From contig CAJOKE010000003.1 of assembly GCA_905235225.1 (NCBI GenBank), positions 18,816-82,815 on the forward strand: a DNA stretch of 64,000 bases, written 5' to 3'. Numbering within the stretch: position 1 is the first letter of the stretch; every line of letters starts with the position of its first letter. Below, in pieces: positions 1 to 64,000 of the stretch. Source of the DNA: Paludibacteraceae bacterium (GTDB taxonomy: Bacteria > Bacteroidota > Bacteroidia > Bacteroidales > Paludibacteraceae). Under the pieces are notes generated by a model. It was not told the origin of the DNA. It ran no database searches and worked only from the letters and a program-made list of their open reading frames with translations. The translations under genes and the position numbers were made by a program.

Positions 1-395
1 ATGTAAACGGGCAACGCATTGTAAATGCGGAGCGGACCATATATGACATAGATACCGAAGCGGAATATATGTGGGTACACTGGACTTTATCCGCCGAAAA
101 GCCGTGGTTTGACGGCGTGGTATATGTAGGGGGGGATGTGTTCGAGAACAATATCGGTCCGCAGAACCGGATGCAATATGACAGCGAGCGTAAGTGCTAC
201 TGGCTGAATGCGCTTGTCAAACAAGGCGGTGCAGATTACCAATATTGGTTTTTGCCCAAGGGGTCTGAACAAGCGTCCCTGCTGCGGACAGAAGGCTCGC
301 ACTGGCAGACAGGCAATGAATACGCCATATATGTCTATTACCGTCCATTCGGCAGCCGTTATGACCAGTTGGTCGGATTACAGATTCTACAATAA
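1..395 (+). CDS. T9SS plug-domain protein (DUF5103 family), 3' end only
   Basis: The frame is open from base 3 to the stop at 393-395, giving the last ~130 residues of a protein whose start lies outside the window. The end of the protein matches what I recall of DUF5103 (now named type IX secretion system plug domain): a WVHWTL strand, GGDVFENN, KGGADYQYWF-like strands and the closing EYAIYVYYRPFGSRYDQLVG. The family is a periplasmic or outer-membrane-associated component found with the type IX secretion system. The assignment rests on remembered family features. No terminator is visible; tandem repeats follow. Confidence 0.75.
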   Translation, partial: VNGQRIVNAERTIYDIDTEAEYMWVHWTLSAEKPWFDGVVYVGGDVFENNIGPQNRMQYDSERKCYWLNALVKQGGADYQYWFLPKGSEQASLLRTEGSHWQTGNEYAIYVYYRPFGSRYDQLVGLQILQ

Positions 396-477
396 ACCCC
401 AATCGGTCAATCAGACCGCATGAGGGGGTCACGAAAGACTACAGAACCATACAGCAGCCTGCTTTGTGAGGGCTGAA

Positions 478-520
478 TTGTATGGTTATTGTATGGTTAT
501 TGTATGGTTATTGTATGGTT
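478..520. repeat. 11-bp tandem array (unit ttgtatggtta, ~4 copies)
   Basis: Units start at 478, 489, 500 and 511; the first three are identical and the fourth is cut after ten bases. The array lies between the convergent ends of the plug-domain gene and the BY-kinase gene. An inverted match (aaccatac, 445-452) to gtatggtt (480-487) could fold against the first unit. It is one of seven arrays in this window with 11- or 22-bp period. Confidence 0.9.
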
Positions 521-575
521 CCGGCTCGGGAAAAGCGGTACCGATTTGAGCAAGAACCAAATTTTGCGAAAACAG

Positions 576-629
576 AAACTATACGATAACAGGGCAAAAA
601 CTATACTATAACAGGGAAAAAACTATACG
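576..629. repeat. 22-bp tandem array (about 2.5 copies)
   Basis: Units begin with aaactatac at 576, 598 and 620, exactly 22 bp apart, and each full unit contains ataacaggg. The third, partial copy runs over the stop codon of the BY-kinase gene (minus-strand TAG at 625-623), so the array grew into, or out of, the 3' end of that gene. Confidence 0.85.
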
Positions 630-3211
630 TCGTCGTCGGAATAATAGTTATAAGAATTCTTATCCGTTTTATTGAAGACTTTGCCGTAGAGTTTGCCGTA
701 CTTGTATCGAAGTCCGCTGGTTTTCTGTCCATATCCGTAGCCATATGTGCCACCGCCGTATCCGTAACCGCCATAGGAGCCGTAACCATAGCCGTAGCCA
801 TATCCATAGCCGTAGCCGTGAGGACCGTCCGTAGGAATATCAGAGAGTACAAGTTGTACTTTTTCGGGTGTGTCCACGACTTCGGAAACCTGCTGCAGTG
901 TAGCTTTGCAGAAGGATTTGTTGGTCTGCATACAGCGAATGACAAAGAGTCCGATGTCCGAGAGTTCCAAGATAGCATAGGCATCAGGCACCAATCCGAT
1001 AGGCGATGTGTCGATGATGATGAAATCATACTTTTCGCGGAGCGTGTTGATGAGTTCAGCCAGTTTGTCGGAGTGTATCAGTTCACCCGGGTTAGGCGGA
1101 ATGGTACCGGCACGCATGATATCGAAATCAAAGGGTGAATTGGCAAATGTTTCCTCGAGTGTGCAATCACCAATGAGGTAATTGGAGATACCGGGTCCAC
1201 CATCCAAGCCCATTTTGGTATGAATGTTCGGTTTACGGATGTCCAAGTCCATGAGTAGCACTTTCTTACCGGTCATGGAATACAGGGCAGCCAAGTTAGA
1301 TGAAAGGAACGTTTTACCGTCACCGGATTCGGTAGAAGTGATACAGATTACCATTTTGTCCTTACGTTTGACGATGAACTCCATGCGTGTACGTATGGAG
1401 CGTAACATCTCGGCATAAGAGGAGCGCGGGTGATCACGCACCAAAGTGGGGTTTTGCGATTTAGTATGGCGTATGGTACCGATAAGGCGAAAGGCAGAAA
1501 GTTTCTCAACCTCTTTCGGAGTCCGCACCTTATTGTTAAGCAACTCGCTGGCTATAACCAAGACAAGCGGAATCAAGATACCAATGACGAGCGCGGTGGT
1601 ATTATTCTTTTTCTTGGTTTTGGAATTGACGGTACTGATGGTACGCGCCTTGTCCAGAATAGTATTATCGGGTGTGTTACTTGCCATTTGAATCTCCGCC
1701 TCAGCCCGTTTTTGCAAGAAGAACGTGTAGTAGTTATCGTCGATACGGTAATTACGCTCGATAGCAACCATCTGCAGTTCTTTTTTGGGGAGTTTCTGTA
1801 TTTCTTTTTCGACCTCGGCATAGCGTGCTTTGAGGTCTTGTTTCTCTATTTCCAACGAGGCGCGCATAGAGTTAACGACCTCATTGATCATCGTTTTGAC
1901 ATTCTCAATGTCTTTGGTGTATTTGGCGTAATAAACGTTTTTCTCGGTAAGTTCTCCGCGTTGGATGCGTAGGTCGTTGAGCTGCTGTACAAGAGAGACG
2001 AGGGAAACATCGCTCAATCCGAGGGTAGAAGGTGCAATAACGGCACCGCTTTCCATGTTTGTTTCCAGATAATTGGTGAGGTAATCAAAATAGGTTTCGC
2101 GCAGGCGCATGGACATCATTTCCTGGTCATAACCGGAGATACGGCTCATGAGTTGCCCTGCATAAGAGCCGACATCAACGAACTTATTCTCCTGCCGGAA
2201 TCCGGTCATGGCTCCTTCGCTGACTTCGAGAGACTCCTGCAAAGATTCGAGCTGCTTTGTGATGAAACGGATGGAGTTTTCGGCGACTTCATTCTTTTGT
2301 TCCAGGTTCTGCAGCAAAAATATTTTAGCGAGCATATCAATAATTTCGCAGTCACGTGCCGGTGTTTCGCTGACCAATCCGAGAGCCAAGACGGTACTAC
2401 CTTCGGTAACGAAAGAGAGGTTGAGACGGGACATTATTTCTCCCGCCAATCCATCTTTTGAACGGAATCGGAAGAAGATACGGCCTGATGAAACCATTCG
2501 TTCCGTGGGCCAGATGGTAGCTGTAAATAAGTCACTTTCAATCAGTTCCCCATAGTGTGCAACAGTACTGAAAGGGCGGTTTTCGTCCGTAGAAGTGATG
2601 GTCATAGAGCCATCTTTCTCGAAGTCGACTTGGAAGAGCAAGCCATATGTACCTTCTTTGACAACCGCCGGTTCAACGACAACAGGAGTTTCGCGATAAA
2701 TGTTCCGCGTTTTGAAACGTCCCTGTGTAATATATTCGGTATAAAGGAAAGGGAGTGAGTCCACTACCCTGCATGCGAGGTCATAAGAACGCAGCATGAT
2801 GAGCTGGTTCTGTACATTCTTATACCCGGCATCGACGCCGAAACCCTGCATGAGAATGGAGTTAGAGCCGCCATATCCCATTGTTTCCTTGATGATTATA
2901 GTTCCCTGAGAATAATATGAGGGTAGCCATTTGCGGTTCTGGAGGTAGGCGATGCCCAATGCAATGATGATACTGATAACAAAAAGATACCAATAGTTCA
3001 GGATTTTGAAGACCCACTCCAAGATATTAAAGGAAGAATTTTCTTCCTCATTGGGGTCTTGAAAATTATTGTAGTTGTTGTATTGGTTATTGCCATACTG
3101 ATTATTACCGTACTGGTTATTACCGTATTGTGCGTTACCATACTGGGCATTGCCATATTGAGCGTTGCCATACTGTGCATTTCCCTGAGTGTAAGTGCTA
3201 TTTGTATCCAT
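623..3211 (-). CDS. Exopolysaccharide co-polymerase/bacterial tyrosine kinase (Wzz-BY-kinase fusion)
   Basis: The 862-residue inner-membrane protein should control polysaccharide chain length and export. In order: an Asn/Gln/Tyr/Gly tail (1-60) with seven QYGNA/QYGNN repeats; membrane segment ~73-90; periplasmic Wzz/GumC region with coiled coil (~300-480); second membrane segment ~535-560; kinase domain with Walker A STESGDGKT (~626), Walker A' VLLMDLDIRKP (~651) and Walker B FIIIDTSP (~730). The tail from ~798 is Tyr/Gly-rich and ends NSYNYYSDDDV, the expected autophosphorylation cluster. It lies 2 bp after the wza-like gene. The repeat tail in front of the first membrane segment is unusual. 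Confident on family; the polymer is unknown. Confidence 0.93.
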   Translation of the reverse strand: MDTNSTYTQGNAQYGNAQYGNAQYGNAQYGNNQYGNNQYGNNQYNNYNNFQDPNEEENSSFNILEWVFKILNYWYLFVISIIIALGIAYLQNRKWLPSYYSQGTIIIKETMGYGGSNSILMQGFGVDAGYKNVQNQLIMLRSYDLACRVVDSLPFLYTEYITQGRFKTRNIYRETPVVVEPAVVKEGTYGLLFQVDFEKDGSMTITSTDENRPFSTVAHYGELIESDLFTATIWPTERMVSSGRIFFRFRSKDGLAGEIMSRLNLSFVTEGSTVLALGLVSETPARDCEIIDMLAKIFLLQNLEQKNEVAENSIRFITKQLESLQESLEVSEGAMTGFRQENKFVDVGSYAGQLMSRISGYDQEMMSMRLRETYFDYLTNYLETNMESGAVIAPSTLGLSDVSLVSLVQQLNDLRIQRGELTEKNVYYAKYTKDIENVKTMINEVVNSMRASLEIEKQDLKARYAEVEKEIQKLPKKELQMVAIERNYRIDDNYYTFFLQKRAEAEIQMASNTPDNTILDKARTISTVNSKTKKKNNTTALVIGILIPLVLVIASELLNNKVRTPKEVEKLSAFRLIGTIRHTKSQNPTLVRDHPRSSYAEMLRSIRTRMEFIVKRKDKMVICITSTESGDGKTFLSSNLAALYSMTGKKVLLMDLDIRKPNIHTKMGLDGGPGISNYLIGDCTLEETFANSPFDFDIMRAGTIPPNPGELIHSDKLAELINTLREKYDFIIIDTSPIGLVPDAYAILELSDIGLFVIRCMQTNKSFCKATLQQVSEVVDTPEKVQLVLSDIPTDGPHGYGYGYGYGYGYGSYGGYGYGGGTYGYGYGQKTSGLRYKYGKLYGKVFNKTDKNSYNYYSDDDV

Positions 3212-3213
3212 GG

Positions 3214-3993
3214 TTATTTAGCAATGGTTGCAGAGTAATTCAAAACGGATATCAAGAGCGAAACGGATGATGTGATCAGTCCCAAGAAACCGGTGTAATT
3301 CGCCACTTTGACGAAACTGTCTTTAGTCCGCGCCACATAAATGACATCGTTAGGATAAATATAGTAATATTTTGAGTCAATGATGGAGTTAGAGCGAATA
3401 TCGAACTCCAAGATTTCAGGTTCTTCGTCGCCGTGCGGGCGAATGATACGCACATGCTTGCGGTCGCCGGAATTAAGGAGGTCACCGGTCATAGCCAGTG
3501 CCTCGAAGATATTCATGTTCTCCTTATATAAATAATACTCGCCAGACCGGATATCACCGATGACGGTAAAGGTTTTATTATAGAGAGCGACCTTGACATC
3601 CGCATCGGGAATAATGACTTTGAAGGCGGCACGGATAGAATCCTGCGCCTGCTCGACGGTCAGTCCTTCCACATGAATCGGCTCCAAGAAAGGCAAGTCG
3701 ATAGTACCATCGTCATAGACGCGATAGGAGTTGGCGTATTGCGAAGAGGACATGTTCTGGTTTGCGCCCAAGACTTTGGAGATAGTCTCGTCCATAGTGA
3801 TGAGCCGGTAAATCAATTCATCGTTAACATGAATACGGTAAGGTTCATGAACAGAGTCCTTTTCGTAATCGGGGATTTTGTGCTTGCCGGGTTCCTGCAA
3901 GAGTCCGATGACGCGGTGGCTGTAACAGCCGGTCAGAATAAAGCCCGCGAAGACAACCACGAGCAATCGGAAAATATGTTTTGCTGCATTCAT
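3214..3993 (-). CDS. Polysaccharide export lipoprotein, Wza/KpsD-like (second paralogue)
   Basis: A 259-residue outer-membrane polysaccharide export protein. A hydrophobic N-terminus ends in the lipobox LTGC, followed by LLQEPGKHKIPDYEKDS. A poly-export domain (~45-130, YRIHVNDELIYRL) and an SLBB-type domain (~140-220, FTVIGDIRSGEYYLYKE) come next, then a hydrophobic C-terminal stretch. It closely resembles the neighbouring upstream gene (both contain LQEPGKHKIP and the NSKYYYIYPNDVIYVR-like end), so the pair is a tandem duplication, spaced 2 bp from each partner. It should form the outer-membrane part of the export channel driven by the BY-kinase. Whether both copies form one hetero-oligomer cannot be told. 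Confidence 0.92.
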   Translation of the reverse strand: MNAAKHIFRLLVVVFAGFILTGCYSHRVIGLLQEPGKHKIPDYEKDSVHEPYRIHVNDELIYRLITMDETISKVLGANQNMSSSQYANSYRVYDDGTIDLPFLEPIHVEGLTVEQAQDSIRAAFKVIIPDADVKVALYNKTFTVIGDIRSGEYYLYKENMNIFEALAMTGDLLNSGDRKHVRIIRPHGDEEPEILEFDIRSNSIIDSKYYYIYPNDVIYVARTKDSFVKVANYTGFLGLITSSVSLLISVLNYSATIAK

Positions 3994-3995
3994 GG

Positions 3996-4883
3996 TTATT
4001 GTCCTCCGTTATTGGCAGTTGAGCCTCCATTACTTGAAGAACTGCCATAATATTTATTAACATGATTGATACCCGTAGCCACAATGGTATAAACGAAAAC
4101 GCCAAATGAGAGCGTGGCGGAAACGACCGCCAAGCCGGCACTTGCGTTTGTTATACCGAAGGCTTTTCCGGTCAGTTCGCGGACATAGATAATGTCGTTC
4201 GGCTCGATATAATAAAACTCGGAATTAATAATATCCTTAGAGCGCAAGTCGAACTCCCGAATAGTTGTTTGTCCATCCTTTTCGCGTATGATTTTAACGC
4301 GCGAGCGATCGGAGAATGTTTGCAGGTTTCCCATTTGGGCAAGTGCCTCGAAGATGGTAAGTTTTTCCTTTTGGATAGTGTATCGTCCACTTTTAACGCC
4401 GATGAGGGAATATGTCCGCTGCAGGATTGTGACCTCGACAGAGATGGTCGAATATCCCGGAATTTCCTTGAGCAAGGAACCGAGTTCCTGCTCCATTTTC
4501 TGTTTTGTTTCCCTTGTAGTAAGTCCGGCGACATGAATTTTGCCGAGCGTAGGGAAATCAATATAGCCTTCTTTGTCCACGAGATATGAATACAGTTCAT
4601 TGGTATTGCGCCCGCTACTATTCATCTGCTGTAGCATCTGGCTACGTCCTTGTGAACCGGAGCCGGCATTGTACATTTTCATGACATTTTCGTCCAAGGA
4701 ATAGACATAGATATATAGCCGGTCATCAGGACGCACTTTGTACTCCTCAAAGTCAAGCGTATCGGCATAAGACGGGATCTTATGTTTGCCGGGTTCCTGC
4801 AGGTAATTGACCTTACGTGAAGTGACGCAGGAAGCGAGTGCAAATACAGCAATCAGTAGATAAACAAATTTTCTCATTGACAA
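3996..4883 (-). CDS. Polysaccharide export lipoprotein, Wza/KpsD-like (first paralogue)
   Basis: A 295-residue lipoprotein with signal peptide and lipobox ALASC (Cys ~19), then NYLQEPGKHKIPSYADT. The poly-export domain begins at YKVRPDDRLYIYVYSLDE and is followed by an SLBB domain (SLIGVKSGRYTIQKEKL). A hydrophobic segment near the C-terminus (GLAVVSATLSFGVFVYTIV) precedes a Ser/Gly/Asn-rich tail absent from the downstream paralogue. It is gene two of a four-gene operon, 12 bp after the sugar dehydrogenase. Expected role: outer-membrane channel for exopolysaccharide or capsule. Confidence 0.92.
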   Translation of the reverse strand: MSMRKFVYLLIAVFALASCVTSRKVNYLQEPGKHKIPSYADTLDFEEYKVRPDDRLYIYVYSLDENVMKMYNAGSGSQGRSQMLQQMNSSGRNTNELYSYLVDKEGYIDFPTLGKIHVAGLTTRETKQKMEQELGSLLKEIPGYSTISVEVTILQRTYSLIGVKSGRYTIQKEKLTIFEALAQMGNLQTFSDRSRVKIIREKDGQTTIREFDLRSKDIINSEFYYIEPNDIIYVRELTGKAFGITNASAGLAVVSATLSFGVFVYTIVATGINHVNKYYGSSSSNGGSTANNGGQ

Positions 4884-4895
4884 AGTGGTTCGTTA

Positions 4896-5891
4896 TTATC
4901 TTTTTTCATCCCATCCGAACGGATGTGTTGCGAGAGGCAATTTAGCGAGCGGATGATAATCACCAACAAGTCCGATGGGTTCGGCATGACGGATCTGGCT
5001 GACAATCTCAATACACGGTCTTGCCTCAGAAATACGGAAACCGTTTCCAGACAGGATGCGTTTATAGGACTCGGTATGCAGTTCTGTAAATCCTGCGCTA
5101 AACTCAAACTCTTCGCCATCAATATTGAGCGTACGGTACGTTTTCTTTTCGCCCTGTACGGCATTCGGCGGCAGGCATTCGGCGTTGATACTCAAGAAGT
5201 AACGTACCCGAGCTTTTTTGAGTTCCAAGAATCCGGCAACGCGGTCAAAGCTCATGACATGGACGATATTCTTTTGGACAGGACCGAAGATCCACTGGAG
5301 CATATCATAGAAGTGCACTCCGATGTTAGTAGCCACCCCACCCGATTTGTGGATATCGCCTTTCCAAGACGAATAGTACCACTTGCCGCGGGAAGTGATG
5401 TAGGTCAAATCCACGTCGTAGATTTTATCAGCAGGTCCCGCTTCCACTTTCTTTTTCAGATTAGCGATAGCTTCATGGAGCCGGAGTTGGAGAATGGTAT
5501 AAGCTTTGTGTCCCGTTTCCTGCTCCAATTCAATGAGGTTATCAATATTATATGGATTAAGGACAAGCGGTTTCTCACAAATGACATCCGTTCCGAGGCG
5601 CAAGCCATACCGAATAAAGGCATCGTGGGTATAATTGGGTGTACAAATAGATGTCCAATGGAGCGGATTGTCAGTACGCATCTGTTTGGAGCAGAAGCGG
5701 TCAAACTGCTCATTCTCCGTAAAGAAGGAGCAATCAGGGAAACTACTATCCAGCCTACCGACGGAATCAAACTTATCATACGCCACCATAAGATTATTTC
5801 CGGTATCAGCAATGGCCTTAATGTGTCGCGGAGCGATATATCCGGCGGCACCAATCAACGCAAAATTAAGTTTATTGTTCATTTTATCCAA
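4896..5891 (-). CDS. Gfo/Idh/MocA oxidoreductase, probable UDP-sugar 3-dehydrogenase (WlbA/WbpB-like)
   Basis: 331 residues (or 328 if the second ATG, at 5882, is used). The N-terminal Rossmann fold has GAAGYIAPRHIKAI, and the Gfo/Idh/MocA signature CEKP lies near residue 101. The segment GGVATNIGVHFYDMLQWIFG holds the conserved Asn and His of the family. The body resembles enzymes that oxidise C3 of UDP-GlcNAcA on the way to 2,3-diamino sugars (WlbA/WbpB). Being first in an operon with Wza-like and BY-kinase genes supports a role in making an unusual sugar for the exported polymer. The substrate is inferred; the family is secure. Confidence 0.85.
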   Translation of the reverse strand: MDKMNNKLNFALIGAAGYIAPRHIKAIADTGNNLMVAYDKFDSVGRLDSSFPDCSFFTENEQFDRFCSKQMRTDNPLHWTSICTPNYTHDAFIRYGLRLGTDVICEKPLVLNPYNIDNLIELEQETGHKAYTILQLRLHEAIANLKKKVEAGPADKIYDVDLTYITSRGKWYYSSWKGDIHKSGGVATNIGVHFYDMLQWIFGPVQKNIVHVMSFDRVAGFLELKKARVRYFLSINAECLPPNAVQGEKKTYRTLNIDGEEFEFSAGFTELHTESYKRILSGNGFRISEARPCIEIVSQIRHAEPIGLVGDYHPLAKLPLATHPFGWDEKR

Positions 5892-5902
5892 AAATTAGCG
5901 TG

Positions 5903-5934
5903 CAAAGATACACATTATTTTGCATATATGCAAA
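5903..5934 (-). promoter_or_regulatory. Promoter of the exopolysaccharide operon
   Basis: On the minus strand TTTG (5934-5931), a 20-bp spacer, then TATCTTTG (5910-5903) matches the Bacteroidota -33/-7 consensus. The predicted start is about 10-15 nt upstream of the first ATG of the dehydrogenase gene. The -33 box is half of the 16-bp palindrome TTTGCATATATGCAAA (5919-5934). Confidence 0.8.
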
Positions 5935-5988
5935 TATTTCACGCAAAATTACAAAAATCTATTATTTTGGTTATAAAAAACAGCATAA

Positions 5989-7986
5989 TCAGGGGTGAAC
6001 GCGCTGCAGGAGGATACGGAAGGTTGTCCCTTTAGGAGAAGACTCAAAGGTGATAGAGCCATCCGCGCCTTCGATAATATTCTTCGAAATAGCCAATCCC
6101 AAACCCGCCCCTGTGGATTTGGTAGTGAAGTTAGGCAAGAATATTTTCGGCTGCACATCTTCAGGGATACCGGGTCCGTTATCCGAAAAAGTAATTTCGA
6201 TATATGGATTAGCGGCATCGTCCTTGAGGATGACAATAATATCTCCGTCCGGAGCGGCATTGATGGCCTGCACGGCATTGCGGATGATGTTGGTGAAGAC
6301 CTGTCCGATCTGCTCTTTATCAGCATATGCCATAACACCGGCATCGGGACCAATATACCGGATAGAAGTACCTTGCGGATTGTGCGAAGTAAGTGAAATG
6401 ACGGCACTGAGTTTCTGCGCCACATCGACTTCGCCGGGCTGCACTTCGGGTTGTTTGGCAAATGTAGAAAAAGACGTAGCGATACGTGAGAGGTTATCCA
6501 TCTCGGTGATGAGCATGGCGGTCACCTTGTCAAACTGGGCATCAAAGCGGTCTGTTCCTTTGAGTCGTTGGAGTTGCTGGACCATGAGTTTCATCGAAGT
6601 CAGCGGATTATTTATCTCATGCGCAATCTGGCGTGCCATTGTCCGCCACGCCCCTTCCCGCTCGGAGCGTGCGAGTTGTTGCGAGGAGCGTGCAAGTTCG
6701 TCCACCATATCGTTGTAATGCGCCACCAGAACTCCCATTTCATCGTGCTGCTTATAGGGAATATGGCTGTTTTTATCGCTTAAGGAGAAGTTTTTCAACC
6801 GCTCGCCGACCGCCTCCATCGGGGCAGTCAACGCCCTTGACAAGCCAACTGCCAGCATGGCACCGAAAATGAGGACAAGCAGATAAACCGGCAAAAGCCG
6901 AGCCAAAAACGCCTCCACTTCGCGGTCAGCTTCCGCCTCAGAAATGAAGGAAGGAACGGCGATATATCCGAGCTGGACAAACGCTCCGTTAACAAACTCG
7001 GAGTACGCCGAAAGGAAGCGGAAATCACCCAGGGTGGTATAGCAGGTTTCTGTTTTTTGGGGTGAGAACAGAACTTCGGGAGCCAAATAAGTTGAAAGGA
7101 GTTTATGCCTAAAGAGTTGCGGTGTGGAAGAACCGACCAGCCGCCCCTGCAAGTCGTAGATATGAATGTCGGTGGCGTAAGAGTGCGCCAAGTCATGCAA
7201 AAAGACATTGAGTGAAGCGGGTTGCACCGCCTCGATGGTATATTCCCAAACGTAGATATTCTGGAGAGCCGCCTGAATGTAGTGGCATTTTTGGGTAAGT
7301 TCTTTTTCCTGGCGCGCGACATAGTGCGCCCGGATATACTTTACAGATACCAAGAACACCGCTACGAAGCCAAGCAGGACGACCATCATGATGGTGAAGG
7401 TAATTTTGGTACTAAGGCGCAGATTACGGAATCCCCTCGCCCTGATGATATAGACCGAGCCTGTGATCACCAAGGCGGCAAATGCGGCAATCATCAGCCA
7501 ATAGAATACACGCGCTTTGGTACGGGAAGAGAAAAGTCCGCCCTCGACAGTCGTTATACGCTGTAAAAGAGGCTGATATGAGAATGACTGTGAAATTTCC
7601 TCATTGGCATTGATATGCCACTCCAGCGGAATAATGGCTTCAACGTCATAATCGCCGATTTTTTGCCACAAGACCCTGCATCTGGCATTCGAAAAGTCAA
7701 AGTCATGCCATTTGTCATAAACGGGGACATATATATCCTGCGTTGTGAGGCTATTATCGGACCAATAGACCACCACTCCTTCAAAAAAAATGAGATAATG
7801 GATATCCGAAGAATGATGAGTGACCACCCAGATTGAGTCCATATTATCGGACAAGATAGCCTTACGCAGATCCTGAAGTTCATGCTCGGCACGGGTTTCC
7901 TTATGATGGATTTTATACTCCTGCCGAGAACAAGAGGCTGTCAGCAAAAGGAGCAAAAAGAATAGTATTTGTGTAACTTTTTTCAT
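5989..7986 (-). CDS. Membrane sensor histidine kinase (HAMP-HisKA-HATPase)
   Basis: The ATG at 7986 is preferred over a TTG at 7998, because the promoter -7 box (8003-7996) overlaps the TTG. The 665-residue protein starts with a lipoprotein-like signal (hydrophobic run ending TASC), then an extracytoplasmic domain, membrane segments near 165-190 and 200-225, a second extracytoplasmic region, and another membrane segment ~375-395. HAMP follows, then HisKA with the phosphoacceptor His in AHEINNPLTSMKLM, and an ATPase domain with NIIRNAVQA, DNGPGIP and GLGLAISK. The architecture resembles NtrY-type kinases. No response regulator is adjacent, so partner and signal are unknown. Confidence 0.9.
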   Translation of the reverse strand: MKKVTQILFFLLLLLTASCSRQEYKIHHKETRAEHELQDLRKAILSDNMDSIWVVTHHSSDIHYLIFFEGVVVYWSDNSLTTQDIYVPVYDKWHDFDFSNARCRVLWQKIGDYDVEAIIPLEWHINANEEISQSFSYQPLLQRITTVEGGLFSSRTKARVFYWLMIAAFAALVITGSVYIIRARGFRNLRLSTKITFTIMMVVLLGFVAVFLVSVKYIRAHYVARQEKELTQKCHYIQAALQNIYVWEYTIEAVQPASLNVFLHDLAHSYATDIHIYDLQGRLVGSSTPQLFRHKLLSTYLAPEVLFSPQKTETCYTTLGDFRFLSAYSEFVNGAFVQLGYIAVPSFISEAEADREVEAFLARLLPVYLLVLIFGAMLAVGLSRALTAPMEAVGERLKNFSLSDKNSHIPYKQHDEMGVLVAHYNDMVDELARSSQQLARSEREGAWRTMARQIAHEINNPLTSMKLMVQQLQRLKGTDRFDAQFDKVTAMLITEMDNLSRIATSFSTFAKQPEVQPGEVDVAQKLSAVISLTSHNPQGTSIRYIGPDAGVMAYADKEQIGQVFTNIIRNAVQAINAAPDGDIIVILKDDAANPYIEITFSDNGPGIPEDVQPKIFLPNFTTKSTGAGLGLAISKNIIEGADGSITFESSPKGTTFRILLQRVHP

Positions 7987-7991
7987 TTTCG

Positions 7992-8023
7992 CTTGCAAAA
8001 TTACAAAAAAAACCTTACCTTTG
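7992..8023 (+). promoter_or_regulatory. Promoter of the permease-trmN6 pair
   Basis: CTTG (7992-7995), a 20-bp spacer and TACCTTTG (8016-8023). The element is fully superimposed on the oppositely oriented kinase promoter, so the two promoters probably exclude each other. Confidence 0.75.
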
Positions 8024-8027
8024 CAAG
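7996..8027 (-). promoter_or_regulatory. Promoter of the sensor kinase gene
   Basis: Minus strand: CTTG (8027-8024), a 20-bp spacer, TAATTTTG (8003-7996). The ATG at 7986 lies only nine bases past the box, so the leader would be a few nucleotides at most. Confidence 0.7.
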
Positions 8028-8048
8028 AAATTTCGTTCGATTTTACAA

Positions 8049-8789
8049 ATGATAGCTATTTTAAGTGCATTATTATTAGGATTTTTAATGATTTTAGATC
8101 CTTGTACGTTGTTTACAAGCATTGCGGCAATCGGATATATCGACCGTGAGATGCAGAACCGCAGGCGCGTATTAACGACGGGGGTCATGTTTGTATTAGG
8201 CAAGTTGGTAACATACGTGCTATTGAGTGTTCCCTTTATTATGGGTGCGCAAACAGACGCGGTGCATGAGTTGCTGTCTGATTGGGGTGAGCCGTTGTTG
8301 TGTATATTTATGATTGTGTGCGGTATATTACTATTAGTTGTGGGTCATCACCATCACAACCATGACCATGGAATGAACAAATGGCTTCAGACGGTAGATG
8401 ACAAGTCAAGCTGGCTGTGGGCGTTTATGCTCGGCATCTTTTTTGCCATCGCTTTCTGTCCCCACCGATTGGTATATTTCTTCACTATGGTTGACACAGC
8501 GATTACCCTTGACGGTCCGCTGCAATGGTTGCTTCCGGTTGTATTCGGTTTGGGAACAGGTCTGCCGATAATCATCATTGCGTGGCTAATCAGCTACAGT
8601 GCAGTCAGCGCACAGGCATTGACGGAGAAGCTCCGTCGTTTTGAAAAATGGTTCAGATATGTATGCGCGGTGCTGTTCCTTGGTTATGGCATATATTTAG
8701 GTATTCACATACTATCCGAAGACCATCACCATCATCATGAGGGCTGCTGCCATGAGCAGACGGAAGCCGTAGAGCATCATGCCGAATAA
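8049..8789 (+). CDS. Polytopic permease with His-rich loops (CcdA/ArsG-like family)
   Basis: A 246-residue inner-membrane protein with about six hydrophobic segments. The opening ALLLGFLMILDPCTLFTS resembles the DPC motif of the CcdA/DsbD transmembrane family, including members annotated in Bacteroidota as ArsG-type permeases. A cytoplasmic or periplasmic loop is rich in His (HHHHNHDHG, ~residues 100-108). The C-terminus has DHHHHHHEGCCHEQ, which suggests binding of a soft or transition metal. It overlaps trmN6 by 11 bp, so the two are translationally coupled. Transport of metal, metalloid or reducing equivalents cannot be separated from sequence. Confidence 0.7.
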   Translation: MIAILSALLLGFLMILDPCTLFTSIAAIGYIDREMQNRRRVLTTGVMFVLGKLVTYVLLSVPFIMGAQTDAVHELLSDWGEPLLCIFMIVCGILLLVVGHHHHNHDHGMNKWLQTVDDKSSWLWAFMLGIFFAIAFCPHRLVYFFTMVDTAITLDGPLQWLLPVVFGLGTGLPIIIIAWLISYSAVSAQALTEKLRRFEKWFRYVCAVLFLGYGIYLGIHILSEDHHHHHEGCCHEQTEAVEHHAE

Positions 8790-9492
8790 ATATTTCCGAT
8801 TCAAACAATTTACAGTATGGCATGACCGCTGTGCCATGAAGGTCGGCACGGACGGAGTGCTGCTTGGAGCATGGTCGCCGGTAACGAGCGGTAGTGCCAA
8901 TATATTAGATATAGGGACGGGGAGCGGATTGATTACCTTGATGCTGGCGCAACGCTGTCCGAAAGCAAATATTGATGCGATAGATATAGACCATGCAGCA
9001 ATAGAACAGGCGCGCGAGAATTTCAGTGCGTCGCCATGGAGCGGGCGTCTTCATGCCCGATGTATTTCCCTGCAAAGTTTTGCAAAAGAGACCGACAAAC
9101 GATACGAGTTGATTGTATCCAATCCGCCGTACTTTGTTGATTCCCTCAAAAATCCGGATTTGCGACGGCAAGCGGCACGTCACACAGATACGTTAGATTA
9201 TTCCGATTTGGTTTATTGTGCATCAAAGTTGCTGAGTACAAGCGGCACATTAGCACTTATCCTGCCAGCGGAAGCAAGAGAAAAAATACTATGTTATGCC
9301 AGCGATTCAGGTTTGAATGTCCGGCAGATGACCAACGTATATTCCAAGCCCGGTAAGCCGGTCAAGCGTGTTTTGATGTCTTTGAGCAAGGGCGATGCTG
9401 CTAAATATACGGAATCGGATTTGTACATTGAATCGGAAGATTCTCCAAGAAGCGAGGCATACAACAGTCTGACAGAGGAATTTTACCTATAG
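8779..9492 (+). CDS. trmN6: tRNA1(Val) (adenine37-N6)-methyltransferase
   Basis: 237 residues. A SAM-binding Rossmann domain has ILDIGTGSGLITLMLAQR and the catalytic motif IV SNPPYF, typical of N6-adenine methyltransferases. The N-terminal RFKQFTVWHDRCAMKVGTDGVLLGAW is characteristic of YfiC/TrmN6, which methylates A37 of tRNA1(Val). It overlaps the preceding permease gene by 11 bp. The 430 bp after its stop contain two tandem arrays and a strong terminator hairpin. Confidence 0.9.
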   Translation: MPNKYFRFKQFTVWHDRCAMKVGTDGVLLGAWSPVTSGSANILDIGTGSGLITLMLAQRCPKANIDAIDIDHAAIEQARENFSASPWSGRLHARCISLQSFAKETDKRYELIVSNPPYFVDSLKNPDLRRQAARHTDTLDYSDLVYCASKLLSTSGTLALILPAEAREKILCYASDSGLNVRQMTNVYSKPGKPVKRVLMSLSKGDAAKYTESDLYIESEDSPRSEAYNSLTEEFYL

Positions 9493-9579
9493 TCTACAGT
9501 TGAGAACAATCTAATATTTTGACGTTCAGGCTAAGTGTTTAGTTTGTAGTAAACGAGCCGTTTCTGAGGAATGAATTGT

Positions 9580-9678
9580 GCAATAATATTACAAGAATAG
9601 TACAAGAATAGTGCAAGAATACTGCAATAATAGTACGATAATAGTGCAATAATAGTGCGATAATAGTGCGATAAGGGG
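9580..9678. repeat. 11-bp tandem array (nine units related to gcaataatagt)
   Basis: Nine 11-bp units start at 9580, 9591, 9602, 9613, 9624, 9635, 9646, 9657 and 9668. Variation is mostly gca/aca/gcg/acg at the start of the unit and aataatag/agaatag in the middle. It lies between the convergent ends of trmN6 and rplT. Confidence 0.9.
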
Positions 9679-9704
9679 TACTGAATATCAATGAGTTACG
9701 AGAA

Positions 9705-9880
9705 GTGGAGTTTTAGGGAAACGGAAGTGAGGGAGAAAAGGAAGAGGAGTGAGGGAGAAAAGGAAGAGGAGTGAGGGGGAAAAGAAAGAGGAGTGAGGGG
9801 GAAAGAAATGAGGAGTGAGGGAGAAAAGACAGAGGAGTGAGGGGGAAAGAAATGAGGAGTGAGAGGGAAAAGAAAAAGAG
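9705..9880. repeat. 22-bp polypurine tandem array (seven good copies plus one degenerate)
   Basis: Copies beginning gtgagg or gtgaga start at 9727, 9749, 9771, 9793, 9815, 9837 and 9859; a weaker copy starts at 9705. The plus strand is almost pure purine. Reverse-strand open frames here give low-complexity Ser/Leu/Pro/Phe peptides that I reject as genes. The last copy merges into the terminator stem at 9874. Confidence 0.92.
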
Positions 9881-9900
9881 TGCGGGGACCGCACTCTTTT
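9874..9900. terminator. Bidirectional terminator between trmN6 and rplT
   Basis: A perfect 12-bp stem (aaaagagtgcgg at 9874-9885, ccgcactctttt at 9889-9900) with loop gga. The A-tract and T-tract in the arms allow termination of transcripts from both sides. Confidence 0.9.
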
Positions 9901-9921
9901 GCTGCACATCAACTGAGTTGA

Positions 9922-10269
9922 TTACTTTTTCACTTTGTCGCAAATAGCTTTGAAAGCTTTTGGCTGGTTCATAGCGAGGTCAGCGAGGACCTTGCGGTTG
10001 ATTTCGATGCCGGCTTTTTTCAAAGCACCCATCAACTGACTGTAGCTAAGTCCTTCGAGACGAGCGGCAGCGTTGATACGCTGAATCCACAAAGCGCGGA
10101 ATGAGCGTTTTTTGTTTTTACGATCGCGATAAGCGTACTGGAGACCCTTCTCCCATGTGTTTTTGGCGACTGTCCAAACATTAGCACGGCCACCAAAGTT
10201 ACCTCTTGTGAGGCTCATGATCTTCTTGCGGCGTGCGCGTGAAGCAACGTGATTTACTGATCTTGGCAT
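9922..10269 (-). CDS. rplT: 50S ribosomal protein L20 (bL20)
   Basis: 115 residues, the normal length. It begins [17 protein letters not shown] and has the conserved [14 protein letters not shown] segment and an L20 end ([18 protein letters not shown]). It is the last gene of infC-rpmI-rplT, 28 bp after rpmI. In several bacteria L20 represses this operon by binding its mRNA; the infC-rpmI hairpin noted below is a candidate site. Very secure. Confidence 0.98.
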
Positions 10270-10297
10270 AGTTCTGTAAATTTTTGGTGGTTAATAC

Positions 10298-10495
10298 TTA
10301 GCGGAGTAACAGCATTTCGCGGAGACTACGCATGTTTGATTGATCGACCATAGCAACGTGGGTCAAATTACGTTTTTGCTTTTTGGTCTTTTTCGTCAGG
10401 ATGTGACTTTTGTAAGCGTGTTTACGCTTAACTTTACCGGTTCCGGTAAGAGTGAATCTTTTTTTAGCACCGGAATTAGTTTTTACCTTTGGCAT
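10298..10495 (-). CDS. rpmI: 50S ribosomal protein L35 (bL35)
   Basis: 65 residues, full length. It begins [20 protein letters not shown], and the Lys-rich body ([17 protein letters not shown]) is diagnostic of L35. It is the middle gene of infC-rpmI-rplT. A hairpin fills most of the gap between the infC stop and this start. Confidence 0.98.
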
Positions 10496-10526
10496 TTTGT
10501 TAAAAAATTAAATGTTAATATATTAA

Positions 10527-10567
10527 GGTCATGGGCAGCCATTGTTATCAGGTAAAGCCCTGTGACC
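10527..10567 (-). promoter_or_regulatory. infC-rpmI intergenic hairpin, possible ribosomal-protein operator
   Basis: The arms ggtca-t-gggc (10527-10536) and gccc-tg-tgacc (10557-10567) pair with a small internal loop. The structure sits directly after the infC stop codon and 31 nt ahead of the rpmI start. There is no U-tract, so it is not a simple terminator. Position matches the place where L20 acts in other bacteria; that role is inference. Confidence 0.45.
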
Positions 10568-10568
10568 A

Positions 10569-11129
10569 TTATTTACTTTTAGGAGCGAGAATGAGAATCA
10601 TTCGTTTCCCTTCGAGTTTAGGAAGTGCTTCGGGTTTTCCGCAATCCTCGAGGTCGTTCGCGAAGCGTGCCAGGAGCAGTTCGCCTTGTTCTTTGAAGAC
10701 GATGGACCGTCCTCTGAAGAAGACATACGCTTTGACTTTGTTACCGTCTTTCAAGAATTCCTGCGCATGACGTAATTTGAAATTATAGTCATGGTCGTCC
10801 GTCTGGGGTCCGAAGCGGATTTCTTTAATTTCGATTTTTTTGGAGTTTTGTTTTTGCTCCTTTTCCTTTCTCTTTTTCTGATATAGGAATTTCTGGTAAT
10901 CGACGATACGACAAACTGGTGGAACGGCGTTAGGTGAGATTTCGACGAGATCAAGGTTAAGCTCATCCGCAATTCTCATTGCCTCCTTAATGGAATAGAC
11001 TCCCTGTTCCACATTTTCACCGACGAGTCTGACCTCGTCCACGCCCCGAATCGCGTCATTAATGCGATTAGGATTTTCTTTTTCTACGCGGCCACGCATG
11101 GGTCGTTTTGCAGGTTGTGTTGCTATAAT
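10569..11129 (-). CDS. infC: Translation initiation factor IF-3, probable non-AUG start
   Basis: IF-3 with N-domain ([18 protein letters not shown]), linker and C-domain ([20 protein letters not shown]). The nearest ATG (11099) gives 176 residues, but the frame is open upstream and encodes ATQPAKRP before that Met. A strong Shine-Dalgarno GGAGG (11139-11135) sits 5 nt before an ATT (11129) and 8 nt before an ATA (11126), and far from the ATG. I extend the gene to the ATT. AUU starts on infC underlie IF-3 autoregulation in Escherichia coli. Identity of the gene is certain; the exact start is not. Confidence 0.95.
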
Positions 11130-11155
11130 TGTGTCCTCCGATATAAAAAGTGGCG

Positions 11156-11186
11156 CAAAATTACAACATTTTCTCGAACCGCCAAA
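11156..11186 (-). promoter_or_regulatory. Promoter of infC-rpmI-rplT
   Basis: Minus strand TTTG (11186-11183), a 19-bp spacer, TAATTTTG (11163-11156). Transcription should begin near 11150, leaving a leader of about 20 nt that contains the GGAGG ribosome-binding site. Upstream IF-3 starts before 11150 are therefore excluded. Confidence 0.75.
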
Positions 11187-11222
11187 ATATTTTTGAAAAA
11201 AAAAAGATTTTTTTACATTTTA

Positions 11223-11254
11223 TTTGTGTACTCCATAAAAAAATAGTACCTTTG
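11223..11254 (+). promoter_or_regulatory. Promoter of the OB-repeat lipoprotein gene
   Basis: TTTG (11223-11226), a 20-bp spacer, TACCTTTG (11247-11254), followed by gccgccgatattg. It gives a leader of about 90 nt before the ATG at 11349. Confidence 0.8.
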
Positions 11255-11348
11255 CCGCCGATATTGAAAAATCTGCGCCAATCGGATAAAAAGAAGGCTT
11301 TATATAGACGAAAATCGGAAACAAAACAAACAATAAATATAATACATT

Positions 11349-12290
11349 ATGAAATTACACAAAATGATGTTGGTATGCGCAGCGATAGGTCTGTTAGCAA
11401 CCAGTTGCGAAGAGAAGGCTGTGATGCCGGGAGACAATGACAAGAACCAAGAGTCGATTTACGTTGCTCCCGAGTTACCGGATCCCGAAGGAGTAGTATT
11501 GCCCGAGGGTACAATAAATGTAACAGAGGCTATTCGCCAATGCCAAGAATTAGGTTCCGGCGGTGTATCACAGGATTTCGTATATGTAAAAGGCTGGATA
11601 TGCAATGCGAGTGCCAGCCAAAACAAGGAAGCGATAGAGAAGTACGGCAACGTATATTTCTATATGGGAGTGAACAAAGAGACAGAGACGAAGAATGCGC
11701 TGTATGCCTATCAGATAATGGGAATTGACGGCAAGAAAGTGACGAATCCAGACGGTATCAAAGTGGGTGATTTTGTCATAATCCGCTGCAAGTTGAACAA
11801 TTATAACGGTATCATGGAGACCACCGGTAAAGGAGAGTGCAACATTGTATATAGCACCAATCCGTTATTAGACGAGAAGCCCGATCCGAGCAAGATTACT
11901 CCGGATCCCGAAGGAGCAAATGTCCCGGCAGGTTGCCTAAACGTTTATGAAGCGCGTGATATATGCGCCGGTCTTGCCAGCGGCAGCCAGACAAACGAGA
12001 CCTATTATGTCAAGGGTTGGATTCACAAGGTAGCAACGAGTGCATCGGATGTAGAATCATACGGCAATGCAACGTTCTATATAGCAGCAACGAATGACGG
12101 AACGACCAATTCGTTTGATTTTGAGGCATATCGCATCAAGTCGATTAACGGTACCCGATTCAGCAGTTTGGATCAGTTCCAAGCAGGAGACTTTGTGGTT
12201 ATCGAGTCAAAGTTGAAGAATTACAACGGCACATACGAAACCGGTGACGGTGCGAAATTGTACTGGTCGAGCAATCCGAATTTGCAATAA
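11349..12290 (+). CDS. Lipoprotein with two OB-like repeats
   Basis: A 313-residue secreted protein: short hydrophobic signal and lipobox LATSC (Cys ~20). It then holds two homologous ~125-residue repeats. Each opens with PDPEG and contains YVKGWI, YGNxxFY, a YxIxxI(D/N)G segment and a (V/A)GDFV(I/V)I...KLxNYNG end. The pattern looks like the OB-fold domains (DUF6359-like) common in Bacteroidales surface lipoproteins; that match is from memory. No enzyme motif is visible. It has its own promoter and lies 22 bp ahead of the PpiD-like gene, so the two are probably co-transcribed. Function unknown. Confidence 0.8.
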   Translation: MKLHKMMLVCAAIGLLATSCEEKAVMPGDNDKNQESIYVAPELPDPEGVVLPEGTINVTEAIRQCQELGSGGVSQDFVYVKGWICNASASQNKEAIEKYGNVYFYMGVNKETETKNALYAYQIMGIDGKKVTNPDGIKVGDFVIIRCKLNNYNGIMETTGKGECNIVYSTNPLLDEKPDPSKITPDPEGANVPAGCLNVYEARDICAGLASGSQTNETYYVKGWIHKVATSASDVESYGNATFYIAATNDGTTNSFDFEAYRIKSINGTRFSSLDQFQAGDFVVIESKLKNYNGTYETGDGAKLYWSSNPNLQ

Positions 12291-12312
12291 ACAAATTTAT
12301 TACTATAAACAA

Positions 12313-14322
12313 ATGGCAACATTACAAAAAATCAGAAATCATGGTGTGATCCTGTTAGTAATAGTGGGACTTGCCATGTTAGCGTTTATCCTTGGTGACT
12401 TTCTAAATTCAGGAAGCAGTTTTTTCAACCGTAGCCGCGAGAACGTAGGTGTTATCGCCGGTCATGATGTACATTACACAGAGTACGAATCCGCCAAGGA
12501 GCAATTAACAGAAGTTTATAAAATCGAGACAGGTCGTTCGGATTTTGATGAGGAGTTATCCAGTCAGATCCGCAACCAAGTATGGCAGATGATGCTGATG
12601 GATTATTCACTTCGTGCAGAAGCCGCCAAGATCGGAATGGACATTACATCCGATGAATTGAGCGAGTTGTGCATAGGCGAGCATCCTCATGAATTGATTG
12701 CCGGCCGCCGCGCGTTCTACGACCAGACGGGTAATTTCAACCGCGATTATCTGGTACGTTTCCTTGCGTCACTGGAGCAAGAAACAGAGAATGCCGAGCA
12801 AGCCGCCAACATCAAACAGGCAAAGACCTATTGGATGTATTGGGAACATGCTGTTCGTCTGACATATATGCAGGAGAAATACACGACCTTGCTGCAAAGT
12901 CTGATAAAAGCGAACAGTCTGGATGCCAAATACGCATTTGAGGCACGTCAAAACAGTGTCAATGCGGAATATGTACAGCAACCATATTACGCTATTGCCG
13001 ATTCACTGGTCAAAGTAAGCAGCAGCGACCTCAAGAAATTATATGCCAAACACAAAGAGGAGTACAAACAGACTCCGAACCGTGCGATCGGTTATGTTAT
13101 GTTTGACATTGTTCCGTCCGAGCAAGATTTTGCAGACACGGAAAAGCTGATGAAGAGTCTGGAAGAAGAGTTCAGAACGAGCGAAGATGTTGCATTGGTA
13201 GTAAACACCAATTCGGACATCATGTATGACGGTCAAGACTATTCGGAAATAACTATCCCGGAAGCATACAAGGAGTTTGCGTTCCACAAAGGCGCGAAAG
13301 CGGGAGATGTAACCGAACTGCGTTTTGAAAACAACACGTATTCGATGGCCCGCCTGATGCAAGTGGGTTATTCGATGCCGGACAGCGTATGCCTGAAGGC
13401 AATTGCGACACAGGAAGGTCAGGAAGATGTTGAATTAGGCTGGTATCAAGCGTCCGATTTGAGCAAGACAATAGCAGAACCTGCCTTTGCGGGCAAACGC
13501 GGTACACGGTTCACCGTAGCACAAGGTTTAGGCGAACAGACATTCGAAGTAATAGACATCGCCAAGCCAACTCCGAAAGTGAAGATTGCGATACTGGAGC
13601 GCACGGTAACTCCGTCATCCAAGACATACTCCGTTATTTACAACAACGCGAAGCAGTTTATTGTCAACAATCCTACAGAGGATGCTTTCCGTGCCGCTGC
13701 AGCTGAAGCCGGAATGACGGTACATCCCCAATTCAATCTGACCAAAGTAACCGAGAAAGTCGGCGATTTGAAGGCGAGCCGTCCAATTGTCCGTTGGGCA
13801 TTTGATGCCAAAGAGGGTCAAGTGAGTGACGTATTCGAATGCGGCGAGCATTTTGTAGTAGCCGTTCTGACCGAGACTAATGACGGCGAATACCGTCCGA
13901 TGGAGGCAGTCCGTGCCGAGTTGACGGTTGAGGCCACCAACAACAAAAAAGCCGAGTACATCATCAACCAATTAGCAAAAGCCAGCACGCTTGAAGAAGC
14001 AGCTGAGATTACAGGCAAAAGCATCCAAACAGCTGAAAACGTAACTCTTTCCGGCTATCGTTTCGGTAATGCAGGCAACGAACCCGCAGTTATCGGCAGA
14101 ACATTAGCATTGGCAGAAGGTGAAGTTTCTGCTCCGATTCAAGGTCGTTCAGGCGTGTTCATGGTAAAAGCAGGAGCCAAGACTACAGCAGAAGGCGAAT
14201 TGAATGTTGAGACAGAGAAGCAGCAATTGACTTCGCGCGTAGCATACATGATCCCGTATCAAGCTATCGCACTGATTCAAGAGCAAGCAGATGTAGAAGA
14301 CAATCGTGCCAACTTCCAATAA
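12313..14322 (+). CDS. PpiD-like periplasmic foldase (SurA N-domain, PPIase family)
   Basis: The ATG at 12313 is preferred over the upstream in-frame ATG at 12244, which lies inside the previous gene. The 669-residue product has one N-terminal membrane anchor (VILLVIVGLAMLAFILGDFL) and a SurA/PpiD-like helical region (~40-250). A long C-terminal part contains rotamase-like segments such as WAFDAKEGQVSDVFECGEHFVV and a second, similar LAEGEVSAPIQGRSGVFMV. It should sit in the inner membrane facing the periplasm and help fold outer-membrane proteins. Catalytic PPIase residues cannot be confirmed, so it may act only as a chaperone. Confidence 0.85.
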   Translation: MATLQKIRNHGVILLVIVGLAMLAFILGDFLNSGSSFFNRSRENVGVIAGHDVHYTEYESAKEQLTEVYKIETGRSDFDEELSSQIRNQVWQMMLMDYSLRAEAAKIGMDITSDELSELCIGEHPHELIAGRRAFYDQTGNFNRDYLVRFLASLEQETENAEQAANIKQAKTYWMYWEHAVRLTYMQEKYTTLLQSLIKANSLDAKYAFEARQNSVNAEYVQQPYYAIADSLVKVSSSDLKKLYAKHKEEYKQTPNRAIGYVMFDIVPSEQDFADTEKLMKSLEEEFRTSEDVALVVNTNSDIMYDGQDYSEITIPEAYKEFAFHKGAKAGDVTELRFENNTYSMARLMQVGYSMPDSVCLKAIATQEGQEDVELGWYQASDLSKTIAEPAFAGKRGTRFTVAQGLGEQTFEVIDIAKPTPKVKIAILERTVTPSSKTYSVIYNNAKQFIVNNPTEDAFRAAAAEAGMTVHPQFNLTKVTEKVGDLKASRPIVRWAFDAKEGQVSDVFECGEHFVVAVLTETNDGEYRPMEAVRAELTVEATNNKKAEYIINQLAKASTLEEAAEITGKSIQTAENVTLSGYRFGNAGNEPAVIGRTLALAEGEVSAPIQGRSGVFMVKAGAKTTAEGELNVETEKQQLTSRVAYMIPYQAIALIQEQADVEDNRANFQ

Positions 14323-14342
14323 TAAAAGGCACATATGATTAT

Positions 14343-14376
14343 AAAAACAGCCGCAAAAGTGTATGCGGCTGTTTTT
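14343..14376 (+). terminator. Rho-independent terminator after the PpiD-like gene
   Basis: A 13-bp stem (14343-14355 with 14364-14376, core cagccgca/tgcggctg), an 8-nt loop and a T-run. It may also end the convergent SpoIID transcript. Confidence 0.9.
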
Positions 14377-14411
14377 GTATATTTGTTATATATATATTAT
14401 AAGGTGTGCCT

Positions 14412-15494
14412 TCAAACCGTTGCCAGAACGGCACCCGGGTAATAGTAAGACAAAATGCGTTCAAAAGGAAGTCCCTCCGAAGCCATGGTTGCAGCTCCAA
14501 TCTGGCACAACCCTACCCCGTGTCCCCAACCATGACCGGACAAAGTGAATTGATGTCCGTCGGATTTGAAGATTTGGAAGTTTGAGGAATACAAGCATGA
14601 GGGGGAAAGCCAACGGCGGATAAGCAACTCTTTACCAATAATCCGGCTGTATTTCGAGCCAACAATTTCCAAGGAATAAATACGCCCCGACTTACCACGT
14701 TTAAGCGGAATAAGATCAATTATATCCCCGAAGTCGATGCCAGATTTGTCACGGATGATGTTGCTCAATTCGGTTTGCGTATAGGTAACCTGCCAATCGT
14801 GATAATCGGCGGTTTCCAGATCATAGTCATTGAGACATTGCTTCAATCGGTCTCTGAGAAGACTATTTGCAGCGACATAGGCAGGATTACAATAAGGACA
14901 ATCGACCGATTCCAAATAGGGGACATGGATATCTTCCCAACAGGTTTCAAATTCTTCCGTTTTGCCGCCACAGCATTTGTGAAAACGGCAATCACAGACG
15001 AGGTTACCATACATAAGTACCAGACCTTCAGTTTCGCGAACCGCTTGAACGGCGCGTTCATTCATCCGCGACAGGCCCTCATAACGCTGGCAATGGTCAT
15101 CGGCACAGACATCAAATCCGATATGTCCGTTCGTCTCATATTTGAGCGGAGAGTCAGTGCGAATATTCGCAGACTTGTTCGCCTCGATGGCACGAATCGC
15201 CCAACTACGTGAAATAACGGAATGGGCTTTCAAGAGTTCCATCGGGGAATTGGCAGACATCTCCGAAGAGATAACGCTACAGAGATAGTCCTCAAGATTG
15301 ATGACATTGACAGCCGTTTGTAATCCATCAGGATTGTGCAGAATCTCCAAGCGACCAGCAAACTCCTGGTCTTCACGCCGATCCCAATGGAAACCAATCC
15401 CGATTCTGACATTATGCAAGATAAAGGAATGCTCGCGTTGCTCGAAATCTATTTCCGGCGCAGTCAATATGCCGACACGAATTGTTTTATCCAT
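14412..15494 (-). CDS. SpoIID/LytB domain protein
   Basis: 360 residues with no obvious signal peptide. It contains the SpoIID core: INLEDYLCSVISSEM, LLKAHSVISRSWAI, an insertion with several Cys/His (CADDHCQRY, FHKCCGGKTEEFETCWED, CPYCNP), and the closing GHGWGHGVGLCQIGAATMA...ILSYYYPG. SpoIID proteins are lytic transglycosylases on denuded glycan, or amidase enhancers. It lies 3 bp after a GlcNAc/BadF-type kinase gene, which points to cell-wall turnover or recycling. The Cys cluster may bind a metal. Confidence 0.9.
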   Translation of the reverse strand: MDKTIRVGILTAPEIDFEQREHSFILHNVRIGIGFHWDRREDQEFAGRLEILHNPDGLQTAVNVINLEDYLCSVISSEMSANSPMELLKAHSVISRSWAIRAIEANKSANIRTDSPLKYETNGHIGFDVCADDHCQRYEGLSRMNERAVQAVRETEGLVLMYGNLVCDCRFHKCCGGKTEEFETCWEDIHVPYLESVDCPYCNPAYVAANSLLRDRLKQCLNDYDLETADYHDWQVTYTQTELSNIIRDKSGIDFGDIIDLIPLKRGKSGRIYSLEIVGSKYSRIIGKELLIRRWLSPSCLYSSNFQIFKSDGHQFTLSGHGWGHGVGLCQIGAATMASEGLPFERILSYYYPGAVLATV

Positions 15495-15497
15495 ATA

Positions 15498-16403
15498 TCA
15501 ATGAGTCGGAATAACATCTTTGCGATGATAAGCAATCAGCCCTTCCAGAGGATCCTGCAGGATCTTCGCAATCCTATAGCCGTGCTGCACCATAACATTG
15601 CGCAGGACATCGGCATAAAAATATGCGACACTGCCGACAAATGCCGTTGACAAAGGCGTCGGCACAGTTGCCATTCTGTTATCAATAGTACCTCTGTATT
15701 CCGCATGATACTGAGCGACATTGCGCGTAACAAACGAATCAAAATGGTCATAGACCAATTTATATATCCTCGGATCATCCAAATGCCCATGACAGAACCG
15801 AGCCAAGCCAGCCAGCCAACGATTTGGGAAAGGCTGTTTGTACACATGATCCAAAATATCCGCCTGCGTCAGGTTATACTCTGCGAGGAAAGCGTGCTTC
15901 AAGTCTTCGCCAAGCTGGTTTTTAAGAAGGTCTCCGACAAGACGTTTCCCGAGCGTAGCGGCACTCCCCTCATCACCGAGGATATATCCCAAGGACGGGA
16001 CCGCCCAAGCGATTTGACTGCCGTCGTAAAGACATGAGCCGCTGCCAGTACCCAAAATACATGCCACCCCCGCCTTGTCAGCAAACAATCCACGGGCAGC
16101 CCCCAACATATCAGACGCCACCTCTACAGCCGCGTCTTTGAAAATGCGGGTCAATGCCCCGGCAACGAGAACCTTCTTTTCGGGAGTACAACCGGCACCG
16201 TAAAAGAAGATATTTGTCACCTTGCCCGCCCACATAAGCGGACCTATTTGAGGCAGCAAGCCATTAGAAACCGAAGCATATATCTCCTCTTCGGTTTGCA
16301 GCATAGGATTGATGCCGTCCGTCTTAAACTCCTGATGATGACCATTAGCGGTCAAAAGGCTCCAATGGGTCTTTGTGGAGCCACTATCTGCAATTAAAAT
16401 CAT
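15498..16403 (-). CDS. BadF/BadG/NagK-type amino-sugar kinase
   Basis: 301 residues of the ASKHA fold. Phosphate-1 motif ILIADSGSTKTHW is at the N-terminus, adenosine and phosphate-2 motifs ACILGTGSGSCLYDG and GYILGDEGSAATLG follow, and a third (TAFVGSVAYFYADVLR) is near the end. The family phosphorylates N-acetylglucosamine or related amino sugars. First gene of a pair with SpoIID, suggesting reuse of sugars from peptidoglycan. The predicted -7 box ends four bases before the ATG, so the mRNA is probably leaderless. Confidence 0.88.
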   Translation of the reverse strand: MILIADSGSTKTHWSLLTANGHHQEFKTDGINPMLQTEEEIYASVSNGLLPQIGPLMWAGKVTNIFFYGAGCTPEKKVLVAGALTRIFKDAAVEVASDMLGAARGLFADKAGVACILGTGSGSCLYDGSQIAWAVPSLGYILGDEGSAATLGKRLVGDLLKNQLGEDLKHAFLAEYNLTQADILDHVYKQPFPNRWLAGLARFCHGHLDDPRIYKLVYDHFDSFVTRNVAQYHAEYRGTIDNRMATVPTPLSTAFVGSVAYFYADVLRNVMVQHGYRIAKILQDPLEGLIAYHRKDVIPTH

Positions 16404-16407
16404 ACGA

Positions 16408-16439
16408 CAAAATTACAACAAAATTTGCATATATACAAA
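16408..16439 (-). promoter_or_regulatory. Promoter of the NagK-SpoIID pair (leaderless)
   Basis: Minus strand TTTG (16439-16436), a 20-bp spacer, TAATTTTG (16415-16408), then TCGT and the ATG at 16403. Its -33 box forms one end of TTTGCATATATACAAA (16424-16439), whose other end is the -33 box of the divergent promoter. Confidence 0.8.
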
Positions 16440-16455
16440 TTTTTCAATAACTTTG
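16424..16455 (+). promoter_or_regulatory. Promoter of the glycosyltransferase gene
   Basis: TTTG (16424-16427), a 20-bp spacer, TAACTTTG (16448-16455). The predicted start leaves a leader of about 12 nt before the ATG at 16472. It overlaps the -33 region of the divergent nagK promoter. Confidence 0.8.
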
Positions 16456-16471
16456 CAGCAAAATTCACATA

Positions 16472-17785
16472 ATGATGGATACGTTTATATTAAATGGCCG
16501 GTTATGCCCGACCACAGAGATTCGCGCAATCGCCGAAAAGGCAAGTGGAGAATGGATACTGATTCAGCTTCGTCCGGAAATAAAATGGGTATATTACGGA
16601 CAGGAGCGAATGGTACAAGTGGGCAATGACACCGATGCGGTATTTGTATATTCCGACCACTTCAATCCAGAACCTGCACCCGTGACAGACTATCAGGATG
16701 GCGCATTGCGCGATGATTTTGATTTCGGCAGTGCCATATTAGTCCTCACGACGGCATTAAAAGAAGTTGTGCAAGAGATGGATTGCGATTATGAATATGC
16801 GGGTTGGTATGATTTGCGATTGCGACTAAGCCGAAAAGGCACACTCGTCCACATTCCCGAGTATTTGTACTATGATGTAGAAACGGATTTACGCAAGTCC
16901 GGCGAGAAACTATTTGATTATGTGGATCCAAAGAACCGCGCCGTGCAAGTGGAAATGGAGAAGTGCGTGACAGCGCATCTACAAGCATTAAACGCGCTAA
17001 TTGACTATAGAAATTTACGGTTGATCAATCCAGAAGAAGGGGAATTCCCAGTCAGTGCCAGTGTCATTATTCCCTGCAGGAACCGTGTGAGGACCATACG
17101 CGATGCCATCCGAAGCGCATTATCGCAAGTTGTGAGCGCGCCCCATTCGTTCAATGTCATTGTGGTAGATGACAATTCAACCGACGGCACAGTAGATATA
17201 ATAAACGAGGAGAAATCCAAGTCCAACGGAAAACTGATATACATAGCCCAAGACAAATCATGGCACGCAATAGGCGGAAACTGGAATGCCGCCATACATC
17301 ATCCCCAATGCGGCAGATACGCCATACAGCTGGACAGCGACGACACATACTATGACACGCAGACTGTACAACGTTTTATAGAAGCATTTGAAAAGCAACG
17401 GTGCGCCATGGTCGTCGGGACGTACAGAATGACTGATATTGATGGGCATGAACTGCCGCCCGGAATAATAGACCACCGCGAATGGACCGAAGAGAACGGA
17501 ATGAACAACGCCTTGCGTATCAACGGATTAGGTGCGCCGCGAGGTTTCTATGTCCCTGTATTACGTTCACTCAATTTTCCGACCACAAAATACGGCGAGG
17601 ACTATGCCGTCGGTTTGCGTATCAGCCGCGAATACAAAATCGGGCGAATATACGATGTTGTATATAACTGCCGCAGATGGGAAGACAACAGCGATGCCAA
17701 CTGCGATATAGTTGCCATGAATCGGAACAACATGTATAAAGACCGGCTTCGGACATGGGAATTAATCGCCCGTAAAAGGCGATAA
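16472..17785 (+). CDS. Family 2 glycosyltransferase
   Basis: 437 residues (a second ATG follows immediately). The GT-A domain starts near residue 190 with [19 protein letters not shown]. It continues with [16 protein letters not shown] and the metal-binding LDSDD, and ends in ED-type acceptor residues ([11 protein letters not shown]). The first 190 residues resemble a degenerate extra glycosyltransferase half ([13 protein letters not shown]) with no DxD motif of its own. No membrane segment. The sugar donor and acceptor are unknown; it is not in an operon with the polysaccharide export genes. Confidence 0.88.
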
Positions 17786-17852
17786 AAAGGCTCTTAAAGG
17801 GAGGTAAAATGAGTGTAAAAACCACTCAATCAGGCTAAAATGCGTTTTTTTA

Positions 17853-17884
17853 TTTGCGAGTTTCAAATATTTGCCTTACCTTTG
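17853..17884 (+). promoter_or_regulatory. Promoter of the 17935 lipoprotein gene
   Basis: TTTG (17853-17856), a 20-bp spacer, TACCTTTG (17877-17884), then gcggcgaatttat. The leader is about 45 nt. Confidence 0.82.
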
Positions 17885-17934
17885 CGGCGAATTTATACGA
17901 AAAATCAAAAACATTAACTTAAAAATTTCAAGGT

Positions 17935-18864
17935 ATGAAAAAAATTCTTTATTTTGCAGCCGCAGCAGCATTGGTAGTATTCAGTGTCACATCCTGCAAG
18001 GGTAAGAACGGTTCCGATGAGCCGGAAGACGGCAAGTATGTTATTGAAGTAACAGATGCCCAGTACAATCATGCAGGTATTAAAGTAACCGTTCAGGACA
18101 CTACAGTCTCCTATTTCATGACAGCAATTCCGGCAGCAGATTTCGCCGAGTATGCGTCTGATGCAGCAGCAATTGATTCATTGAAGGCAATGGTTGATTT
18201 TTACATTAACTACTACAATGAGTATTACAAATCCATGTATGAGATGTATGGAATGGAGTGGACAGAGGAAGATGCTTACTCCTACTCTGATTTTACTATC
18301 AACGGAAACGCAGAAGGTACGGAAATCGGTTTGAAAGAAAGCACCCAATACTACGAAGTGTTATTTGAGCTTGATGCCAATGGCAAAACCGGCGACAAAT
18401 TGTACAAGAAAGCATTTGAGACACCCGCATTCAAGGCTACTTCGGAGTTAAAGATTGAAGTGGAATATGCTAATGGTTCCCTATCCTTCACCCCGTCAAA
18501 TAACACCGAAAAGTATTTCTGCAGTTTAGTTACAGAAGATGATTTATCTTATTACGGTTTCAGCAACGTGACCGAAATGGCCGAAGATGATATTACCTTT
18601 TATGGTGACGAAGAATTGACAGAGTATTGCGAAACAGGTGTACAAACATTCAGTTTGGCATCACTGGAACAGAACGGTAACATTGCAGCAGGTGATGTAT
18701 GCTATGGTTACGCATACGGTTATGCAAACGGAATGCGTACAACAGAAGTATTCTCGCAGAAATTCACCTATCAAAGCAGTGCCGCTGCGCCGGCTCACAA
18801 AGCAGGTCGCGCTTTAGTTCGTCCGTTCAAGAAACAGGACGCTCGCAATTTGCTCCGCAAATAA
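17935..18864 (+). CDS. Hypothetical lipoprotein
   Basis: 309 residues with signal peptide and lipobox VTSC (Cys ~21), followed by an Asp/Glu-rich linker. The body is acidic and Tyr-rich (FYINYYNEYYKSMYEMYG); it seems to hold two Ig/fibronectin-like halves, but I recognise no family. The C-terminus switches to basic (KAGRALVRPFKKQDARNLLRK), which is unusual for an otherwise acidic protein. It has its own promoter and terminator and therefore is a single-gene unit. Likely exported and lipid-anchored; function unknown. Confidence 0.75.
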   Translation: MKKILYFAAAAALVVFSVTSCKGKNGSDEPEDGKYVIEVTDAQYNHAGIKVTVQDTTVSYFMTAIPAADFAEYASDAAAIDSLKAMVDFYINYYNEYYKSMYEMYGMEWTEEDAYSYSDFTINGNAEGTEIGLKESTQYYEVLFELDANGKTGDKLYKKAFETPAFKATSELKIEVEYANGSLSFTPSNNTEKYFCSLVTEDDLSYYGFSNVTEMAEDDITFYGDEELTEYCETGVQTFSLASLEQNGNIAAGDVCYGYAYGYANGMRTTEVFSQKFTYQSSAAAPAHKAGRALVRPFKKQDARNLLRK

Positions 18865-18883
18865 ATCGCAGATATACAATCAC

Positions 18884-18912
18884 AAAAAGGATGGCGCAAT
18901 GTCATCCTTTTT
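18884..18912 (+). terminator. Terminator after the 17935 lipoprotein gene
   Basis: A ten-bp stem (aaaaaggatg at 18884-18893, catccttttt at 18903-18912) with a nine-base loop and T-run. Confidence 0.85.
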
Positions 18913-18940
18913 TATTATACGCAAATAAAATTGATTTTAT

Positions 18941-18972
18941 TTTGCAGGTTTCGTTTTTTTATAGTAACTTTG
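18941..18972 (+). promoter_or_regulatory. Promoter of DUF4494-yggS-phosphopantetheinyl transferase
   Basis: TTTG (18941-18944), a 20-bp spacer, TAACTTTG (18965-18972); leader about 24 nt to the ATG at 19001. Confidence 0.82.
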
Positions 18973-19000
18973 CAGACCTAATCAAATACAAAACAATATT

Positions 19001-19417
19001 ATGCTATTCTACGAAGTAAAAGTAAGCTATCAACGGCAAACAGGAGAAGACAACCCGGGCAATGTAAAAGAAACGTATTTAGTGGAAGGACTAACACCGA
19101 GCGATGTGGAAAAACGCCTGATTGACAATATCAAGCCCTTGATATTCGGTGACTTTGAGATGCCATCATGTTCCAAGAAACAATTTTTCGAGATTATCGA
19201 TTCCGCAGAAGGCGACAAGTGGTATAAAGGGCGCGTTGAGTTGATTACGATTGAGGATAACGGAAAAGAAAGCCGCAAAGGCGTGTCCGTTTTAGTATGT
19301 GCAACCAACGTGACAACGGCATTAAAGAATTTGTCTGATGCCATGAACGGCTATGATTGCGAAATTGTATCCGTCGCACGCACCCCTATTTTAGAGGTAT
19401 TAAGGGCTGTCGATTAA
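19001..19417 (+). CDS. DUF4494 family protein
   Basis: A 138-residue soluble protein. The start MLFYEVKVSYQRQTGEDNPG, the central LVEGLTPSDVEKRL and the end VRTP-like SVARTPILEVLR fit DUF4494, a family found in Bacteroidota and often placed before a YggS gene, as here (15 bp gap). No catalytic motif is visible and the function is unknown. The linkage with YggS suggests a role near PLP or amino-acid homeostasis, which is inference only. Confidence 0.85.
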   Translation: MLFYEVKVSYQRQTGEDNPGNVKETYLVEGLTPSDVEKRLIDNIKPLIFGDFEMPSCSKKQFFEIIDSAEGDKWYKGRVELITIEDNGKESRKGVSVLVCATNVTTALKNLSDAMNGYDCEIVSVARTPILEVLRAVD

Positions 19418-19432
19418 CAAAATCATCCTAAA

Positions 19433-20077
19433 GTGACTACTATAGAGGATAATATCAAGGCAATCCGCGCCACATTGCCCCAAGGGGTGACATTGGTATG
19501 CGTCAGCAAGTTTCACCCTGCGGAATCAATACAGGCAGCCTATGACGCCGGAGAACGGGAATTCGGGGAAAGCCGCGTACAGGAACTATGCACCAAGTAT
19601 GAGGTTCTGCCCAAAGATATCCGATGGCATTTCATAGGACATCTCCAAACGAACAAAGTGAGACAAATAATCAGCTTCGTCCATTTGATTCAATCGGTGG
19701 ACAGTTTGCGTTTGTTACATGTTATCGAGGCTGAGGCAGCGAGGATAAACCGTGTTGTTGATGTTCTATTGGAAGTTCATGTTGCACAAGAAGATACAAA
19801 ATCCGGATTCAGCATTGAAGAGTTGGAAGAAGCGATGTGCCGGACAAAGGAACTTGAGCATGTTCGTGTGTGCGGACTGATGACTATGGCAACCAACACA
19901 GCGGATGAGAAGGAAATACACCGTTGCTTTAGACAAGTACGTGATATAGCCATCCGCCACGGATTGGACAACAAAATATTGTCATTCGGCATGTCGGACG
20001 ACTACATGCTTGCCATTGAAGACGGCTCAACTATGGTACGAATCGGCTCCCGCATTTTTGGCGAACGGCAATATTGA
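19433..20077 (+). CDS. YggS/PROSC family PLP-binding protein
   Basis: A 214-residue alanine-racemase-like TIM barrel that starts with GTG (19433). The PLP lysine lies in LVCVSKFHP; further family motifs are FGESRVQEL, WHFIGHLQTNK and LSFGMSDDYMLAIEDGSTMVRIGSRIFG. Such proteins buffer pyridoxal phosphate rather than racemise amino acids. It sits between the DUF4494 gene and the phosphopantetheinyl transferase gene (3 bp gap). Confidence 0.93.
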   Translation: MTTIEDNIKAIRATLPQGVTLVCVSKFHPAESIQAAYDAGEREFGESRVQELCTKYEVLPKDIRWHFIGHLQTNKVRQIISFVHLIQSVDSLRLLHVIEAEAARINRVVDVLLEVHVAQEDTKSGFSIEELEEAMCRTKELEHVRVCGLMTMATNTADEKEIHRCFRQVRDIAIRHGLDNKILSFGMSDDYMLAIEDGSTMVRIGSRIFGERQY

Positions 20078-20080
20078 CCC

Positions 20081-20635
20081 ATGAGATACCTGCTGTTTGA
20101 CGATATGAGCCGGTGTACTGAGACCGAAGTGGACAGAATGCTCCCTTTGGTTAGTACACAGCGACGCGAAAATGCACTCAAATACAAACATTTGTTCGGG
20201 CAATGGGCGGAATTAAAGAGTTGGCTTATGCTACAGGAACTGATTGGCGAGGATGTTCCTAATGCCGGTCAGGCATGGCATTATAACCAATACGGGAAGC
20301 CGTACATAGCAGGGGGTCTTGAATTTTCAGTCAGCCATTGCAAGCAGGGGATAGCCGTTGCCATAGACAAAACACCGATAGGCATAGACATAGAATCTAT
20401 CCGCGAAGTAAAGCCGGAATTAGTCCATCGGACAATGAACGAAACCGAGCAACGGATTATCGGTGACAGTGCCACTTTGTTCACAGTCTTTTGGACTCGC
20501 AAAGAAGCATTTCTCAAATACAAGGGTACAGGTATTATAGATGATTTGCAGCATGTGTTAGAGAATACGGAAGACGTAACTTTTGAGACAATCATTAAGC
20601 CAACCTATATTTGCACGATTTGCTACAGGAAATGA
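20081..20635 (+). CDS. 4'-phosphopantetheinyl transferase (Sfp type)
   Basis: 184 residues, short for the Sfp group. Motifs: FSVSHCKQGIAVAI, PIGIDIESIREV with the Mg-binding Asp/Glu, and the FWTRKEAFLKYKGTGI signature. It transfers phosphopantetheine from CoA to acyl or peptidyl carrier proteins. Third gene of its operon. Its stop is 7 bp from the convergent stop of the giant secreted protein gene, with no terminator in between. No polyketide or peptide synthetase is in the window, so the carrier protein is unknown. Confidence 0.9.
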   Translation: MRYLLFDDMSRCTETEVDRMLPLVSTQRRENALKYKHLFGQWAELKSWLMLQELIGEDVPNAGQAWHYNQYGKPYIAGGLEFSVSHCKQGIAVAIDKTPIGIDIESIREVKPELVHRTMNETEQRIIGDSATLFTVFWTRKEAFLKYKGTGIIDDLQHVLENTEDVTFETIIKPTYICTICYRK

Positions 20636-20642
20636 TAATGTG

Positions 20643-23600
20643 TCAAAAACCGACCAATACTTTTTCCGCACGCAATGTTTCCCCACACTGATAGACATTG
20701 ATGTACAAACCGGCAGGCAAGTCAGTCATCGGAACAGTGTGGTCTATCTGCCAGCCGAGGCGGTTATAACGGGCTATCAATTGTTCAGGTTGTTCCGATG
20801 TATTGATATACAGGATATTGGACTTGATTACCTGATCATTATCCAAAGTCAAATAAAGTTGGAATATGCCGCATAGTTCTTCACGCTCAGAATAATCGTC
20901 TTCGACTGCACCATCAATGAGTTCACCATTCTTAAACCAGCGATACTGCTTAACCTGCCTGTCGGGGAAGAATTCAGCCATGCGGGTATTGTCGCAAAGA
21001 ATAAGCCAATTATATTTATTGACAATAAGCGGATACAACCTCTCGCAGAAACAAGTATCCAGATTCAGCGTATAAACTATTTCGGCACAATTCGCCCACA
21101 TGCGATGCGGAATCGTTATTTGTTTATATTCCGGCTCGGTGTATGTAAGTGCGGTGTCCCCGAACTGCCAAACGAACGGCAATAACGTATCACAGACCAA
21201 AGTATCCAATTGAAGTGTTTGGAAATCGGGACAGCATGGTATTGTATTCAGTTTGAGATGCAGATAGACACTATCGGTGCCGTTTGTTCGCGTGATGGTA
21301 TCGGTAACCGTTGTGTCATTGAGCCAGATCCTGTCCCGCCATGTTAGCGGCATAAGCGTATCACAGACAGTAGTATCCATCTTCAATTCCACAGGTGGTG
21401 TTTTATCATCATCCGGTACTTCCGGTTCGTCAGGTTTATCCGGATTGTGCGGGTCATCGGGTTTATCCGGGTCATGCGGGTCAACAGGATCAACAGGGTC
21501 ATCGGGCGGAGCGCAATGTGTTATATCCAAACGGAACGGTCTGGTTATATACATTCCCTCAACAGCCGGATACTCATAGGAAACCACAAGCCTGTACCAC
21601 CCGGAATCAGCCTCCGATACGGCAGGAAGGCAAAGGTCAAGGTCGGTAGCATATGTTGCCCAAATACGGCTGTTACGCGAGAATTCCCAGCGGAAATTAT
21701 ACCGCGCGGTGTCGGGTATCGCCGCAGCATTGGAAATATTGACTTCAAAGCAATAAGCCGAATCCTGACAGACCACATGGTCTGAAACAAAGACCGGCAT
21801 GGGCAAAGGCGGCGGCGTACAGTCATCCGTATGCAAGAAGAATGACGGACTGACAACATCCACGCTCCAATATAATGACTGATATGTAAGCCGTACACGA
21901 TAATATCCTGAATCTGCAGCAGTGACAGCAGGCAAGAAATAGAATTCACTTTTTGCACGTTCGGTCCATGTCACATTATCTTTGGAGAACTCCCACGTAT
22001 AATCATACTCCATCTCATCAAAGGTTCCCTTATTGAGTGTGTCCAGAGCGAAGAAATATGCGGAATCGATGCAGATGTATTCCGGTGAAACAATCTGTAA
22101 AGACGGCGGAATGGCGGGAGTACAGTCCACTACTTGGAGCAAAACAGGTAGAGACGAAGCACTCAAATCATGCCATCTACTCTTGTAATGGGCAGTTACC
22201 CTATACCATAATGAATCAGACTGCTGCAGATTATCCATACACAATGTCAGTCCGTCAAGCCGTTTCGTCCAGTTATCCAAGCCATCAGGAGATGTTTCCC
22301 AATAATAGGTATATTCCGATGGGGTAAAAGTGGTCTTGTTAAGCGTATCCACTACAAAGCAATACGCCGAATCCCGGCATAGCCATCCGGGGTCAGCAAT
22401 GGACAAATCCGGCAAAGTCGGTGGTGTACAATCCTCAACATTGAGCAGGAACGGCTCATAATAATCCGTAATATCATTATATTTGTCCACATAGTGGAAC
22501 CCAAGCCGGTACCAGCAGGAATCCTGTGCCGTCAATGCACTGAAGCACAAGGATTGTCCGTCAGTTGCTTTTGTCCACGATTTTTTATCATCGCTGGAAT
22601 ATTCCCACCAATAGGTATAGTCAATCGGTGCAAAATCCGCCTTGTTGAGCGTATCCAATTCTATGCAATACGCAGAATCCACACATGCCCAGGCAGGAGA
22701 AACAACCTCATATTGCGGGAATACCGGCGGCGCGCAATTCACCACCGTCAAATGGAAAGGCTCGCTTACAGCACGGCAATACCGTTCAGTCTCAACATCA
22801 ACGCCATCGGAAGTAACGCAAAGCCGGTACCAACCTTCATCATCCGCCGTTACTTTGTCTATGGTAAAATCAAGTCCTCTCTTTTTGTTAATCCAATCAT
22901 TGCTATTGTACGGCAAACTGTCTTTGGCAAATTGCCAAAGGTATTGATACGGTTGCTTGAATCCGCCGTCGGATGTGACGTTTGCTTTGAACGTATAGGC
23001 AGAATCCAAACAGACCTCAACTTCGGACTCAATCGTTACTTCAGGTTTGCAAAGACGAATCTCGATATCATCCATTGCGAAGTCATTACCCATAGAGGTA
23101 TTTACATCATTATAAATGGACAAACGGATCAGCCCGACCCCGTCCGGCACGGTAAAAGAGGCTCCGACCAAATGCCACGGGGCAGACTGGACAGTAGGTG
23201 GTCCGTTTACACCGTAATCGGAAGGAGCCGGTGAAACATCGCCGGTTGACTGCTCCATAATGACATTTCCGGTCGACTCATCCGTTATGACAAAACGTAG
23301 TTTCGGTCGGGCAAAATTATGCCCGGGTTCCAATACATTCGCCACATATGCCGAGAAAGACAAATCCAGTTTATCACATACCGGAATGGTGGTTGTGTAA
23401 AAGGCATCACTATTTCCGGCAACGGCATCGACTTCCAATAAATACCCGCGTGTATAATCATTCGGATAGGTGTGATCATCCTGAATAAACCACTGCGAAT
23501 AGAGGTTTGCTGTCTGACTTGTATTAATATTATTCTGCCATCCGTGTTTTGCGACAACAAACAAACGGGAATTGACACGGGAAATAACATTATATACCTG

Positions 23601-24263
23601 TGTATATCTGTTACTCATGGTCGTCAAGGGAGTCTGACTGGTCACAGGATCCGAAGGATCATTTCCGCCAAAATCCTCACGGAAAAGCAAGGTGCCGTGC
23701 GGACAAACATTATCGGATATCTCATCAGGCCACGGATGTTTGAAAGGAGTGCAGCCGCCGTTGACTTTTTTCAGTTCTATCGGCTCACTCTCTATACGGG
23801 CATTAGGATTCGCCAAGTCTTCGGGATACCGCGCTGCTAAAACACGATACCATCCTATTGGCAGGTTTGCAGGTCGCTGCGTATAGTGAAGTATATGACT
23901 GGAAGTTGCAGCTTGATAAAAAGGTTCCCAAGAATATCCGGCGGATGAAGAATACTCCAACAAAAAGTTCGGTCTTGCACCAAGATTCACACCAGGTGCT
24001 ATTTCCGCCCGGAACGAGAAGAACGGGTTCGCAGTACAGATATCTTCTGTATAAGTAGTCAGTGTGATGGCAGGTTCTCCGCTCTCCTTTTTGGGTGAGG
24101 GGCTATAGCGGGGTTCGGACATGGTTTCTCCCCACGGAATGCCATGTATTTTGCAGTACATCGCAGTATCCTGCTCCATGAGCATCAGCGTATCAGCCCC
24201 GGCATATAAGTTGCCGATGGCTAAAACAACAAAGCATAATATGGATAGTATCCGTTTCAACAT
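20643..24263 (-). CDS. Giant secreted multi-Ig-like protein with T9SS-like C-terminus
   Basis: Translation from the ATG at 24263 gives 1,206 residues beginning with a signal peptide (LKRILSILCFVVLAIGNLYA). After a lectin/jellyroll-like region come about six ~95-residue Ig-like repeats. Each has a C-x-DSAY-x-F start, DTLNK, a WE(F/Y)S strand and a WYR(L/V) strand. A Pro/Asp-rich linker (DPVDPHDPDKPDDPHNPDKP) follows, then CDTL repeats (CDTLMPLTW, CDTLLPFVW). The end DLPAGLYINVYQCGETLRAE resembles a type A T9SS sorting tail. Probably a cell-surface adhesin-like protein. It is cotranscribed with polA (4 bp gap), an odd position. Confidence 0.8.
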   Translation of the reverse strand: MLKRILSILCFVVLAIGNLYAGADTLMLMEQDTAMYCKIHGIPWGETMSEPRYSPSPKKESGEPAITLTTYTEDICTANPFFSFRAEIAPGVNLGARPNFLLEYSSSAGYSWEPFYQAATSSHILHYTQRPANLPIGWYRVLAARYPEDLANPNARIESEPIELKKVNGGCTPFKHPWPDEISDNVCPHGTLLFREDFGGNDPSDPVTSQTPLTTMSNRYTQVYNVISRVNSRLFVVAKHGWQNNINTSQTANLYSQWFIQDDHTYPNDYTRGYLLEVDAVAGNSDAFYTTTIPVCDKLDLSFSAYVANVLEPGHNFARPKLRFVITDESTGNVIMEQSTGDVSPAPSDYGVNGPPTVQSAPWHLVGASFTVPDGVGLIRLSIYNDVNTSMGNDFAMDDIEIRLCKPEVTIESEVEVCLDSAYTFKANVTSDGGFKQPYQYLWQFAKDSLPYNSNDWINKKRGLDFTIDKVTADDEGWYRLCVTSDGVDVETERYCRAVSEPFHLTVVNCAPPVFPQYEVVSPAWACVDSAYCIELDTLNKADFAPIDYTYWWEYSSDDKKSWTKATDGQSLCFSALTAQDSCWYRLGFHYVDKYNDITDYYEPFLLNVEDCTPPTLPDLSIADPGWLCRDSAYCFVVDTLNKTTFTPSEYTYYWETSPDGLDNWTKRLDGLTLCMDNLQQSDSLWYRVTAHYKSRWHDLSASSLPVLLQVVDCTPAIPPSLQIVSPEYICIDSAYFFALDTLNKGTFDEMEYDYTWEFSKDNVTWTERAKSEFYFLPAVTAADSGYYRVRLTYQSLYWSVDVVSPSFFLHTDDCTPPPLPMPVFVSDHVVCQDSAYCFEVNISNAAAIPDTARYNFRWEFSRNSRIWATYATDLDLCLPAVSEADSGWYRLVVSYEYPAVEGMYITRPFRLDITHCAPPDDPVDPVDPHDPDKPDDPHNPDKPDEPEVPDDDKTPPVELKMDTTVCDTLMPLTWRDRIWLNDTTVTDTITRTNGTDSVYLHLKLNTIPCCPDFQTLQLDTLVCDTLLPFVWQFGDTALTYTEPEYKQITIPHRMWANCAEIVYTLNLDTCFCERLYPLIVNKYNWLILCDNTRMAEFFPDRQVKQYRWFKNGELIDGAVEDDYSEREELCGIFQLYLTLDNDQVIKSNILYINTSEQPEQLIARYNRLGWQIDHTVPMTDLPAGLYINVYQCGETLRAEKVLVGF

Positions 24264-24267
24264 TCCG

Positions 24268-26547
24268 TCAATGTGCTTCCAACCAGTTGTATCCATAGGC
24301 AGCCTCAGCAACCAACGGTACTGACAAGTGGACGATATTCTCCATCTCCTGCACAACAGCCTCACGCACCTGCTCTATCTCTGCCATTGGGACATTGAAG
24401 CATAACTCGTCATGGATTTGCAGTATAAGTTGGCTGTTTGCCAGTAAGGGTTGACGGTCAACGGCAATCATCGCCATCTTGATAATATCGGCAGCCGTTC
24501 CCTGAATAGGCGCATTTACCGCATTGCGCTCCGCAAAAGCGCGGACGGTGGCATTATGCGAATTGATGTCCGGCAAATACCTGCGTCTGCCGAACAGCGT
24601 TTCCACATAACCATGTTCGCGGGCGAACTGTTTCTGCGCCTCTATATAGTCTATCACCTTGGGGAACGCCTCAAAGTAACCGTCAATCAGTGCCTTGGCT
24701 TCCGAACGGGAGCAATCCAGTTGCTGCGCCAATCCGAACGCAGAAATACCATAAATAATACCGAAATTGGCTGTTTTGGCACGACGCCGCTGCTCCTTGG
24801 TTACATTCTCTATCGGCACATCAAATATCTTGGCAGCCGTGGCGGCGTGAATATCCAGTCCGTTACGGAATGCCGCTAACAAATGCGGGTCTTGCGAGAA
24901 ATGCGCCATCAGCCGCAACTCAATCTGCGAGTAGTCAGCACTGAGGAACAAACACCCCTCATCCGCTATCACGGCACGGCGTATCAACTGACCACGCTCC
25001 GAACGGATTGGCAGGTTCTGCAGGTTCGGGTTGCTGCTACTTAGCCGCCCGGTGGCAGTTACCGTCTGGTTATATGTTGTATGAATTTTGCCTGTATCAG
25101 GATTGATATAGGTCGGGAGGGCGGATATATAGGTTGAAATCAGTTTTTTCAATTCCCGCTGCGCTAAAATCTTTCCGACTATCGGATGTTTGTCTTTGAG
25201 TCCAAGCAACACTTCTTCGGATGTTGAGTACTGCCCGTTTTTGGACTTCTTGGCTTTGGTATCCAATCGCAGTTTGTCAAACAGCACTTCCCCGACCTGT
25301 CGCGGAGAGTTGATATTGAAGGTTGTCCCTGCCAAGGCGGTAATCTCGGCTTCCAGAGCTGTCAGTTCCTCTGTCAATTCACTTTCCGCCTGTTTAAGCA
25401 ACGCAAGGTCAAAACGTACACCCGCCTGTTCCATTTTACGCAGAATAGGCACTAACGGCAATTCAACCTCATTATACAGATTCCATAGTGACGGATTGGC
25501 TTTGAGTGCCGCCCAGTCCGGTTCACGATAAGGGTTGAACGTCAGTTCCGGATTCAGCAAATAGGAACACAACCGTGCCTCGATGGTGTCATATTGCGGT
25601 TGCTTGACTGCCGCATCGGGTTCGGCAAACAAGTCAAGCGTCATCTCATTCTTCTTAACGGCGGGAGCCTTCGACGCTTTTGTGATCTCCGGTGCATTTC
25701 GCAGAAACGAATTAAACTCCAGTGACTCATATATCGGACGGAGCCGTGTCCAATCCTTTTCACGCACTGTCATTGTATCAGGGTCAAACGAAATCGGTAC
25801 ATCTGTACGGATTGTCGCAAGGAATTTGGAGAAGCGGATCATATCAGCCTGTGTCGTCACCTTGGTCTGCAATGCCCCCTTCAGTTCATCAGTATGTGCC
25901 AACAGATTCTCCACGTTGCCGAATTGCGTAAGCAACTGAACGGCGGTCTTCTCCCCTACTCCTTTACAGCCGGGGATATTGTCCGACGCATCGCCCATTA
26001 AAGCCAACAGGTCTATGACTTGCTTTTTGTCTTGCAATCCGTATTTGGCGCACACCTCGGCGGGACCCATTTGCTCAAATCCGCCGGTATGCCGCGGACG
26101 GTACATATGAACGCGCTCTGTCACCAACTGACCGTAATCTTTATCCGGTGTTGCCATGAATACCTCAAAGCCAGCCTGCTCTGCAAGCACCGACAGGGTA
26201 CCGATCACATCATCCGCCTCGAATCCGGGCACTTCCAATGCCACAATATTCATTGCAGCAAGAATGTCTTCAATAACAGGCACCGCACGACGAATATCTT
26301 CCGGCGTTTCAGGCCGTTGCGCCTTGTATTGTTCATACGCCTCATGGCGGAAGGTCGGTCCGTGCGGGTCAAATGCTACCGCCACATGCGATGGTTTAAG
26401 GCGTTTGAGCAAATCCTCCAACAGAACCACAAAACCGTATATCGCCGATGTATTTTCCCCTTTCGAAGTCATTCGCGGAGCCTTAATGAACGCATAATAC
26501 GCCCTGTATATCATGGCATAAGCGTCTATGAGCAGCAATCTATTCAT
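24268..26547 (-). CDS. polA: DNA polymerase I lacking the 3'-5' exonuclease domain
   Basis: 759 residues against ~930 for typical homologues. An intact 5'-3' exonuclease (1-~290, with LLLIDAYAMIYRAYYAF, ADDVIGTL, GDASDNIPG) is joined by a ~60-residue linker directly to the polymerase domain (from ~350). Polymerase motifs A (DYSQIELR), B (RRRAKTANFGIIYG) and C (QIHDELCF) are complete. Of the proofreading domain only a remnant (DTIEARLCSYLLNPE) remains. It follows ung by 6 bp, so repair functions are grouped. The enzyme should excise primers and fill gaps without proofreading. Confidence 0.95.
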   Translation of the reverse strand: MNRLLLIDAYAMIYRAYYAFIKAPRMTSKGENTSAIYGFVVLLEDLLKRLKPSHVAVAFDPHGPTFRHEAYEQYKAQRPETPEDIRRAVPVIEDILAAMNIVALEVPGFEADDVIGTLSVLAEQAGFEVFMATPDKDYGQLVTERVHMYRPRHTGGFEQMGPAEVCAKYGLQDKKQVIDLLALMGDASDNIPGCKGVGEKTAVQLLTQFGNVENLLAHTDELKGALQTKVTTQADMIRFSKFLATIRTDVPISFDPDTMTVREKDWTRLRPIYESLEFNSFLRNAPEITKASKAPAVKKNEMTLDLFAEPDAAVKQPQYDTIEARLCSYLLNPELTFNPYREPDWAALKANPSLWNLYNEVELPLVPILRKMEQAGVRFDLALLKQAESELTEELTALEAEITALAGTTFNINSPRQVGEVLFDKLRLDTKAKKSKNGQYSTSEEVLLGLKDKHPIVGKILAQRELKKLISTYISALPTYINPDTGKIHTTYNQTVTATGRLSSSNPNLQNLPIRSERGQLIRRAVIADEGCLFLSADYSQIELRLMAHFSQDPHLLAAFRNGLDIHAATAAKIFDVPIENVTKEQRRRAKTANFGIIYGISAFGLAQQLDCSRSEAKALIDGYFEAFPKVIDYIEAQKQFAREHGYVETLFGRRRYLPDINSHNATVRAFAERNAVNAPIQGTAADIIKMAMIAVDRQPLLANSQLILQIHDELCFNVPMAEIEQVREAVVQEMENIVHLSVPLVAEAAYGYNWLEAH

Positions 26548-26553
26548 TCTTTT

Positions 26554-27216
26554 CTACCAGTTTATTGGTGCCTCGCCATGCTGAACGAGGTAGTTATTTG
26601 CTTCAGAGAAATGCCCGCATCCTATAAAACCGCGGTATGCGGACAACGGACTTGGATGAGGAGCCGTCAGAACAAGATTCCTGCGACGGTCTATATACTG
26701 TCCTTTCCGCTGCGCGTAAGAACCCCACAGCATATATACAATATGCTCGCGTTCCCTGTTTAATGACGCGATTGCAGCATCGGTCAGTTCTTCCCAGCCT
26801 TTGTTCTGATGGCTGCCGGCTTGATGCGCTTGCACCGTCAGAGTGGCATTCAGCAACAGCACCCCCTGACGCGCCCAGTCACTCAAATCGCCGGATTGCG
26901 GAATCGGTTTGCCAAGGTCTCTGTTCAACTCCTTGTATATGTTTTCCAATGACGGCGGTATCTTTATCCCCTCGTTCACCGAAAAGCATAATCCGTTTGC
27001 CTGACCGACATCATGATAAGGGTCCTGACCGATAATAACAACTCGCACCCTTTCAAACGGACACGAGTCAAATGCGTTGAATATCAGGCGGGCAGGCGGA
27101 AAGCATTGCGAACGCTGATAGGCAGCACGCACAAAATCTGTCAGCAACGCAAAGTATGGCTTGTCAAACTCCGGCTGCAAAACACGCTTCCACGACTCCT
27201 CTATTCGTACATTCAT
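26554..27216 (-). CDS. ung: Uracil-DNA glycosylase, family 1
   Basis: 220 residues, full length. Catalytic motif VVIIGQDPYHDVGQANGLCF, the GVLLLNATLTV strand and the minor-groove loop APHPSPLSAYRGF are all present. It removes uracil from DNA in base excision repair. Its start overlaps the queA stop by one base and polA follows after 6 bp. Confidence 0.97.
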   Translation of the reverse strand: MNVRIEESWKRVLQPEFDKPYFALLTDFVRAAYQRSQCFPPARLIFNAFDSCPFERVRVVIIGQDPYHDVGQANGLCFSVNEGIKIPPSLENIYKELNRDLGKPIPQSGDLSDWARQGVLLLNATLTVQAHQAGSHQNKGWEELTDAAIASLNREREHIVYMLWGSYAQRKGQYIDRRRNLVLTAPHPSPLSAYRGFIGCGHFSEANNYLVQHGEAPINW

Positions 27217-28319
27217 CAGTCAACTATCAACATCGAATCACCGTAATCTCCGAACATATATCCTTCTTCAACGGCGGTTTCATAGGCTTTCATCACATTC
27301 TCAAAGCCGCCGAATGCAGCAACCATCATCAACTGGATGGATTGAGGCAGATACAGATTGACAAAGAAACTGTTGGCGGATGTAAACTGATACGGCGGAT
27401 AGATGAATTTATTCGTCCAACCCGAATAGGTCTTCAGTTGTCCGCTGGCACCTACCACATGTTCCATCGCGCGCATGACTTCCGTGCCGACCGCACATAT
27501 GCGCGCCTCTTTCGCACGCGCTTTCTCAACATGACTGACCACATCTTCGGTTACAATTATTTGCTCACTGTCTGACTTGAACTTGGTCAGGTCATCCACA
27601 TCTATGGACTTAAAGTTGCCCAGTCCCACATGCGATGTCAGCGTCGTGTATTCTATGCCGCTTATCTCCATTCGTTTGAGCAGTTGTTTGGAGAAATGCA
27701 AGGCGGCTGCGGGCGCGGCAACTGCACCTATATATTTGGCGAAAATGGTCTGATACCGTTCGCGATCCATCTCTTCCACTGGCTGGTCACGGAATACTTC
27801 TTTGTATTTCTCAAGCACATCATCTTCCATCGGACGTATGATATACTTGGGCAGAGGGGTTGTTCCCAACGCATACAAACGGTCTATGTATTCATTTTCC
27901 GCATAATCGGAGAGGAAACGGAACGTACGCCCGCGGGCTGTCGTGTTGTCCACTACTTCTGCCACAATAGTCGGATCTTCGTCAAAGAACAGTTTGTTGC
28001 CCACACGGATTTTGCGAGCCGGATCCACCACCACATCCCAATAACGGGTGGCATGATTCAACTCGCGCAACAAAAACACCTCAATAGTCGCAAGCGTCTT
28101 TTCTTTCTTGGCATATAGCCGGGCGGGGAACACCTTCGTATCATTAAATACAAACAGGTCGTTTTCACCGAAATACTCCACTATATCCCTTACAGTCTTA
28201 TGCTCGACAACGCCGGTCTTACGGTGTAACACAATCATACGCGCATCCTCAGGATAAGAGGACGGAAATTGCGCAATCTGCTCTTCAGGCAGTTTGAATT
28301 TGAATTGGTTCAGTTTCAT
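27216..28319 (-). CDS. queA: S-adenosylmethionine:tRNA ribosyltransferase-isomerase
   Basis: 367 residues, normal length. It begins MKLNQFKFKLPEEQIAQFPS and has LFVFNDTKVFPARL, the AAPAAALHFSKQLL segment and TLTSHVGLGNFKSI. It adds the cyclopentenediol precursor to queuosine-modified tRNA. The canonical start overlaps the 3' end of truB by 35 bp, an unusually long overlap between two tRNA-modification genes. Confidence 0.97.
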   Translation of the reverse strand: MKLNQFKFKLPEEQIAQFPSSYPEDARMIVLHRKTGVVEHKTVRDIVEYFGENDLFVFNDTKVFPARLYAKKEKTLATIEVFLLRELNHATRYWDVVVDPARKIRVGNKLFFDEDPTIVAEVVDNTTARGRTFRFLSDYAENEYIDRLYALGTTPLPKYIIRPMEDDVLEKYKEVFRDQPVEEMDRERYQTIFAKYIGAVAAPAAALHFSKQLLKRMEISGIEYTTLTSHVGLGNFKSIDVDDLTKFKSDSEQIIVTEDVVSHVEKARAKEARICAVGTEVMRAMEHVVGASGQLKTYSGWTNKFIYPPYQFTSANSFFVNLYLPQSIQLMMVAAFGGFENVMKAYETAVEEGYMFGDYGDSMLIVD

Positions 28320-28998
28320 ATACTATCTTCTCGAATTGTTCAAAGTTTATGCAATCTTCTACCCTGATATCTCCCACGCGGGTGCGCCGCAGGGCTATAA
28401 GGTGCGCACCGCTCTCCAGACGCTCGCCGATGTCGCGCGCCAATGCCCGGATATACGTTCCTTTCGAACACACGACACGAATGGTCAGTTGCATTGCCAC
28501 CGGGTCAAATTTCTGCACCTCTATCTCATCTATAACCAGCAGCTTCGGCTTCAGTTCCACCGTTTCGCCCTTCCGCGCAAGTTTATACGCACGTTTGCCA
28601 TCTACCTTGACCGCACTGAACATGGGTGGTACCTGCCATTGCTCGCCCTGAAAAGTCGGGATAACACGGTTTATCAGCTCGCGGGTGATATGGTCTGTCG
28701 GATAGGTCGCATCAACATCCTTTTCCAAATCAAAACTCGGAGTGGTGGCACCTAACTGCAACGTGGCTGTATATTCCTTTGTGGCATATTGCAGTTGGTC
28801 TATCAGTTTTGTCTTCTTTCCCGTACAGACCACAACGACACCGGTAGCCAACGGATCCAGCGTACCGGTATGACCGACCTTCAGTTTCTTCACGCCCATA
28901 TGGTGGCATAACAGCCAACGCGCCTTGCCCACCACATCAAAACTGGTCCACCCGTATGGCTTGTCAAACGCAATTATTTCACCTTCAACAAAGTTCAT
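28285..28998 (-). CDS. truB: tRNA pseudouridine(55) synthase
   Basis: 237 residues from the ATG at 28998; an upstream in-frame start at 29040 would lie inside uppP and add a non-family tail. Motifs: IIAFDKPYGWTSFDVV, the catalytic Asp in VGHTGTLDPLATGVVVV, and VRVVCSKGTYIRALARDIG. It makes pseudouridine 55 in the T-loop of tRNAs. It overlaps uppP by 14 bp and queA by 35 bp. Confidence 0.95.
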   Translation of the reverse strand: MNFVEGEIIAFDKPYGWTSFDVVGKARWLLCHHMGVKKLKVGHTGTLDPLATGVVVVCTGKKTKLIDQLQYATKEYTATLQLGATTPSFDLEKDVDATYPTDHITRELINRVIPTFQGEQWQVPPMFSAVKVDGKRAYKLARKGETVELKPKLLVIDEIEVQKFDPVAMQLTIRVVCSKGTYIRALARDIGERLESGAHLIALRRTRVGDIRVEDCINFEQFEKIVYETEPIQIQTA

Positions 28999-29791
28999 AC
29001 ACAATGGCAAACACACCTGCACACAGGCAATAAACGGCAAACCATGTCAGCTTCTGGCGGCGGACAATATCTATCATGAACCGGCACGCCATACAGCCGG
29101 TTATAAACGCAGCAACAAAACCGACTATCAGAGGCAAAATACCGATTGTCACGGTTATTTCGCCGGAAACCAGTTTCAGCAAATCCAAAAAGGCTTCCCC
29201 TAATATCGGTATCAGCACCATCAGAAACGAGAACTTGGCAACATCCTCCTTTTTCACGCCGCACAGCAGACCCGTTGCTATCGTTGTGCCGCTACGGCTC
29301 AATCCGGGCAACACCGCAAGTGCCTGCGCACAACCCATAATGGCTGCATCGCGATAAGTCACTTCATGCCCTTCCCTCTTCATGCGTTTGGTCAGAAACT
29401 CGCTCAGCCACAGCAACAACGATGTCACGATAAGACATATACCGACCAGCAGCAAACCGTTACCAAAGAAACTCTCCACTTCTTCCTTGAAGAACATGCC
29501 GACTATAAACACAGGAATCATCGACACCAGTATCTTAGCCACATAATTCTTGTCCTCATTCCACTGCCATGTGCTGAAGGTGCCTTTGAACAGTTGCGCC
29601 ACCTCGCGCCATAGTATTACCAGCGTTGACAATACCGTTGCCGTATGAACGACTATGGCAAACAGCAGATTTTCTTCTCCCGCAGTACCCAATAACGCCT
29701 GTCCGATTTCCAAATGCCCGGACGATGATACCGGCAAGAACTCTGTCAGCCCCTGAACGATACCCAAAATCAATGCTTCCCACCAAGACAT
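28985..29791 (-). CDS. uppP: Undecaprenyl-diphosphatase (BacA type)
   Basis: A 268-residue polytopic membrane protein. Active-site motifs are EFLPVSSSGHLEIG near residue 17 and LPGLSRSGTTIATG near 161. It dephosphorylates undecaprenyl diphosphate so the lipid carrier can be reused for peptidoglycan and polysaccharide. It lies 17 bp after the DUF3098 gene, an arrangement I recall as common in Bacteroidota. Confidence 0.97.
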   Translation of the reverse strand: MSWWEALILGIVQGLTEFLPVSSSGHLEIGQALLGTAGEENLLFAIVVHTATVLSTLVILWREVAQLFKGTFSTWQWNEDKNYVAKILVSMIPVFIVGMFFKEEVESFFGNGLLLVGICLIVTSLLLWLSEFLTKRMKREGHEVTYRDAAIMGCAQALAVLPGLSRSGTTIATGLLCGVKKEDVAKFSFLMVLIPILGEAFLDLLKLVSGEITVTIGILPLIVGFVAAFITGCMACRFMIDIVRRQKLTWFAVYCLCAGVFAIVYELC

Positions 29792-29808
29792 AAACTATTT
29801 CGATTTGA

Positions 29809-30060
29809 TTATTTGTTCTTGTTGCGTTTGGGAAAAAGAATGGCGACTATCAGTCCTAAAAATCCTGCCAGAGCTATCATCGGACCGACTGTAATACGCC
29901 GAACCGAAAATATGTCGGGATTATATTCCGTTGCCCCGCTCGGTTCGCCTGCCATCAATGCAAAACCTGCTACGATAATCACTACACACACACCAATCAG
30001 CACCACATTGAGCATTGGAAGTGTCTTCTGTTTCTTTTCACTCTCTTTTATAGGTTCCAT
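29809..30060 (-). CDS. DUF3098 family small membrane protein
   Basis: 83 residues with two membrane segments (NVVLIGVCVVIIVAGFALM and ITVGPMIALAGFLGLIVAIL) separated by a loop containing EYNPDIFSVRRI, which is the family hallmark. The N-terminus is highly charged. It is the first gene of the seven-gene operon that ends with the giant secreted protein. In related genomes the family often follows ftsX; here ftsX is not adjacent. Function unknown. Confidence 0.88.
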   Translation of the reverse strand: MEPIKESEKKQKTLPMLNVVLIGVCVVIIVAGFALMAGEPSGATEYNPDIFSVRRITVGPMIALAGFLGLIVAILFPKRNKNK

Positions 30061-30091
30061 AAGCTTCTTTTTTCAAATATCAATTAGCGCG

Positions 30092-30123
30092 CAAAATTAC
30101 AACAAAAATTGCACATATGCAAA
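30092..30123 (-). promoter_or_regulatory. Promoter of the DUF3098-uppP-truB-queA-ung-polA operon
   Basis: Minus strand TTTG (30123-30120), a 20-bp spacer, TAATTTTG (30099-30092). The -33 box is one arm of ATTGCACATATGCAAA (30108-30123). Leader about 28 nt. Confidence 0.8.
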
Positions 30124-30154
30124 AAAAAGTGCGGACGCCCCCACTTTTTTTTTG
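30124..30154 (-). terminator. Terminator after the nucleotidyltransferase gene
   Basis: A-tract and aagtgcgg pair imperfectly with ccccactt and a T-tract across a short GC-rich loop. It separates the dagK-type operon from the downstream DUF3098 promoter, which begins immediately beside it. Confidence 0.7.
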
Positions 30155-30166
30155 TGATACTACCGT

Positions 30167-30916
30167 TTAGATGATTAATCGCGCAAACGATTCCGCCTCG
30201 GCGATATGCTCTATTTTTCCGACATCCAGCAACTCTCCGTCAGGCTCGAATCCTCGGAAAAACGCCTGCCGCATTGCATCCAGATAAAAATCTATCACCG
30301 AGAACCGCTCCCCGTTCCGCGACGCATACTCATCCATCATGGACAACACTCCGGGCGACAGCACTTGCATGCCCGAGAATGCCAGTAAACGGTAATCATC
30401 CAACATCGGTGCCACTGAGGCGGGACGGCACTCGCCGGTCGCTACATTAGTCCAACCGCTCAAACGGTCATCTTTGTCAAAGCACAGGTATCGTTGTGTC
30501 TCCCGATGCCGCACAACTAACAATCCCGCTTCTTCCGGACGATATGCTCCTGTCACATCTTCCAAGCGGATGGTTGAAAGTATATCCGCATTTAGTGCCA
30601 GAACAGGCTCGTCGCTGTCACGCCCATACGTTTTCCATGCCTTCAGCAACCCGCCACCGGTATCCAACAACCTCTCCCGCTCATCCGAAATCATGATATG
30701 GCACCCGAAGTTGTCATTCGAACGGACATAATCGATAATCATGTCCGCAAAGTGATGGACATTGATCATTATATCCGTTATGCCGGCGGACTTGAGTTTG
30801 GCAATTTGGTACATCAGCAAAGGATGACCTGCCAAAGGCACCAAAGCCTTCGGCATCGTATCTGTTAACGGACGAAGCCGCGTTCCGAGTCCCGCGGCGA
30901 AAATCATTCCCTTCAT
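30167..30916 (-). CDS. Sugar-phosphate nucleotidyltransferase
   Basis: 249 residues. The NTP-transferase signature GMIFAAGLGTRLRPLTD with PKALVPLAG is at the N-terminus, and a NADI-type metal motif (LALNADILS) near 105. Similar enzymes make NDP-mannose, NDP-heptose or UDP-MurNAc (MurU). It is cotranscribed with a lipid-kinase-family gene (4 bp gap). No sugar 1-kinase is adjacent, so the substrate cannot be chosen. Family assignment is firm. Confidence 0.88.
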   Translation of the reverse strand: MKGMIFAAGLGTRLRPLTDTMPKALVPLAGHPLLMYQIAKLKSAGITDIMINVHHFADMIIDYVRSNDNFGCHIMISDERERLLDTGGGLLKAWKTYGRDSDEPVLALNADILSTIRLEDVTGAYRPEEAGLLVVRHRETQRYLCFDKDDRLSGWTNVATGECRPASVAPMLDDYRLLAFSGMQVLSPGVLSMMDEYASRNGERFSVIDFYLDAMRQAFFRGFEPDGELLDVGKIEHIAEAESFARLII

Positions 30917-30920
30917 ATCG

Positions 30921-31856
30921 CTAACAATATTGCGGCACCGTCATTTGAAGCGCATGGTGCAGGCAATACACCTCGCACGGTCCCATTATATCCATCAATA
31001 TACCGTCTGCCTCAAAGCACAGATACTGCTTGGTGTTTATCTCCACCTTGCACCCCGTAAAACCGTGTACAAAATCGAGGTCGGTCAGTTTCCCGTTATA
31101 TATCCGCCCCAACGCACGCATAATCTGCCTCAATGTCGGTTTCTCCACCACTATCGAATGGAATATGCCGTCCCGGGGATCCGCATCCGGGTTCTGACGG
31201 ATTCCGCCACCCGAATAAGGACCGTTGCCGATATTCATTGTAAACATCGGATTACGGCTCACTTCCTCACCGTCGCACACTACCTGCATCGGAATCGGTT
31301 TCATCTTGGCCAACGCCGCAAACAGACCGAACAGATAGTTGACATGGTGACTGCCGATATAGGGTTTCAACTTCACCGCATACTTGCATGTCAAAGGGTC
31401 AAGACCGAAACCGACCGAGTTGATAAAATATCGGTTATGCCGTATCCCGTTGCGCCAATACGCCACACAACCGACATCCACAGGCTCGTCTTTTCCGTTG
31501 AAGAACAATTCCAACGAACGCTTGAAATCCTTTGTCAGCCCCCAAAAACGCGCCCAGTCATTGCCTGTGCCGCGAGGCATCAGACCGAAACGGATCTTAC
31601 GACGCTGCTCTTCAGGAATATCCGCACGCATAATACCGTTTATCACTTCGGACACCGTGCCGTCACCACCCAACACAAGAATCTGGTCATAACCCTTTTC
31701 TACTAACTCGCGCGCCAATTCCAACGCATGATTCGCATACTTGGTCACACGATAGGTAAATGGCTGGTGACGCGAACGGAGCAACTTGAACAAATACACA
31801 CGCTGCGAACGGAAATATCGCTTTCCCGATTTCGGATTAATAATAATTGCTAACAT
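30921..31856 (-). CDS. Diacylglycerol/lipid kinase family protein (YegS-like)
   Basis: 311 residues. N-terminal IIINPKSGKRYF, the nucleotide-binding VLGGDGTVSEVINGI and the GLMPRGTGNDWAR motif define the family, which phosphorylates diacylglycerol, sphingosine or similar lipids at the membrane. The C-terminal beta-domain ends with the FEADGIL motif. In Bacteroidota, sphingolipid substrates are possible, which is inference. First gene of a two-gene operon. Confidence 0.92.
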   Translation of the reverse strand: MLAIIINPKSGKRYFRSQRVYLFKLLRSRHQPFTYRVTKYANHALELARELVEKGYDQILVLGGDGTVSEVINGIMRADIPEEQRRKIRFGLMPRGTGNDWARFWGLTKDFKRSLELFFNGKDEPVDVGCVAYWRNGIRHNRYFINSVGFGLDPLTCKYAVKLKPYIGSHHVNYLFGLFAALAKMKPIPMQVVCDGEEVSRNPMFTMNIGNGPYSGGGIRQNPDADPRDGIFHSIVVEKPTLRQIMRALGRIYNGKLTDLDFVHGFTGCKVEINTKQYLCFEADGILMDIMGPCEVYCLHHALQMTVPQYC

Positions 31857-31911
31857 GCTCTTTTCTGCTTTTCATGATTGTCCGAAATACCTGCCGGACA
31901 AAAACAACGTG

Positions 31912-31943
31912 CAAAGGTACTACAAAAATTGCACATGTGCAAG
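31912..31943 (-). promoter_or_regulatory. Promoter of the lipid kinase-nucleotidyltransferase operon
   Basis: Minus strand CTTG (31943-31940), a 20-bp spacer, TACCTTTG (31919-31912). The -33 region is the palindrome ATTGCACATGTGCAAG (31928-31943). Confidence 0.78.
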
Positions 31944-32004
31944 CGTCCGGACATTTTTTGAAGAACTTGCCGATTTTATCGCGTATAAAATTTCCACAGC
32001 ACAT

Positions 32005-32059
32005 ATTAGGATTTTATTAGGATATTATTAGGTTATTATTAGGATATTATTAGGTTATT
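32005..32059. repeat. 11-bp tandem array (five units of attaggatatt/attaggttatt)
   Basis: Units start at 32005, 32016, 32027, 32038 and 32049. After the first they alternate between ggatatt and ggttatt, giving a 22-bp higher-order period. The array lies between two divergent promoters, upstream of both. The rest of the 31857-32270 gap holds those promoters; 32060-32176 shows nothing else I can support. Confidence 0.9.
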
Positions 32060-32176
32060 CCAGATACCGCAAATATATTGCAAGCCAATATGCCACAGAA
32101 TATCAAGACTTTAACCGTCTCAAAAAACTTTACGGAACGTTCAAAAACTTTTTTCCGCCAAAAAATCCCGCATAAA

Positions 32177-32208
32177 CTTGCATACATCCCAAAATTGTTG
32201 TAACTTTG
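32177..32208 (+). promoter_or_regulatory. Promoter of cmk-ispH
   Basis: CTTG (32177-32180), a 20-bp spacer, TAACTTTG (32201-32208), then cacccgatttga. Leader about 60 nt to the ATG at 32271, which rules out the longer in-frame start at 32178. Confidence 0.8.
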
Positions 32209-32270
32209 CACCCGATTTGATTATTTTGGCTGAATACGCACAATTATCGTTATTCCTTATCAATTTAAAC

Positions 32271-32948
32271 ATGACAAAACGTACAAACAACAGAATAATT
32301 GTCGCTATTGACGGATACTCTTCTTGCGGCAAATCAACCATGGCGAAAGCACTCGCGCAATATGCCGGATACACCTACGTGGACACCGGTGCCATGTACC
32401 GCGCTATCGCACTTTATACTATTCAGAACAACCTCACCGAAACACAACTCATTAACGCGCTGCCCGATATTCACATTTCCTTCAGACATCTCCACGACGG
32501 ACAGCATGTGTGCCTCAACGGCGTTGATGTAGAGGCGCAGATACGTACTCTGGAAGTCGGAAATATGGCTTCCAAAGTTTCACCTATCAAAGAAGTGCGC
32601 CGCTTCCTCGTCGCCCAGCAACAGCAAATGGGCATCGACAAAGGTATCGTTATGGACGGACGGGACATTGGCACCGTCGTCTTTCCCAACGCCGAACTGA
32701 AACTGTTCCTCACCGCCAGACCCGAAGTCAGGGCTATGCGCCGGTTCAAGGAATTGCAGGCTAAAGGTGAAAATCCCGTCTTTGAAGAGGTTCTGCATGA
32801 CGTCAACGACCGCGACTACCGCGACACACATCGTGCCGAATCGCCACTCAGGCAGGCTGAGGACGCTGTCGTCGTTGACAACTCGGACATGACTAAAGAC
32901 CAGCAGATTAAGCACATCATCAACATCTTCAATGACCATATCCATTGA
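32271..32948 (+). CDS. cmk: Cytidylate kinase
   Basis: 225 residues. P-loop IDGYSSCGKSTMAKALA, the YVDTGAMYRAIALY motif and MDGRDIGTVVFPNAELKLFL identify cytidylate kinase, which phosphorylates CMP and dCMP. ispH overlaps its last 17 bp in another frame, the same gene pair seen in many bacteria. Confidence 0.97.
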   Translation: MTKRTNNRIIVAIDGYSSCGKSTMAKALAQYAGYTYVDTGAMYRAIALYTIQNNLTETQLINALPDIHISFRHLHDGQHVCLNGVDVEAQIRTLEVGNMASKVSPIKEVRRFLVAQQQQMGIDKGIVMDGRDIGTVVFPNAELKLFLTARPEVRAMRRFKELQAKGENPVFEEVLHDVNDRDYRDTHRAESPLRQAEDAVVVDNSDMTKDQQIKHIINIFNDHIH

Positions 32949-33822
32949 TACCAAATCCGGCTTCTGTTTTGGTGTGACTGCTGCCATACAAAAAGCCGAA
33001 GAAGAACTGAACAAAGGCACATTATACTGCCTTGGCGACATCGTGCATAACGGTCAGGAAGTTAAACGGTTGGAGCAAAAAGGACTGGAAACCATCGACT
33101 ACGACGACCTGCGGACATTGCACAATGTCAGAGTTCTGCTGCGGGCGCACGGGGAACCACCTTCTACATACCATATTGCACGTAATAACGGCAACGAAAT
33201 CATTGATGCCACGTGTCCTGTAGTCAAAAAACTGCAGGAACGCATTCACGACACCTACATCCAACACCGCAACGCACAAATCGTTATCTACGGGAAAACC
33301 GGACACGCAGAAGTTTTTGGCTTACAGGGACAAACAAACAACACCGCCATCATTGTCGAATCCGACAACGACCTTGACAGAATCGATTTCAAACGCGATA
33401 TTTATCTCTTTTCACAAACAACCATGTCCGTGGAAGGGCTGCATTCACTCATTAAGGCTATCGAAAACAGACGCGAACTGGCTGCAACGGATGACTCTCC
33501 TGTCTTTGAATACCATGATACCATCTGCCGGAATGTCGCTAACCGCGCTGCCGACCTCAAAACTTTTGCCGCACGGCAATCTATCGTCCTCTTTGTCGGT
33601 GGACAGAAATCATCCAACGCCAAAGTGCTGTTCGAACATTGCCGACTGGCCAATCCGAATACATTCTTTGTCGAAAAAGCAGAAGATGTCACTTCCGATT
33701 TATTGAAAAACGCCAACGTCCGTACAGACACGGATTTCAAAATCGGCATTTGTGGCGCAACCAGTACGCCGCAATGGCTCATGGAGCAAATAAAAACAGC
33801 CGCTGAACGGCTGTTTGAATGA
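32932..33822 (+). CDS. ispH: 4-hydroxy-3-methylbut-2-enyl diphosphate reductase
   Basis: 296 residues. The three cluster-ligating Cys lie in SGFCFGVTAAI, DATCPVVKKL and KIGICGATSTPQW. It carries out the last step of the MEP isoprenoid pathway with a [4Fe-4S] cluster. Other family elements: RAHGEPPSTY, YGKTGHAEVFGLQGQ and SQTTMSVEG. Overlaps cmk by 17 bp, and a hairpin lies inside its last codons. Confidence 0.96.
   Translation: MTISIDTKSGFCFGVTAAIQKAEEELNKGTLYCLGDIVHNGQEVKRLEQKGLETIDYDDLRTLHNVRVLLRAHGEPPSTYHIARNNGNEIIDATCPVVKKLQERIHDTYIQHRNAQIVIYGKTGHAEVFGLQGQTNNTAIIVESDNDLDRIDFKRDIYLFSQTTMSVEGLHSLIKAIENRRELAATDDSPVFEYHDTICRNVANRAADLKTFAARQSIVLFVGGQKSSNAKVLFEHCRLANPNTFFVEKAEDVTSDLLKNANVRTDTDFKIGICGATSTPQWLMEQIKTAAERLFE
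33794..33816 (+). terminator. Hairpin inside the end of ispH, possible terminator
   Basis: A nine-bp perfect stem (aaacagccg at 33794, cggctgttt at 33808) with loop ctgaa, overlapping the last codons. The T-run follows only ~12 bases later, so efficiency is uncertain. The stem core repeats that of the terminator at 14343. Confidence 0.5.
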
Positions 33823-33830
33823 TTCTCTTT

Positions 33831-35399
33831 TTATCGCTCCCAACCCTCAAAAACATCGGGACCGTAAGTATTGTTTTCATCCGCTTCATGCAACGGACTC
33901 CATAATTGCGCAAAGAACGGATTACGCTTTGCCTCGGCGTCCCAGTTCCATGGACGGACACGTTCTTTCGTATCCGCATATGGCCATGGAAAACAATCCG
34001 GACACCAGTGACCGCCCAATAGAATCAGTCGCGGCGATGCCTTGAACACATGTCCTTCTGCACATTGCCACTCCAGTTGGGTATCAAGGTCTCCGGGAGT
34101 CATTTTCGTGGACAGACATTTGCCCCCGCGGTAAGCCGCAACGGATTGTATATCTTCTATGCCAAGGGACTCCAAAGGCTTGGATTCGTCATAACCATGA
34201 TTCAGCAGCACTGCTTCCCTGCTGTTATGGGACACATCCGTCTGCTTCCATGGCTTGATTCTGCAATACGACTCATAAGACCCGTAATATGCACTGATCC
34301 GCTGACGGCACTTCTCGCCCAATGTCGCGTCATTGCGATGCTTAATCCACCATTGCGTGCCATGCTCTTTGGACATCGCCATGAACCACATCGCGGCTTT
34401 AACAAGGTGCGGCACTAACTTCGCCACGTGGGTCTTCGAGGCTAACTTGATTCCCCACGGCAACGTATCTGACTTCGCCAGACGGGAAAAATACTCCTTG
34501 ATGGGTACATTCGCGCGGAAATGCAGATAGTTCTCCAGTTTGTCACTGTCCAGATACCACATGCCGTGGAAATTGCGCGTTGTGAACCAATGCGCATTGA
34601 ATATCTTTTCAGGTTTGGGACATCCGATAGCGTCTAATAACAGACATTCAAACTCATAGTTCGAGATTCGGTATTCCTCGCCCGAACCGATATTATAGTA
34701 TTGTTTCCAGAAATCTTCCGGCACTGTCGGACGGCATATCCGCTCCAGCAATCTGCCGCTGTCCTCTACTGTCGCCCATTCCAGCACACCGCGAATCGGG
34801 ACATGGAACATAATCGGATCATAGTTCTTCAATATGGCAGGATACAGAATTCCTGACTGCCGTAGGGATACCCAGTTTTTGATTCCCGAATCCGTGATAA
34901 TACGCTCAGCCCATGCCTTGGTTATACCATAATGGTCGTATGCGCTGACACATATCGGGTCACCCGTCCTGCCCCAATGCAATGGTTCGCGACGGTCACC
35001 CATCTGCGCTACAGAACCTACATAAACGACTTTGGGCTGCTTGCCGTCAGGCTGGGCAAGTACCGCATCCCGGACATTCCGGGCTGCCGTGATATTCGTC
35101 TCTCGCGTTGCACGGGGACGGTAATCCGCCTGCGGGGACACCATTCCGCCTACATGCAATACAATGTCTGCACCACTAACCCCCTTCAGCACATCCTCAT
35201 AACGGGTCAAATCGCCCCAAATGATTTGGAGTACATCTTCAGGAAATGCAGCTATATAAGAAGTTAATTTATGCTTGTTCTTTTGAGACGGACGAGCCAA
35301 TATGCGTAATGTGTACTTGTCTGGGAAACGTAAAATCTCCTGCATACCCGCCCAACCCATCGTACCGGTGGCACCGGTCAGAAAAACCGTTGTCTTCAT
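33831..35399 (-). CDS. NAD-dependent epimerase/dehydratase with C-terminal Cys-motif domain
   Basis: 522 residues. The extended-SDR part (1-~330) has TGATGTMGWAGMQEIL, a conserved YGITKAWAE catalytic Tyr/Lys pair and VSLRQSGILYP. The extra ~150-residue C-terminus includes WQCAEGHVFKASP and GGHWCPDCFPWPY, which together look like a treble-clef zinc site (CxxGH...CPxC). Such fusion is not the usual epimerase layout. It is the last gene of a thioredoxin-antiporter-epimerase operon. Substrate unknown. Confidence 0.82.
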   Translation of the reverse strand: MKTTVFLTGATGTMGWAGMQEILRFPDKYTLRILARPSQKNKHKLTSYIAAFPEDVLQIIWGDLTRYEDVLKGVSGADIVLHVGGMVSPQADYRPRATRETNITAARNVRDAVLAQPDGKQPKVVYVGSVAQMGDRREPLHWGRTGDPICVSAYDHYGITKAWAERIITDSGIKNWVSLRQSGILYPAILKNYDPIMFHVPIRGVLEWATVEDSGRLLERICRPTVPEDFWKQYYNIGSGEEYRISNYEFECLLLDAIGCPKPEKIFNAHWFTTRNFHGMWYLDSDKLENYLHFRANVPIKEYFSRLAKSDTLPWGIKLASKTHVAKLVPHLVKAAMWFMAMSKEHGTQWWIKHRNDATLGEKCRQRISAYYGSYESYCRIKPWKQTDVSHNSREAVLLNHGYDESKPLESLGIEDIQSVAAYRGGKCLSTKMTPGDLDTQLEWQCAEGHVFKASPRLILLGGHWCPDCFPWPYADTKERVRPWNWDAEAKRNPFFAQLWSPLHEADENNTYGPDVFEGWER

Positions 35400-35415
35400 A
35401 TCTTCAATGTAAAAA

Positions 35416-37029
35416 TTAGTGTTTTATAGCCTTGCCCTCATCTATCAGTTTATGCCAGCGCGTCTTGATAAAACGACCCGTATGGCGCGTAAACTCATAT
35501 ATCCAATGATTGAGAATTTCTGTCTCTTCATCCTCAAGATCCTGAACTACTTTCTCCGCATTGTTGTCCGATATAATCAGCAGGCAATCATTCAATTCTA
35601 ATTCCGTATCACCTTTCGGCACAAAGAAAGTGTCATCCCGACGAACCATAATCACCAATGTATGCTCTGGAATAGGAATATTCTTGAGCAGATTACCATT
35701 CGCCAACAGGGATTCATCCACAATGCGTTCGCGCGCAGATGACTCAATTTCTTCCGGCAAATCAAGATCAAAATGAGAAATACGATGTTTCGGGTCGGCA
35801 GGTAATACCAAATGAAGTTTCTTGGCTACCGCACTCAGCGTTGTTCCCTGAACTAAAAGGCTTACTATCGTACACGTGAACACAACATTAAATACCAAAT
35901 CAGCATGAGGAACACCGTTTGCCACACACAGAATGGCAAATATAATCGGTACAGCACCCTTCAAACCAACCCAGCTCACAAACAAACGGTCTGTCTGTTT
36001 GAACTTGCGGAAAGGAAGCATGCAAAGCATCACACTCAGCGGGCGGGAGATAACTACCATCACCAACGAGATAACCAGTGAACTCAACCAAACTTCCAAG
36101 CGGAACAACTCTAACGGACGAACCATCAAACCTAACATAAGGAACATCACCAACTGGCTGAGCCAAGTCAAACCGTCAAAGAAGGATTTCGTCTGGCGTT
36201 TGCGCGTGAACTTGCTGTTCCCGATAATCAAACCGCCTATATATACGGCGAGGTAAGGATTCCCCTTCAGATAATAGGTAGCGGCAAATATAAAAATACA
36301 TGCTGTCAGTACCATAATCGGATACAAACTCTCGTTCGACAAATCTGCACGGTTTAGCAGCCATACTATAAACTTGCCGAATATAAAGCCCATTACTGCA
36401 CCCATTACCAATTGGATAAGAATGTCCTGGAATATTGTCAACGCATTGACTCCCTCACCGGGATTGGTCACAATACTGATCAATGTGATTGTCAGTATAT
36501 ACGCCATCGGATCATTCGCACCTGACTCTAACTCCAACAGCGGACGAAGATTATGCTTCAGCTTGATACCGTTGGTACGGAGTATGGAAAACACACTCGC
36601 CGAATCCGTGGAAGACATCGTTGCCGCTATCAACAACGCTGCCCATATGCCGATTTCCGCTTTCGCCCAGCCGAATATCAGCCAGGTCAGAACGCCCGTA
36701 ATAACACAGGTTAATAATACACCGATGGTCGCCAGCGTTAATCCGGGAGCCAGTACAGGCTGAATATCCGACACCTTGGTATCCATGCCGCCGGAGAACA
36801 ATATCACGCATAGTGCTATTGTTCCAATGGCTTGCGCACTACCGATATTCACCATATACCCCACTGCATCCGAACCGAACCAGCCGCCTATGCCGTTCGG
36901 ACCGAATAACATTCCGACTCCTAAAAACAATAACAAAGCCGGTACACCGAAACGATAACCTATCTTGTCAGTAAAAATACTCGCAAAGAATAGCAATGAC
37001 AAAATTAGTAAAACAAATTCTACTTGCAT
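35416..37029 (-). CDS. Potassium/proton antiporter, CPA1 family (NhaP2-like)
   Basis: 537 residues. About a dozen membrane segments occupy 1-400, including the ion-site region with SSTDSASVFSILRTNG and GANDPMAYIL. The soluble C-terminal RCK_C/TrkA-C-like domain contains PIPEHTLVIMVRRDDTFFVPKGDTEL. The layout matches NhaP2/CvrA antiporters that expel K+ or Na+. It lies 44 bp after the thioredoxin gene and 16 bp before the epimerase gene. Confidence 0.92.
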   Translation of the reverse strand: MQVEFVLLILSLLFFASIFTDKIGYRFGVPALLLFLGVGMLFGPNGIGGWFGSDAVGYMVNIGSAQAIGTIALCVILFSGGMDTKVSDIQPVLAPGLTLATIGVLLTCVITGVLTWLIFGWAKAEIGIWAALLIAATMSSTDSASVFSILRTNGIKLKHNLRPLLELESGANDPMAYILTITLISIVTNPGEGVNALTIFQDILIQLVMGAVMGFIFGKFIVWLLNRADLSNESLYPIMVLTACIFIFAATYYLKGNPYLAVYIGGLIIGNSKFTRKRQTKSFFDGLTWLSQLVMFLMLGLMVRPLELFRLEVWLSSLVISLVMVVISRPLSVMLCMLPFRKFKQTDRLFVSWVGLKGAVPIIFAILCVANGVPHADLVFNVVFTCTIVSLLVQGTTLSAVAKKLHLVLPADPKHRISHFDLDLPEEIESSARERIVDESLLANGNLLKNIPIPEHTLVIMVRRDDTFFVPKGDTELELNDCLLIISDNNAEKVVQDLEDEETEILNHWIYEFTRHTGRFIKTRWHKLIDEGKAIKH

Positions 37030-37073
37030 ATTATCTTGAAATATTACACACCCGCTGAAATATTCACATCGGA

Positions 37074-37490
37074 TTATTTCAGTAAGTGTTCGTCTATGAT
37101 TTTGATGATTTCTTCTTTGGGATAAAGACCTTTAAGCAGAATCGGCTGACCCTCTACGGGGACGTATAACACTTGTGGAATACTGTTAATCTGGAATATA
37201 TATGCCAACTCACGCTCCTGCTCGGTATCTGCCTTGTAGAAATTCACTTTCCCCGCATACTGATTGGATAATTCTTCCATAATCGGAGCAAGACGCTTGC
37301 ACGGACCGCACCAAGTGGTGTAGAAATCAATTACACATGGCTTCTTGCCCAAATACTTCCAGTCCTTTTCATGAACATAATCAAACACTTCTTTCTTGAA
37401 CTGTTCAGTACTGATGTACGACACACCTTCTGCCATTGATAAGGCGGAGAATAGCGTCAAAACGAAAAATAATACAGACTTTTTTATCAT
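37074..37490 (-). CDS. Exported thioredoxin-like protein
   Basis: 138 residues. A signal peptide (KKSVLFFVLTLFSALSMA) is followed by a thioredoxin fold with redox motif TWCGPCKRLAPIMEEL and the cis-Pro in INSIPQVLYV. Likely a periplasmic disulfide reductant. It is first in its operon. Confidence 0.92.
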   Translation of the reverse strand: MIKKSVLFFVLTLFSALSMAEGVSYISTEQFKKEVFDYVHEKDWKYLGKKPCVIDFYTTWCGPCKRLAPIMEELSNQYAGKVNFYKADTEQERELAYIFQINSIPQVLYVPVEGQPILLKGLYPKEEIIKIIDEHLLK

Positions 37491-37510
37491 AACTGTTCAA
37501 AATTAGCCCG

Positions 37511-37542
37511 CAAAGGTACTAAATTATTTGCACATGCACAAA
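37511..37542 (-). promoter_or_regulatory. Promoter of the thioredoxin-antiporter-epimerase operon
   Basis: Minus strand TTTG (37542-37539), a 20-bp spacer, TACCTTTG (37518-37511). The -33 box is one end of TTTGCACATGCACAAA (37527-37542), shared with the divergent aroB promoter. Confidence 0.82.
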
Positions 37543-37558
37543 ATTTGTTGTACTTTTG
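37527..37558 (+). promoter_or_regulatory. Promoter of aroB
   Basis: TTTG (37527-37530), a 20-bp spacer, TACTTTTG (37551-37558). The in-frame start at 37528 lies inside this promoter, so the ATG at 37576 is the real one. Confidence 0.82.
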
Positions 37559-37575
37559 CACAAAAATTGTGCCAA

Positions 37576-38544
37576 ATGACACTCATTCAAAGGCTGCAAG
37601 ACCACATAAACCAATATACAGATCGGCAGATTTTCATTCTGCAGGACAATAATATCACTATCCGCCTGCCATTCCCGACTATGCTCATCAATGCTTGTGA
37701 AGCAAACAAAAGCATCACTTCCGCCATGGACATTTGGCAGTGGCTCACTGCGCAGGGAGCAACACGACAGGCACTGCTCATCAACATCGGCGGGGGAACA
37801 GTCTCTGATTTGGGAGGATTCGTTGCAGCCGCTTACCTGCGCGGAATTGATTATGTGAACATCCCTACTACACTGCTTGCTATGACGGATGCCGCCATCG
37901 GTGGAAAAACTGCGGTCAATTTCGATGGCCTGAAAAACCGTATCGGCTTCTTCAAGCAACCTCTGGAAACAATCACTGACACGGAATTTCTCAATACCCT
38001 GCCGCCCGACGAACTGCTTTCCGGCTATGCAGAAGTGATTAAAACCGCACTTCTCATAAGCGACAACACGTTTGCCGATGCCGTCAACTCCATTGACACG
38101 GACATTTCTCCGGAACTGTTAACAGCATGCCAGCATTTCAAACAATCCGTCGTAGAGCGTGATCCAATGGAAAAAGGACTGCGCCGGATACTTAACTTGG
38201 GACATACCGTCGGACATGCACTGGAAGAAAAAACAGGTGCCAAACACGGATATTGTGTACTCTGGGGTCTCGTGGCAGAATTATACCTCAGCGTCATACT
38301 GCTCGGTTGCCCTAAATCTGTCCTACAGCAATTGGTATCTGTCATGCTGGAATACTACGGCAGACCACAATGCAACTGCAAAGAGCAAAGCGAACTCATT
38401 GCACTCATGAGAAAAGACAAAAAGAACAACACCGAAAACAATATCACCTTCACACTGCTCAAAAAAATTGGCGACCCGGTAATCAACCAAGTCGCCGAAC
38501 AAAAGGTAATCGAGGAAGCCCTCGACTACCTGTTTTCATTATAA
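37576..38544 (+). CDS. aroB: 3-dehydroquinate synthase
   Basis: 322 residues from the ATG at 37576, somewhat shorter than the usual ~350. NAD and substrate motifs: NIGGGTVSDLGGFVAAAYLRGIDY (glycine loop), IPTTLLAMTDAAIGGKTAVN, and the metal-binding LNLGHTVGHALE with KHGYCVLWGL. It closes the ring in the shikimate pathway. The stop is 1 bp from the convergent stop of the next gene. Confidence 0.95.
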   Translation: MTLIQRLQDHINQYTDRQIFILQDNNITIRLPFPTMLINACEANKSITSAMDIWQWLTAQGATRQALLINIGGGTVSDLGGFVAAAYLRGIDYVNIPTTLLAMTDAAIGGKTAVNFDGLKNRIGFFKQPLETITDTEFLNTLPPDELLSGYAEVIKTALLISDNTFADAVNSIDTDISPELLTACQHFKQSVVERDPMEKGLRRILNLGHTVGHALEEKTGAKHGYCVLWGLVAELYLSVILLGCPKSVLQQLVSVMLEYYGRPQCNCKEQSELIALMRKDKKNNTENNITFTLLKKIGDPVINQVAEQKVIEEALDYLFSL

Positions 38545-38545
38545 T

Positions 38546-40084
38546 TTATTTTACGCGGATACCCTGAACATTATAGACATTACCCTCGCGGATGATGTAC
38601 ATATGTCCTTCGTGCATAACCTTAGTAGCCGCAGCATCAAAGGTCACGTTCTCAATAGCTTGGTCAGGATCAGGATCCGGGTCTGGGTCTGGATCAGGTT
38701 GCGGCGTTGCACCCTTGACAAACAACTTCAACGTCTGCTCCTTGATGTTATTGCTAAGTTCTTCTTTTGCTGTTAATGTATAAGCACGGAATGAGCCATT
38801 ATAATGACCAAGATAGCGAGTCAATTCGCCGTCATTGGTAGTCATATAACTTGCTTTCAGATAACCGGTGTTAGCATCCAGTTGCCAACGGTATCCGATA
38901 GAATCCCAGCCGGCCTCTGTCTTTGGTTCAAATTTCTTCACACGGACACCGTCATTATTACTTTTGGCACCGGATACATAGAGGATAACACCTTCTTCAG
39001 CACCCTTTGGCGCAAACATAATACCGGCATCTGTTACGTCAGCGACAAATACCACAGCATCTGTTGCCGGTACAATAGTCTTTTCAATAATTCCGCCGGA
39101 AATTGCCTTCGGACCTGAACCGCTGGCACCCGAAGCATCCATTATATAAGGAATGCCTACACTATCCACTGTCATAGTGATGATTACCTCGTCACCTGAT
39201 TTAATGTCGGCATAAGTACTCTGTGCGAAATCTGACTTCTGAGCCGCTGTAACAGTAAGTTTGCAGGTTGCACTCTTTTCACCATCAACAGATTTAACGG
39301 TAATAATTGCTTCACCGGCAGACAATGTTGTTACAAACCCTGTCTCACTTACTACTGCAACTTGCTCGTTTGAGGAAGACCATGTCACCGATTTGTCATC
39401 TGCGTTGTCAGGCAGTACGGTTGCAGAGAGTTGCAATGTCTCAAATGCCGCTAATGTTTGCTCCGTAACATCCAGACTGACAGACTCAACATGTGTAACC
39501 TGTTGACCGCTACCATCATCCACATAAGTAAGAATAGCACTATATAAGAATGGTGTTGGAGAGCCTTTTTCTCCTTTCAGACCTGATACACGAACAAAAT
39601 TCATGTCGGTTAAATCAACAGTTGCCTTACGATATACAACATCTTCAGGATCGCCGACTTTTTGATCTGCGTAAGTAATAAGTTGGATAGTCTCATCTGA
39701 TGCTGTCAAATTAACCGGATTCAAGTCATCAGCTGCGGTACCAACTGCTACTTCAATCATAGCCTCATCGTTCACAATCAACTCCAAAGAAACAAGTTTC
39801 ATGGAATTCTTGTTGATAAAATGCCCTGACTCCTTCTTGATTTGTAAAACTTGGTCAGCCGCATAACCGGTAGGGGTATTGTTATTTGTACGCATAATGT
39901 CTTGTGCCAGGAAAATAACGCCATCAACAGTAATAGTTGCCTCTTTATCTTTGAGGTCACCATAACCACCCTTGGCTACGCCGGCGGCTTCTGCATTGGC
40001 ATTATTCCATGTTGATGTTTTGTTGTCCGCGAAGGCAAACACACTAATAGCCATTGCGGCTAAAAGGAATAGTTGTTTTTTCAT
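38546..40084 (-). CDS. Secreted Ig-like (Big_2) protein with Bacteroidales C-terminal tail
   Basis: 512 residues with signal peptide (QLFLLAAMAISVFAFA). Residues ~20-195 form a beta domain homologous to the 40295 gene product (YAADQVLQIKKESGHFINKN-type segment). A bacterial Ig-like group 2 domain (~200-285, VTWSSSNEQVAVVSETG) follows. The next part (~285-460) resembles the N-terminus of the 41118 gene product. A (DP)n linker leads to the tail GHMYIIREGNVYNVQGIRVK, also present in both neighbours. Extracellular; function unknown. Confidence 0.8.
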   Translation of the reverse strand: MKKQLFLLAAMAISVFAFADNKTSTWNNANAEAAGVAKGGYGDLKDKEATITVDGVIFLAQDIMRTNNNTPTGYAADQVLQIKKESGHFINKNSMKLVSLELIVNDEAMIEVAVGTAADDLNPVNLTASDETIQLITYADQKVGDPEDVVYRKATVDLTDMNFVRVSGLKGEKGSPTPFLYSAILTYVDDGSGQQVTHVESVSLDVTEQTLAAFETLQLSATVLPDNADDKSVTWSSSNEQVAVVSETGFVTTLSAGEAIITVKSVDGEKSATCKLTVTAAQKSDFAQSTYADIKSGDEVIITMTVDSVGIPYIMDASGASGSGPKAISGGIIEKTIVPATDAVVFVADVTDAGIMFAPKGAEEGVILYVSGAKSNNDGVRVKKFEPKTEAGWDSIGYRWQLDANTGYLKASYMTTNDGELTRYLGHYNGSFRAYTLTAKEELSNNIKEQTLKLFVKGATPQPDPDPDPDPDPDQAIENVTFDAAATKVMHEGHMYIIREGNVYNVQGIRVK

Positions 40085-40193
40085 AATACAGATAAATAAT
40101 TAAGTTAATAAAAAATTAGGAATGTGCCTAATGGCACGTAGAAACAAATATTAGGAATAGATGGGTGTATCCAAAACCGGATTGTGACGTACT

Positions 40194-40226
40194 GAATGCG
40201 AACGTGATGCGAACGAGATGCGAACG
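40194..40226. repeat. 11-bp tandem array (three units ending atgcgaacg)
   Basis: Units start at 40194, 40205 and 40216 (gaatgcgaacg, tgatgcgaacg, agatgcgaacg). The array lies between two genes of the same strand, 110 bp ahead of the 40084 start. Confidence 0.75.
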
Positions 40227-40244
40227 GGAGTAGCTGTCAAAGTA

Positions 40245-40276
40245 TAAAAAAGGTGAGCCAATCGATTTGACACACC
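40245..40276 (-). terminator. Probable terminator after the 40295 gene
   Basis: On the minus strand a ten-bp stem with two mismatches (ggtgtgtcaa / ttggctcacc) is followed by a run of six T. Confidence 0.65.
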
Positions 40277-40294
40277 CTCTATTCCATATGTAGA

Positions 40295-40969
40295 TTATTC
40301 AACTACTTGACCAACCGTGTTGTAACGAACGCCGTCACGTACAATAACGACTTGACCGTTGTAAATGGTCTTGTAAGCCTTTGCAGAAGCTTCAATGTTT
40401 TCTACTGCAGAACCTTTATCTTCATAAGTGATAACTGCACTAAATACCTGAACGGTTGCACCTGATGCCCCAACTTTGACAAAATTCTTATCTGACAAAT
40501 TAACCTCTACTTTTTTATAAGTAACAGTTTCAGGGGCTCCAACTTGTTTATTAACATATGTTAATAATTGGATATCATTATCTACAGGCGACAAAGTAAC
40601 AGGAGATAAATCATCAGCATCTGTTCCAACCGAAATCTCAATATTTTCAGCCTTATCTACTATCACCACCAAAGACTTCAATTGTAATGCTTCTTTATTC
40701 ATAAAATAACCTGCGGCGGTCTTACGTATTTGAATAAGTTGAGAAGCAGCATAACCGGAAGGTGTATTATTCGCATTTCTACAAATACCATAAGCCACAA
40801 AATCCAAACCATCAATTGTAACTTCTCCCGGTGCATCTTTTATACTGCCATAACTTCCTTGTCCTAAAACTTCTGCTGCATTTTCAGCATTTACAGTAAC
40901 AGTCACATCCGTAGCCATCATACTACCTGCAAAAAGAATTGCAGCAAAAACAGAGAAAATCTTTTTCAT
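40295..40969 (-). CDS. Secreted protein, short paralogue of the neighbouring genes
   Basis: 224 residues. A signal peptide (FSVFAAILFAGSMMA) precedes one beta domain that matches residues 20-195 of the 38546 product: GQGSYGSIKD, IDGLDFVAYGI, NNTPSGYAASQLIQIRK and FVKVGASG. After a short link it ends with the shared tail GQVVIVRDGVRYNTVGQVVE. It lacks the Ig and middle domains. The stretch is more AT-rich than its neighbours. It has its own promoter and a terminator, so it is a separate unit. Function unknown. Confidence 0.8.
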   Translation of the reverse strand: MKKIFSVFAAILFAGSMMATDVTVTVNAENAAEVLGQGSYGSIKDAPGEVTIDGLDFVAYGICRNANNTPSGYAASQLIQIRKTAAGYFMNKEALQLKSLVVIVDKAENIEISVGTDADDLSPVTLSPVDNDIQLLTYVNKQVGAPETVTYKKVEVNLSDKNFVKVGASGATVQVFSAVITYEDKGSAVENIEASAKAYKTIYNGQVVIVRDGVRYNTVGQVVE

Positions 40970-41044
40970 AAAAACAATAGATTTAAAAAGTTAATAATTA
41001 AGTTAATTATATTGGTTAGCAATATATTTTCCACTTATTCGGTG

Positions 41045-41076
41045 CAAAGTTACTAAAAAGTAACATTCGCACCAAA
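41045..41076 (-). promoter_or_regulatory. Promoter of the 40295 gene
   Basis: Minus strand TTTG (41076-41073), a 20-bp spacer, TAACTTTG (41052-41045). The spacer end and the -7 box include the inverted repeat gttac/gtaac. Leader about 70 nt. Confidence 0.75.
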
Positions 41077-41117
41077 TATTTTATATTCAAAGTCACAGAA
41101 TTATGTTATAAAACATA

Positions 41118-43148
41118 TTATTCCATTCTTTGTCCTGTAATAGTATAGATTTGTCCGCACCGATTTATCCGAATTTGTCCATCCCGCAATATCTTTACTA
41201 CTGCAGCCGCCTCACTCGGCATAGTGTCGCCACCAACTTGCTCTAACGAAGTCGGTACAGGCATTTCGTCCAGATAATACTTGCTTGTTTTGCTGACACC
41301 GGGCTGACCGCCGTAATTGGATAGCACGCCATATACCCATACTTCCTTTCCTATATTTTCAGGATTGGATACTACATTCAGATATGTACGGATCTTCCCT
41401 TGCGGCAGCTCAACGAATGTCATCTTCGCGGGATCTGTTTCATCCTTGGAATCAGCGATAGCTATAGCATTGGTTGACTCGCCGCTTAGTGTACGAATCT
41501 TGATATTCGGCTCGAAACCGTTTATGATATAGCCGTGTACCCAAGCCTTCCATCCCGGATTACCCAGTTGGTGTACATCTGCCACAGAGTAGGGATTTGT
41601 GTTTGTGCCGTCTGCTGACACATTGGCAATAGCATAGTGGACTGTCATAATATCAGACTTGACGCCATCCTTAACAGCAATCGCACGGATAGTCATGGTT
41701 TTATCCACCGGAATTATTGAACTATATGCCGGAGAACTCTCCGTCGGACGGGAACCATCCAACGTATAGTGGATTGCTGCACCTTCCGTATAACAGGACA
41801 ATGCAACCGACTGCGCAGACTTGTATAATCCGCCGGGAACTGACACGTCCGGCACCTCCGGCGCGCCGGGAACAATATCATAGACATCAATGGTCGTCAC
41901 ACGCGCTGCATGATCACTGAGTACCGTCAAATCATACTGCGTTCCGGCAGCGCGCGCCTCACGCTGAATAATATACGTGTTTTCTTCTACCGAACCGACA
42001 GTGGCTGTACTCACAGCCTTTCCATCAACCATAATATTCATTTCGTCCTGTTCGGATGCCATGGGATGACCGGTTACGACAATCTTGGAAACATTATAAT
42101 CGAATACCGGCAGACTGATCGCCGCATTCTTCTTGCCGAACAGCAAATAACTGCCACCCCATGTATAAAGGGCATAACCGCCGTTATTCTCAATATTGCC
42201 CGTTCCGACAATGGAAATGGTCATTCCGTCATAGGAGAAAGATTGTTTGTCCAAGGTTCTGTTTTTAGGCAACTTCCACGGATTGGCACTATCCGTAAAA
42301 TCTATTGTCGCCTTCGGAGCATGTCCTTCAAACTCGGCAGTTACGGTAACAGCATATTCCTGCATCAGGAATTGGTTGTCTTCAACCGCTACAGCAACAT
42401 CTTTCTCGCCATCATTATACACTAGTGCCAAAGACCCCTCTACATAATCATATCCTTTCTCTGCAGAAACAGATACTTCAATTACAGCCCCTTTTCCCGC
42501 CTTGGGATATGCTACGGCAAGTGTGCCGCCTTCTACCTTATCCACAGTAATATCATACTTCGGTTGTGAAGGATCGCCGGTAGGACTATACACATACAAT
42601 GCAAACTCCTCATCCTGAATCATCTTATAATAATTGGAAGTTTTGGATGCCGAATAGGCATAGTGGCAAAATACTTTGAAATCACTGGCATCATCCGCCT
42701 TGCGATATATACCAAGATACTCTTTTGTCCCATTTAGCTCGGCATAAAAATGTTTGTGTTCCTCATCATAGTTCCATATAAATGCGGCAGACTTGGAAGG
42801 TGTTCCGACACGGATACCGTCTTTATTTGCCGAAACCATGTAAAGTTGTTTGCCGTCTTCGCGGGTGAATATATACCCGCCCTCTGCAGGTTCTACAAAA
42901 AAGACGTACTTCCCGTCAGGATTGGCAATGGCATCTTCGACAGGCGTAATCACATCCGGAACCGGAGATTTGCCCGTAGCATCATCACCATTCAGGGCAT
43001 AAACAGTACCGTCATAACTGATGGTAACCACCACTTGGTCACCTGCAACCATTTTTTCAAAGTCGGCATTGTCTGACTTTGAGAATGTGACAGCCTGTAA
43101 TGAAACTGCAAAAGCTGCGAATAGCAGCACAAAGTAGTGTTTTTTCAT
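41118..43148 (-). CDS. Secreted multidomain protein with chitobiase-like domain
   Basis: 676 residues with signal peptide. N-terminal domain (~20-200) resembles the middle of the 38546 product (GDQVVVTISYDGTVYAL, KDGIRVGTPSK). A beta domain and a region with FDYNVSKIVVTGHP follow. A chitobiase/hexosaminidase C-terminal-type domain carries IHYTLDGSRPTESSPAY. An OB-like domain comes next (WKAWVHGYIINGFEP, VWVYGVLSNYGG). The tail GQIRINRCGQIYTITGQRME is shared with its two neighbours. It lies 36 bp after trxB and could be read from the ftsK promoter. Probably on the cell surface; role unknown. Confidence 0.8.
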   Translation of the reverse strand: MKKHYFVLLFAAFAVSLQAVTFSKSDNADFEKMVAGDQVVVTISYDGTVYALNGDDATGKSPVPDVITPVEDAIANPDGKYVFFVEPAEGGYIFTREDGKQLYMVSANKDGIRVGTPSKSAAFIWNYDEEHKHFYAELNGTKEYLGIYRKADDASDFKVFCHYAYSASKTSNYYKMIQDEEFALYVYSPTGDPSQPKYDITVDKVEGGTLAVAYPKAGKGAVIEVSVSAEKGYDYVEGSLALVYNDGEKDVAVAVEDNQFLMQEYAVTVTAEFEGHAPKATIDFTDSANPWKLPKNRTLDKQSFSYDGMTISIVGTGNIENNGGYALYTWGGSYLLFGKKNAAISLPVFDYNVSKIVVTGHPMASEQDEMNIMVDGKAVSTATVGSVEENTYIIQREARAAGTQYDLTVLSDHAARVTTIDVYDIVPGAPEVPDVSVPGGLYKSAQSVALSCYTEGAAIHYTLDGSRPTESSPAYSSIIPVDKTMTIRAIAVKDGVKSDIMTVHYAIANVSADGTNTNPYSVADVHQLGNPGWKAWVHGYIINGFEPNIKIRTLSGESTNAIAIADSKDETDPAKMTFVELPQGKIRTYLNVVSNPENIGKEVWVYGVLSNYGGQPGVSKTSKYYLDEMPVPTSLEQVGGDTMPSEAAAVVKILRDGQIRINRCGQIYTITGQRME

Positions 43149-43184
43149 AATGGTAAAATTTTAATGGTTAATTATTGGTTCGTA

Positions 43185-44141
43185 TTAAAGCGATTTCAAG
43201 TATTTATCGGCGTCCAATGCAGCCCTGCAACCGGACCCCGCAGCAACAATTGCCTGTCTGTAACGCGGGTCACAGCAATCTCCGGCAGCAAAAACTCCGG
43301 GACAACCGATACATGCCTGCGAATCCGCAGCCACTTTCAGATAGCCTTCTTGATCCGTCTCTAATTGGTCACGGAATAATTGGGTATTCGGATGGTGACC
43401 GATAGCAAGGAAGAATCCGTCTATCGCTATATGGTGTACTTGTTCATCAGGTTCACCTTTACGATAAACAAGGTCAGCACCTTGTACCTTTCCTTCCCCG
43501 GTTAGCTGAAGCGTATTATGCTCAAACAAAACCTCTATCTTAGGATGATTAAGTACCCTGTCCTGCATAATTTGCGAAGCCCGCAGGAACGGTTTGCGAA
43601 CAATCAGATACACTTTTTCACATAGGTTAGCCAAATACTGGGCTTCTTCACACGCCGTATCACCGCCTCCGACAACGGCGACTGTCTTTTTGCGGTAAAA
43701 GAATCCGTCACATGTAGCACATGCGCTGACACCACGTCCACGGTATGTTTCTTCAGACGGGATTCCAAGATACTTGGCAGATGCACCGGTAGCGATTATC
43801 AAAGATTTGGTCTCATACAAATCCGTATCTTCAACCCATACCTTATGGCATGTTTCGGCTTTACCTTCAATATAACCAACCTGGCTCAACTCCACTTTGG
43901 TAACAACCCCAGATACAAACTTTGTACCGAAGCGTTCGGCTTGCCGACGCAGATCATCCATCATCTGGAACGGCTCAACACCATCAGGATAGCCGGGAAA
44001 ATTCTCCACTTCAGTTGTGGTCATCAACTGACCGCCAAGTTGCGGTCCCTCAATAAGGATCGGGGAAAGATTGGCACGTGCTGCATAAATGGCAGCTGTA
44101 TATCCGGCGGGACCGGAACCGATAATAAGTAGGTTATTCAT
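43185..44141 (-). CDS. trxB: Thioredoxin reductase (NADPH)
   Basis: 318 residues. FAD motif IIGSGPAGYTAAIYAARA, redox pair CATC (in SACATCDGFFY), NADPH-binding VVGGGDTACEEAQYL and the closing GVFAAGDCCDPRYRQAI are present. It reduces thioredoxin, possibly feeding the exported thioredoxin system. It lies 15 bp after lolA. Confidence 0.96.
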   Translation of the reverse strand: MNNLLIIGSGPAGYTAAIYAARANLSPILIEGPQLGGQLMTTTEVENFPGYPDGVEPFQMMDDLRRQAERFGTKFVSGVVTKVELSQVGYIEGKAETCHKVWVEDTDLYETKSLIIATGASAKYLGIPSEETYRGRGVSACATCDGFFYRKKTVAVVGGGDTACEEAQYLANLCEKVYLIVRKPFLRASQIMQDRVLNHPKIEVLFEHNTLQLTGEGKVQGADLVYRKGEPDEQVHHIAIDGFFLAIGHHPNTQLFRDQLETDQEGYLKVAADSQACIGCPGVFAAGDCCDPRYRQAIVAAGSGCRAALDADKYLKSL

Positions 44142-44156
44142 TTTGGTTTGTTGTTA

Positions 44157-44729
44157 TTAGCGAATGTCGTTCACATATGCAGTAGGGAAATCCTGTTGGG
44201 TTAATTGGTAACTGATATCGGATTCACTGCCACTTGTGAGATATTTGGTATTACGGAGAATCAGTGATGTCGTTTTCTTGCCTTCCTTTATTTCAAGACG
44301 CACAGGAAGATTATTCTCGTCTATCGTCAATGTAAAACGCTGGATACCAACCGTCTGGTCTTTGGGAGTGAGTGTTATAATCATCTTGTTATCATTCATC
44401 CTGCGCTCCGTCACATTGCATACGGCACTCAGTGCTTTGGCATATAAGAACGGATTGGTTTCCAACAAATCCTGCTCGGTTGGCGTGGACAAAGTCAGTT
44501 CATCCGTATCCTCTTGATATATATATAAGGTCTTGCCGTCATAGGCTGCCTGCATATCAAAAACAGACAGCCGGAAAGACTTGCCGTGCATTATAATAGA
44601 CCCCGTATGGTTTATCGGCTGAGAGGCGTCAGCGGCTATGGATAGTGTAAAATCACTCTCCAAGGTCTTCGTTTCCAAAGATGTAAGAAACGAAGAAAGA
44701 GCCGTTAATATGATTAGTAATATTTTCAT
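44157..44729 (-). CDS. lolA: LolA-like periplasmic lipoprotein carrier
   Basis: 190 residues. A signal peptide (ILLIILTALSSFLTS) is followed by the LolA beta-sandwich pattern: TLESDFTLSI, GSIIMHGKSFRLSV, AYDGKTLYIYQED and FTLTIDENNLPVRLEI. LolA carries lipoproteins from the inner to the outer membrane. Its start overlaps the ftsK stop by 4 bp, as I recall for other Bacteroidota. Confidence 0.87.
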   Translation of the reverse strand: MKILLIILTALSSFLTSLETKTLESDFTLSIAADASQPINHTGSIIMHGKSFRLSVFDMQAAYDGKTLYIYQEDTDELTLSTPTEQDLLETNPFLYAKALSAVCNVTERRMNDNKMIITLTPKDQTVGIQRFTLTIDENNLPVRLEIKEGKKTTSLILRNTKYLTSGSESDISYQLTQQDFPTAYVNDIR

Positions 44730-47284
44730 ACATTCAGACTTTCAAGCAAACGCTCAAGTGATTCCATATCCTGTATGAGGACGTCACGTCCCTTGGGACC
44801 CTTGTTCGGACCGACGATACCGGTAGCTTCCAACTGGTCGGATAGTTTGCCGGCACGGTTGTAACCGATCTCAAAGGCGCGCTGCAAACGAGATGTGGAA
44901 CCTTCCTGTTTGGAAACGACATACCGGGCAACATCTGCAAACATCGGATCCAAACGTTTTGTGTCCACAGAACCGGGAGCGACCGCTTCCTCCTGACCTT
45001 CCGGCACATATTCCGGCAATTGATAGGGCTGGCTATACCCTTGCTGTTCATGGATATGGTTAACTATCGCCTCTACTTCAGGCGTATCCACAAACGCACA
45101 TTGAATTCGAGTCAGATTACCGCCACCGGAATAAAGCATATCACCCTTACCTATCAACTGGTCGGCACCCTTAGCGTCCAGTACCGTACGGGAATCCACG
45201 ACAGATTGCGTACGGAAAGCAATACGGGTCGGTATATTGGCTTTGATAGTTCCCGTCACAATCTTTACGTCGGGACGCTGGGTCGCAAGAATCATGTGCA
45301 TACCGACCGCACGCGCTTTCTGGGCAAGACGCTGAATAGGACGCTCCACCTCTTTACCCGCCTGCATGATAAAATCACCATACTCATCTATCACAATCAC
45401 GAGGTATGGCATGAAATGGTGATGTAACAGTTTCTTCGTAACCACATTCTCCACATCCTTTTCTGGATTGAGATGACGCGAATTGAACTTTTCATTATAA
45501 TCCTCAAGGTTACGGCAGTTCGCTTCCGCCAATAATGAATACCGGTCTTCCATCTCTATAACAAGAGAGTTAAGGGTATTGATAACCTTTTGGCAGTCGG
45601 TAATGATAATATCACGATCCTCTTGGTCAGGCATTGCCGCCAAATAATGTTTTATGAGCGGCTTGTAAATCGAGAACTCTACCATTTTGGGATCAACCAG
45701 CACAAACTTCAACTCTGCCGGATGCTTCTTATATAACAAAGAGGTAATAATAGCATTCAAACCTACAGACTTACCTTGACCCGTTGCACCTGCAACAAGC
45801 AAATGCGGCGTTTTGGCAAGGTCAAAGCAGAACACCTCGTTCGTTATAGTACGTCCGATAGCAACCGGAAGACGCATTTTCTGCTCCTCTTGGAATCGTT
45901 TGGAAGCAATCACGGAATGCATGGATACGACCTGCGGCTTTTCATTTGGCACCTCGATACCGACCGTACCTTTACCCGGCATCGGTGCAATTATACGAAT
46001 GCCTATCGCACTCAGTGACAGCATAATATCGTTTTCAAGATTCTGTATTTTGGCAATACGGATACCCGCCTTTGGCACCACCTCATACAACGTAACGGTA
46101 GGTCCGACAGTCGCTTTAATTTGCTCGATTTCAATCCCGTAATTGCGAAGCGTCGTCACAATGCGGTTGGCATTTGCCTGCTGCTCGTCCTGATTGATTA
46201 CAGGAGCCGTCTCATTATCATACACTTTGAGCAAATCGAGGGTCGGGAATTTATAGAACTCCAGGTCCTTGCGCGGATCATATGGCTCAAGCTGCTTGGA
46301 CAGTTCAACTTCCTCGGTATCATTAATATCCAAATCCGGATTATCCTGTGTGCCGGAATCAGTGTCGGTAGTCGTTTCATCTTGACTATAATTGCCCGTT
46401 TCATCCGTCTTATCCTCACTCTCCTGATTTTCAATCTGAATTGTTATCTCGTTAGTGTCAGATTGATCGGAATCCGTAACTGTTTCATCTGTATTTTCGG
46501 GATCATTCACCTCAATGGTAAAGGATGTAGAAACAGATGTATCATGTTCACCTTCTGTATCCTGTTTATCATCAGTATCAATAGGTTGAGGTTCCTCTAT
46601 GATCTCTTTCTTCTTGAATAATCCGAGGAACCACCGCCCGAAATGTTTTGCCTTGCCGATAAAAGAATTATCTGCAATGATAAAGAAAATAATCAATATG
46701 GATACCAGAATAATTGTAGTGCCTATAGGCTGAACATAACTGTTAAGCAGTTCGCCTAACCATTCTCCATGCGCCCCACCCCAACGGAAAAATGTGTCCA
46801 AACCGGTAACCAGTTGCACAAAACCGAGAGTAAGGCTGCCCCAAAGCAGCCAAAAGGCTGTACAAAAGAGTAACTTCCAGCCACTGAAATGCAAGACATG
46901 AAGTAACTTAACGGCATATAGTGCAAGCACAACCGGCACAAGAATAGAAACCAAACCAAAGGAACCGTCCACCATAAAAGCCGCCAACCTCGCACCCGGC
47001 AATCCCATCAGATTGGCAATTTGCAAACGGGTGGCAACACGCTCGGCATGAGACATGCTAAGCAGACTCTGGTCCTGCGCTCCTGTAAAAAAATAACTGA
47101 TCCACGCTATAAGTGCAAATAGCGAAAAGGCAACCATTATTACAGCACAAATCACTTGTGTACGGCGATCCATGAAGAATGTCTGCACTTGACGGAAGAA
47201 AGAGACTTTTTCCACTTCAATTTTCAAAGGATCTTTTGTTGAAACGTGTCTTGATTCAATATTTGAAGACGGTTTTCGAGGCAT
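44726..47284 (-). CDS. ftsK: DNA translocase FtsK/SpoIIIE
   Basis: 852 residues. Four membrane segments lie within the first ~205, then an acidic Asp/Glu/Thr linker (~210-345). The motor domain has Walker A VAGATGQGKSVGLNAII and VLVDPKMVEFSIY, the B motif LVIVIDEYGDFIM and ILATQRPDVKIVTG. The C-terminal gamma domain (PMFADVARYVVSKQEGSTSRLQRAF as two parts) reads orienting DNA sequences. It segregates chromosome ends at the septum. First of ftsK-lolA-trxB. Confidence 0.97.
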   Translation of the reverse strand: MPRKPSSNIESRHVSTKDPLKIEVEKVSFFRQVQTFFMDRRTQVICAVIMVAFSLFALIAWISYFFTGAQDQSLLSMSHAERVATRLQIANLMGLPGARLAAFMVDGSFGLVSILVPVVLALYAVKLLHVLHFSGWKLLFCTAFWLLWGSLTLGFVQLVTGLDTFFRWGGAHGEWLGELLNSYVQPIGTTIILVSILIIFFIIADNSFIGKAKHFGRWFLGLFKKKEIIEEPQPIDTDDKQDTEGEHDTSVSTSFTIEVNDPENTDETVTDSDQSDTNEITIQIENQESEDKTDETGNYSQDETTTDTDSGTQDNPDLDINDTEEVELSKQLEPYDPRKDLEFYKFPTLDLLKVYDNETAPVINQDEQQANANRIVTTLRNYGIEIEQIKATVGPTVTLYEVVPKAGIRIAKIQNLENDIMLSLSAIGIRIIAPMPGKGTVGIEVPNEKPQVVSMHSVIASKRFQEEQKMRLPVAIGRTITNEVFCFDLAKTPHLLVAGATGQGKSVGLNAIITSLLYKKHPAELKFVLVDPKMVEFSIYKPLIKHYLAAMPDQEDRDIIITDCQKVINTLNSLVIEMEDRYSLLAEANCRNLEDYNEKFNSRHLNPEKDVENVVTKKLLHHHFMPYLVIVIDEYGDFIMQAGKEVERPIQRLAQKARAVGMHMILATQRPDVKIVTGTIKANIPTRIAFRTQSVVDSRTVLDAKGADQLIGKGDMLYSGGGNLTRIQCAFVDTPEVEAIVNHIHEQQGYSQPYQLPEYVPEGQEEAVAPGSVDTKRLDPMFADVARYVVSKQEGSTSRLQRAFEIGYNRAGKLSDQLEATGIVGPNKGPKGRDVLIQDMESLERLLESLNV

Positions 47285-47302
47285 ATTACATCAAATTTGC
47301 CG

Positions 47303-47334
47303 CAAAGATATAATTATATTTTCAAATTTGCAAA
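47303..47334 (-). promoter_or_regulatory. Promoter of ftsK-lolA-trxB
   Basis: Minus strand TTTG (47334-47331), a 20-bp spacer, TATCTTTG (47310-47303). Predicted leader about 15 nt. Confidence 0.82.
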
Positions 47335-47390
47335 CCGAAAACACACTTTTCTACAATTTCATATATTTTTATTACTTTTGTGCTAATCTT

Positions 47391-47422
47391 TTTGCGTATT
47401 CCAAAAAAAATGAGTACTTTTG
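47391..47422 (+). promoter_or_regulatory. Promoter of rseC-rnfBCDGEA
   Basis: TTTG (47391-47394), a 20-bp spacer, TACTTTTG (47415-47422). The ORF start at 47420 falls inside the box, so the ATG at 47447 is chosen. Confidence 0.85.
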
Positions 47423-47446
47423 CAACTTGTTAATTATCGACGTAGT

Positions 47447-47713
47447 ATGTCAGAATGTGAAAACGAATCAATGCATGCATGTAGCGGCTGTGCGCTGAAA
47501 TCGCATTGCACCATTATGGATGATGGTCGTTATTCCCGTCGCCAGCGATGGAAAGCTCTGCTTATTGCCTATATCATCCCCTTTATCTTGTTAGCGGGAG
47601 TCATTGCCGGAGCCGATGCTTTGACGGACAACGAATACATTATCGGCGGAGCGGCACTTGCCGTTGTTGCGATATACTACTTAATCCTGTTTTTTCGAAA
47701 ACCTGAAGTTTAG
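47447..47713 (+). CDS. rseC: Minimal RseC-like protein
   Basis: 88 residues. An N-terminal Cys cluster (CSGCALKSHC) precedes two membrane segments (LLIAYIIPFILLAGVIAGADAL and IIGGAALAVVAIYYLILFF). Full RseC proteins (~140-155 residues) carry a longer beta-rich region around the Cys motif that is missing here. RseC usually sits beside rnfB, exactly as here (18 bp gap), and is tied to SoxR reduction and sigma-E control in Proteobacteria. The assignment rests on the Cys motif, topology and position. Confidence 0.72.
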   Translation: MSECENESMHACSGCALKSHCTIMDDGRYSRRQRWKALLIAYIIPFILLAGVIAGADALTDNEYIIGGAALAVVAIYYLILFFRKPEV

Positions 47714-47731
47714 AAACATAATCAATAACAT

Positions 47732-48715
47732 ATGAGTATAATTATAATTGCATTGCTCGTTCTGGGCGTGACGGGATTAACGGCAGCCGTACTGCTGTAC
47801 ATAACCGCTCAGAAGTTCAAAGTAGAAGAAGACCCGCGAATAGATCTTGTAGCGGAAGCTCTGCCGGGTGCTAACTGCGGCGGTTGTGGATTTGCAGGTT
47901 GCCGTGCATTGGCAGAAGCATGTGTAAAAGCTGACACCTTGGACGGGTTGTTATGTCCTGTAGGTGGTTCGGAAACAATGGAAAAAGTAGCCGGCATTCT
48001 CGGCAAGGAAAGCGTGGCTGCCGAACCAATGGTTGCGGTGGTACGTTGTAACGGCACCTGTGAGGCACGTCCGCGTACCAGCGAATATGACGGTTCGCGA
48101 AGTTGTCAAATCATGCACAACTGCTATGTCGGCGAGGCAGGTTGTCCCTTCGGATGTCTTGGATGCGGCGATTGTGTTGCTGCATGTCAGTTTGGCGCAC
48201 TCAGCATTGACCCCTCAACAGGCTTGCCCGTTGTGGATGAAGCGAAATGTACATCTTGCTCCAAATGTGTCAAGGCATGCCCGCGCGGTATCATTGAATT
48301 AAGGAAAAAAGGTGATGATGGTGCAAAAATGGTAGTTCTCTGCAACAATAAAGAGAAAGGAGCCATCGCACGCAAAAACTGTAAAAACGCATGTATCGGT
48401 TGCGGCAAATGCCAAACGGTTTGTGGTTTTGATGCCATCAAGGTTGAGAACAATCTCGCATATATTGATGCCGACAAATGCGCACTATGCCGCGAGTGTG
48501 AATCAGCATGTCCGACAGGGGCTATCCACGGACTGAACCTGCCCGCACTGGATAAAAAAGCCAAGCCCGTTACTTCTGCAGCAACACCTGCTACAGACGA
48601 AAAAGAAAAAGGAACATTCGACCCGACTTGTGCTGCCATTATTCGCTCGCTGCCTACCAAACGGGCACAGTATCCTTATATTAATGCAATGGCGCAAAAA
48701 ACTATTAACATTTAG
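47732..48715 (+). CDS. rnfB: Rnf electron transport complex subunit B
   Basis: 327 residues. N-terminal membrane anchor (IIIIALLVLGVTGLTAAVLL), a 4Fe-4S domain with ANCGGCGFAGCRALAEAC...LLCP, then ferredoxin-type clusters: CLGCGDCVAACQFGALS, CTSCSKCVKACPRGII, CIGCGKCQTVCGFDAI and CALCRECESACPTGAI. RnfB accepts electrons from ferredoxin and passes them into the complex. First structural gene of the B-C-D-G-E-A order typical of Bacteroidota. Confidence 0.97.
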   Translation: MSIIIIALLVLGVTGLTAAVLLYITAQKFKVEEDPRIDLVAEALPGANCGGCGFAGCRALAEACVKADTLDGLLCPVGGSETMEKVAGILGKESVAAEPMVAVVRCNGTCEARPRTSEYDGSRSCQIMHNCYVGEAGCPFGCLGCGDCVAACQFGALSIDPSTGLPVVDEAKCTSCSKCVKACPRGIIELRKKGDDGAKMVVLCNNKEKGAIARKNCKNACIGCGKCQTVCGFDAIKVENNLAYIDADKCALCRECESACPTGAIHGLNLPALDKKAKPVTSAATPATDEKEKGTFDPTCAAIIRSLPTKRAQYPYINAMAQKTINI

Positions 48716-48725
48716 AGACAAAGCA

Positions 48726-50060
48726 ATGAGTACATTCAAAATAGGCGGAGTTCATCCGCAAGACAACAAGCAATTCAGCGCACATCAGGCGATTGTGGAT
48801 TGCCCGTTACCCCCAAAAGCAATCATTCCGCTAATTCAACATATCGGTGCTCCGGCACAACCCGTTGTTGAGAAAGGGGATAAAGTGCGTGTCGGACAAT
48901 TAATAGCCAAAGCCGGAGGTTTTGTCAGTGCCAATATACATTCACCATTCAGTGGCACAGTGGCAAAAATCGATACTACCGTGGACGCTTGGGGAACCCG
49001 GCTTCCCGCCATTTTTATTGATGTGGAAGGCGACCTCTGGTTGGATGAAATTGACAAAAGCAATAATATAGTTCGCGAAGGGATATTGGAACCCAAAGAA
49101 ATAATTGACCGCATTTCGGCTGCCGGTATCGTTGGTCTCGGTGGAGCATGCTTCCCGACACACGTCAAACTAATGCCGCCACCGGGTAAAAAGGCAGAGG
49201 TCTTGATTGTAAACGGTGTCGAGTGTGAGCCTTATTTGACTTGCGACCATCAATTGATGTTGCAACACGGAGAGGAAATCCTGATAGGAATCCAACTCCT
49301 TATGCGGGCATTAAATATCAAGCGCGCCATTATCGGCATTGAGAAAAACAAACCCGATGCCATAGCGCATATGCAAAAATTGGCAAGCAGGGTTTTAGGC
49401 GTATCGGTTATGCCACTGGACCTGAAATACCCGCAAGGTGGCGAAAAGCAACTGATTGACGCTTGTATCGGCCGGCAAGTACCAAGTGGCGCACTTCCTA
49501 TTGAAGTCGGTGCCGTAGTGGATAATGTGGCAACTGTCTATGCCGTTTACGAAGCTGTTCTTAAACGCAAACCGCTCATTTCCAGAGTGATGACCATTAC
49601 TGGCAAACATCTCGCCAAGCCGGGAAACTATCGTGTCCGTTTTGGTACACCGCTCGCGGATGTGGTTGCCATGGCTGGCGGTATTCCGGAACACACAGGC
49701 AAGATAATCGGAGGCGGTCCGATGATGGGGCGTGCCATGAATAGCATTGACATGCCTGCCAACAAACGGATAAGCGGACTTTTGTTCTTGGACGAAGACG
49801 AATCCCGCCGTATCGAACCCGAAAACTGTATCCGTTGTGCCAAATGCGTAAGCGCATGCCCCATGGGCTTGGAGCCTTATTTGCTGTCCCGTATGGCGGA
49901 ACTGCAACAGTGGGACGGTATGGAAGACCACAACATAATGGATTGTATTGAGTGCGGATGCTGTATGTTTACTTGCCCAAGCCATAGACCGTTGCTGGAC
50001 TATATCAGAATGGGAAAGGCAAAAGTAGGGGGCATTATCCGCGCAAGAAATGCCAAATAA
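48726..50060 (+). CDS. rnfC: Rnf electron transport complex subunit C
   Basis: 444 residues from the ATG at 48726; the longer in-frame start at 48630 lies inside rnfB. It has the FKIGGVHPQDNK opening, the NADH/FMN-site region GLGGACFPTHVKL with LIVNGVECEPYLTCD, and two clusters (CIRCAKCVSACPMGL and CIECGCCMFTCPSHRPLLDYI). RnfC is the NADH-oxidising or NAD-reducing unit. Confidence 0.97.
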   Translation: MSTFKIGGVHPQDNKQFSAHQAIVDCPLPPKAIIPLIQHIGAPAQPVVEKGDKVRVGQLIAKAGGFVSANIHSPFSGTVAKIDTTVDAWGTRLPAIFIDVEGDLWLDEIDKSNNIVREGILEPKEIIDRISAAGIVGLGGACFPTHVKLMPPPGKKAEVLIVNGVECEPYLTCDHQLMLQHGEEILIGIQLLMRALNIKRAIIGIEKNKPDAIAHMQKLASRVLGVSVMPLDLKYPQGGEKQLIDACIGRQVPSGALPIEVGAVVDNVATVYAVYEAVLKRKPLISRVMTITGKHLAKPGNYRVRFGTPLADVVAMAGGIPEHTGKIIGGGPMMGRAMNSIDMPANKRISGLLFLDEDESRRIEPENCIRCAKCVSACPMGLEPYLLSRMAELQQWDGMEDHNIMDCIECGCCMFTCPSHRPLLDYIRMGKAKVGGIIRARNAK

Positions 50061-50087
50061 TAACGAATTTAAGGAGAATTTGATAAG

Positions 50088-51086
50088 ATGAATAAACTAA
50101 TTGTATCTCCTGCGCCACACGCCCATAGCGGTGATAGTGTCCGCAGAAACATGTTGCTTGTGATTTTGGCACTCCTGCCCGCTTTTGCCGTCTCAATGGC
50201 TGCTTTCGGTTGGGGAGTTCTTATCACTACCGTTATCAGTATTGTGGCATGTGTCGGCTTTGAATGGCTTATTGCCAAGTTCGTTTTGAAACAGCAACCT
50301 ACGATTCTCGACTGCTCTGCTGTCCTGACCGGTTTGCTTCTGGCATTTAACCTGCCAAGCAATATACCTTGGTGGATTGTAATCATCGGCGCATTCGTTG
50401 CCATCGCTGTCGGAAAAATGTCATTCGGCGGATTGGGACAAAACCTCTTTAATCCGGCATTGGTCGGACGTGTCTTCCTGCTCATCTCATTCCCTGTACA
50501 GATGACCACTTGGCCTCGTCCGTTAGGTTTTTCCACACAGTATATTGACGCTGCTACAGGTGCCACACCATTGGCTGCCATGAAAGAAATTGTCAAATCA
50601 GGCGACTCTACTGCGATAAGCAAACTGCCCGAATTATGGGATACCTGCATCGGACTGATTGGCGGCTCCTTTGGTGAAGTTTGTGCCATAGCTCTGCTAT
50701 TTGGAGGACTTCTCCTTATTTGTACGCGCGTGATAACATGGCATATTCCTGTCAGTATTCTTGCGACTGCAGCACTTTTTGCTGCCGTAACAGGATGGTG
50801 CGGCGGGCTGCCTGACGGATTCGCTACAGGACAATATGTCCTCATGACGCTGACCACCGGCGGTATGCTCCTTGGCGCATTCTTTATGGCAACCGACTAT
50901 GTAACGTCTCCCATGAGCGCGTGGGGCAAAATTATCTTCGGTATCGGTATCGGCTTTATTGTTATGGTTATCCGTACTTGGGGAGCATATCCTGAAGGCA
51001 TGTCCTTCGCTATCCTCATCATGAATGCCTGCGTACCGCTGCTTAATAAGATTCGCCCGAAACGGTTTGGAGAAAAACGCAAATAA
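50088..51086 (+). CDS. rnfD: Rnf electron transport complex subunit D
   Basis: A 332-residue polytopic protein. The covalent-FMN site is the Thr in DAATGATPLAAMK. Membrane segments include LLVILALLPAFAVSMAAFGW. It begins LIVSPAPHAHSGDSVRRNM, as usual for the family. An aaggag sequence precedes the start. Confidence 0.96.
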   Translation: MNKLIVSPAPHAHSGDSVRRNMLLVILALLPAFAVSMAAFGWGVLITTVISIVACVGFEWLIAKFVLKQQPTILDCSAVLTGLLLAFNLPSNIPWWIVIIGAFVAIAVGKMSFGGLGQNLFNPALVGRVFLLISFPVQMTTWPRPLGFSTQYIDAATGATPLAAMKEIVKSGDSTAISKLPELWDTCIGLIGGSFGEVCAIALLFGGLLLICTRVITWHIPVSILATAALFAAVTGWCGGLPDGFATGQYVLMTLTTGGMLLGAFFMATDYVTSPMSAWGKIIFGIGIGFIVMVIRTWGAYPEGMSFAILIMNACVPLLNKIRPKRFGEKRK

Positions 51087-51111
51087 TATCCCCATAAAAT
51101 TATAGACTAAT

Positions 51112-51717
51112 ATGGCTAAATTACAAAGTTCATTCAAAAATATGGTTCTGTCACTAACTTGTATTACATTAGTGGCAGCTGCTGCCTTGGCGGGGGTTTA
51201 TATGCTCACTAAAACACAGATTGAGCAACAGCAACGCGAGGCACAAGACGCAGCACGGTTGGCTGTCATGTGCGGACGCGAAGATGCCGTTGCTATTGAG
51301 ACAACCGCTGACGGATTTGGCGGAGTTATCCGCTTGATGGTCGGTTTTGACCCAGAAGGTCACATCCTTGGCTACGAAGTCCTGGAGCAACAAGAGACAC
51401 CGGGACTTGGCACGCATATCGTTGAGTGGTTCAAAAACGCTGCCAAACCCGGACAAAACATTATCGGGCGCAAGGCTAACGGACAATTCAAAGTATCTAA
51501 GGACGGCGGTGAGATTGACGCCATTACGGCTGCCACAATTTCATCACGCGCCTTTCTAAAAGCTATCAACGATGCTTACACACAATTTATGGCACAAAAA
51601 GGCGAAGAAGTAGAAGCATGGACCGGTGCCACCACTATTATCAATGAAACGGCAGATACAACTCAAATATCGGTTGTTTCAGACAACGTAACAGAAAAGG
51701 AGGAAGGAAATGAATAA
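51112..51717 (+). CDS. rnfG: Rnf electron transport complex subunit G
   Basis: 201 residues: one membrane anchor (MVLSLTCITLVAAAALAGVYML) and a periplasmic FMN-binding domain. The flavinylation motif appears as DAITAATISSRAF, with the FMN-linked Thr in TAATISS. ETPGLGTHI is also typical. No ApbE flavin transferase is in the window. It overlaps rnfE by 8 bp. Confidence 0.95.
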   Translation: MAKLQSSFKNMVLSLTCITLVAAAALAGVYMLTKTQIEQQQREAQDAARLAVMCGREDAVAIETTADGFGGVIRLMVGFDPEGHILGYEVLEQQETPGLGTHIVEWFKNAAKPGQNIIGRKANGQFKVSKDGGEIDAITAATISSRAFLKAINDAYTQFMAQKGEEVEAWTGATTIINETADTTQISVVSDNVTEKEEGNE

Positions 51718-52297
51718 AGGAACACAAACATTTCTAAACGGAATTCTCAAAGAGAATCCGACATTCGGACTTGTGCTTGGCATGTGTCCGACTTTGGCAA
51801 CTACAACCAGTGCCATCAACGGAATGTCAATGGGATTGGCGACCATGTTTGTACTGGTTTGCTCCAACGTAGTTATCTCATTGCTTAAAAACCTTATTCC
51901 GGACAAAGTGCGTATCCCGTCATTTATTGTTGTCATCGCTACTTTTGTTACACTTGTCCAGCTCCTTATGCAGGCATACCTTCCCGCAATTTACAACGTC
52001 CTCGGTCTGTTTATCCCGCTTATCGTCGTTAACTGTATCGTACTGGGGCGCGCCGAGGCGTTTGCTGCTAAAAACACTGTAGGACTCAGTGCTTTGGATG
52101 GACTGGGAATGGGATTGGGATTTACCCTCTCACTCACCGTTTTAGGCGCAGTGCGCGAATTCCTCGGTACCGGTGCCGTCTTCGGATTGCCTGTCTATAA
52201 TGAATCATACGGCGCATTGATCTTCGTCCTTGCACCGGGGGCCTTTATTTGCTTGGCATACCTTATGGCGGCTTTCAATAAAATGCAGAACAAATAA
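51710..52297 (+). CDS. rnfE: Rnf electron transport complex subunit E
   Basis: A 195-residue membrane protein with GILKENPTFGLVLGMCPTLA and LIVVNCIVLGRAEAFA, hallmarks of RnfE/NqrD. It starts inside the end of rnfG behind an aggagg sequence, so the two are translationally coupled. Confidence 0.96.
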   Translation: MNKGTQTFLNGILKENPTFGLVLGMCPTLATTTSAINGMSMGLATMFVLVCSNVVISLLKNLIPDKVRIPSFIVVIATFVTLVQLLMQAYLPAIYNVLGLFIPLIVVNCIVLGRAEAFAAKNTVGLSALDGLGMGLGFTLSLTVLGAVREFLGTGAVFGLPVYNESYGALIFVLAPGAFICLAYLMAAFNKMQNK

Positions 52298-52327
52298 TTA
52301 AGTTGTCACCTTCTAATTCGAAATTAT

Positions 52328-52921
52328 ATGATTTACTTCTTGATATTCATCTCGGCGATATTCGTTAACAACATCGTTTTGAGCCAGTTCCTCGGTATTT
52401 GTCCCTTCCTCGGCGTCAGTAAAAAGATTGATACCGCATTGGGCATGGGTGCTGCGGTGACTTTTGTACTCACACTCGCAACCGTGGTTACATACTTGTT
52501 GCAGAAGCTGCTTGTACTTTGGCATATAGAGTTCCTGCAAACGATACTCTTCATTCTCGTTATCGCGGCTTTAGTGCAGATGATTGAGATTATTCTCAAG
52601 AAAATATCCCCGTCCCTCTACGAGGCACTGGGGGTTTTTCTGCCGCTTATCACAACCAACTGCTGCATTCTCGGTGTCGCCATATTGGTTGCCAACGGAA
52701 CGAACAAACTGCCTGTCGGCGCAGACCACAACCTGCTCACCGGCACTATCTTCGCTTTCGCTACTGCACTCGGCTTCGCTTTGGCACTTGTCATATTTGC
52801 CGGACTGCGCGAACAATTAAGCATGAACAAAGTTCCAAAAGCAATGCAGGGAACACCTATCGCCTTACTGACTGCCGGACTCCTTGCTATGGCTTTCATG
52901 GGCTTCTCCGGCGTTGTTTAA
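52328..52921 (+). CDS. rnfA: Rnf electron transport complex subunit A
   Basis: A 197-residue membrane protein. It has FVNNIVLSQFLGICPFLGVS near the N-terminus and LGVFLPLITTNCCILGVAI, with the conserved Cys that in RnfA/NqrE help bind a membrane 2Fe-2S cluster together with RnfE. Last gene of the Rnf operon. Confidence 0.96.
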   Translation: MIYFLIFISAIFVNNIVLSQFLGICPFLGVSKKIDTALGMGAAVTFVLTLATVVTYLLQKLLVLWHIEFLQTILFILVIAALVQMIEIILKKISPSLYEALGVFLPLITTNCCILGVAILVANGTNKLPVGADHNLLTGTIFAFATALGFALALVIFAGLREQLSMNKVPKAMQGTPIALLTAGLLAMAFMGFSGVV

Positions 52922-52947
52922 GCATATAATCTTCCAATACACATACC

Positions 52948-53223
52948 ATGTTACACAAACTCATTTCACCACTGCATCATGAGAATCTGACGCTCCCCTT
53001 TGAGCCGGATCCACAATGGGTGGAAGACAATCAGGTTGTCGCTGTCATGACCGGCGGCAGCGAAGCTTTGTTCCTTGATAAGGTCAACAAGGGTGACATC
53101 ACTCTTGACAAACCTATTTACCTCATTGCCGGCGAGCAGAGTAACTCGCTTGCCGCCTGCTGCGAAATTTTAAGTTGGATCAATCAACACAATGGAAATG
53201 GACAGATTAGGACTCATCGGTAA
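52948..53223 (+). CDS. Fucose-isomerase-like protein, N-terminal part (split gene)
   Basis: 91 residues. VVAVMTGGSEALFLDKV and PIYLIAGEQSNSLAACCEI look like the N-terminal domain of sugar-isomerase-like proteins, but the frame stops after NQHNGNGQIRTHR. The remainder continues in the +1 frame at 53192, after an overlap of about 30 bp. Either two coupled polypeptides form the enzyme, or a frameshift has split one gene of ~325 residues. It lies 26 bp after rnfA. Confidence 0.6.
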   Translation: MLHKLISPLHHENLTLPFEPDPQWVEDNQVVAVMTGGSEALFLDKVNKGDITLDKPIYLIAGEQSNSLAACCEILSWINQHNGNGQIRTHR

Positions 53224-53938
53224 GCCGTCGGATTGGCTTATATCTTCGACTTTTGATACACAAATCATACGCGAGAAACTCAACTGCGAAATCATTGAAA
53301 TTCCCATTGAAGAAGTACAATCCCTTGGCGAAGTCGAAGAGGGAGAAAAAGGCGCGCTGCGTATCTACGAGCGACTGAAAGAATTAGTCGCCAAATACAA
53401 CTTGTACGGTCTGACACTGCGTTGTTTTGACCTGCTCACTGTTTGCAAGAACACCGGCTGTCTCGCTCTTGCAAAGCTGAACGCCGATGGTATTCCTGCC
53501 GCCTGCGAGGGGGATGTTCCCGCTTTGCTCACAATGGTACTGGCACATCGCTTGACCGGCTGCTCCGGCTTCCAGTGTAACCCCGCACGTGTCAATACCG
53601 ACAATGGCGAAATGCTGTGGGCGCATTGCACGATTCCGCTCAATATGGTGGATAAATACGTATATGACTCCCACTTTGAGTCCGGCATCGGTATTTCTAT
53701 TCATGCCGAACTGCCTTTAGGGAAATACACCTTGGTGAAAGTCAGCGGAGACCTCAAACGTGTCTTTGCCGAAGATGTGGAACTGGTGCGTAACCAGTAC
53801 CAACCGAACTTGTGCCGCACTCAAGTTTGGCTCAAAACCCAACACGTTATCCCTTACTTGCTTTCCAAGCCCATTGCCAACCACCATCTGCTTGTCCCGG
53901 GACATCACGCCGCAGAGTTTGTCAATGCGGTTCAATAA
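53192..53938 (+). CDS. Fucose-isomerase-like protein, C-terminal part (split gene)
   Basis: 248 residues. It contains GLIGKPSDWLISS, LTLRCFDLLTVCKNTGCLALAK (split here), IPAACEGDVPALLTM and FQCNPARVN, reminiscent of the L-fucose/L-arabinose isomerase fold. The ATG at 53192 sits within the end of the preceding frame. In that second frame a stop at 53171-53173 prevents a longer N-terminus. Both parts keep good codon structure. Sugar substrate unknown. Confidence 0.65.
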   Translation: MEMDRLGLIGKPSDWLISSTFDTQIIREKLNCEIIEIPIEEVQSLGEVEEGEKGALRIYERLKELVAKYNLYGLTLRCFDLLTVCKNTGCLALAKLNADGIPAACEGDVPALLTMVLAHRLTGCSGFQCNPARVNTDNGEMLWAHCTIPLNMVDKYVYDSHFESGIGISIHAELPLGKYTLVKVSGDLKRVFAEDVELVRNQYQPNLCRTQVWLKTQHVIPYLLSKPIANHHLLVPGHHAAEFVNAVQ

Positions 53939-53940
53939 TA

Positions 53941-53979
53941 AAGAGAGTGTGCCAATCTGTTTTGACACACTCTTTTTTT
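53941..53979 (+). terminator. Terminator after the isomerase-like genes
   Basis: agagtgtg-c-ca pairs with tg-a-cacactct (one mismatch) and is followed by eight T. The A-tract before the stem may let it serve the convergent coaX transcript as well. Confidence 0.85.
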
Positions 53980-53995
53980 TATTCTGTCTAACGAC

Positions 53996-54733
53996 CTATC
54001 TTGGTTTATTGAATTCTAAAATAGCATTCAGCCCTATCAGAACGAGGTGCTTCTCATGATGGAAACTGTACCGGCAGTTGTTGAGTATATACGGTGCATT
54101 GCCACCGGTCAGAAATATGGCATAGTGCTTGCATCGTTCGCCTAACGTTCGGATATAGCCCTTCACTTCATACGCTATTCCGCGAACCACACCTGCCGCT
54201 ATCGCATCGCGGGTCGTCTTGCCGTATAGCGGTATCAACTCGTTCTCCTCAACATCCACCAATGGAAGTTTCTTCGTCATCCGGTTGAGCATGGTCAGAC
54301 GCATCTTGATTCCGGGTGCTATATTACCGCCTAAAAACTCATTCTTTTCCGACACAAAATCGTATGTCAACGCCGACCCTGCATCAATAATCAGCAGATT
54401 CTCATTCGGACAAAGCGACACGGCACCTACTGCGGCTGCCAGACGGTCCTGACCCAATGTCTCCGGAGACATATAACAATTGGCTATCGGCACCGGAGTA
54501 AAATGGTCAAACAGCACAAAATACTTGGAAAGCCGGTTCAGCGTATTCACAACTGCCGGTTCTATATTCACTACCGACGATATGATACTGTCGGTTATCG
54601 AATACAACGAGAACAACCTTTCTATGTCATTCGCGGTAAAGGACTTGTAGATGAAGTTCTTAACGATACGTCCGTCGGACTCAAACAAAGCCACTTTCGT
54701 TCGCGAATTTCCTTGGTCGATGGCTAAATTCAT
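53996..54733 (-). CDS. coaX: Type III pantothenate kinase
   Basis: 245 residues. N-terminal LAIDQGNSRTKVALFE, the central LGQDRLAAAVGA and LLIIDAGSALTYDFV, and APGIKMRLTMLNRMT identify CoaX. It carries out the first step of CoA synthesis. Its start shares one base with the stop of the acyl-CoA ligase gene, so CoA supply and use are linked in one operon. Confidence 0.95.
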   Translation of the reverse strand: MNLAIDQGNSRTKVALFESDGRIVKNFIYKSFTANDIERLFSLYSITDSIISSVVNIEPAVVNTLNRLSKYFVLFDHFTPVPIANCYMSPETLGQDRLAAAVGAVSLCPNENLLIIDAGSALTYDFVSEKNEFLGGNIAPGIKMRLTMLNRMTKKLPLVDVEENELIPLYGKTTRDAIAAGVVRGIAYEVKGYIRTLGERCKHYAIFLTGGNAPYILNNCRYSFHHEKHLVLIGLNAILEFNKPR

Positions 54734-56409
54734 TATACCTCTACGTTCGTGTACAGGAATCGCTTGATTGACTTCTTCGGCGTTTTCTCAAACTCATGAG
54801 GGAACAGCTTGATACTGTTCAGTTGCTCATATGACGCCAAGTCCGCATTGACTTGTTTCCGCACTTCTTCCATGTGCGCTTCCAACTGCTCTTTGGTCAG
54901 ACCGCTCGCATCCACCTCATTGTAATCCGGACATACCAGTGCCACCAATCGCGTGTCATCGGTTTGGATAACAAGCGACTCCAATACATACGGCATATTG
55001 TTCAGTTTCGCCTCTATCTCTTCCGGATAAATATTCTGCCCGCTCGGACCAAGAAGCATCGTCTTGCACCTTCCCTTGATGAACAGATACCCGTCCTCAT
55101 CAATTATGCCCAAATCACCTGTCCGCAGCCATCCGTCTTTGGTAAAACTGTCCTTGGTCGCCTGAGGGTTCTTGAAATAACCCGTCATCACATTCTCCCC
55201 GCGGACAACAACCTCTCCTATGCCCTCTTCGTTCGGGTGAATAATCTTCACATCCATCAGTCCCGGCAAAGCGCGACCGCACGAATACAGCTTGCCCCCT
55301 TCCGAATACGGCGTAAACGTAATCAACGGCGCACACTCCGTCATTCCGTAGCCGATAGTCATCGGGAACTTGATTCGTGTCAGGAATGCCTCAACCTCCG
55401 GGTTCAAAGGCGCACCGCCTATGATGATTTGCTGGAACGCACCACCGAACGCCTCTACCAACTGCTGACGTATCTTGCTGCATACTACCTCATCCAAAAA
55501 CGGCACCTTCAGCACCCAACTGATTGGCGGCTTCTGTATCTGGGGGACTATCATCTTCTTGTATATCTTCTCCAATATCAGCGGAACGGACAATATCAGC
55601 GTCGGCTTGATCTCCGCAAACGCCTGAAGCAATATCTTCGGAGACGGCGTCCTGCCTATCAGGTACGAATGACCGCCCGCTGCCAGACACGCAAGAAAAT
55701 CAAACGCACAACCGTATGCGTGAGCAAGAGGCAGAAACGTCACGTGTCGCGCCCCTTGGAAGGTCAGCCGCTTGTCCAATCCATAACGCACATTCCCCGC
55801 CAATCCGTTCAGCGGCATGATAACACCCTTGCTGAAACCCGTCGTTCCCGATGTATAGTTAATCGACCCGATGGCACTGTTCGGCCTGTCCGCATATTTC
55901 ACACTCTCACGGGTAAATCCGCCGGCGTACTTTTTGTTGAACGCTTCTTCTACATCTCCCCACGTAATCTCTTTATGGTGCCGATGGGCAATCAGTTTGA
56001 AGTTGGTCAGAGAATACACTGCCTTCACCGTCTCTACCTGCTCCAGATCCATATTCTCCCATATCGCATCGGTGATGAACAGCAACTTCGACTCCGAATG
56101 ATTGATGATATGCTGCGCATCATTCGCCTTGAAATCCTGTAGTATCGGAACTATTATACCGCCATACGTGATCGTTGCCAGATACACCGTCACCCAGTTG
56201 CAGTTATTCCTGCCCATCACGGCGATCTTGTCGTCCTTCTTTATCCCGAACAGCTTGAATAGCAAATGAAGACGAGCCACTTGGGCTGCCAAACGACCGT
56301 AGGTCAGCGTATTCGCGGTTCCATAGTCCGTAACGGCATTCAGCTCCCAGTTCTCACGGAACGAACGCTCATACATTTTGACAAAATTGTCTTGTTCTGA
56401 TGTCAGCAT
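54733..56409 (-). CDS. AMP-binding acyl-CoA synthetase (second paralogue)
   Basis: 558 residues. Adenylation motifs: INYTSGTTGFSKGV (P-loop), YGMTECAPLI, DGWLRTGDLGIID, and the Lys-containing C-terminal FEKTPKKSIKRFLY. It should activate a carboxylic acid, most likely a long-chain fatty acid, to its acyl-CoA. It closely resembles the gene upstream (17 bp apart), the pair being a tandem duplication. Confidence 0.92.
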   Translation of the reverse strand: MLTSEQDNFVKMYERSFRENWELNAVTDYGTANTLTYGRLAAQVARLHLLFKLFGIKKDDKIAVMGRNNCNWVTVYLATITYGGIIVPILQDFKANDAQHIINHSESKLLFITDAIWENMDLEQVETVKAVYSLTNFKLIAHRHHKEITWGDVEEAFNKKYAGGFTRESVKYADRPNSAIGSINYTSGTTGFSKGVIMPLNGLAGNVRYGLDKRLTFQGARHVTFLPLAHAYGCAFDFLACLAAGGHSYLIGRTPSPKILLQAFAEIKPTLILSVPLILEKIYKKMIVPQIQKPPISWVLKVPFLDEVVCSKIRQQLVEAFGGAFQQIIIGGAPLNPEVEAFLTRIKFPMTIGYGMTECAPLITFTPYSEGGKLYSCGRALPGLMDVKIIHPNEEGIGEVVVRGENVMTGYFKNPQATKDSFTKDGWLRTGDLGIIDEDGYLFIKGRCKTMLLGPSGQNIYPEEIEAKLNNMPYVLESLVIQTDDTRLVALVCPDYNEVDASGLTKEQLEAHMEEVRKQVNADLASYEQLNSIKLFPHEFEKTPKKSIKRFLYTNVEV

Positions 56410-56426
56410 AGTATCAGTTTTTATGG

Positions 56427-58094
56427 TTAATCCACACGGGTATAGAGAAAACGCTTGATTGACTTCTTCGGCGTCTTTTCAAACTCATGAGGGTATAGTT
56501 GCAATTTGCTTATTTGCTCATACGATGCGATTTGCGCATTCAGATTGCGACGGTTCGTTTCCATCGCCGCTTCCAGCATTTCTTTGGTCAGATGGTCCGC
56601 ATCTACTGCCACATAATCAGGGCAGACCAATGCCACCAATGCACCTTCGTACTGAATCACAAGCGACTCCATCACATACGGCATGTTGTTCAGCTTGGAC
56701 TCTATCTCTTCCGGGTAAATGTTCTGACCGCTCGGACCGAGAAGCATACTCTTGTCGCGACCCTTGATGAAGATATAGTTCTCTTTGTCAATATATCCGA
56801 GGTCACCCGTTTTCAGCCAGCCGTCCGGCGTAAATATCAGCCGTGTCGCTTCTTCGTTCTTGTAATAACCTTTCATCAGATGTTCGCCGCGCACCTGCAG
56901 TTCACCCACACCCTCCGAATTAGGTTCCGCTACACGCACCTCCATCAATCCTTCCAACGGCTTGCCGCAGCACTGCTGCTTGTAATCCTTGTGGTTCACA
57001 TACGAAATCAGCGGAGCGCACTCCGTCATGCCGTATCCCACGGTATAGGGGAAACGTATCCTATTCAAAAATGCGTCAACCTCCGTATTCAGCGGAGCAC
57101 CGCCGATAATCACCTCGTTCACACATCCGCCGAACGCTTCTAATAACGCCTGACGAAGTTTCCCCAGCACAACCTCATCGAGGAACGGAACCTTCATCAC
57201 CCAGCTCACCGGCGGCTTTGAAATCTGAGGAACTATCTTGCTCTTGTATATCTTCTCCAATATCAACGGAACCGTCAGTACGCAGGTCGGCTTAACTTCC
57301 GCAAACGCCTGCAGCAGCACCTTCGGCGACGGCGTCTTGCCCAACAGCCACGCATGCCCCCCAGCGCAGAACGTACTCAGAAAATCAAACGCACAGCCGA
57401 ACGCATGAGCCAGAGGCAAAAACACCACCTGACGGCAACCCTTATACGTCACATGCACGTCTATACAGAACTTCACATTCCCCGCCAATGCGTTCAACGG
57501 AGTCACTACCCCTTTCGAGAACCCCGTCGTTCCCGATGTATAATTGAACGACGCTATCTCATCATTCTGCTTGTCGCTGTACGACAACTGGTCCGCTTGA
57601 ATGCCCTTCGGATAAAGCCGTTCATATTCCTGACCTATCCGCTTCGGGGTCAGACCGTCTCTGTTAAATCCTTCCGTTACTGCCAATGGCGCATAATCAC
57701 TCAGCGAGAACACCGCCTTCACCGTTTCCATCTGGGAAATATCCATGTTCTCATACAGCGAATCCGCTATGAACAGCAGCTTCGACTCCGAATGGTTGAT
57801 GATATGCAGCGCATCATTCGCACGGAAATCCTGTAGTATCGGTACAATGATGGCACCATATGTCACCGATGCCAAATACACCGTCACCCAGTTGCACGTG
57901 TTCTTGCCCATCAGCCCGATACAATCGTTCTTGCCAACACCGCACGTGCGGAACAGAATATGCAACCGCGCTATCTCCGCTGCCACATCGCCGTAACTCA
58001 TCGTCCGCTCCGTACCGTAATCCGTGAACGCAGCAGACTCCCAGTTCGCGCAAATCGACTTGCGGATCGTCTCTATAAATGGCTCGCTTATCAT
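56427..58094 (-). CDS. AMP-binding acyl-CoA synthetase (first paralogue)
   Basis: 555 residues from the ATG at 58094, which overlaps the TAA of the preceding gene by one base. The longer in-frame start at 58196 lies inside that gene. Motifs: FNYTSGTTGFSKGV, YGMTECAPLI, DGWLKTGDLGYID and FEKTPKKSIKRFLY. It differs from its paralogue mainly in the middle third and at the very ends. Substrate chain length is unknown. Confidence 0.92.
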   Translation of the reverse strand: MISEPFIETIRKSICANWESAAFTDYGTERTMSYGDVAAEIARLHILFRTCGVGKNDCIGLMGKNTCNWVTVYLASVTYGAIIVPILQDFRANDALHIINHSESKLLFIADSLYENMDISQMETVKAVFSLSDYAPLAVTEGFNRDGLTPKRIGQEYERLYPKGIQADQLSYSDKQNDEIASFNYTSGTTGFSKGVVTPLNALAGNVKFCIDVHVTYKGCRQVVFLPLAHAFGCAFDFLSTFCAGGHAWLLGKTPSPKVLLQAFAEVKPTCVLTVPLILEKIYKSKIVPQISKPPVSWVMKVPFLDEVVLGKLRQALLEAFGGCVNEVIIGGAPLNTEVDAFLNRIRFPYTVGYGMTECAPLISYVNHKDYKQQCCGKPLEGLMEVRVAEPNSEGVGELQVRGEHLMKGYYKNEEATRLIFTPDGWLKTGDLGYIDKENYIFIKGRDKSMLLGPSGQNIYPEEIESKLNNMPYVMESLVIQYEGALVALVCPDYVAVDADHLTKEMLEAAMETNRRNLNAQIASYEQISKLQLYPHEFEKTPKKSIKRFLYTRVD

Positions 58095-58522
58095 TACTGT
58101 ACCGGCTCCGGAACATCCAATAGATTGTCGGACTCGGGTTCCTTGTTCTCTATCACAATTATCCGGTCTACGATAAACTGACTCTTTCCGCGCCATGGCA
58201 ATGTACCCAAATAACGCTTCCAGTGCAGCTTAACCTGCTTGCTCGACATACTCTCAATCTCCATCGCTACTGCCGCATCTGCTACCGAAAACTTGAACTC
58301 GTTCGACTGAATCGTCGCATTCGAGTTCTTGCTGTTGTAACCCGTCTGTATCATCTTACCCTCATACGTCTTGAAAATGACACCCTCCTTCTGGAAGTAG
58401 TTGATGTCACCTTCGTTCGTTCCCTCGCTATATACAAAACAGAACTTGAAGAAGATAAATCCCGCCAGCCCAATGACTATTATCACTGACAACCAGCCCA
58501 ATACTTTTCCTGATGTTGACAT
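58094..58522 (-). CDS. Membrane-anchored small protein of a conserved Bacteroidales family
   Basis: 142 residues. One membrane anchor (VLGWLSVIIVIGLAGFIFFKF) is followed by a soluble part with FVYSEGTNEGDI, FKTYEGKM, VKLHWKRYLGTLPWRG and IVDRIIVIE. I recall the family from Bacteroides genomes, where it is sometimes mislabelled as 6-phosphogluconate dehydrogenase; no dehydrogenase motif is present. First gene of an operon with two acyl-CoA synthetases and coaX. Function unknown. Confidence 0.75.
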   Translation of the reverse strand: MSTSGKVLGWLSVIIVIGLAGFIFFKFCFVYSEGTNEGDINYFQKEGVIFKTYEGKMIQTGYNSKNSNATIQSNEFKFSVADAAVAMEIESMSSKQVKLHWKRYLGTLPWRGKSQFIVDRIIVIENKEPESDNLLDVPEPVQ

Positions 58523-58553
58523 AATTATTTCGTTTTATTTGATTTCTACGCCG

Positions 58554-58585
58554 CAAAAGTACTACTTTTTTTTCATTTATACAAA
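58554..58585 (-). promoter_or_regulatory. Promoter of the acyl-CoA synthetase-coaX operon
   Basis: Minus strand TTTG (58585-58582), a 20-bp spacer, TACTTTTG (58561-58554). Leader about 28 nt. Confidence 0.8.
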
Positions 58586-58641
58586 AAAAAATTATATCTT
58601 CTCAAAAAAACACGCTTTTTACCGAAAAATAACATTTTTTT

Positions 58642-58673
58642 GTTGCATATTCCGTAATTATACCGTACCTTTG
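58642..58673 (+). promoter_or_regulatory. Promoter of the first small-paralogue gene
   Basis: GTTG (58642-58645), a 20-bp spacer, TACCTTTG (58666-58673), then caaccgatttt. Transcription would start about 15 bp ahead of the 11-bp array, so the array is part of a leader of about 200 nt. Confidence 0.78.
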
Positions 58674-58692
58674 CAACCGATTTTCGACACTT

Positions 58693-58802
58693 CTAACCGA
58701 AGGATAACCGAACGATAACCGAAGGATAACCGAATGATAACCGAACGATAACCGAACGATAACCGAAGGATAACCGAACGATAACCGAACGATAACCGAA
58801 CG
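58693..58802. repeat. 11-bp tandem array (ten units of ataaccgaacg)
   Basis: Units start every 11 bp from 58693 to 58792. The first begins ct instead of at; later variation is at base 10 only (c, g or t: gaacg, gaagg, gaatg). It lies in the transcribed leader of the 58884 gene. The rest of the 58523-58883 gap holds two promoters and AT-rich DNA. Confidence 0.95.
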
Positions 58803-58883
58803 ATAGTGCGCTTTTTTAAGGAATCTTATAGACCACTTAAACGCACAAAATCATAATTTTACTAACCACTAAATTTTTACACT

Positions 58884-59294
58884 ATGGCTCTAACTGCTCC
58901 CGCAACTCCGATTGCTGACATCCATGGACAACTCAGCAAAACAGACAAAATCGTCTTCCGCGTCAGAGACGGCATCATGCAATCATATGCCGTCAAAAAT
59001 CCCTATCATGGCAAACCAACCGAAGCGCAAACACGACAACGCAACAAGTTCGCGCAAATCACCGCACAACTTAAAACCATCTACGATGACCCAGAACAAC
59101 TCGAACTCTGGCAGCAACGCTTCAAAAAATATATTGACTCCAGAACCTTCAAAAAACAATTCCGCCAGTACCTTGCCGAACAAAAAGCACCCGCACACAC
59201 ACCATCCGTCGTCATACCTAAAGCTCTCCGCACACCAAAACCACCTACCACCTTGTACGGATTCATATTCGCATCCCTTGCCGATAACGCATAA
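58884..59294 (+). CDS. Small basic protein, paralogue 1 of the local family
   Basis: 136 residues, no signal peptide or membrane segment. It opens ATPIADIHGQLSKTDKIVFR, has PTEAQTRQRNKFAQI and a Lys/Gln-rich middle, and ends PPTTLYGFIFASL. Two more genes here (60504 and 61052) share the plan: (I/V)xG(K/Q)(L/Y)xK.D at the start, a Q-rich central helix, and TLxGF(I/V)F at the end. The layout recalls small Bacteroidota proteins with a GKxGx-VxR start, which I cannot name with certainty. Own promoter and long leader. Function unknown. Confidence 0.72.
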   Translation: MALTAPATPIADIHGQLSKTDKIVFRVRDGIMQSYAVKNPYHGKPTEAQTRQRNKFAQITAQLKTIYDDPEQLELWQQRFKKYIDSRTFKKQFRQYLAEQKAPAHTPSVVIPKALRTPKPPTTLYGFIFASLADNA

Positions 59295-59318
59295 TACACA
59301 CCCTTTTACACAAAATTA

Positions 59319-59338
59319 ACAAAAAACATGTTTTTTGT
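59319..59338. terminator. AT-rich perfect palindrome, possible terminator or operator
   Basis: The 20-bp sequence at 59319-59338 (acaaaaaaca followed by tgttttttgt) is self-complementary. It lies after the 58884 gene and 10 bp ahead of the next -33 box, so either role is possible. Confidence 0.4.
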
Positions 59339-59347
59339 GTCAAATTT

Positions 59348-59379
59348 TTTGGATATTCCGAAAAATTGTTGTACCTTTG
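59348..59379 (+). promoter_or_regulatory. Promoter of the coiled-coil/NNFNG gene pair
   Basis: TTTG (59348-59351), a 20-bp spacer, TACCTTTG (59372-59379). The leader of ~115 nt to the ATG at 59502 holds a short overlapping frame that I do not accept as a gene. Confidence 0.82.
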
Positions 59380-59501
59380 CGCCAAATTAGTAAAATCACA
59401 GTAGATCACACAGACAGTAGCTTTATCATGACATTCTTGTCAGGAATATTATTCTTAGGCACATGCCGCATAGTTTATAATGTGTACAACGAAAGTATGG
59501 T

Positions 59502-59840
59502 ATGCAATACGACAGCACGGACATATTATCCCAACGTGCGAGGGCGGAAATCAACCGCCTTCGTGCCGACGCATACCATAATCTCGAAATGGCGGACCTG
59601 CTGAACGATTTGCAGCAACAGCTCGACAAACAGCACTCTGACATACAAAAACTTTCCGCCGAAAACAACAACCTCCGTACACTTAACCAACGCCTCCTTT
59701 CCGAAAATTCCCTGCTGAAGCAGCAACATCCCGTCATCAATAACTTTAACGGCAACATCGATACCGTCAATATTTCCGCCAAGGACACTCCTTCGCCGGA
59801 ACAAATCATTATGTCTATCCCTAATTCTAAAACAGTATGA
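59502..59840 (+). CDS. Small coiled-coil protein
   Basis: 112 residues. Residues ~10-75 form a continuous coiled coil (LADLLNDLQQQLDKQ-like heptads, LSAENNNLRTLNQRLLSENS). The C-terminal part begins HPVINNFNGNIDTVNIS; the next gene begins with a similar NNFNGTIGQVINHVDN. This suggests the two products share a beta-type or binding motif. Its stop overlaps the next start as ATGA. Function unknown. Confidence 0.7.
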   Translation: MQYDSTDILSQRARAEINRLRADAYHNLEMADLLNDLQQQLDKQHSDIQKLSAENNNLRTLNQRLLSENSLLKQQHPVINNFNGNIDTVNISAKDTPSPEQIIMSIPNSKTV

Positions 59841-60238
59841 ACAACAACATTCCTTCCATCGTCAACAACTTCAACGGCACCATTGGACAAGTCATTAACC
59901 ATGTGGACAACTTCTACGCCGCACCGCCTGCACACACCAAAGTACAGAACGACAACGCCGAAGATGTCCCTTATCAACCGGTCGAATCCTACTGCCCGTA
60001 TATCAATCGCGAAAAAATACGCGAACTCGGTATCATGTCCCCCGCTGATTTTCAAACCAAACTCCATCAGGCATGCCTTGGCAATGCACCGCAACTCGCC
60101 GAATTCCTCAAACACTATCATAATCTCGGATACCTCCATTTCAATGGACACAACAAAAAACAGATCTTCGAAACACTCTGCACATCCTTCCCTGACACCA
60201 TCACCTACCAATACTCCAATTTCGCCACATACTACTAA
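59837..60238 (+). CDS. Small hypothetical protein (NNFNG family)
   Basis: 133 residues, soluble. It opens with VNNFNGTIGQVINHVDNFYA, echoing the end of the gene upstream. The C-terminal half has YCPYINREKIRELGIMS, FLKHYHNLGYLHFNG and KQIFETLCTSFPDTITYQY. I recall a Bacteroidota family with this plan found near mobile or accessory genes, but cannot name it. It is translationally coupled to the coiled-coil gene by a 4-bp overlap. Confidence 0.7.
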   Translation: MNNNIPSIVNNFNGTIGQVINHVDNFYAAPPAHTKVQNDNAEDVPYQPVESYCPYINREKIRELGIMSPADFQTKLHQACLGNAPQLAEFLKHYHNLGYLHFNGHNKKQIFETLCTSFPDTITYQYSNFATYY

Positions 60239-60361
60239 CTCCCTTTGGATTTTTTTATCTCCACCTCCCTGCCCTTGCCTTACTCTTTGATTCGACCACA
60301 TTGTAACAATTCTCTATCGGACAATCCCCTCTATTGGATTTCCATTCGATTCCATTCGATT

Positions 60362-60393
60362 AAACGGCCACACCTGCATGTAGGTCGTTTTTT
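60362..60393 (+). terminator. Terminator after the NNFNG gene
   Basis: An eight-bp stem with one G-T pair (aaacggcc at 60362, ggtcgttt at 60383), a 13-nt loop, and a T-run. The loop contains cctgcatgtagg, which can pair within itself. The next promoter overlaps this hairpin. Confidence 0.7.
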
Positions 60394-60406
60394 TATACTA
60401 CCTTTG
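60373..60406 (+). promoter_or_regulatory. Promoter of paralogue 2-lipoprotein-paralogue 3
   Basis: The -7 box TACCTTTG (60399-60406) is perfect. The only -33 candidate is CCTG (60373-60376) with a 22-bp spacer, which is weak and lies inside the upstream terminator loop. Confidence 0.55.
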
Positions 60407-60503
60407 CACTCGAAATCAGTCATCCACGGCGCCGGTATGAACAATTTCAAACCTGTTGTTTAATCTAAAAACCTCTCGATGTACAGGCAATCGTAACACA
60501 ACT

Positions 60504-60824
60504 ATGAGTAAAATTAATATGATGACCCACCTCGACTCTGTTAAAGGTAAGTATGCCAAGTCGGACAAAGTGTACACTAAAGTACGTAAAACGGACCAAC
60601 TGGTAATCGGTGTCCGTCTCAAGAACCCGCCTACCAACCAACCACCTACGGCAGGGCAAAAAACAGCACAGGACAAACTCGCCGCTGTTGCTGCCAATGT
60701 CAAAACCGCTTTCGCCACACCCGAAACGATTGCGCAGTACAAGGCGGATTTCAAAAAACAACGCCGGTTCAAAACGCTAACCGGATTCGTGTTCCACAAA
60801 GAATTTCAAAAGTTAGGAGATTAA
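60504..60824 (+). CDS. Small basic protein, paralogue 2 of the local family
   Basis: 106 residues from the ATG at 60504; an earlier in-frame ATG at 60456 adds a tail with no family match. It has MTHLDSVKGKYAKSDKVYTK, a central Gln/Lys/Ala helix (TAGQKTAQDKLAAVAANVK), and KKQRRFKTLTGFVFHKEF at the end. The pattern matches the 58884 and 61052 products. The lipoprotein gene starts 3 bp later. Function unknown. Confidence 0.7.
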   Translation: MSKINMMTHLDSVKGKYAKSDKVYTKVRKTDQLVIGVRLKNPPTNQPPTAGQKTAQDKLAAVAANVKTAFATPETIAQYKADFKKQRRFKTLTGFVFHKEFQKLGD

Positions 60825-60827
60825 ACT

Positions 60828-61001
60828 ATGAAACAACATCTTTTTATCGCAGGATTAGCCGCAATCGCGGCTACCTGCTTGGCAAGTTGCAACGTCACTC
60901 GCGTCATCACCAATGAGTCCATGTACACGACAAAAGGTGATACCACCGTTGTCATCACTACCAAAACCATCGAGACCTACGACGCCTCAAAAAAACTTTA
61001 G
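60828..61001 (+). CDS. Small lipoprotein, 57 residues
   Basis: A short gene between two paralogues. It has signal peptide KQHLFIAGLAAIAATCLASC with lipobox LASC (Cys21), then a 36-residue mature part rich in Thr: NVTRVITNESMYTTKGDTT and IETYDASKKL. Gap to the preceding stop is 3 bp, so it is translated from the same mRNA. It resembles small Bacteroidales lipoproteins I have seen beside mobile or accessory genes. Function unknown. Confidence 0.75.
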   Translation: MKQHLFIAGLAAIAATCLASCNVTRVITNESMYTTKGDTTVVITTKTIETYDASKKL

Positions 61002-61051
61002 TATTAACCTGCTATTAACTGATTATTTATAGCGTAATAAATTTTGACGAC

Positions 61052-61378
61052 ATGGCACATGTATCTTATATCAGACCTATTGAGTCTCTGCACGGCAAAC
61101 TGCTCAAACAGGATTTTGTCAGTTATGCAATGCGCATTAAATCAACTACCAAGTTCACCGTTACACGTCTTTCGTGGAAACAAGTCATCTCACCCGACAA
61201 ACAAGCCGCAGCTAAACAACGGCAAGCCAAGTTCAAAGCTGTTGTCCAATCAGCACGGGAACGGATGATGGACCCCACCAAACGGCAGGCGGATGAAAAA
61301 GCCTTTAAGGCACAGTCCAGATATACTACACTCTTTGGGTTCATCTTCCACGAGGAATGGATGACCTTTGAAGGATAA
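61052..61378 (+). CDS. Small basic protein, paralogue 3 of the local family
   Basis: 108 residues. It opens YIRPIESLHGKLLKQDFVSY, has DKQAAAKQRQAKFKAVVQSA in the middle and ends FKAQSRYTTLFGFIFHEEW, as in the other two family members. No signal peptide. It lies 50 bp after the lipoprotein gene and is followed directly by a strong terminator, so it is the last gene of paralogue 2-lipoprotein-paralogue 3. Function unknown. Confidence 0.72.
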   Translation: MAHVSYIRPIESLHGKLLKQDFVSYAMRIKSTTKFTVTRLSWKQVISPDKQAAAKQRQAKFKAVVQSARERMMDPTKRQADEKAFKAQSRYTTLFGFIFHEEWMTFEG

Positions 61379-61379
61379 C

Positions 61380-61407
61380 AAAAAAGTGCGGGAAACCGCA
61401 CTTTTTT
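61380..61407 (+). terminator. Terminator after paralogue 3
   Basis: A perfect 12-bp stem (aaaaaagtgcgg at 61380-61391, ccgcactttttt at 61396-61407) with loop gaaa. The stem core agtgcgg/ccgcact is the same as at 9874 and close to that at 30124. Confidence 0.93.
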
Positions 61408-61457
61408 ATATTTCTAAACACTAATCTCTAAAATTTTATCTAAAAAATTCTTTATTT

Positions 61458-61489
61458 TTTGCACATATCCAAAGTTTGTTGTATCTTTG
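61458..61489 (+). promoter_or_regulatory. Promoter of the structured RNA
   Basis: TTTG (61458-61461), exactly 20 bp, TATCTTTG (61482-61489), then cacccgattttg. The -33 region is TTTGCACATATCCAAA (61458-61473), the same near-palindrome seen at other promoters. Confidence 0.85.
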
Positions 61490-61495
61490 CACCCG

Positions 61496-61996
61496 ATTTT
61501 GAAAACATTATGGACACAATTTTTACTGACTGTTTTTGTTAGATTTGATGTTATCTTTTTCAAAATCTGAACATCCACGCTGGAGGGTTTACGTCTAATC
61601 GGGGTGGATTTCAGTAGCTGGCCTTTGACAATATACCACCGCCTGCCCGACAGGTTGCCTGCATGGTGATGCAGAGCAGGTATTCAGTTATTGGAAGCAA
61701 GACATAAGAAGGCGTTTATTGTAAACGCTGTTTGCGACTCGAATCTTCGCAACATTTTGTACCAAGTCACAACAGATGCAATGAATGTCCTCGGGATATG
61801 TAATTATCCCTTGATTGTATGTGCCGTGTGCATATCATACAATCCTGTTCCTGAAAGGGAATAGGATTTGTATATACCACATGGCTTGTCAAGGATTACA
61901 TATTTCAGCGTGGACTTCGTTTGTTATTCTACTTGGTACAGGGATTGCGAAGCCCTTGATGAGCGTGAAGAACAAAAGAACTTCACGCTTTTAATT
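61496..61996 (+). ncRNA. Probable structured non-coding RNA, ~500 nt, class not identified
   Basis: A good promoter at one end and a terminator at the other bracket DNA with no credible open frame. Hairpins seen: 61567-61578 with 61604-61614; cctg/cagg 61642-61654; ctgcat/atgcag 61659-61674; gcgttta/taaacgc 61712-61728; tgcga/tcgca 61733-61751; gggata/tatccc 61793-61810; gattgtatg/catacaatc 61813-61844; ggaatagga with 61843-61851; tcaagg/ccttga 61889-61959; acttcg/cgaag inside it. I find no RNase P, tmRNA, SRP or 6S landmarks that I know. The 5' end is estimated from the promoter. Confidence 0.6.
61962..61996 (+). terminator. Terminator of the structured RNA
   Basis: A nine-bp stem agcgtgaag/cttcacgct (61962-61970 with 61981-61989), loop of ten, then tttaatttt. 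A TAATTTTG at 61992-61999 might also serve as a -7 box for the next gene, but no -33 box is in place. Confidence 0.8.
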
Positions 61997-62082
61997 TTGT
62001 ATATACTGACAAACAATATTAACACAAACCGGAGCAAGCCGAAAATCCGACAAAGAGTAGGCAATAAAATCTATTTATTATT

Positions 62083-62442
62083 ATGGAACAAAGTAAACTT
62101 GACATGTATTTGGCTACAAACGCCAAAATGTTTTCACCGACAAAAATGCCTATGATCAAAGAAGCATTAAGTAAATTAGATGATAGCAAATTTATTTACT
62201 TGCAGAGTGTTGAATATAAAGATCCTAACACAGTTCTGATTCTCTCTATTATATTAGGAACATTGGGCATTGATCGATTTATTTTAGGAGATGCTAGTAT
62301 GGGAGTGCTTAAATTGTTAACATGCGGGGGCGTGTACATTTGGTGGATTCTTGATATGGTTAATGCCCAGCAAAGAACCCAAGAGTACAACTATAAAAAA
62401 TTGAGCGATACCTTATTGGCCCAAGGTGTAACATTATTTTGA
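62083..62442 (+). CDS. TM2 domain protein
   Basis: 119 residues. The TM2 domain is formed by two membrane helices (VLILSIILGTLGIDRFILGD and LKLLTCGGVYIWWILDMV) with the LGxxRFxLG and GGxWxxWDM-type motifs. The N-terminus resembles the SRPMYL-type leader found on many bacterial TM2 proteins. Start of a cluster of AT-rich membrane genes; overlaps the next gene by one base. Role unknown. Confidence 0.88.
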   Translation: MEQSKLDMYLATNAKMFSPTKMPMIKEALSKLDDSKFIYLQSVEYKDPNTVLILSIILGTLGIDRFILGDASMGVLKLLTCGGVYIWWILDMVNAQQRTQEYNYKKLSDTLLAQGVTLF

Positions 62443-62825
62443 TGAAACGCTTCTCGTCGCTATATAAATTAATTACGATAGAGGTATTTATACTTTTATT
62501 CATAATAATGTCGTATCAACTGAAGTTACCAATATTTTGTCCATTCAAATACATTACCGGAATCCCATGTCCTGGATGTGGTGGGCAAAGAGCTTTATTT
62601 TCAATCCTGCACGGTGACATAATTAATGCCATGTGTATAAATCCTTTATCAGTATTTGTTATCCTTTTTGCTTTCATTGCTCCGGTGTGGTTGTTTGTTG
62701 ACTGTTACCGAGGCACAGACAGTTTGCACCGGGTAATGAAAAGCAAATGGTCTTGGAAAACAATAACAATTGTGGCTATAATTATTATTGCTAATTGGAT
62801 ATGGAATATCTATAAACAAATATAA
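62442..62825 (+). CDS. DUF2752 family membrane protein
   Basis: 127 residues; the ATG at 62442 is used rather than the TTG three bases earlier. Motifs: IPCPGCGGQRALFSILHGD (the Cys-Pro-Gly-Cys-Gly hallmark of DUF2752) and NPLSVFVILFAFIAP; three membrane segments. In other bacteria DUF2752 proteins often sit beside TM2 proteins, as here. Function unknown. Confidence 0.88.
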   Translation: MKRFSSLYKLITIEVFILLFIIMSYQLKLPIFCPFKYITGIPCPGCGGQRALFSILHGDIINAMCINPLSVFVILFAFIAPVWLFVDCYRGTDSLHRVMKSKWSWKTITIVAIIIIANWIWNIYKQI

Positions 62826-62827
62826 TT

Positions 62828-63322
62828 ATGGGACAAACTAATACATCCGTATTATCACGCTTCCCCGAATATGGGTTTAAGAGTACAAGCGTATATAACA
62901 AAAGAGCAAAGGGTAGAAAATGGTTGCTGGCGTTGTTTATTTTTTTAGGAGTCTTATGTGGATTTTTAGTAATTTCAGGTATTGTTGCATTGTTCGTATA
63001 CGTTATTGCAGGATTAGATGGCTATCGTGCTGATCATATTAGTGGGATTGCATCTTTAGTTTTGAGTATTGGTGTATCTTTGCCTTTATTCTTAATGGTG
63101 CTTATAAAATTTTGGTTTCAAAAAGGTATTCTCACTAGTTCATTTTCTGACTATATCCAAGCAAAAGGACGAAATCGTATCTATGTGAAAGATGGTAAAT
63201 TTGGTCTTGTAAAAGGACTCAATTATAAGATACTAATCCCTGCAATGTACGATAAGTTAATGTGGGTGCAGGAAGACGAGGTACTAAAAGCATATCTCAC
63301 AAGGAGAGGAATTTCTCATTGA
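62828..63322 (+). CDS. Hypothetical membrane protein with WG-like tail
   Basis: 164 residues. Two membrane helices (WLLALFIFLGVLCGFLVISG and IASLVLSIGVSLPLFLMVLI) precede a soluble end with DGKFGLVKG and LIPAMYDKLMWV. This resembles one WG repeat (DGKyGli...IPpkYD). It lies 2 bp after the DUF2752 gene. Function unknown. Confidence 0.7.
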   Translation: MGQTNTSVLSRFPEYGFKSTSVYNKRAKGRKWLLALFIFLGVLCGFLVISGIVALFVYVIAGLDGYRADHISGIASLVLSIGVSLPLFLMVLIKFWFQKGILTSSFSDYIQAKGRNRIYVKDGKFGLVKGLNYKILIPAMYDKLMWVQEDEVLKAYLTRRGISH

Positions 63323-63349
63323 TATACATAATAATAAATTAAGTTAATT

Positions 63350-64000
63350 ATGAATACCACTTTGAAAAACGTCTTACTAACTACTGTTATCGCACTATGG
63401 TTGGTCTTCATTGGCTATAGTCTTTCGTGTTTTATAGCTTATCTCATTGGATGTCCTCCATTCGTAGCACCATTAGTGTTTACAATAGTAGCAATTATAG
63501 CTCTCGTAGGAGGTCTCGCAATGCGAAAGAAAAAGGAAATATCATCTCTATTCTTCGTATTGTTTTGCTCTCTCTTTATTAGCAGTCTTTCGAATACCAT
63601 CATTTTAAGCGTTAAATTTAACGACCGCACCTATAGGAATGCTATTATATCTAATTTCTCAGACTATCGTAATCCCCAAACGTCTGTTTATAATAAATGG
63701 GGATTCAATATAATAGAAGCAAAGGGAAGAATTCAGTACGAAGATGATTATGTTTATATAAAGACAAAGACTAGAGTTTACTGTGCAGATTATGAGGGCG
63801 AAACGTATGGTTATAAAGAATGGGAACCCGACAAAGATTATGGTTATAAAACAGATTATATAACTGAATGTGAAATTATTCAACATCCTTATACCAGACT
63901 ATATTATTATAAGACAAACAAGATAATCTCGTATCGAGGTTATGAAGATATTGATGACTTAGGTATTGATGCTGAAAATAATTTGTATTTAGATTGTTAT
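63350..64000 (+). CDS. Hypothetical membrane protein, 3' end outside the window
   Basis: The frame from the ATG at 63350 stays open to the last base, giving 217 residues. Three hydrophobic helices come first (LLTTVIALWLVFIGYSLSCF, PLVFTIVAIIALVGGL, SSLFFVLFCSLFISSL). A hydrophilic Tyr/Asp-rich domain follows (DYGYKTDY, GYEDIDDLGID). A reverse-strand frame at 63659-63886 is its shadow. Visibly AT-rich, like the three genes before it. Family not recognised. Confidence 0.72.
   Translation, partial: MNTTLKNVLLTTVIALWLVFIGYSLSCFIAYLIGCPPFVAPLVFTIVAIIALVGGLAMRKKKEISSLFFVLFCSLFISSLSNTIILSVKFNDRTYRNAIISNFSDYRNPQTSVYNKWGFNIIEAKGRIQYEDDYVYIKTKTRVYCADYEGETYGYKEWEPDKDYGYKTDYITECEIIQHPYTRLYYYKTNKIISYRGYEDIDDLGIDAENNLYLDCY

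What the first reader, a model, noticed from the sequence alone, without database searches (positions are those of the whole stretch)
478..58802. Seven intergenic tandem arrays with unrelated units but one shared period of 11 or 22 bp
Arrays lie at 478-520, 576-629, 9580-9678, 9705-9880, 32005-32059, 40194-40226 and 58693-58802. The unit sequences have nothing in common (for example ttgtatggtta, attaggatatt, ataaccgaacg, a GA-rich 22-mer), yet every period is 11 or 22. None is in a coding region apart from the overlap with one stop codon. Random slippage would give mixed periods. A shared period with free sequence suggests selection or a copying mechanism tied to helical pitch or to a protein or RNA that counts 11 bp.
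Basis: seen in the sequence. Interest (0 to 1): 0.8.

Follow-up and report, generated by a model that had tools for sequence, protein, structure and literature searches.

The report
Directional arrays of 11-base words
Five of these seven repeat arrays are copies of intergenic elements built from a few conserved 11-base words that recur at dozens of places in this bacterial genome, and for seven word families the genes on one side carry a strand-biased composition footprint, so those elements likely act as rows of protein-binding sites that would anchor a one-sided DNA process.

Summary
In 1.256 Mb of the genome, 85 of 120 intergenic tandem arrays have periods of 11, 22, 33 or 44; shuffled intergenic DNA gives none at 11. 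The units are not free: 89 arrays fall into the 11 largest word clusters, scattered over the genome. Within a word, variation sits at fixed wobble positions (22 of 23 deviations in 57 units of word F2 lie at one base). Most families are polar: pyrimidine-rich leader, array, tail. Locus-specific minisatellites of mixed period lie on the leader side 58 times, on the tail side 8 times. Coding DNA on the leader side shows a GC-skew gradient at third codon positions, -0.25 in the first kb and near zero at 7-8 kb. At 11 of 11 comparable leader-side genes it is more negative than in the nearest relative's orthologue. Two families show the left-right difference in other species (one at p 0.007, one at p 0.05); a mixed set, mostly from that relative, does not. 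I read the elements as iteron-like protein-binding arrays; protein and process are inferred. Relatives also use periods 7 and 8, so helical pitch is no universal rule.

The parts
477..520 (-). F1 word array, 4 units of TTGTATGGTTA (sense strand, leader first: CCATACAATAA)
521..575 (-). leader side of F1 (GGAAAAG on + strand), facing the 623-3211 autokinase gene
576..629 (.). 22-bp companion minisatellite on the leader side of F1; overlaps the stop of the 623-3211 gene
9557..9573 (-). F3 tail motif (GCCGT...CTGA type; weakly matched here)
9574..9674 (-). F3 word array, 9 units of ATAGTGCAATA (sense: TATTGCACTAT)
9675..9701 (-). F3 leader GGGGTACTGAATATCAATGAGTTACGA
   Evidence: matched by F3 hits in G165
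9726..9887 (.). locus-specific purine-rich 22/44-bp companion minisatellite on the leader side of F3
9876..9900 (.). terminator-like hairpin with T-run (both directions) next to rplT 9922-10269
   Evidence: seen in sequence; rplT by Pfam PF00453
31991..32003 (+). F4 leader TTTCCACAGCACA
32004..32059 (+). F4 word array, 5 units of TATTAGGATAT / TATTAGGTTAT
40177..40242 (.). F5 element: 3 units of ATGCGAACGNN (40196-40226) between flanks that look inverted (GTGACGTACTGA ... AGTAGCTGTCAAAG); separate class without footprint
58694..58805 (+). F2 word array, 10 units of TAACCGAA[CGT]GA
58806..58829 (+). F2 tail GTGCGCTT...AAGG

Best explanation
The arrays are the cores of multi-copy, directional intergenic elements built from conserved 11-bp words, and they likely work as iteron arrays: rows of sites predicted to bind a protein once per unit, which would anchor a one-sided DNA process (unidirectional synthesis, restart or strand exposure) entering the leader side. 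Shown: word families, variation restricted to wobble positions, leader-array-tail polarity, one-sided companion minisatellites, and a polar GC-skew gradient in flanking coding DNA of this genome. Inferred: that a protein reads the words, that the constant 11-bp spacing reflects its stacking along one face of the helix, and that the gradient comes from repeated DNA synthesis or strand exposure that starts at the element. F5 is a separate class, more like an ordinary operator; F7, F9 and the CGTAACCGTCC arrays also lack the footprint.
For: Recurring words: 89 of 115 lag-11 arrays in the 11 largest clusters. Unit-level constraint: F2, 22 of 23 deviations in 57 units at position 9; F5, 34 of 39 in 38 units at positions 10-11. 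Flank motifs of F1, F2, F6, F7 were found only beside arrays. Leader-array direction agrees with transcription in 25 of 34 co-directional gene pairs, p 0.009. Companions 58 leader side, 8 tail side. Third-position skew -0.248 to -0.007 over leader kb 1-8, flat -0.07 to -0.10 on the tail side, 59 elements, 0 of 20,000 orientation flips as low; negative in all seven polar families. 11 of 11 leader-side genes within 1.5 kb more negative than the G165 orthologue, p 0.001; tail-side 5 of 9, distant 46 of 85. Other species: F6 -0.106 leader, +0.074 tail, p 0.007.
Against: 19 family-oriented arrays of other species (15 from G165) show no clear skew gradient, only higher third-position GC on the leader side, and 19 composition-oriented period-11 arrays of the genus show nothing. 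F8 in other species is borderline (p 0.05), five longer F8 loci show no difference, and for F6 the orientation-flip statistic is not significant (1768 of 10,000). The strict paired leader-tail test in G000 is p 0.03. At infC G165 has an F4 array of its own yet no skew. No reader found: RHH_1, Rep_3 and reverse transcriptase absent in G000. Leading-strand sign not established. Periods 7 and 8 in relatives.
Confidence: 0.4

Rival explanations
1. They are non-autonomous mobile elements (MITE-like) with an internal minisatellite, as BrickBuilt in Porphyromonas gingivalis; polarity reflects insertion preference behind terminators and in C-rich, G-poor strands.
For: Conserved flanks at unrelated sites; none of 12 comparable junctions keeps its family in G165; upstream sense terminator in 17 of 78 arrays against 9 of 137 control points.
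Against: No clear terminal inverted repeats except around F5 and F7 (by eye); no copies with a transposase found among flank-motif hits in the sampled 1.256 Mb; insertion alone does not explain wobble-restricted variation. Target duplications could not be tested because spacers are too diverged.
Confidence: 0.3
2. They are operators or 3'-end control sites of transcription: direct-repeat sites of regulators that bind tandem 11-bp units, or Rho-loading sites in the C-rich leader.
For: Direction agrees with transcription in 25 of 34 co-directional pairs; leader C-rich and G-poor; F5 has 2-3 units and inverted flanks.
Against: Skew footprint is seen in genes of either strand; F4 and F8 sense words contain no YC dinucleotide; loci turn over; divergent, convergent and co-directional spacers are all used. 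OmpR-type regulators were not searched for.
Confidence: 0.13
3. Neutral minisatellites made by replication slippage, with period 11 by history.
For: The companions do have mixed periods and unique sequences.
Against: Dispersed recurring words and wobble-restricted variation; no period-11 arrays in shuffles.
Confidence: 0.04
4. The words are written by a templated copying machine (reverse transcriptase).
For: Fixed period with species-specific spelling: F2 is TAACCGAACGA in G000 and TAACCGAATGT at three loci of G165.
Against: No RVT_1 domain in 8 of 10 genomes searched, G000 (83% complete) and G165 included; three-letter wobble at one position is not what one template gives.
Confidence: 0.04

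Closest known systems
BrickBuilt MITE of Porphyromonas gingivalis (PMC4596501; abstract, section 5 and part 1 of section 7 read)
   Same: same order of bacteria; intergenic; tandem repeats between a leader and a tail; many loci; species-specific
   Different: 23-bp unit, one family, 12-bp terminal inverted repeats like IS5 elements; no polar composition footprint mentioned in what I read
TAACTGA direct repeats of Beggiatoaceae, some Cyanobacteria and Bacteroidetes (PMC4679880; abstract and section 12 read)
   Same: short fixed-period direct repeats, intergenic, 169 sets in one genome, function unknown
   Different: one 7-bp word; mostly just upstream of start codons; no leader, tail or footprint mentioned there
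Heptamer repeats of Nostoc and Xanthomonas (PMC4692102; abstract read) and cyanobacterial STRR sequences (recalled)
   Same: one fixed period, dispersed in non-coding DNA, preferred copy number
   Different: period 7, G-quadruplex forming in the first case
Plasmid replication iterons (recalled)
   Same: direct repeats phased to the helix, each unit a protein site, next to a DNA process
   Different: one locus per replicon with its own initiator gene; here dozens of chromosomal loci, and Rep_3 not found

Membership tests
ordinary slippage minisatellite | unit sequence unique to its locus | tested here: not met
   89 arrays in the 11 largest word clusters; met only by the companions
ordinary slippage minisatellite | mutations spread evenly over the unit | tested here: not met
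   uneven in F1-F6, F8, F10; F7 with 20 units not distinguishable
STRR / TAACTGA-type dispersed short repeats | fixed short period at many intergenic loci | tested here: met
STRR / TAACTGA-type dispersed short repeats | 7-bp unit | tested here: not met
   period 11
BrickBuilt-like MITE | conserved leader and tail around the repeats | tested here: met
   for F1, F2, F3, F5, F6
BrickBuilt-like MITE | terminal inverted repeats matching an insertion sequence | tested here: inconclusive
   inverted flanks seen by eye in F5 and F7 only; no IS comparison made
BrickBuilt-like MITE | target-site duplication | tested here: inconclusive
   spacers of G000 and G165 too diverged to align
CRISPR array | repeats separated by unique spacers | tested here: not met
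   units are contiguous
Rep_3-type iteron origin | iteron-binding initiator in the genome | tested here: not met
   PF01051 0 of 10 genomes; other initiator families not searched
ribbon-helix-helix operator or centromere array | RHH protein in the genome | tested here: not met
   PF01402 not found in G000, found in 3 of 10 genomes searched; other RHH families not searched
OmpR/PhoB-type operator | 11-bp direct repeats bound by a response regulator | not tested
   spacing fits (recalled); no regulator search made
reverse-transcriptase-made repeats | reverse transcriptase in the genome | tested here: not met
   PF00078 absent in G000 and G165, present in 2 of 10 genomes

The most novel reading that the evidence does not exclude
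The chromosome carries about a hundred iteron-anchored, unidirectional replication or restart sites. A transcript crosses the 11-bp words and the purine tract, forms an RNA-DNA hybrid (A-form, 11 bp per turn, which would fix the period at 11 and not 10.5) and primes synthesis into the leader side, so that local strand asymmetry is organised by the elements and not by two replichores.
Probability: 0.1. Interest if true: 0.93.

Novelty: new variant of a known kind. Interest (0 to 1): 0.72.

Why it matters
Dispersed short tandem repeats of one fixed period are described in several bacteria, without a settled function in the papers I read. In this genome each unit is constrained, the elements have a direction, and they coincide with a one-sided composition gradient in nearby genes. 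If that link is causal, it gives a measurable trace of what such repeats do, and the question becomes testable from sequence and with simple replication or mutation maps.

Tried and rejected
Random slippage for the word arrays. A universal helical-pitch rule (periods 7 and 8 elsewhere). Rho sites with a YC dinucleotide every 11 nt: the sense words of F4 and F8 hold none; only the leader is C-rich. A small-RNA promoter on the tail side: TANNTTTG pointing into the array in 8 of 72. Ribbon-helix-helix reader, Rep_3 initiator, reverse transcriptase: none in G000. Phage origin of the words: exact three-unit patterns of F2, F3 and F4 gave 0 hits in IMG/VR, F8 one contig. Replichore-scale orientation: neighbouring elements 24 same, 22 opposite. 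Leading-strand sign from the majority gene strand: no clear result. Empty-site alignment of four G000 junctions with G165: too diverged. Literature: eight searches listed no paper whose title or listed abstract start describes 11-bp word arrays or such a footprint; most subscription papers are outside that library.
Full report
Observation. TRF finds all seven arrays at the stated places. The window is part of an unnamed 2.24 Mb genome in 82 contigs (G000, about 83% complete). The nearest named matches of its ribosomal protein L20 are Bacteroidales metagenome genomes. I sampled the window plus 60 stretches, 1.256 Mb in all. At TRF score 50 or more, 85 of 120 intergenic arrays have periods 11, 22, 33 or 44. 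Ten dinucleotide shuffles of the intergenic DNA gave 0-3 arrays each and never period 11, against 54 real ones of period 11. Genes were called throughout as long ORFs by a script, so 'intergenic' and gene strand are approximate.

The units are words. Of 127 arrays with periods that are multiples of 11 (score 40 or more), 115 repeat at lag 11 (identity 0.6 or more), and 89 of these fall into the 11 largest clusters (3 to 16 arrays each, single linkage at two mismatches; two further clusters of three look like A-rich chance matches, and a few members of the 11 are weak). Window arrays 477, 9574, 32004, 40196 and 58694 belong to F1, F3, F4, F5 and F2. The other two window arrays (576, 9726) are 22-bp repeats without 11-bp substructure beside F1 and F3. 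Several families have conserved flanks (F1, F2, F3, F5 and F6 clearest). In the sample, flank motifs of F1, F2, F6 and F7 matched only within 60 bp of listed arrays. Of the F3 and F5 motifs some matched elsewhere: 3 of 14, 13 of 25 and 1 of 7 for three F3 motifs at up to 3 mismatches, which look like chance, and 3 of 16 for the F5 left motif, which are short F5 copies.

Each unit is constrained. In F2, 22 of 23 deviations among 57 units at five loci are at position 9 (C 35, G 13, T 9, A 0). In F5, 34 of 39 deviations among 38 units are at positions 10 and 11. F1, F3, F4, F6 and F8 also vary at preferred positions, F10 less strongly (p 0.003), and F7 with 20 units does not. In F2 the wobble letters differ from locus to locus while the other positions hold. 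A row of recognition sites would show this.

The elements have a direction. I oriented each family so that its pyrimidine-rich flank (leader) is on the left. The 60 bases before the array are 65% pyrimidine against 51% after it (72 arrays) and 48% in 65 array-free co-directional spacers; since the family orientation was chosen from this feature, the mean is partly by construction. Without F5, leader-to-array agrees with transcription in 25 of 34 co-directional gene pairs (p 0.009). A terminator-like hairpin lies upstream in the sense direction in 17 of 78 arrays against 9 of 137 control points; the other three positions (6, 7 and 9 of 78) are near control. Second, locus-specific tandem repeats within 250 bp lie on the leader side 58 times and on the tail side 8 times; their periods are mixed, 15 of 58 multiples of 11 on the leader side, six of them 44 bp.

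The footprint. For 59 elements of F1, F2, F3, F4, F6, F8 and F10 in G000, third-codon-position GC skew on the sense strand, from ORFs of 200 aa or more that touch no array, is -0.248, -0.170, -0.120, -0.089, -0.047, -0.069, -0.016 and -0.007 in leader kilobases 1 to 8 (36 to 52 elements per bin), and flat between -0.07 and -0.10 on the tail side. It appears in genes of either strand. None of 20,000 orientation flips (51 elements) gave as low a mean for leader kb 1-3; the paired leader-tail test gives p 0.03, and p 0.0006 in the looser version with 100-aa ORFs and 2-kb windows (57 elements). Third-position GC is also higher on the leader side. Array-free spacers oriented by their most pyrimidine-biased 60 bases give -0.054 in the first kb (130 spacers). 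All seven families have a negative leader mean (F4 least consistent, 10 of 16 loci); F5, F7, F9 and the CGTAACCGTCC arrays show none.

Relatives. G165 is the closest of 12 genomes compared in one gene (78% DNA identity). In 398 kb of it 21 of 39 intergenic arrays are 11n, with partly the same and partly new words; the F2 word is spelled TAACCGAATGT at three loci and nearly so at a fourth. Of 12 junctions of G000 arrays with an orthologous immediate neighbour in G165 away from a contig end, none keeps its family, 3 carry another 11-bp word (plug/wzc: F2 type where G000 has F1; trmN/rplT: F4 where G000 has F3; one F8 for F5) and 9 carry none; a fourth swap is seen through a second neighbour. Given how common arrays are in G165 spacers, 3 of 12 is about what unrelated placement would give (estimate, no call). 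Behind rplT, 10 of 30 genus loci could not be read by my script; of 19 other species read, 3 have an 11-bp-type array there, each with a different word. A named relative, L062, has an F4-like array there.

Orthologue test. For leader-side genes within 1.5 kb, 11 of 11 have a more negative skew in G000 than in the G165 orthologue (mean -0.312 against -0.049, p 0.001); at 1.5-3 kb, 7 of 9 (p 0.03). Tail-side genes (5 of 9, and 2 of 6 farther out) and distant genes (46 of 85) show no such shift. Two of the 11 lie at junctions where G165 has its own array with the leader facing the same gene: at wzc the values are alike (-0.308, -0.297); at the gene next to rplT (IF-3-like, recalled) they are not (-0.279, -0.052).

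Replication elsewhere, with its limits. F6 at 27 loci and F8 at 29 loci of other species show leader skew below tail skew (-0.106 v +0.074, p 0.007; -0.179 v -0.045, p 0.05); the orientation-flip statistic is 27 of 10,000 for F8 but 1768 of 10,000 for F6, where the sign changes across the array; five longer F8 loci show no difference. Nineteen family-oriented arrays of other species (15 from G165, four F8 elsewhere) show no clear skew gradient, only higher third-position GC on the leader side, and 19 composition-oriented period-11 arrays of the genus show nothing. In the genus, 133 of 178 genomes (own included) match at least one family, with only two candidates scored per genome; F8 is found in 48 of 101, F6 in 13 of 178, F3 in 9 of 178.

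Interpretation. Unit-level constraint with fixed spacing points to a protein that binds once per unit. A gradient that peaks at the element and falls over several kilobases on one side, in genes of both directions, points to a DNA process that starts at the element and runs into the leader side; the crowding of young tandem duplications at the same end fits. Under the usual rule that the leading strand is G-rich (recalled), the sign fits synthesis moving from the array into the leader side. I could not confirm that rule for this genome, and an insertion preference for C-rich, G-poor strands would also give the correlation. The main rival is a mobile element of the BrickBuilt kind; both readings can be true together. 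F5 lacks the footprint and has flanks that look inverted, so I treat it as a separate class.

Reader not found. No RHH_1, Rep_3 or reverse transcriptase domain was found in G000, which is incomplete. OmpR-type regulators and other initiator families were not searched.

Noticed in passing
L061-L140 (80 named Bacteroidetes loci around rplT): Periods 7, 14, 21 and 42 make up 38 of 85 intergenic arrays, a different lineage-specific period that may be the same kind of thing.
   Followed up: partly
L336 (IMG/VR contig, 12,904 bases), 3184-3282: The only viral-collection contig with an exact F8 three-unit pattern, nine units in a row; whether it is a prophage with host flank was not checked.
   Followed up: no
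window 58666-58673: TACCTTTG, like the Bacteroidetes -7 promoter element (recalled), just before the F2 array; the array may lie in the 5' leader of the gene at 58884-59294, which has no Pfam match.
   Followed up: no
window 40252-40276 and several F5 and F1 loci: Terminator-like hairpins of similar sequence (GTGTGTCAAA...TTGGCACAC) beside several arrays, perhaps a repeated terminator family.
   Followed up: no
L043, L049, L050, L056, L165 beside F6, F2 and F4 arrays: 8-bp repeats of CGTACTGA / CGGGATGA in leader-side companions; the same letters occur in the F5 flank.
   Followed up: no
window 62029-62063: Rfam DUF805b cis-regulatory RNA (RF02914), 42 bits.
   Followed up: no
window 54733-56409 and 56427-58196: Two adjacent genes about 70% identical in DNA over 1.1 kb; the second matches adenylate-forming acyl-CoA ligases below their cut-offs.
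   Followed up: no
window 3080-3181 and 778-819: In-frame repeats at both ends of the 623-3211 tyrosine autokinase (NAQYG and GYGYG stretches).
   Followed up: no
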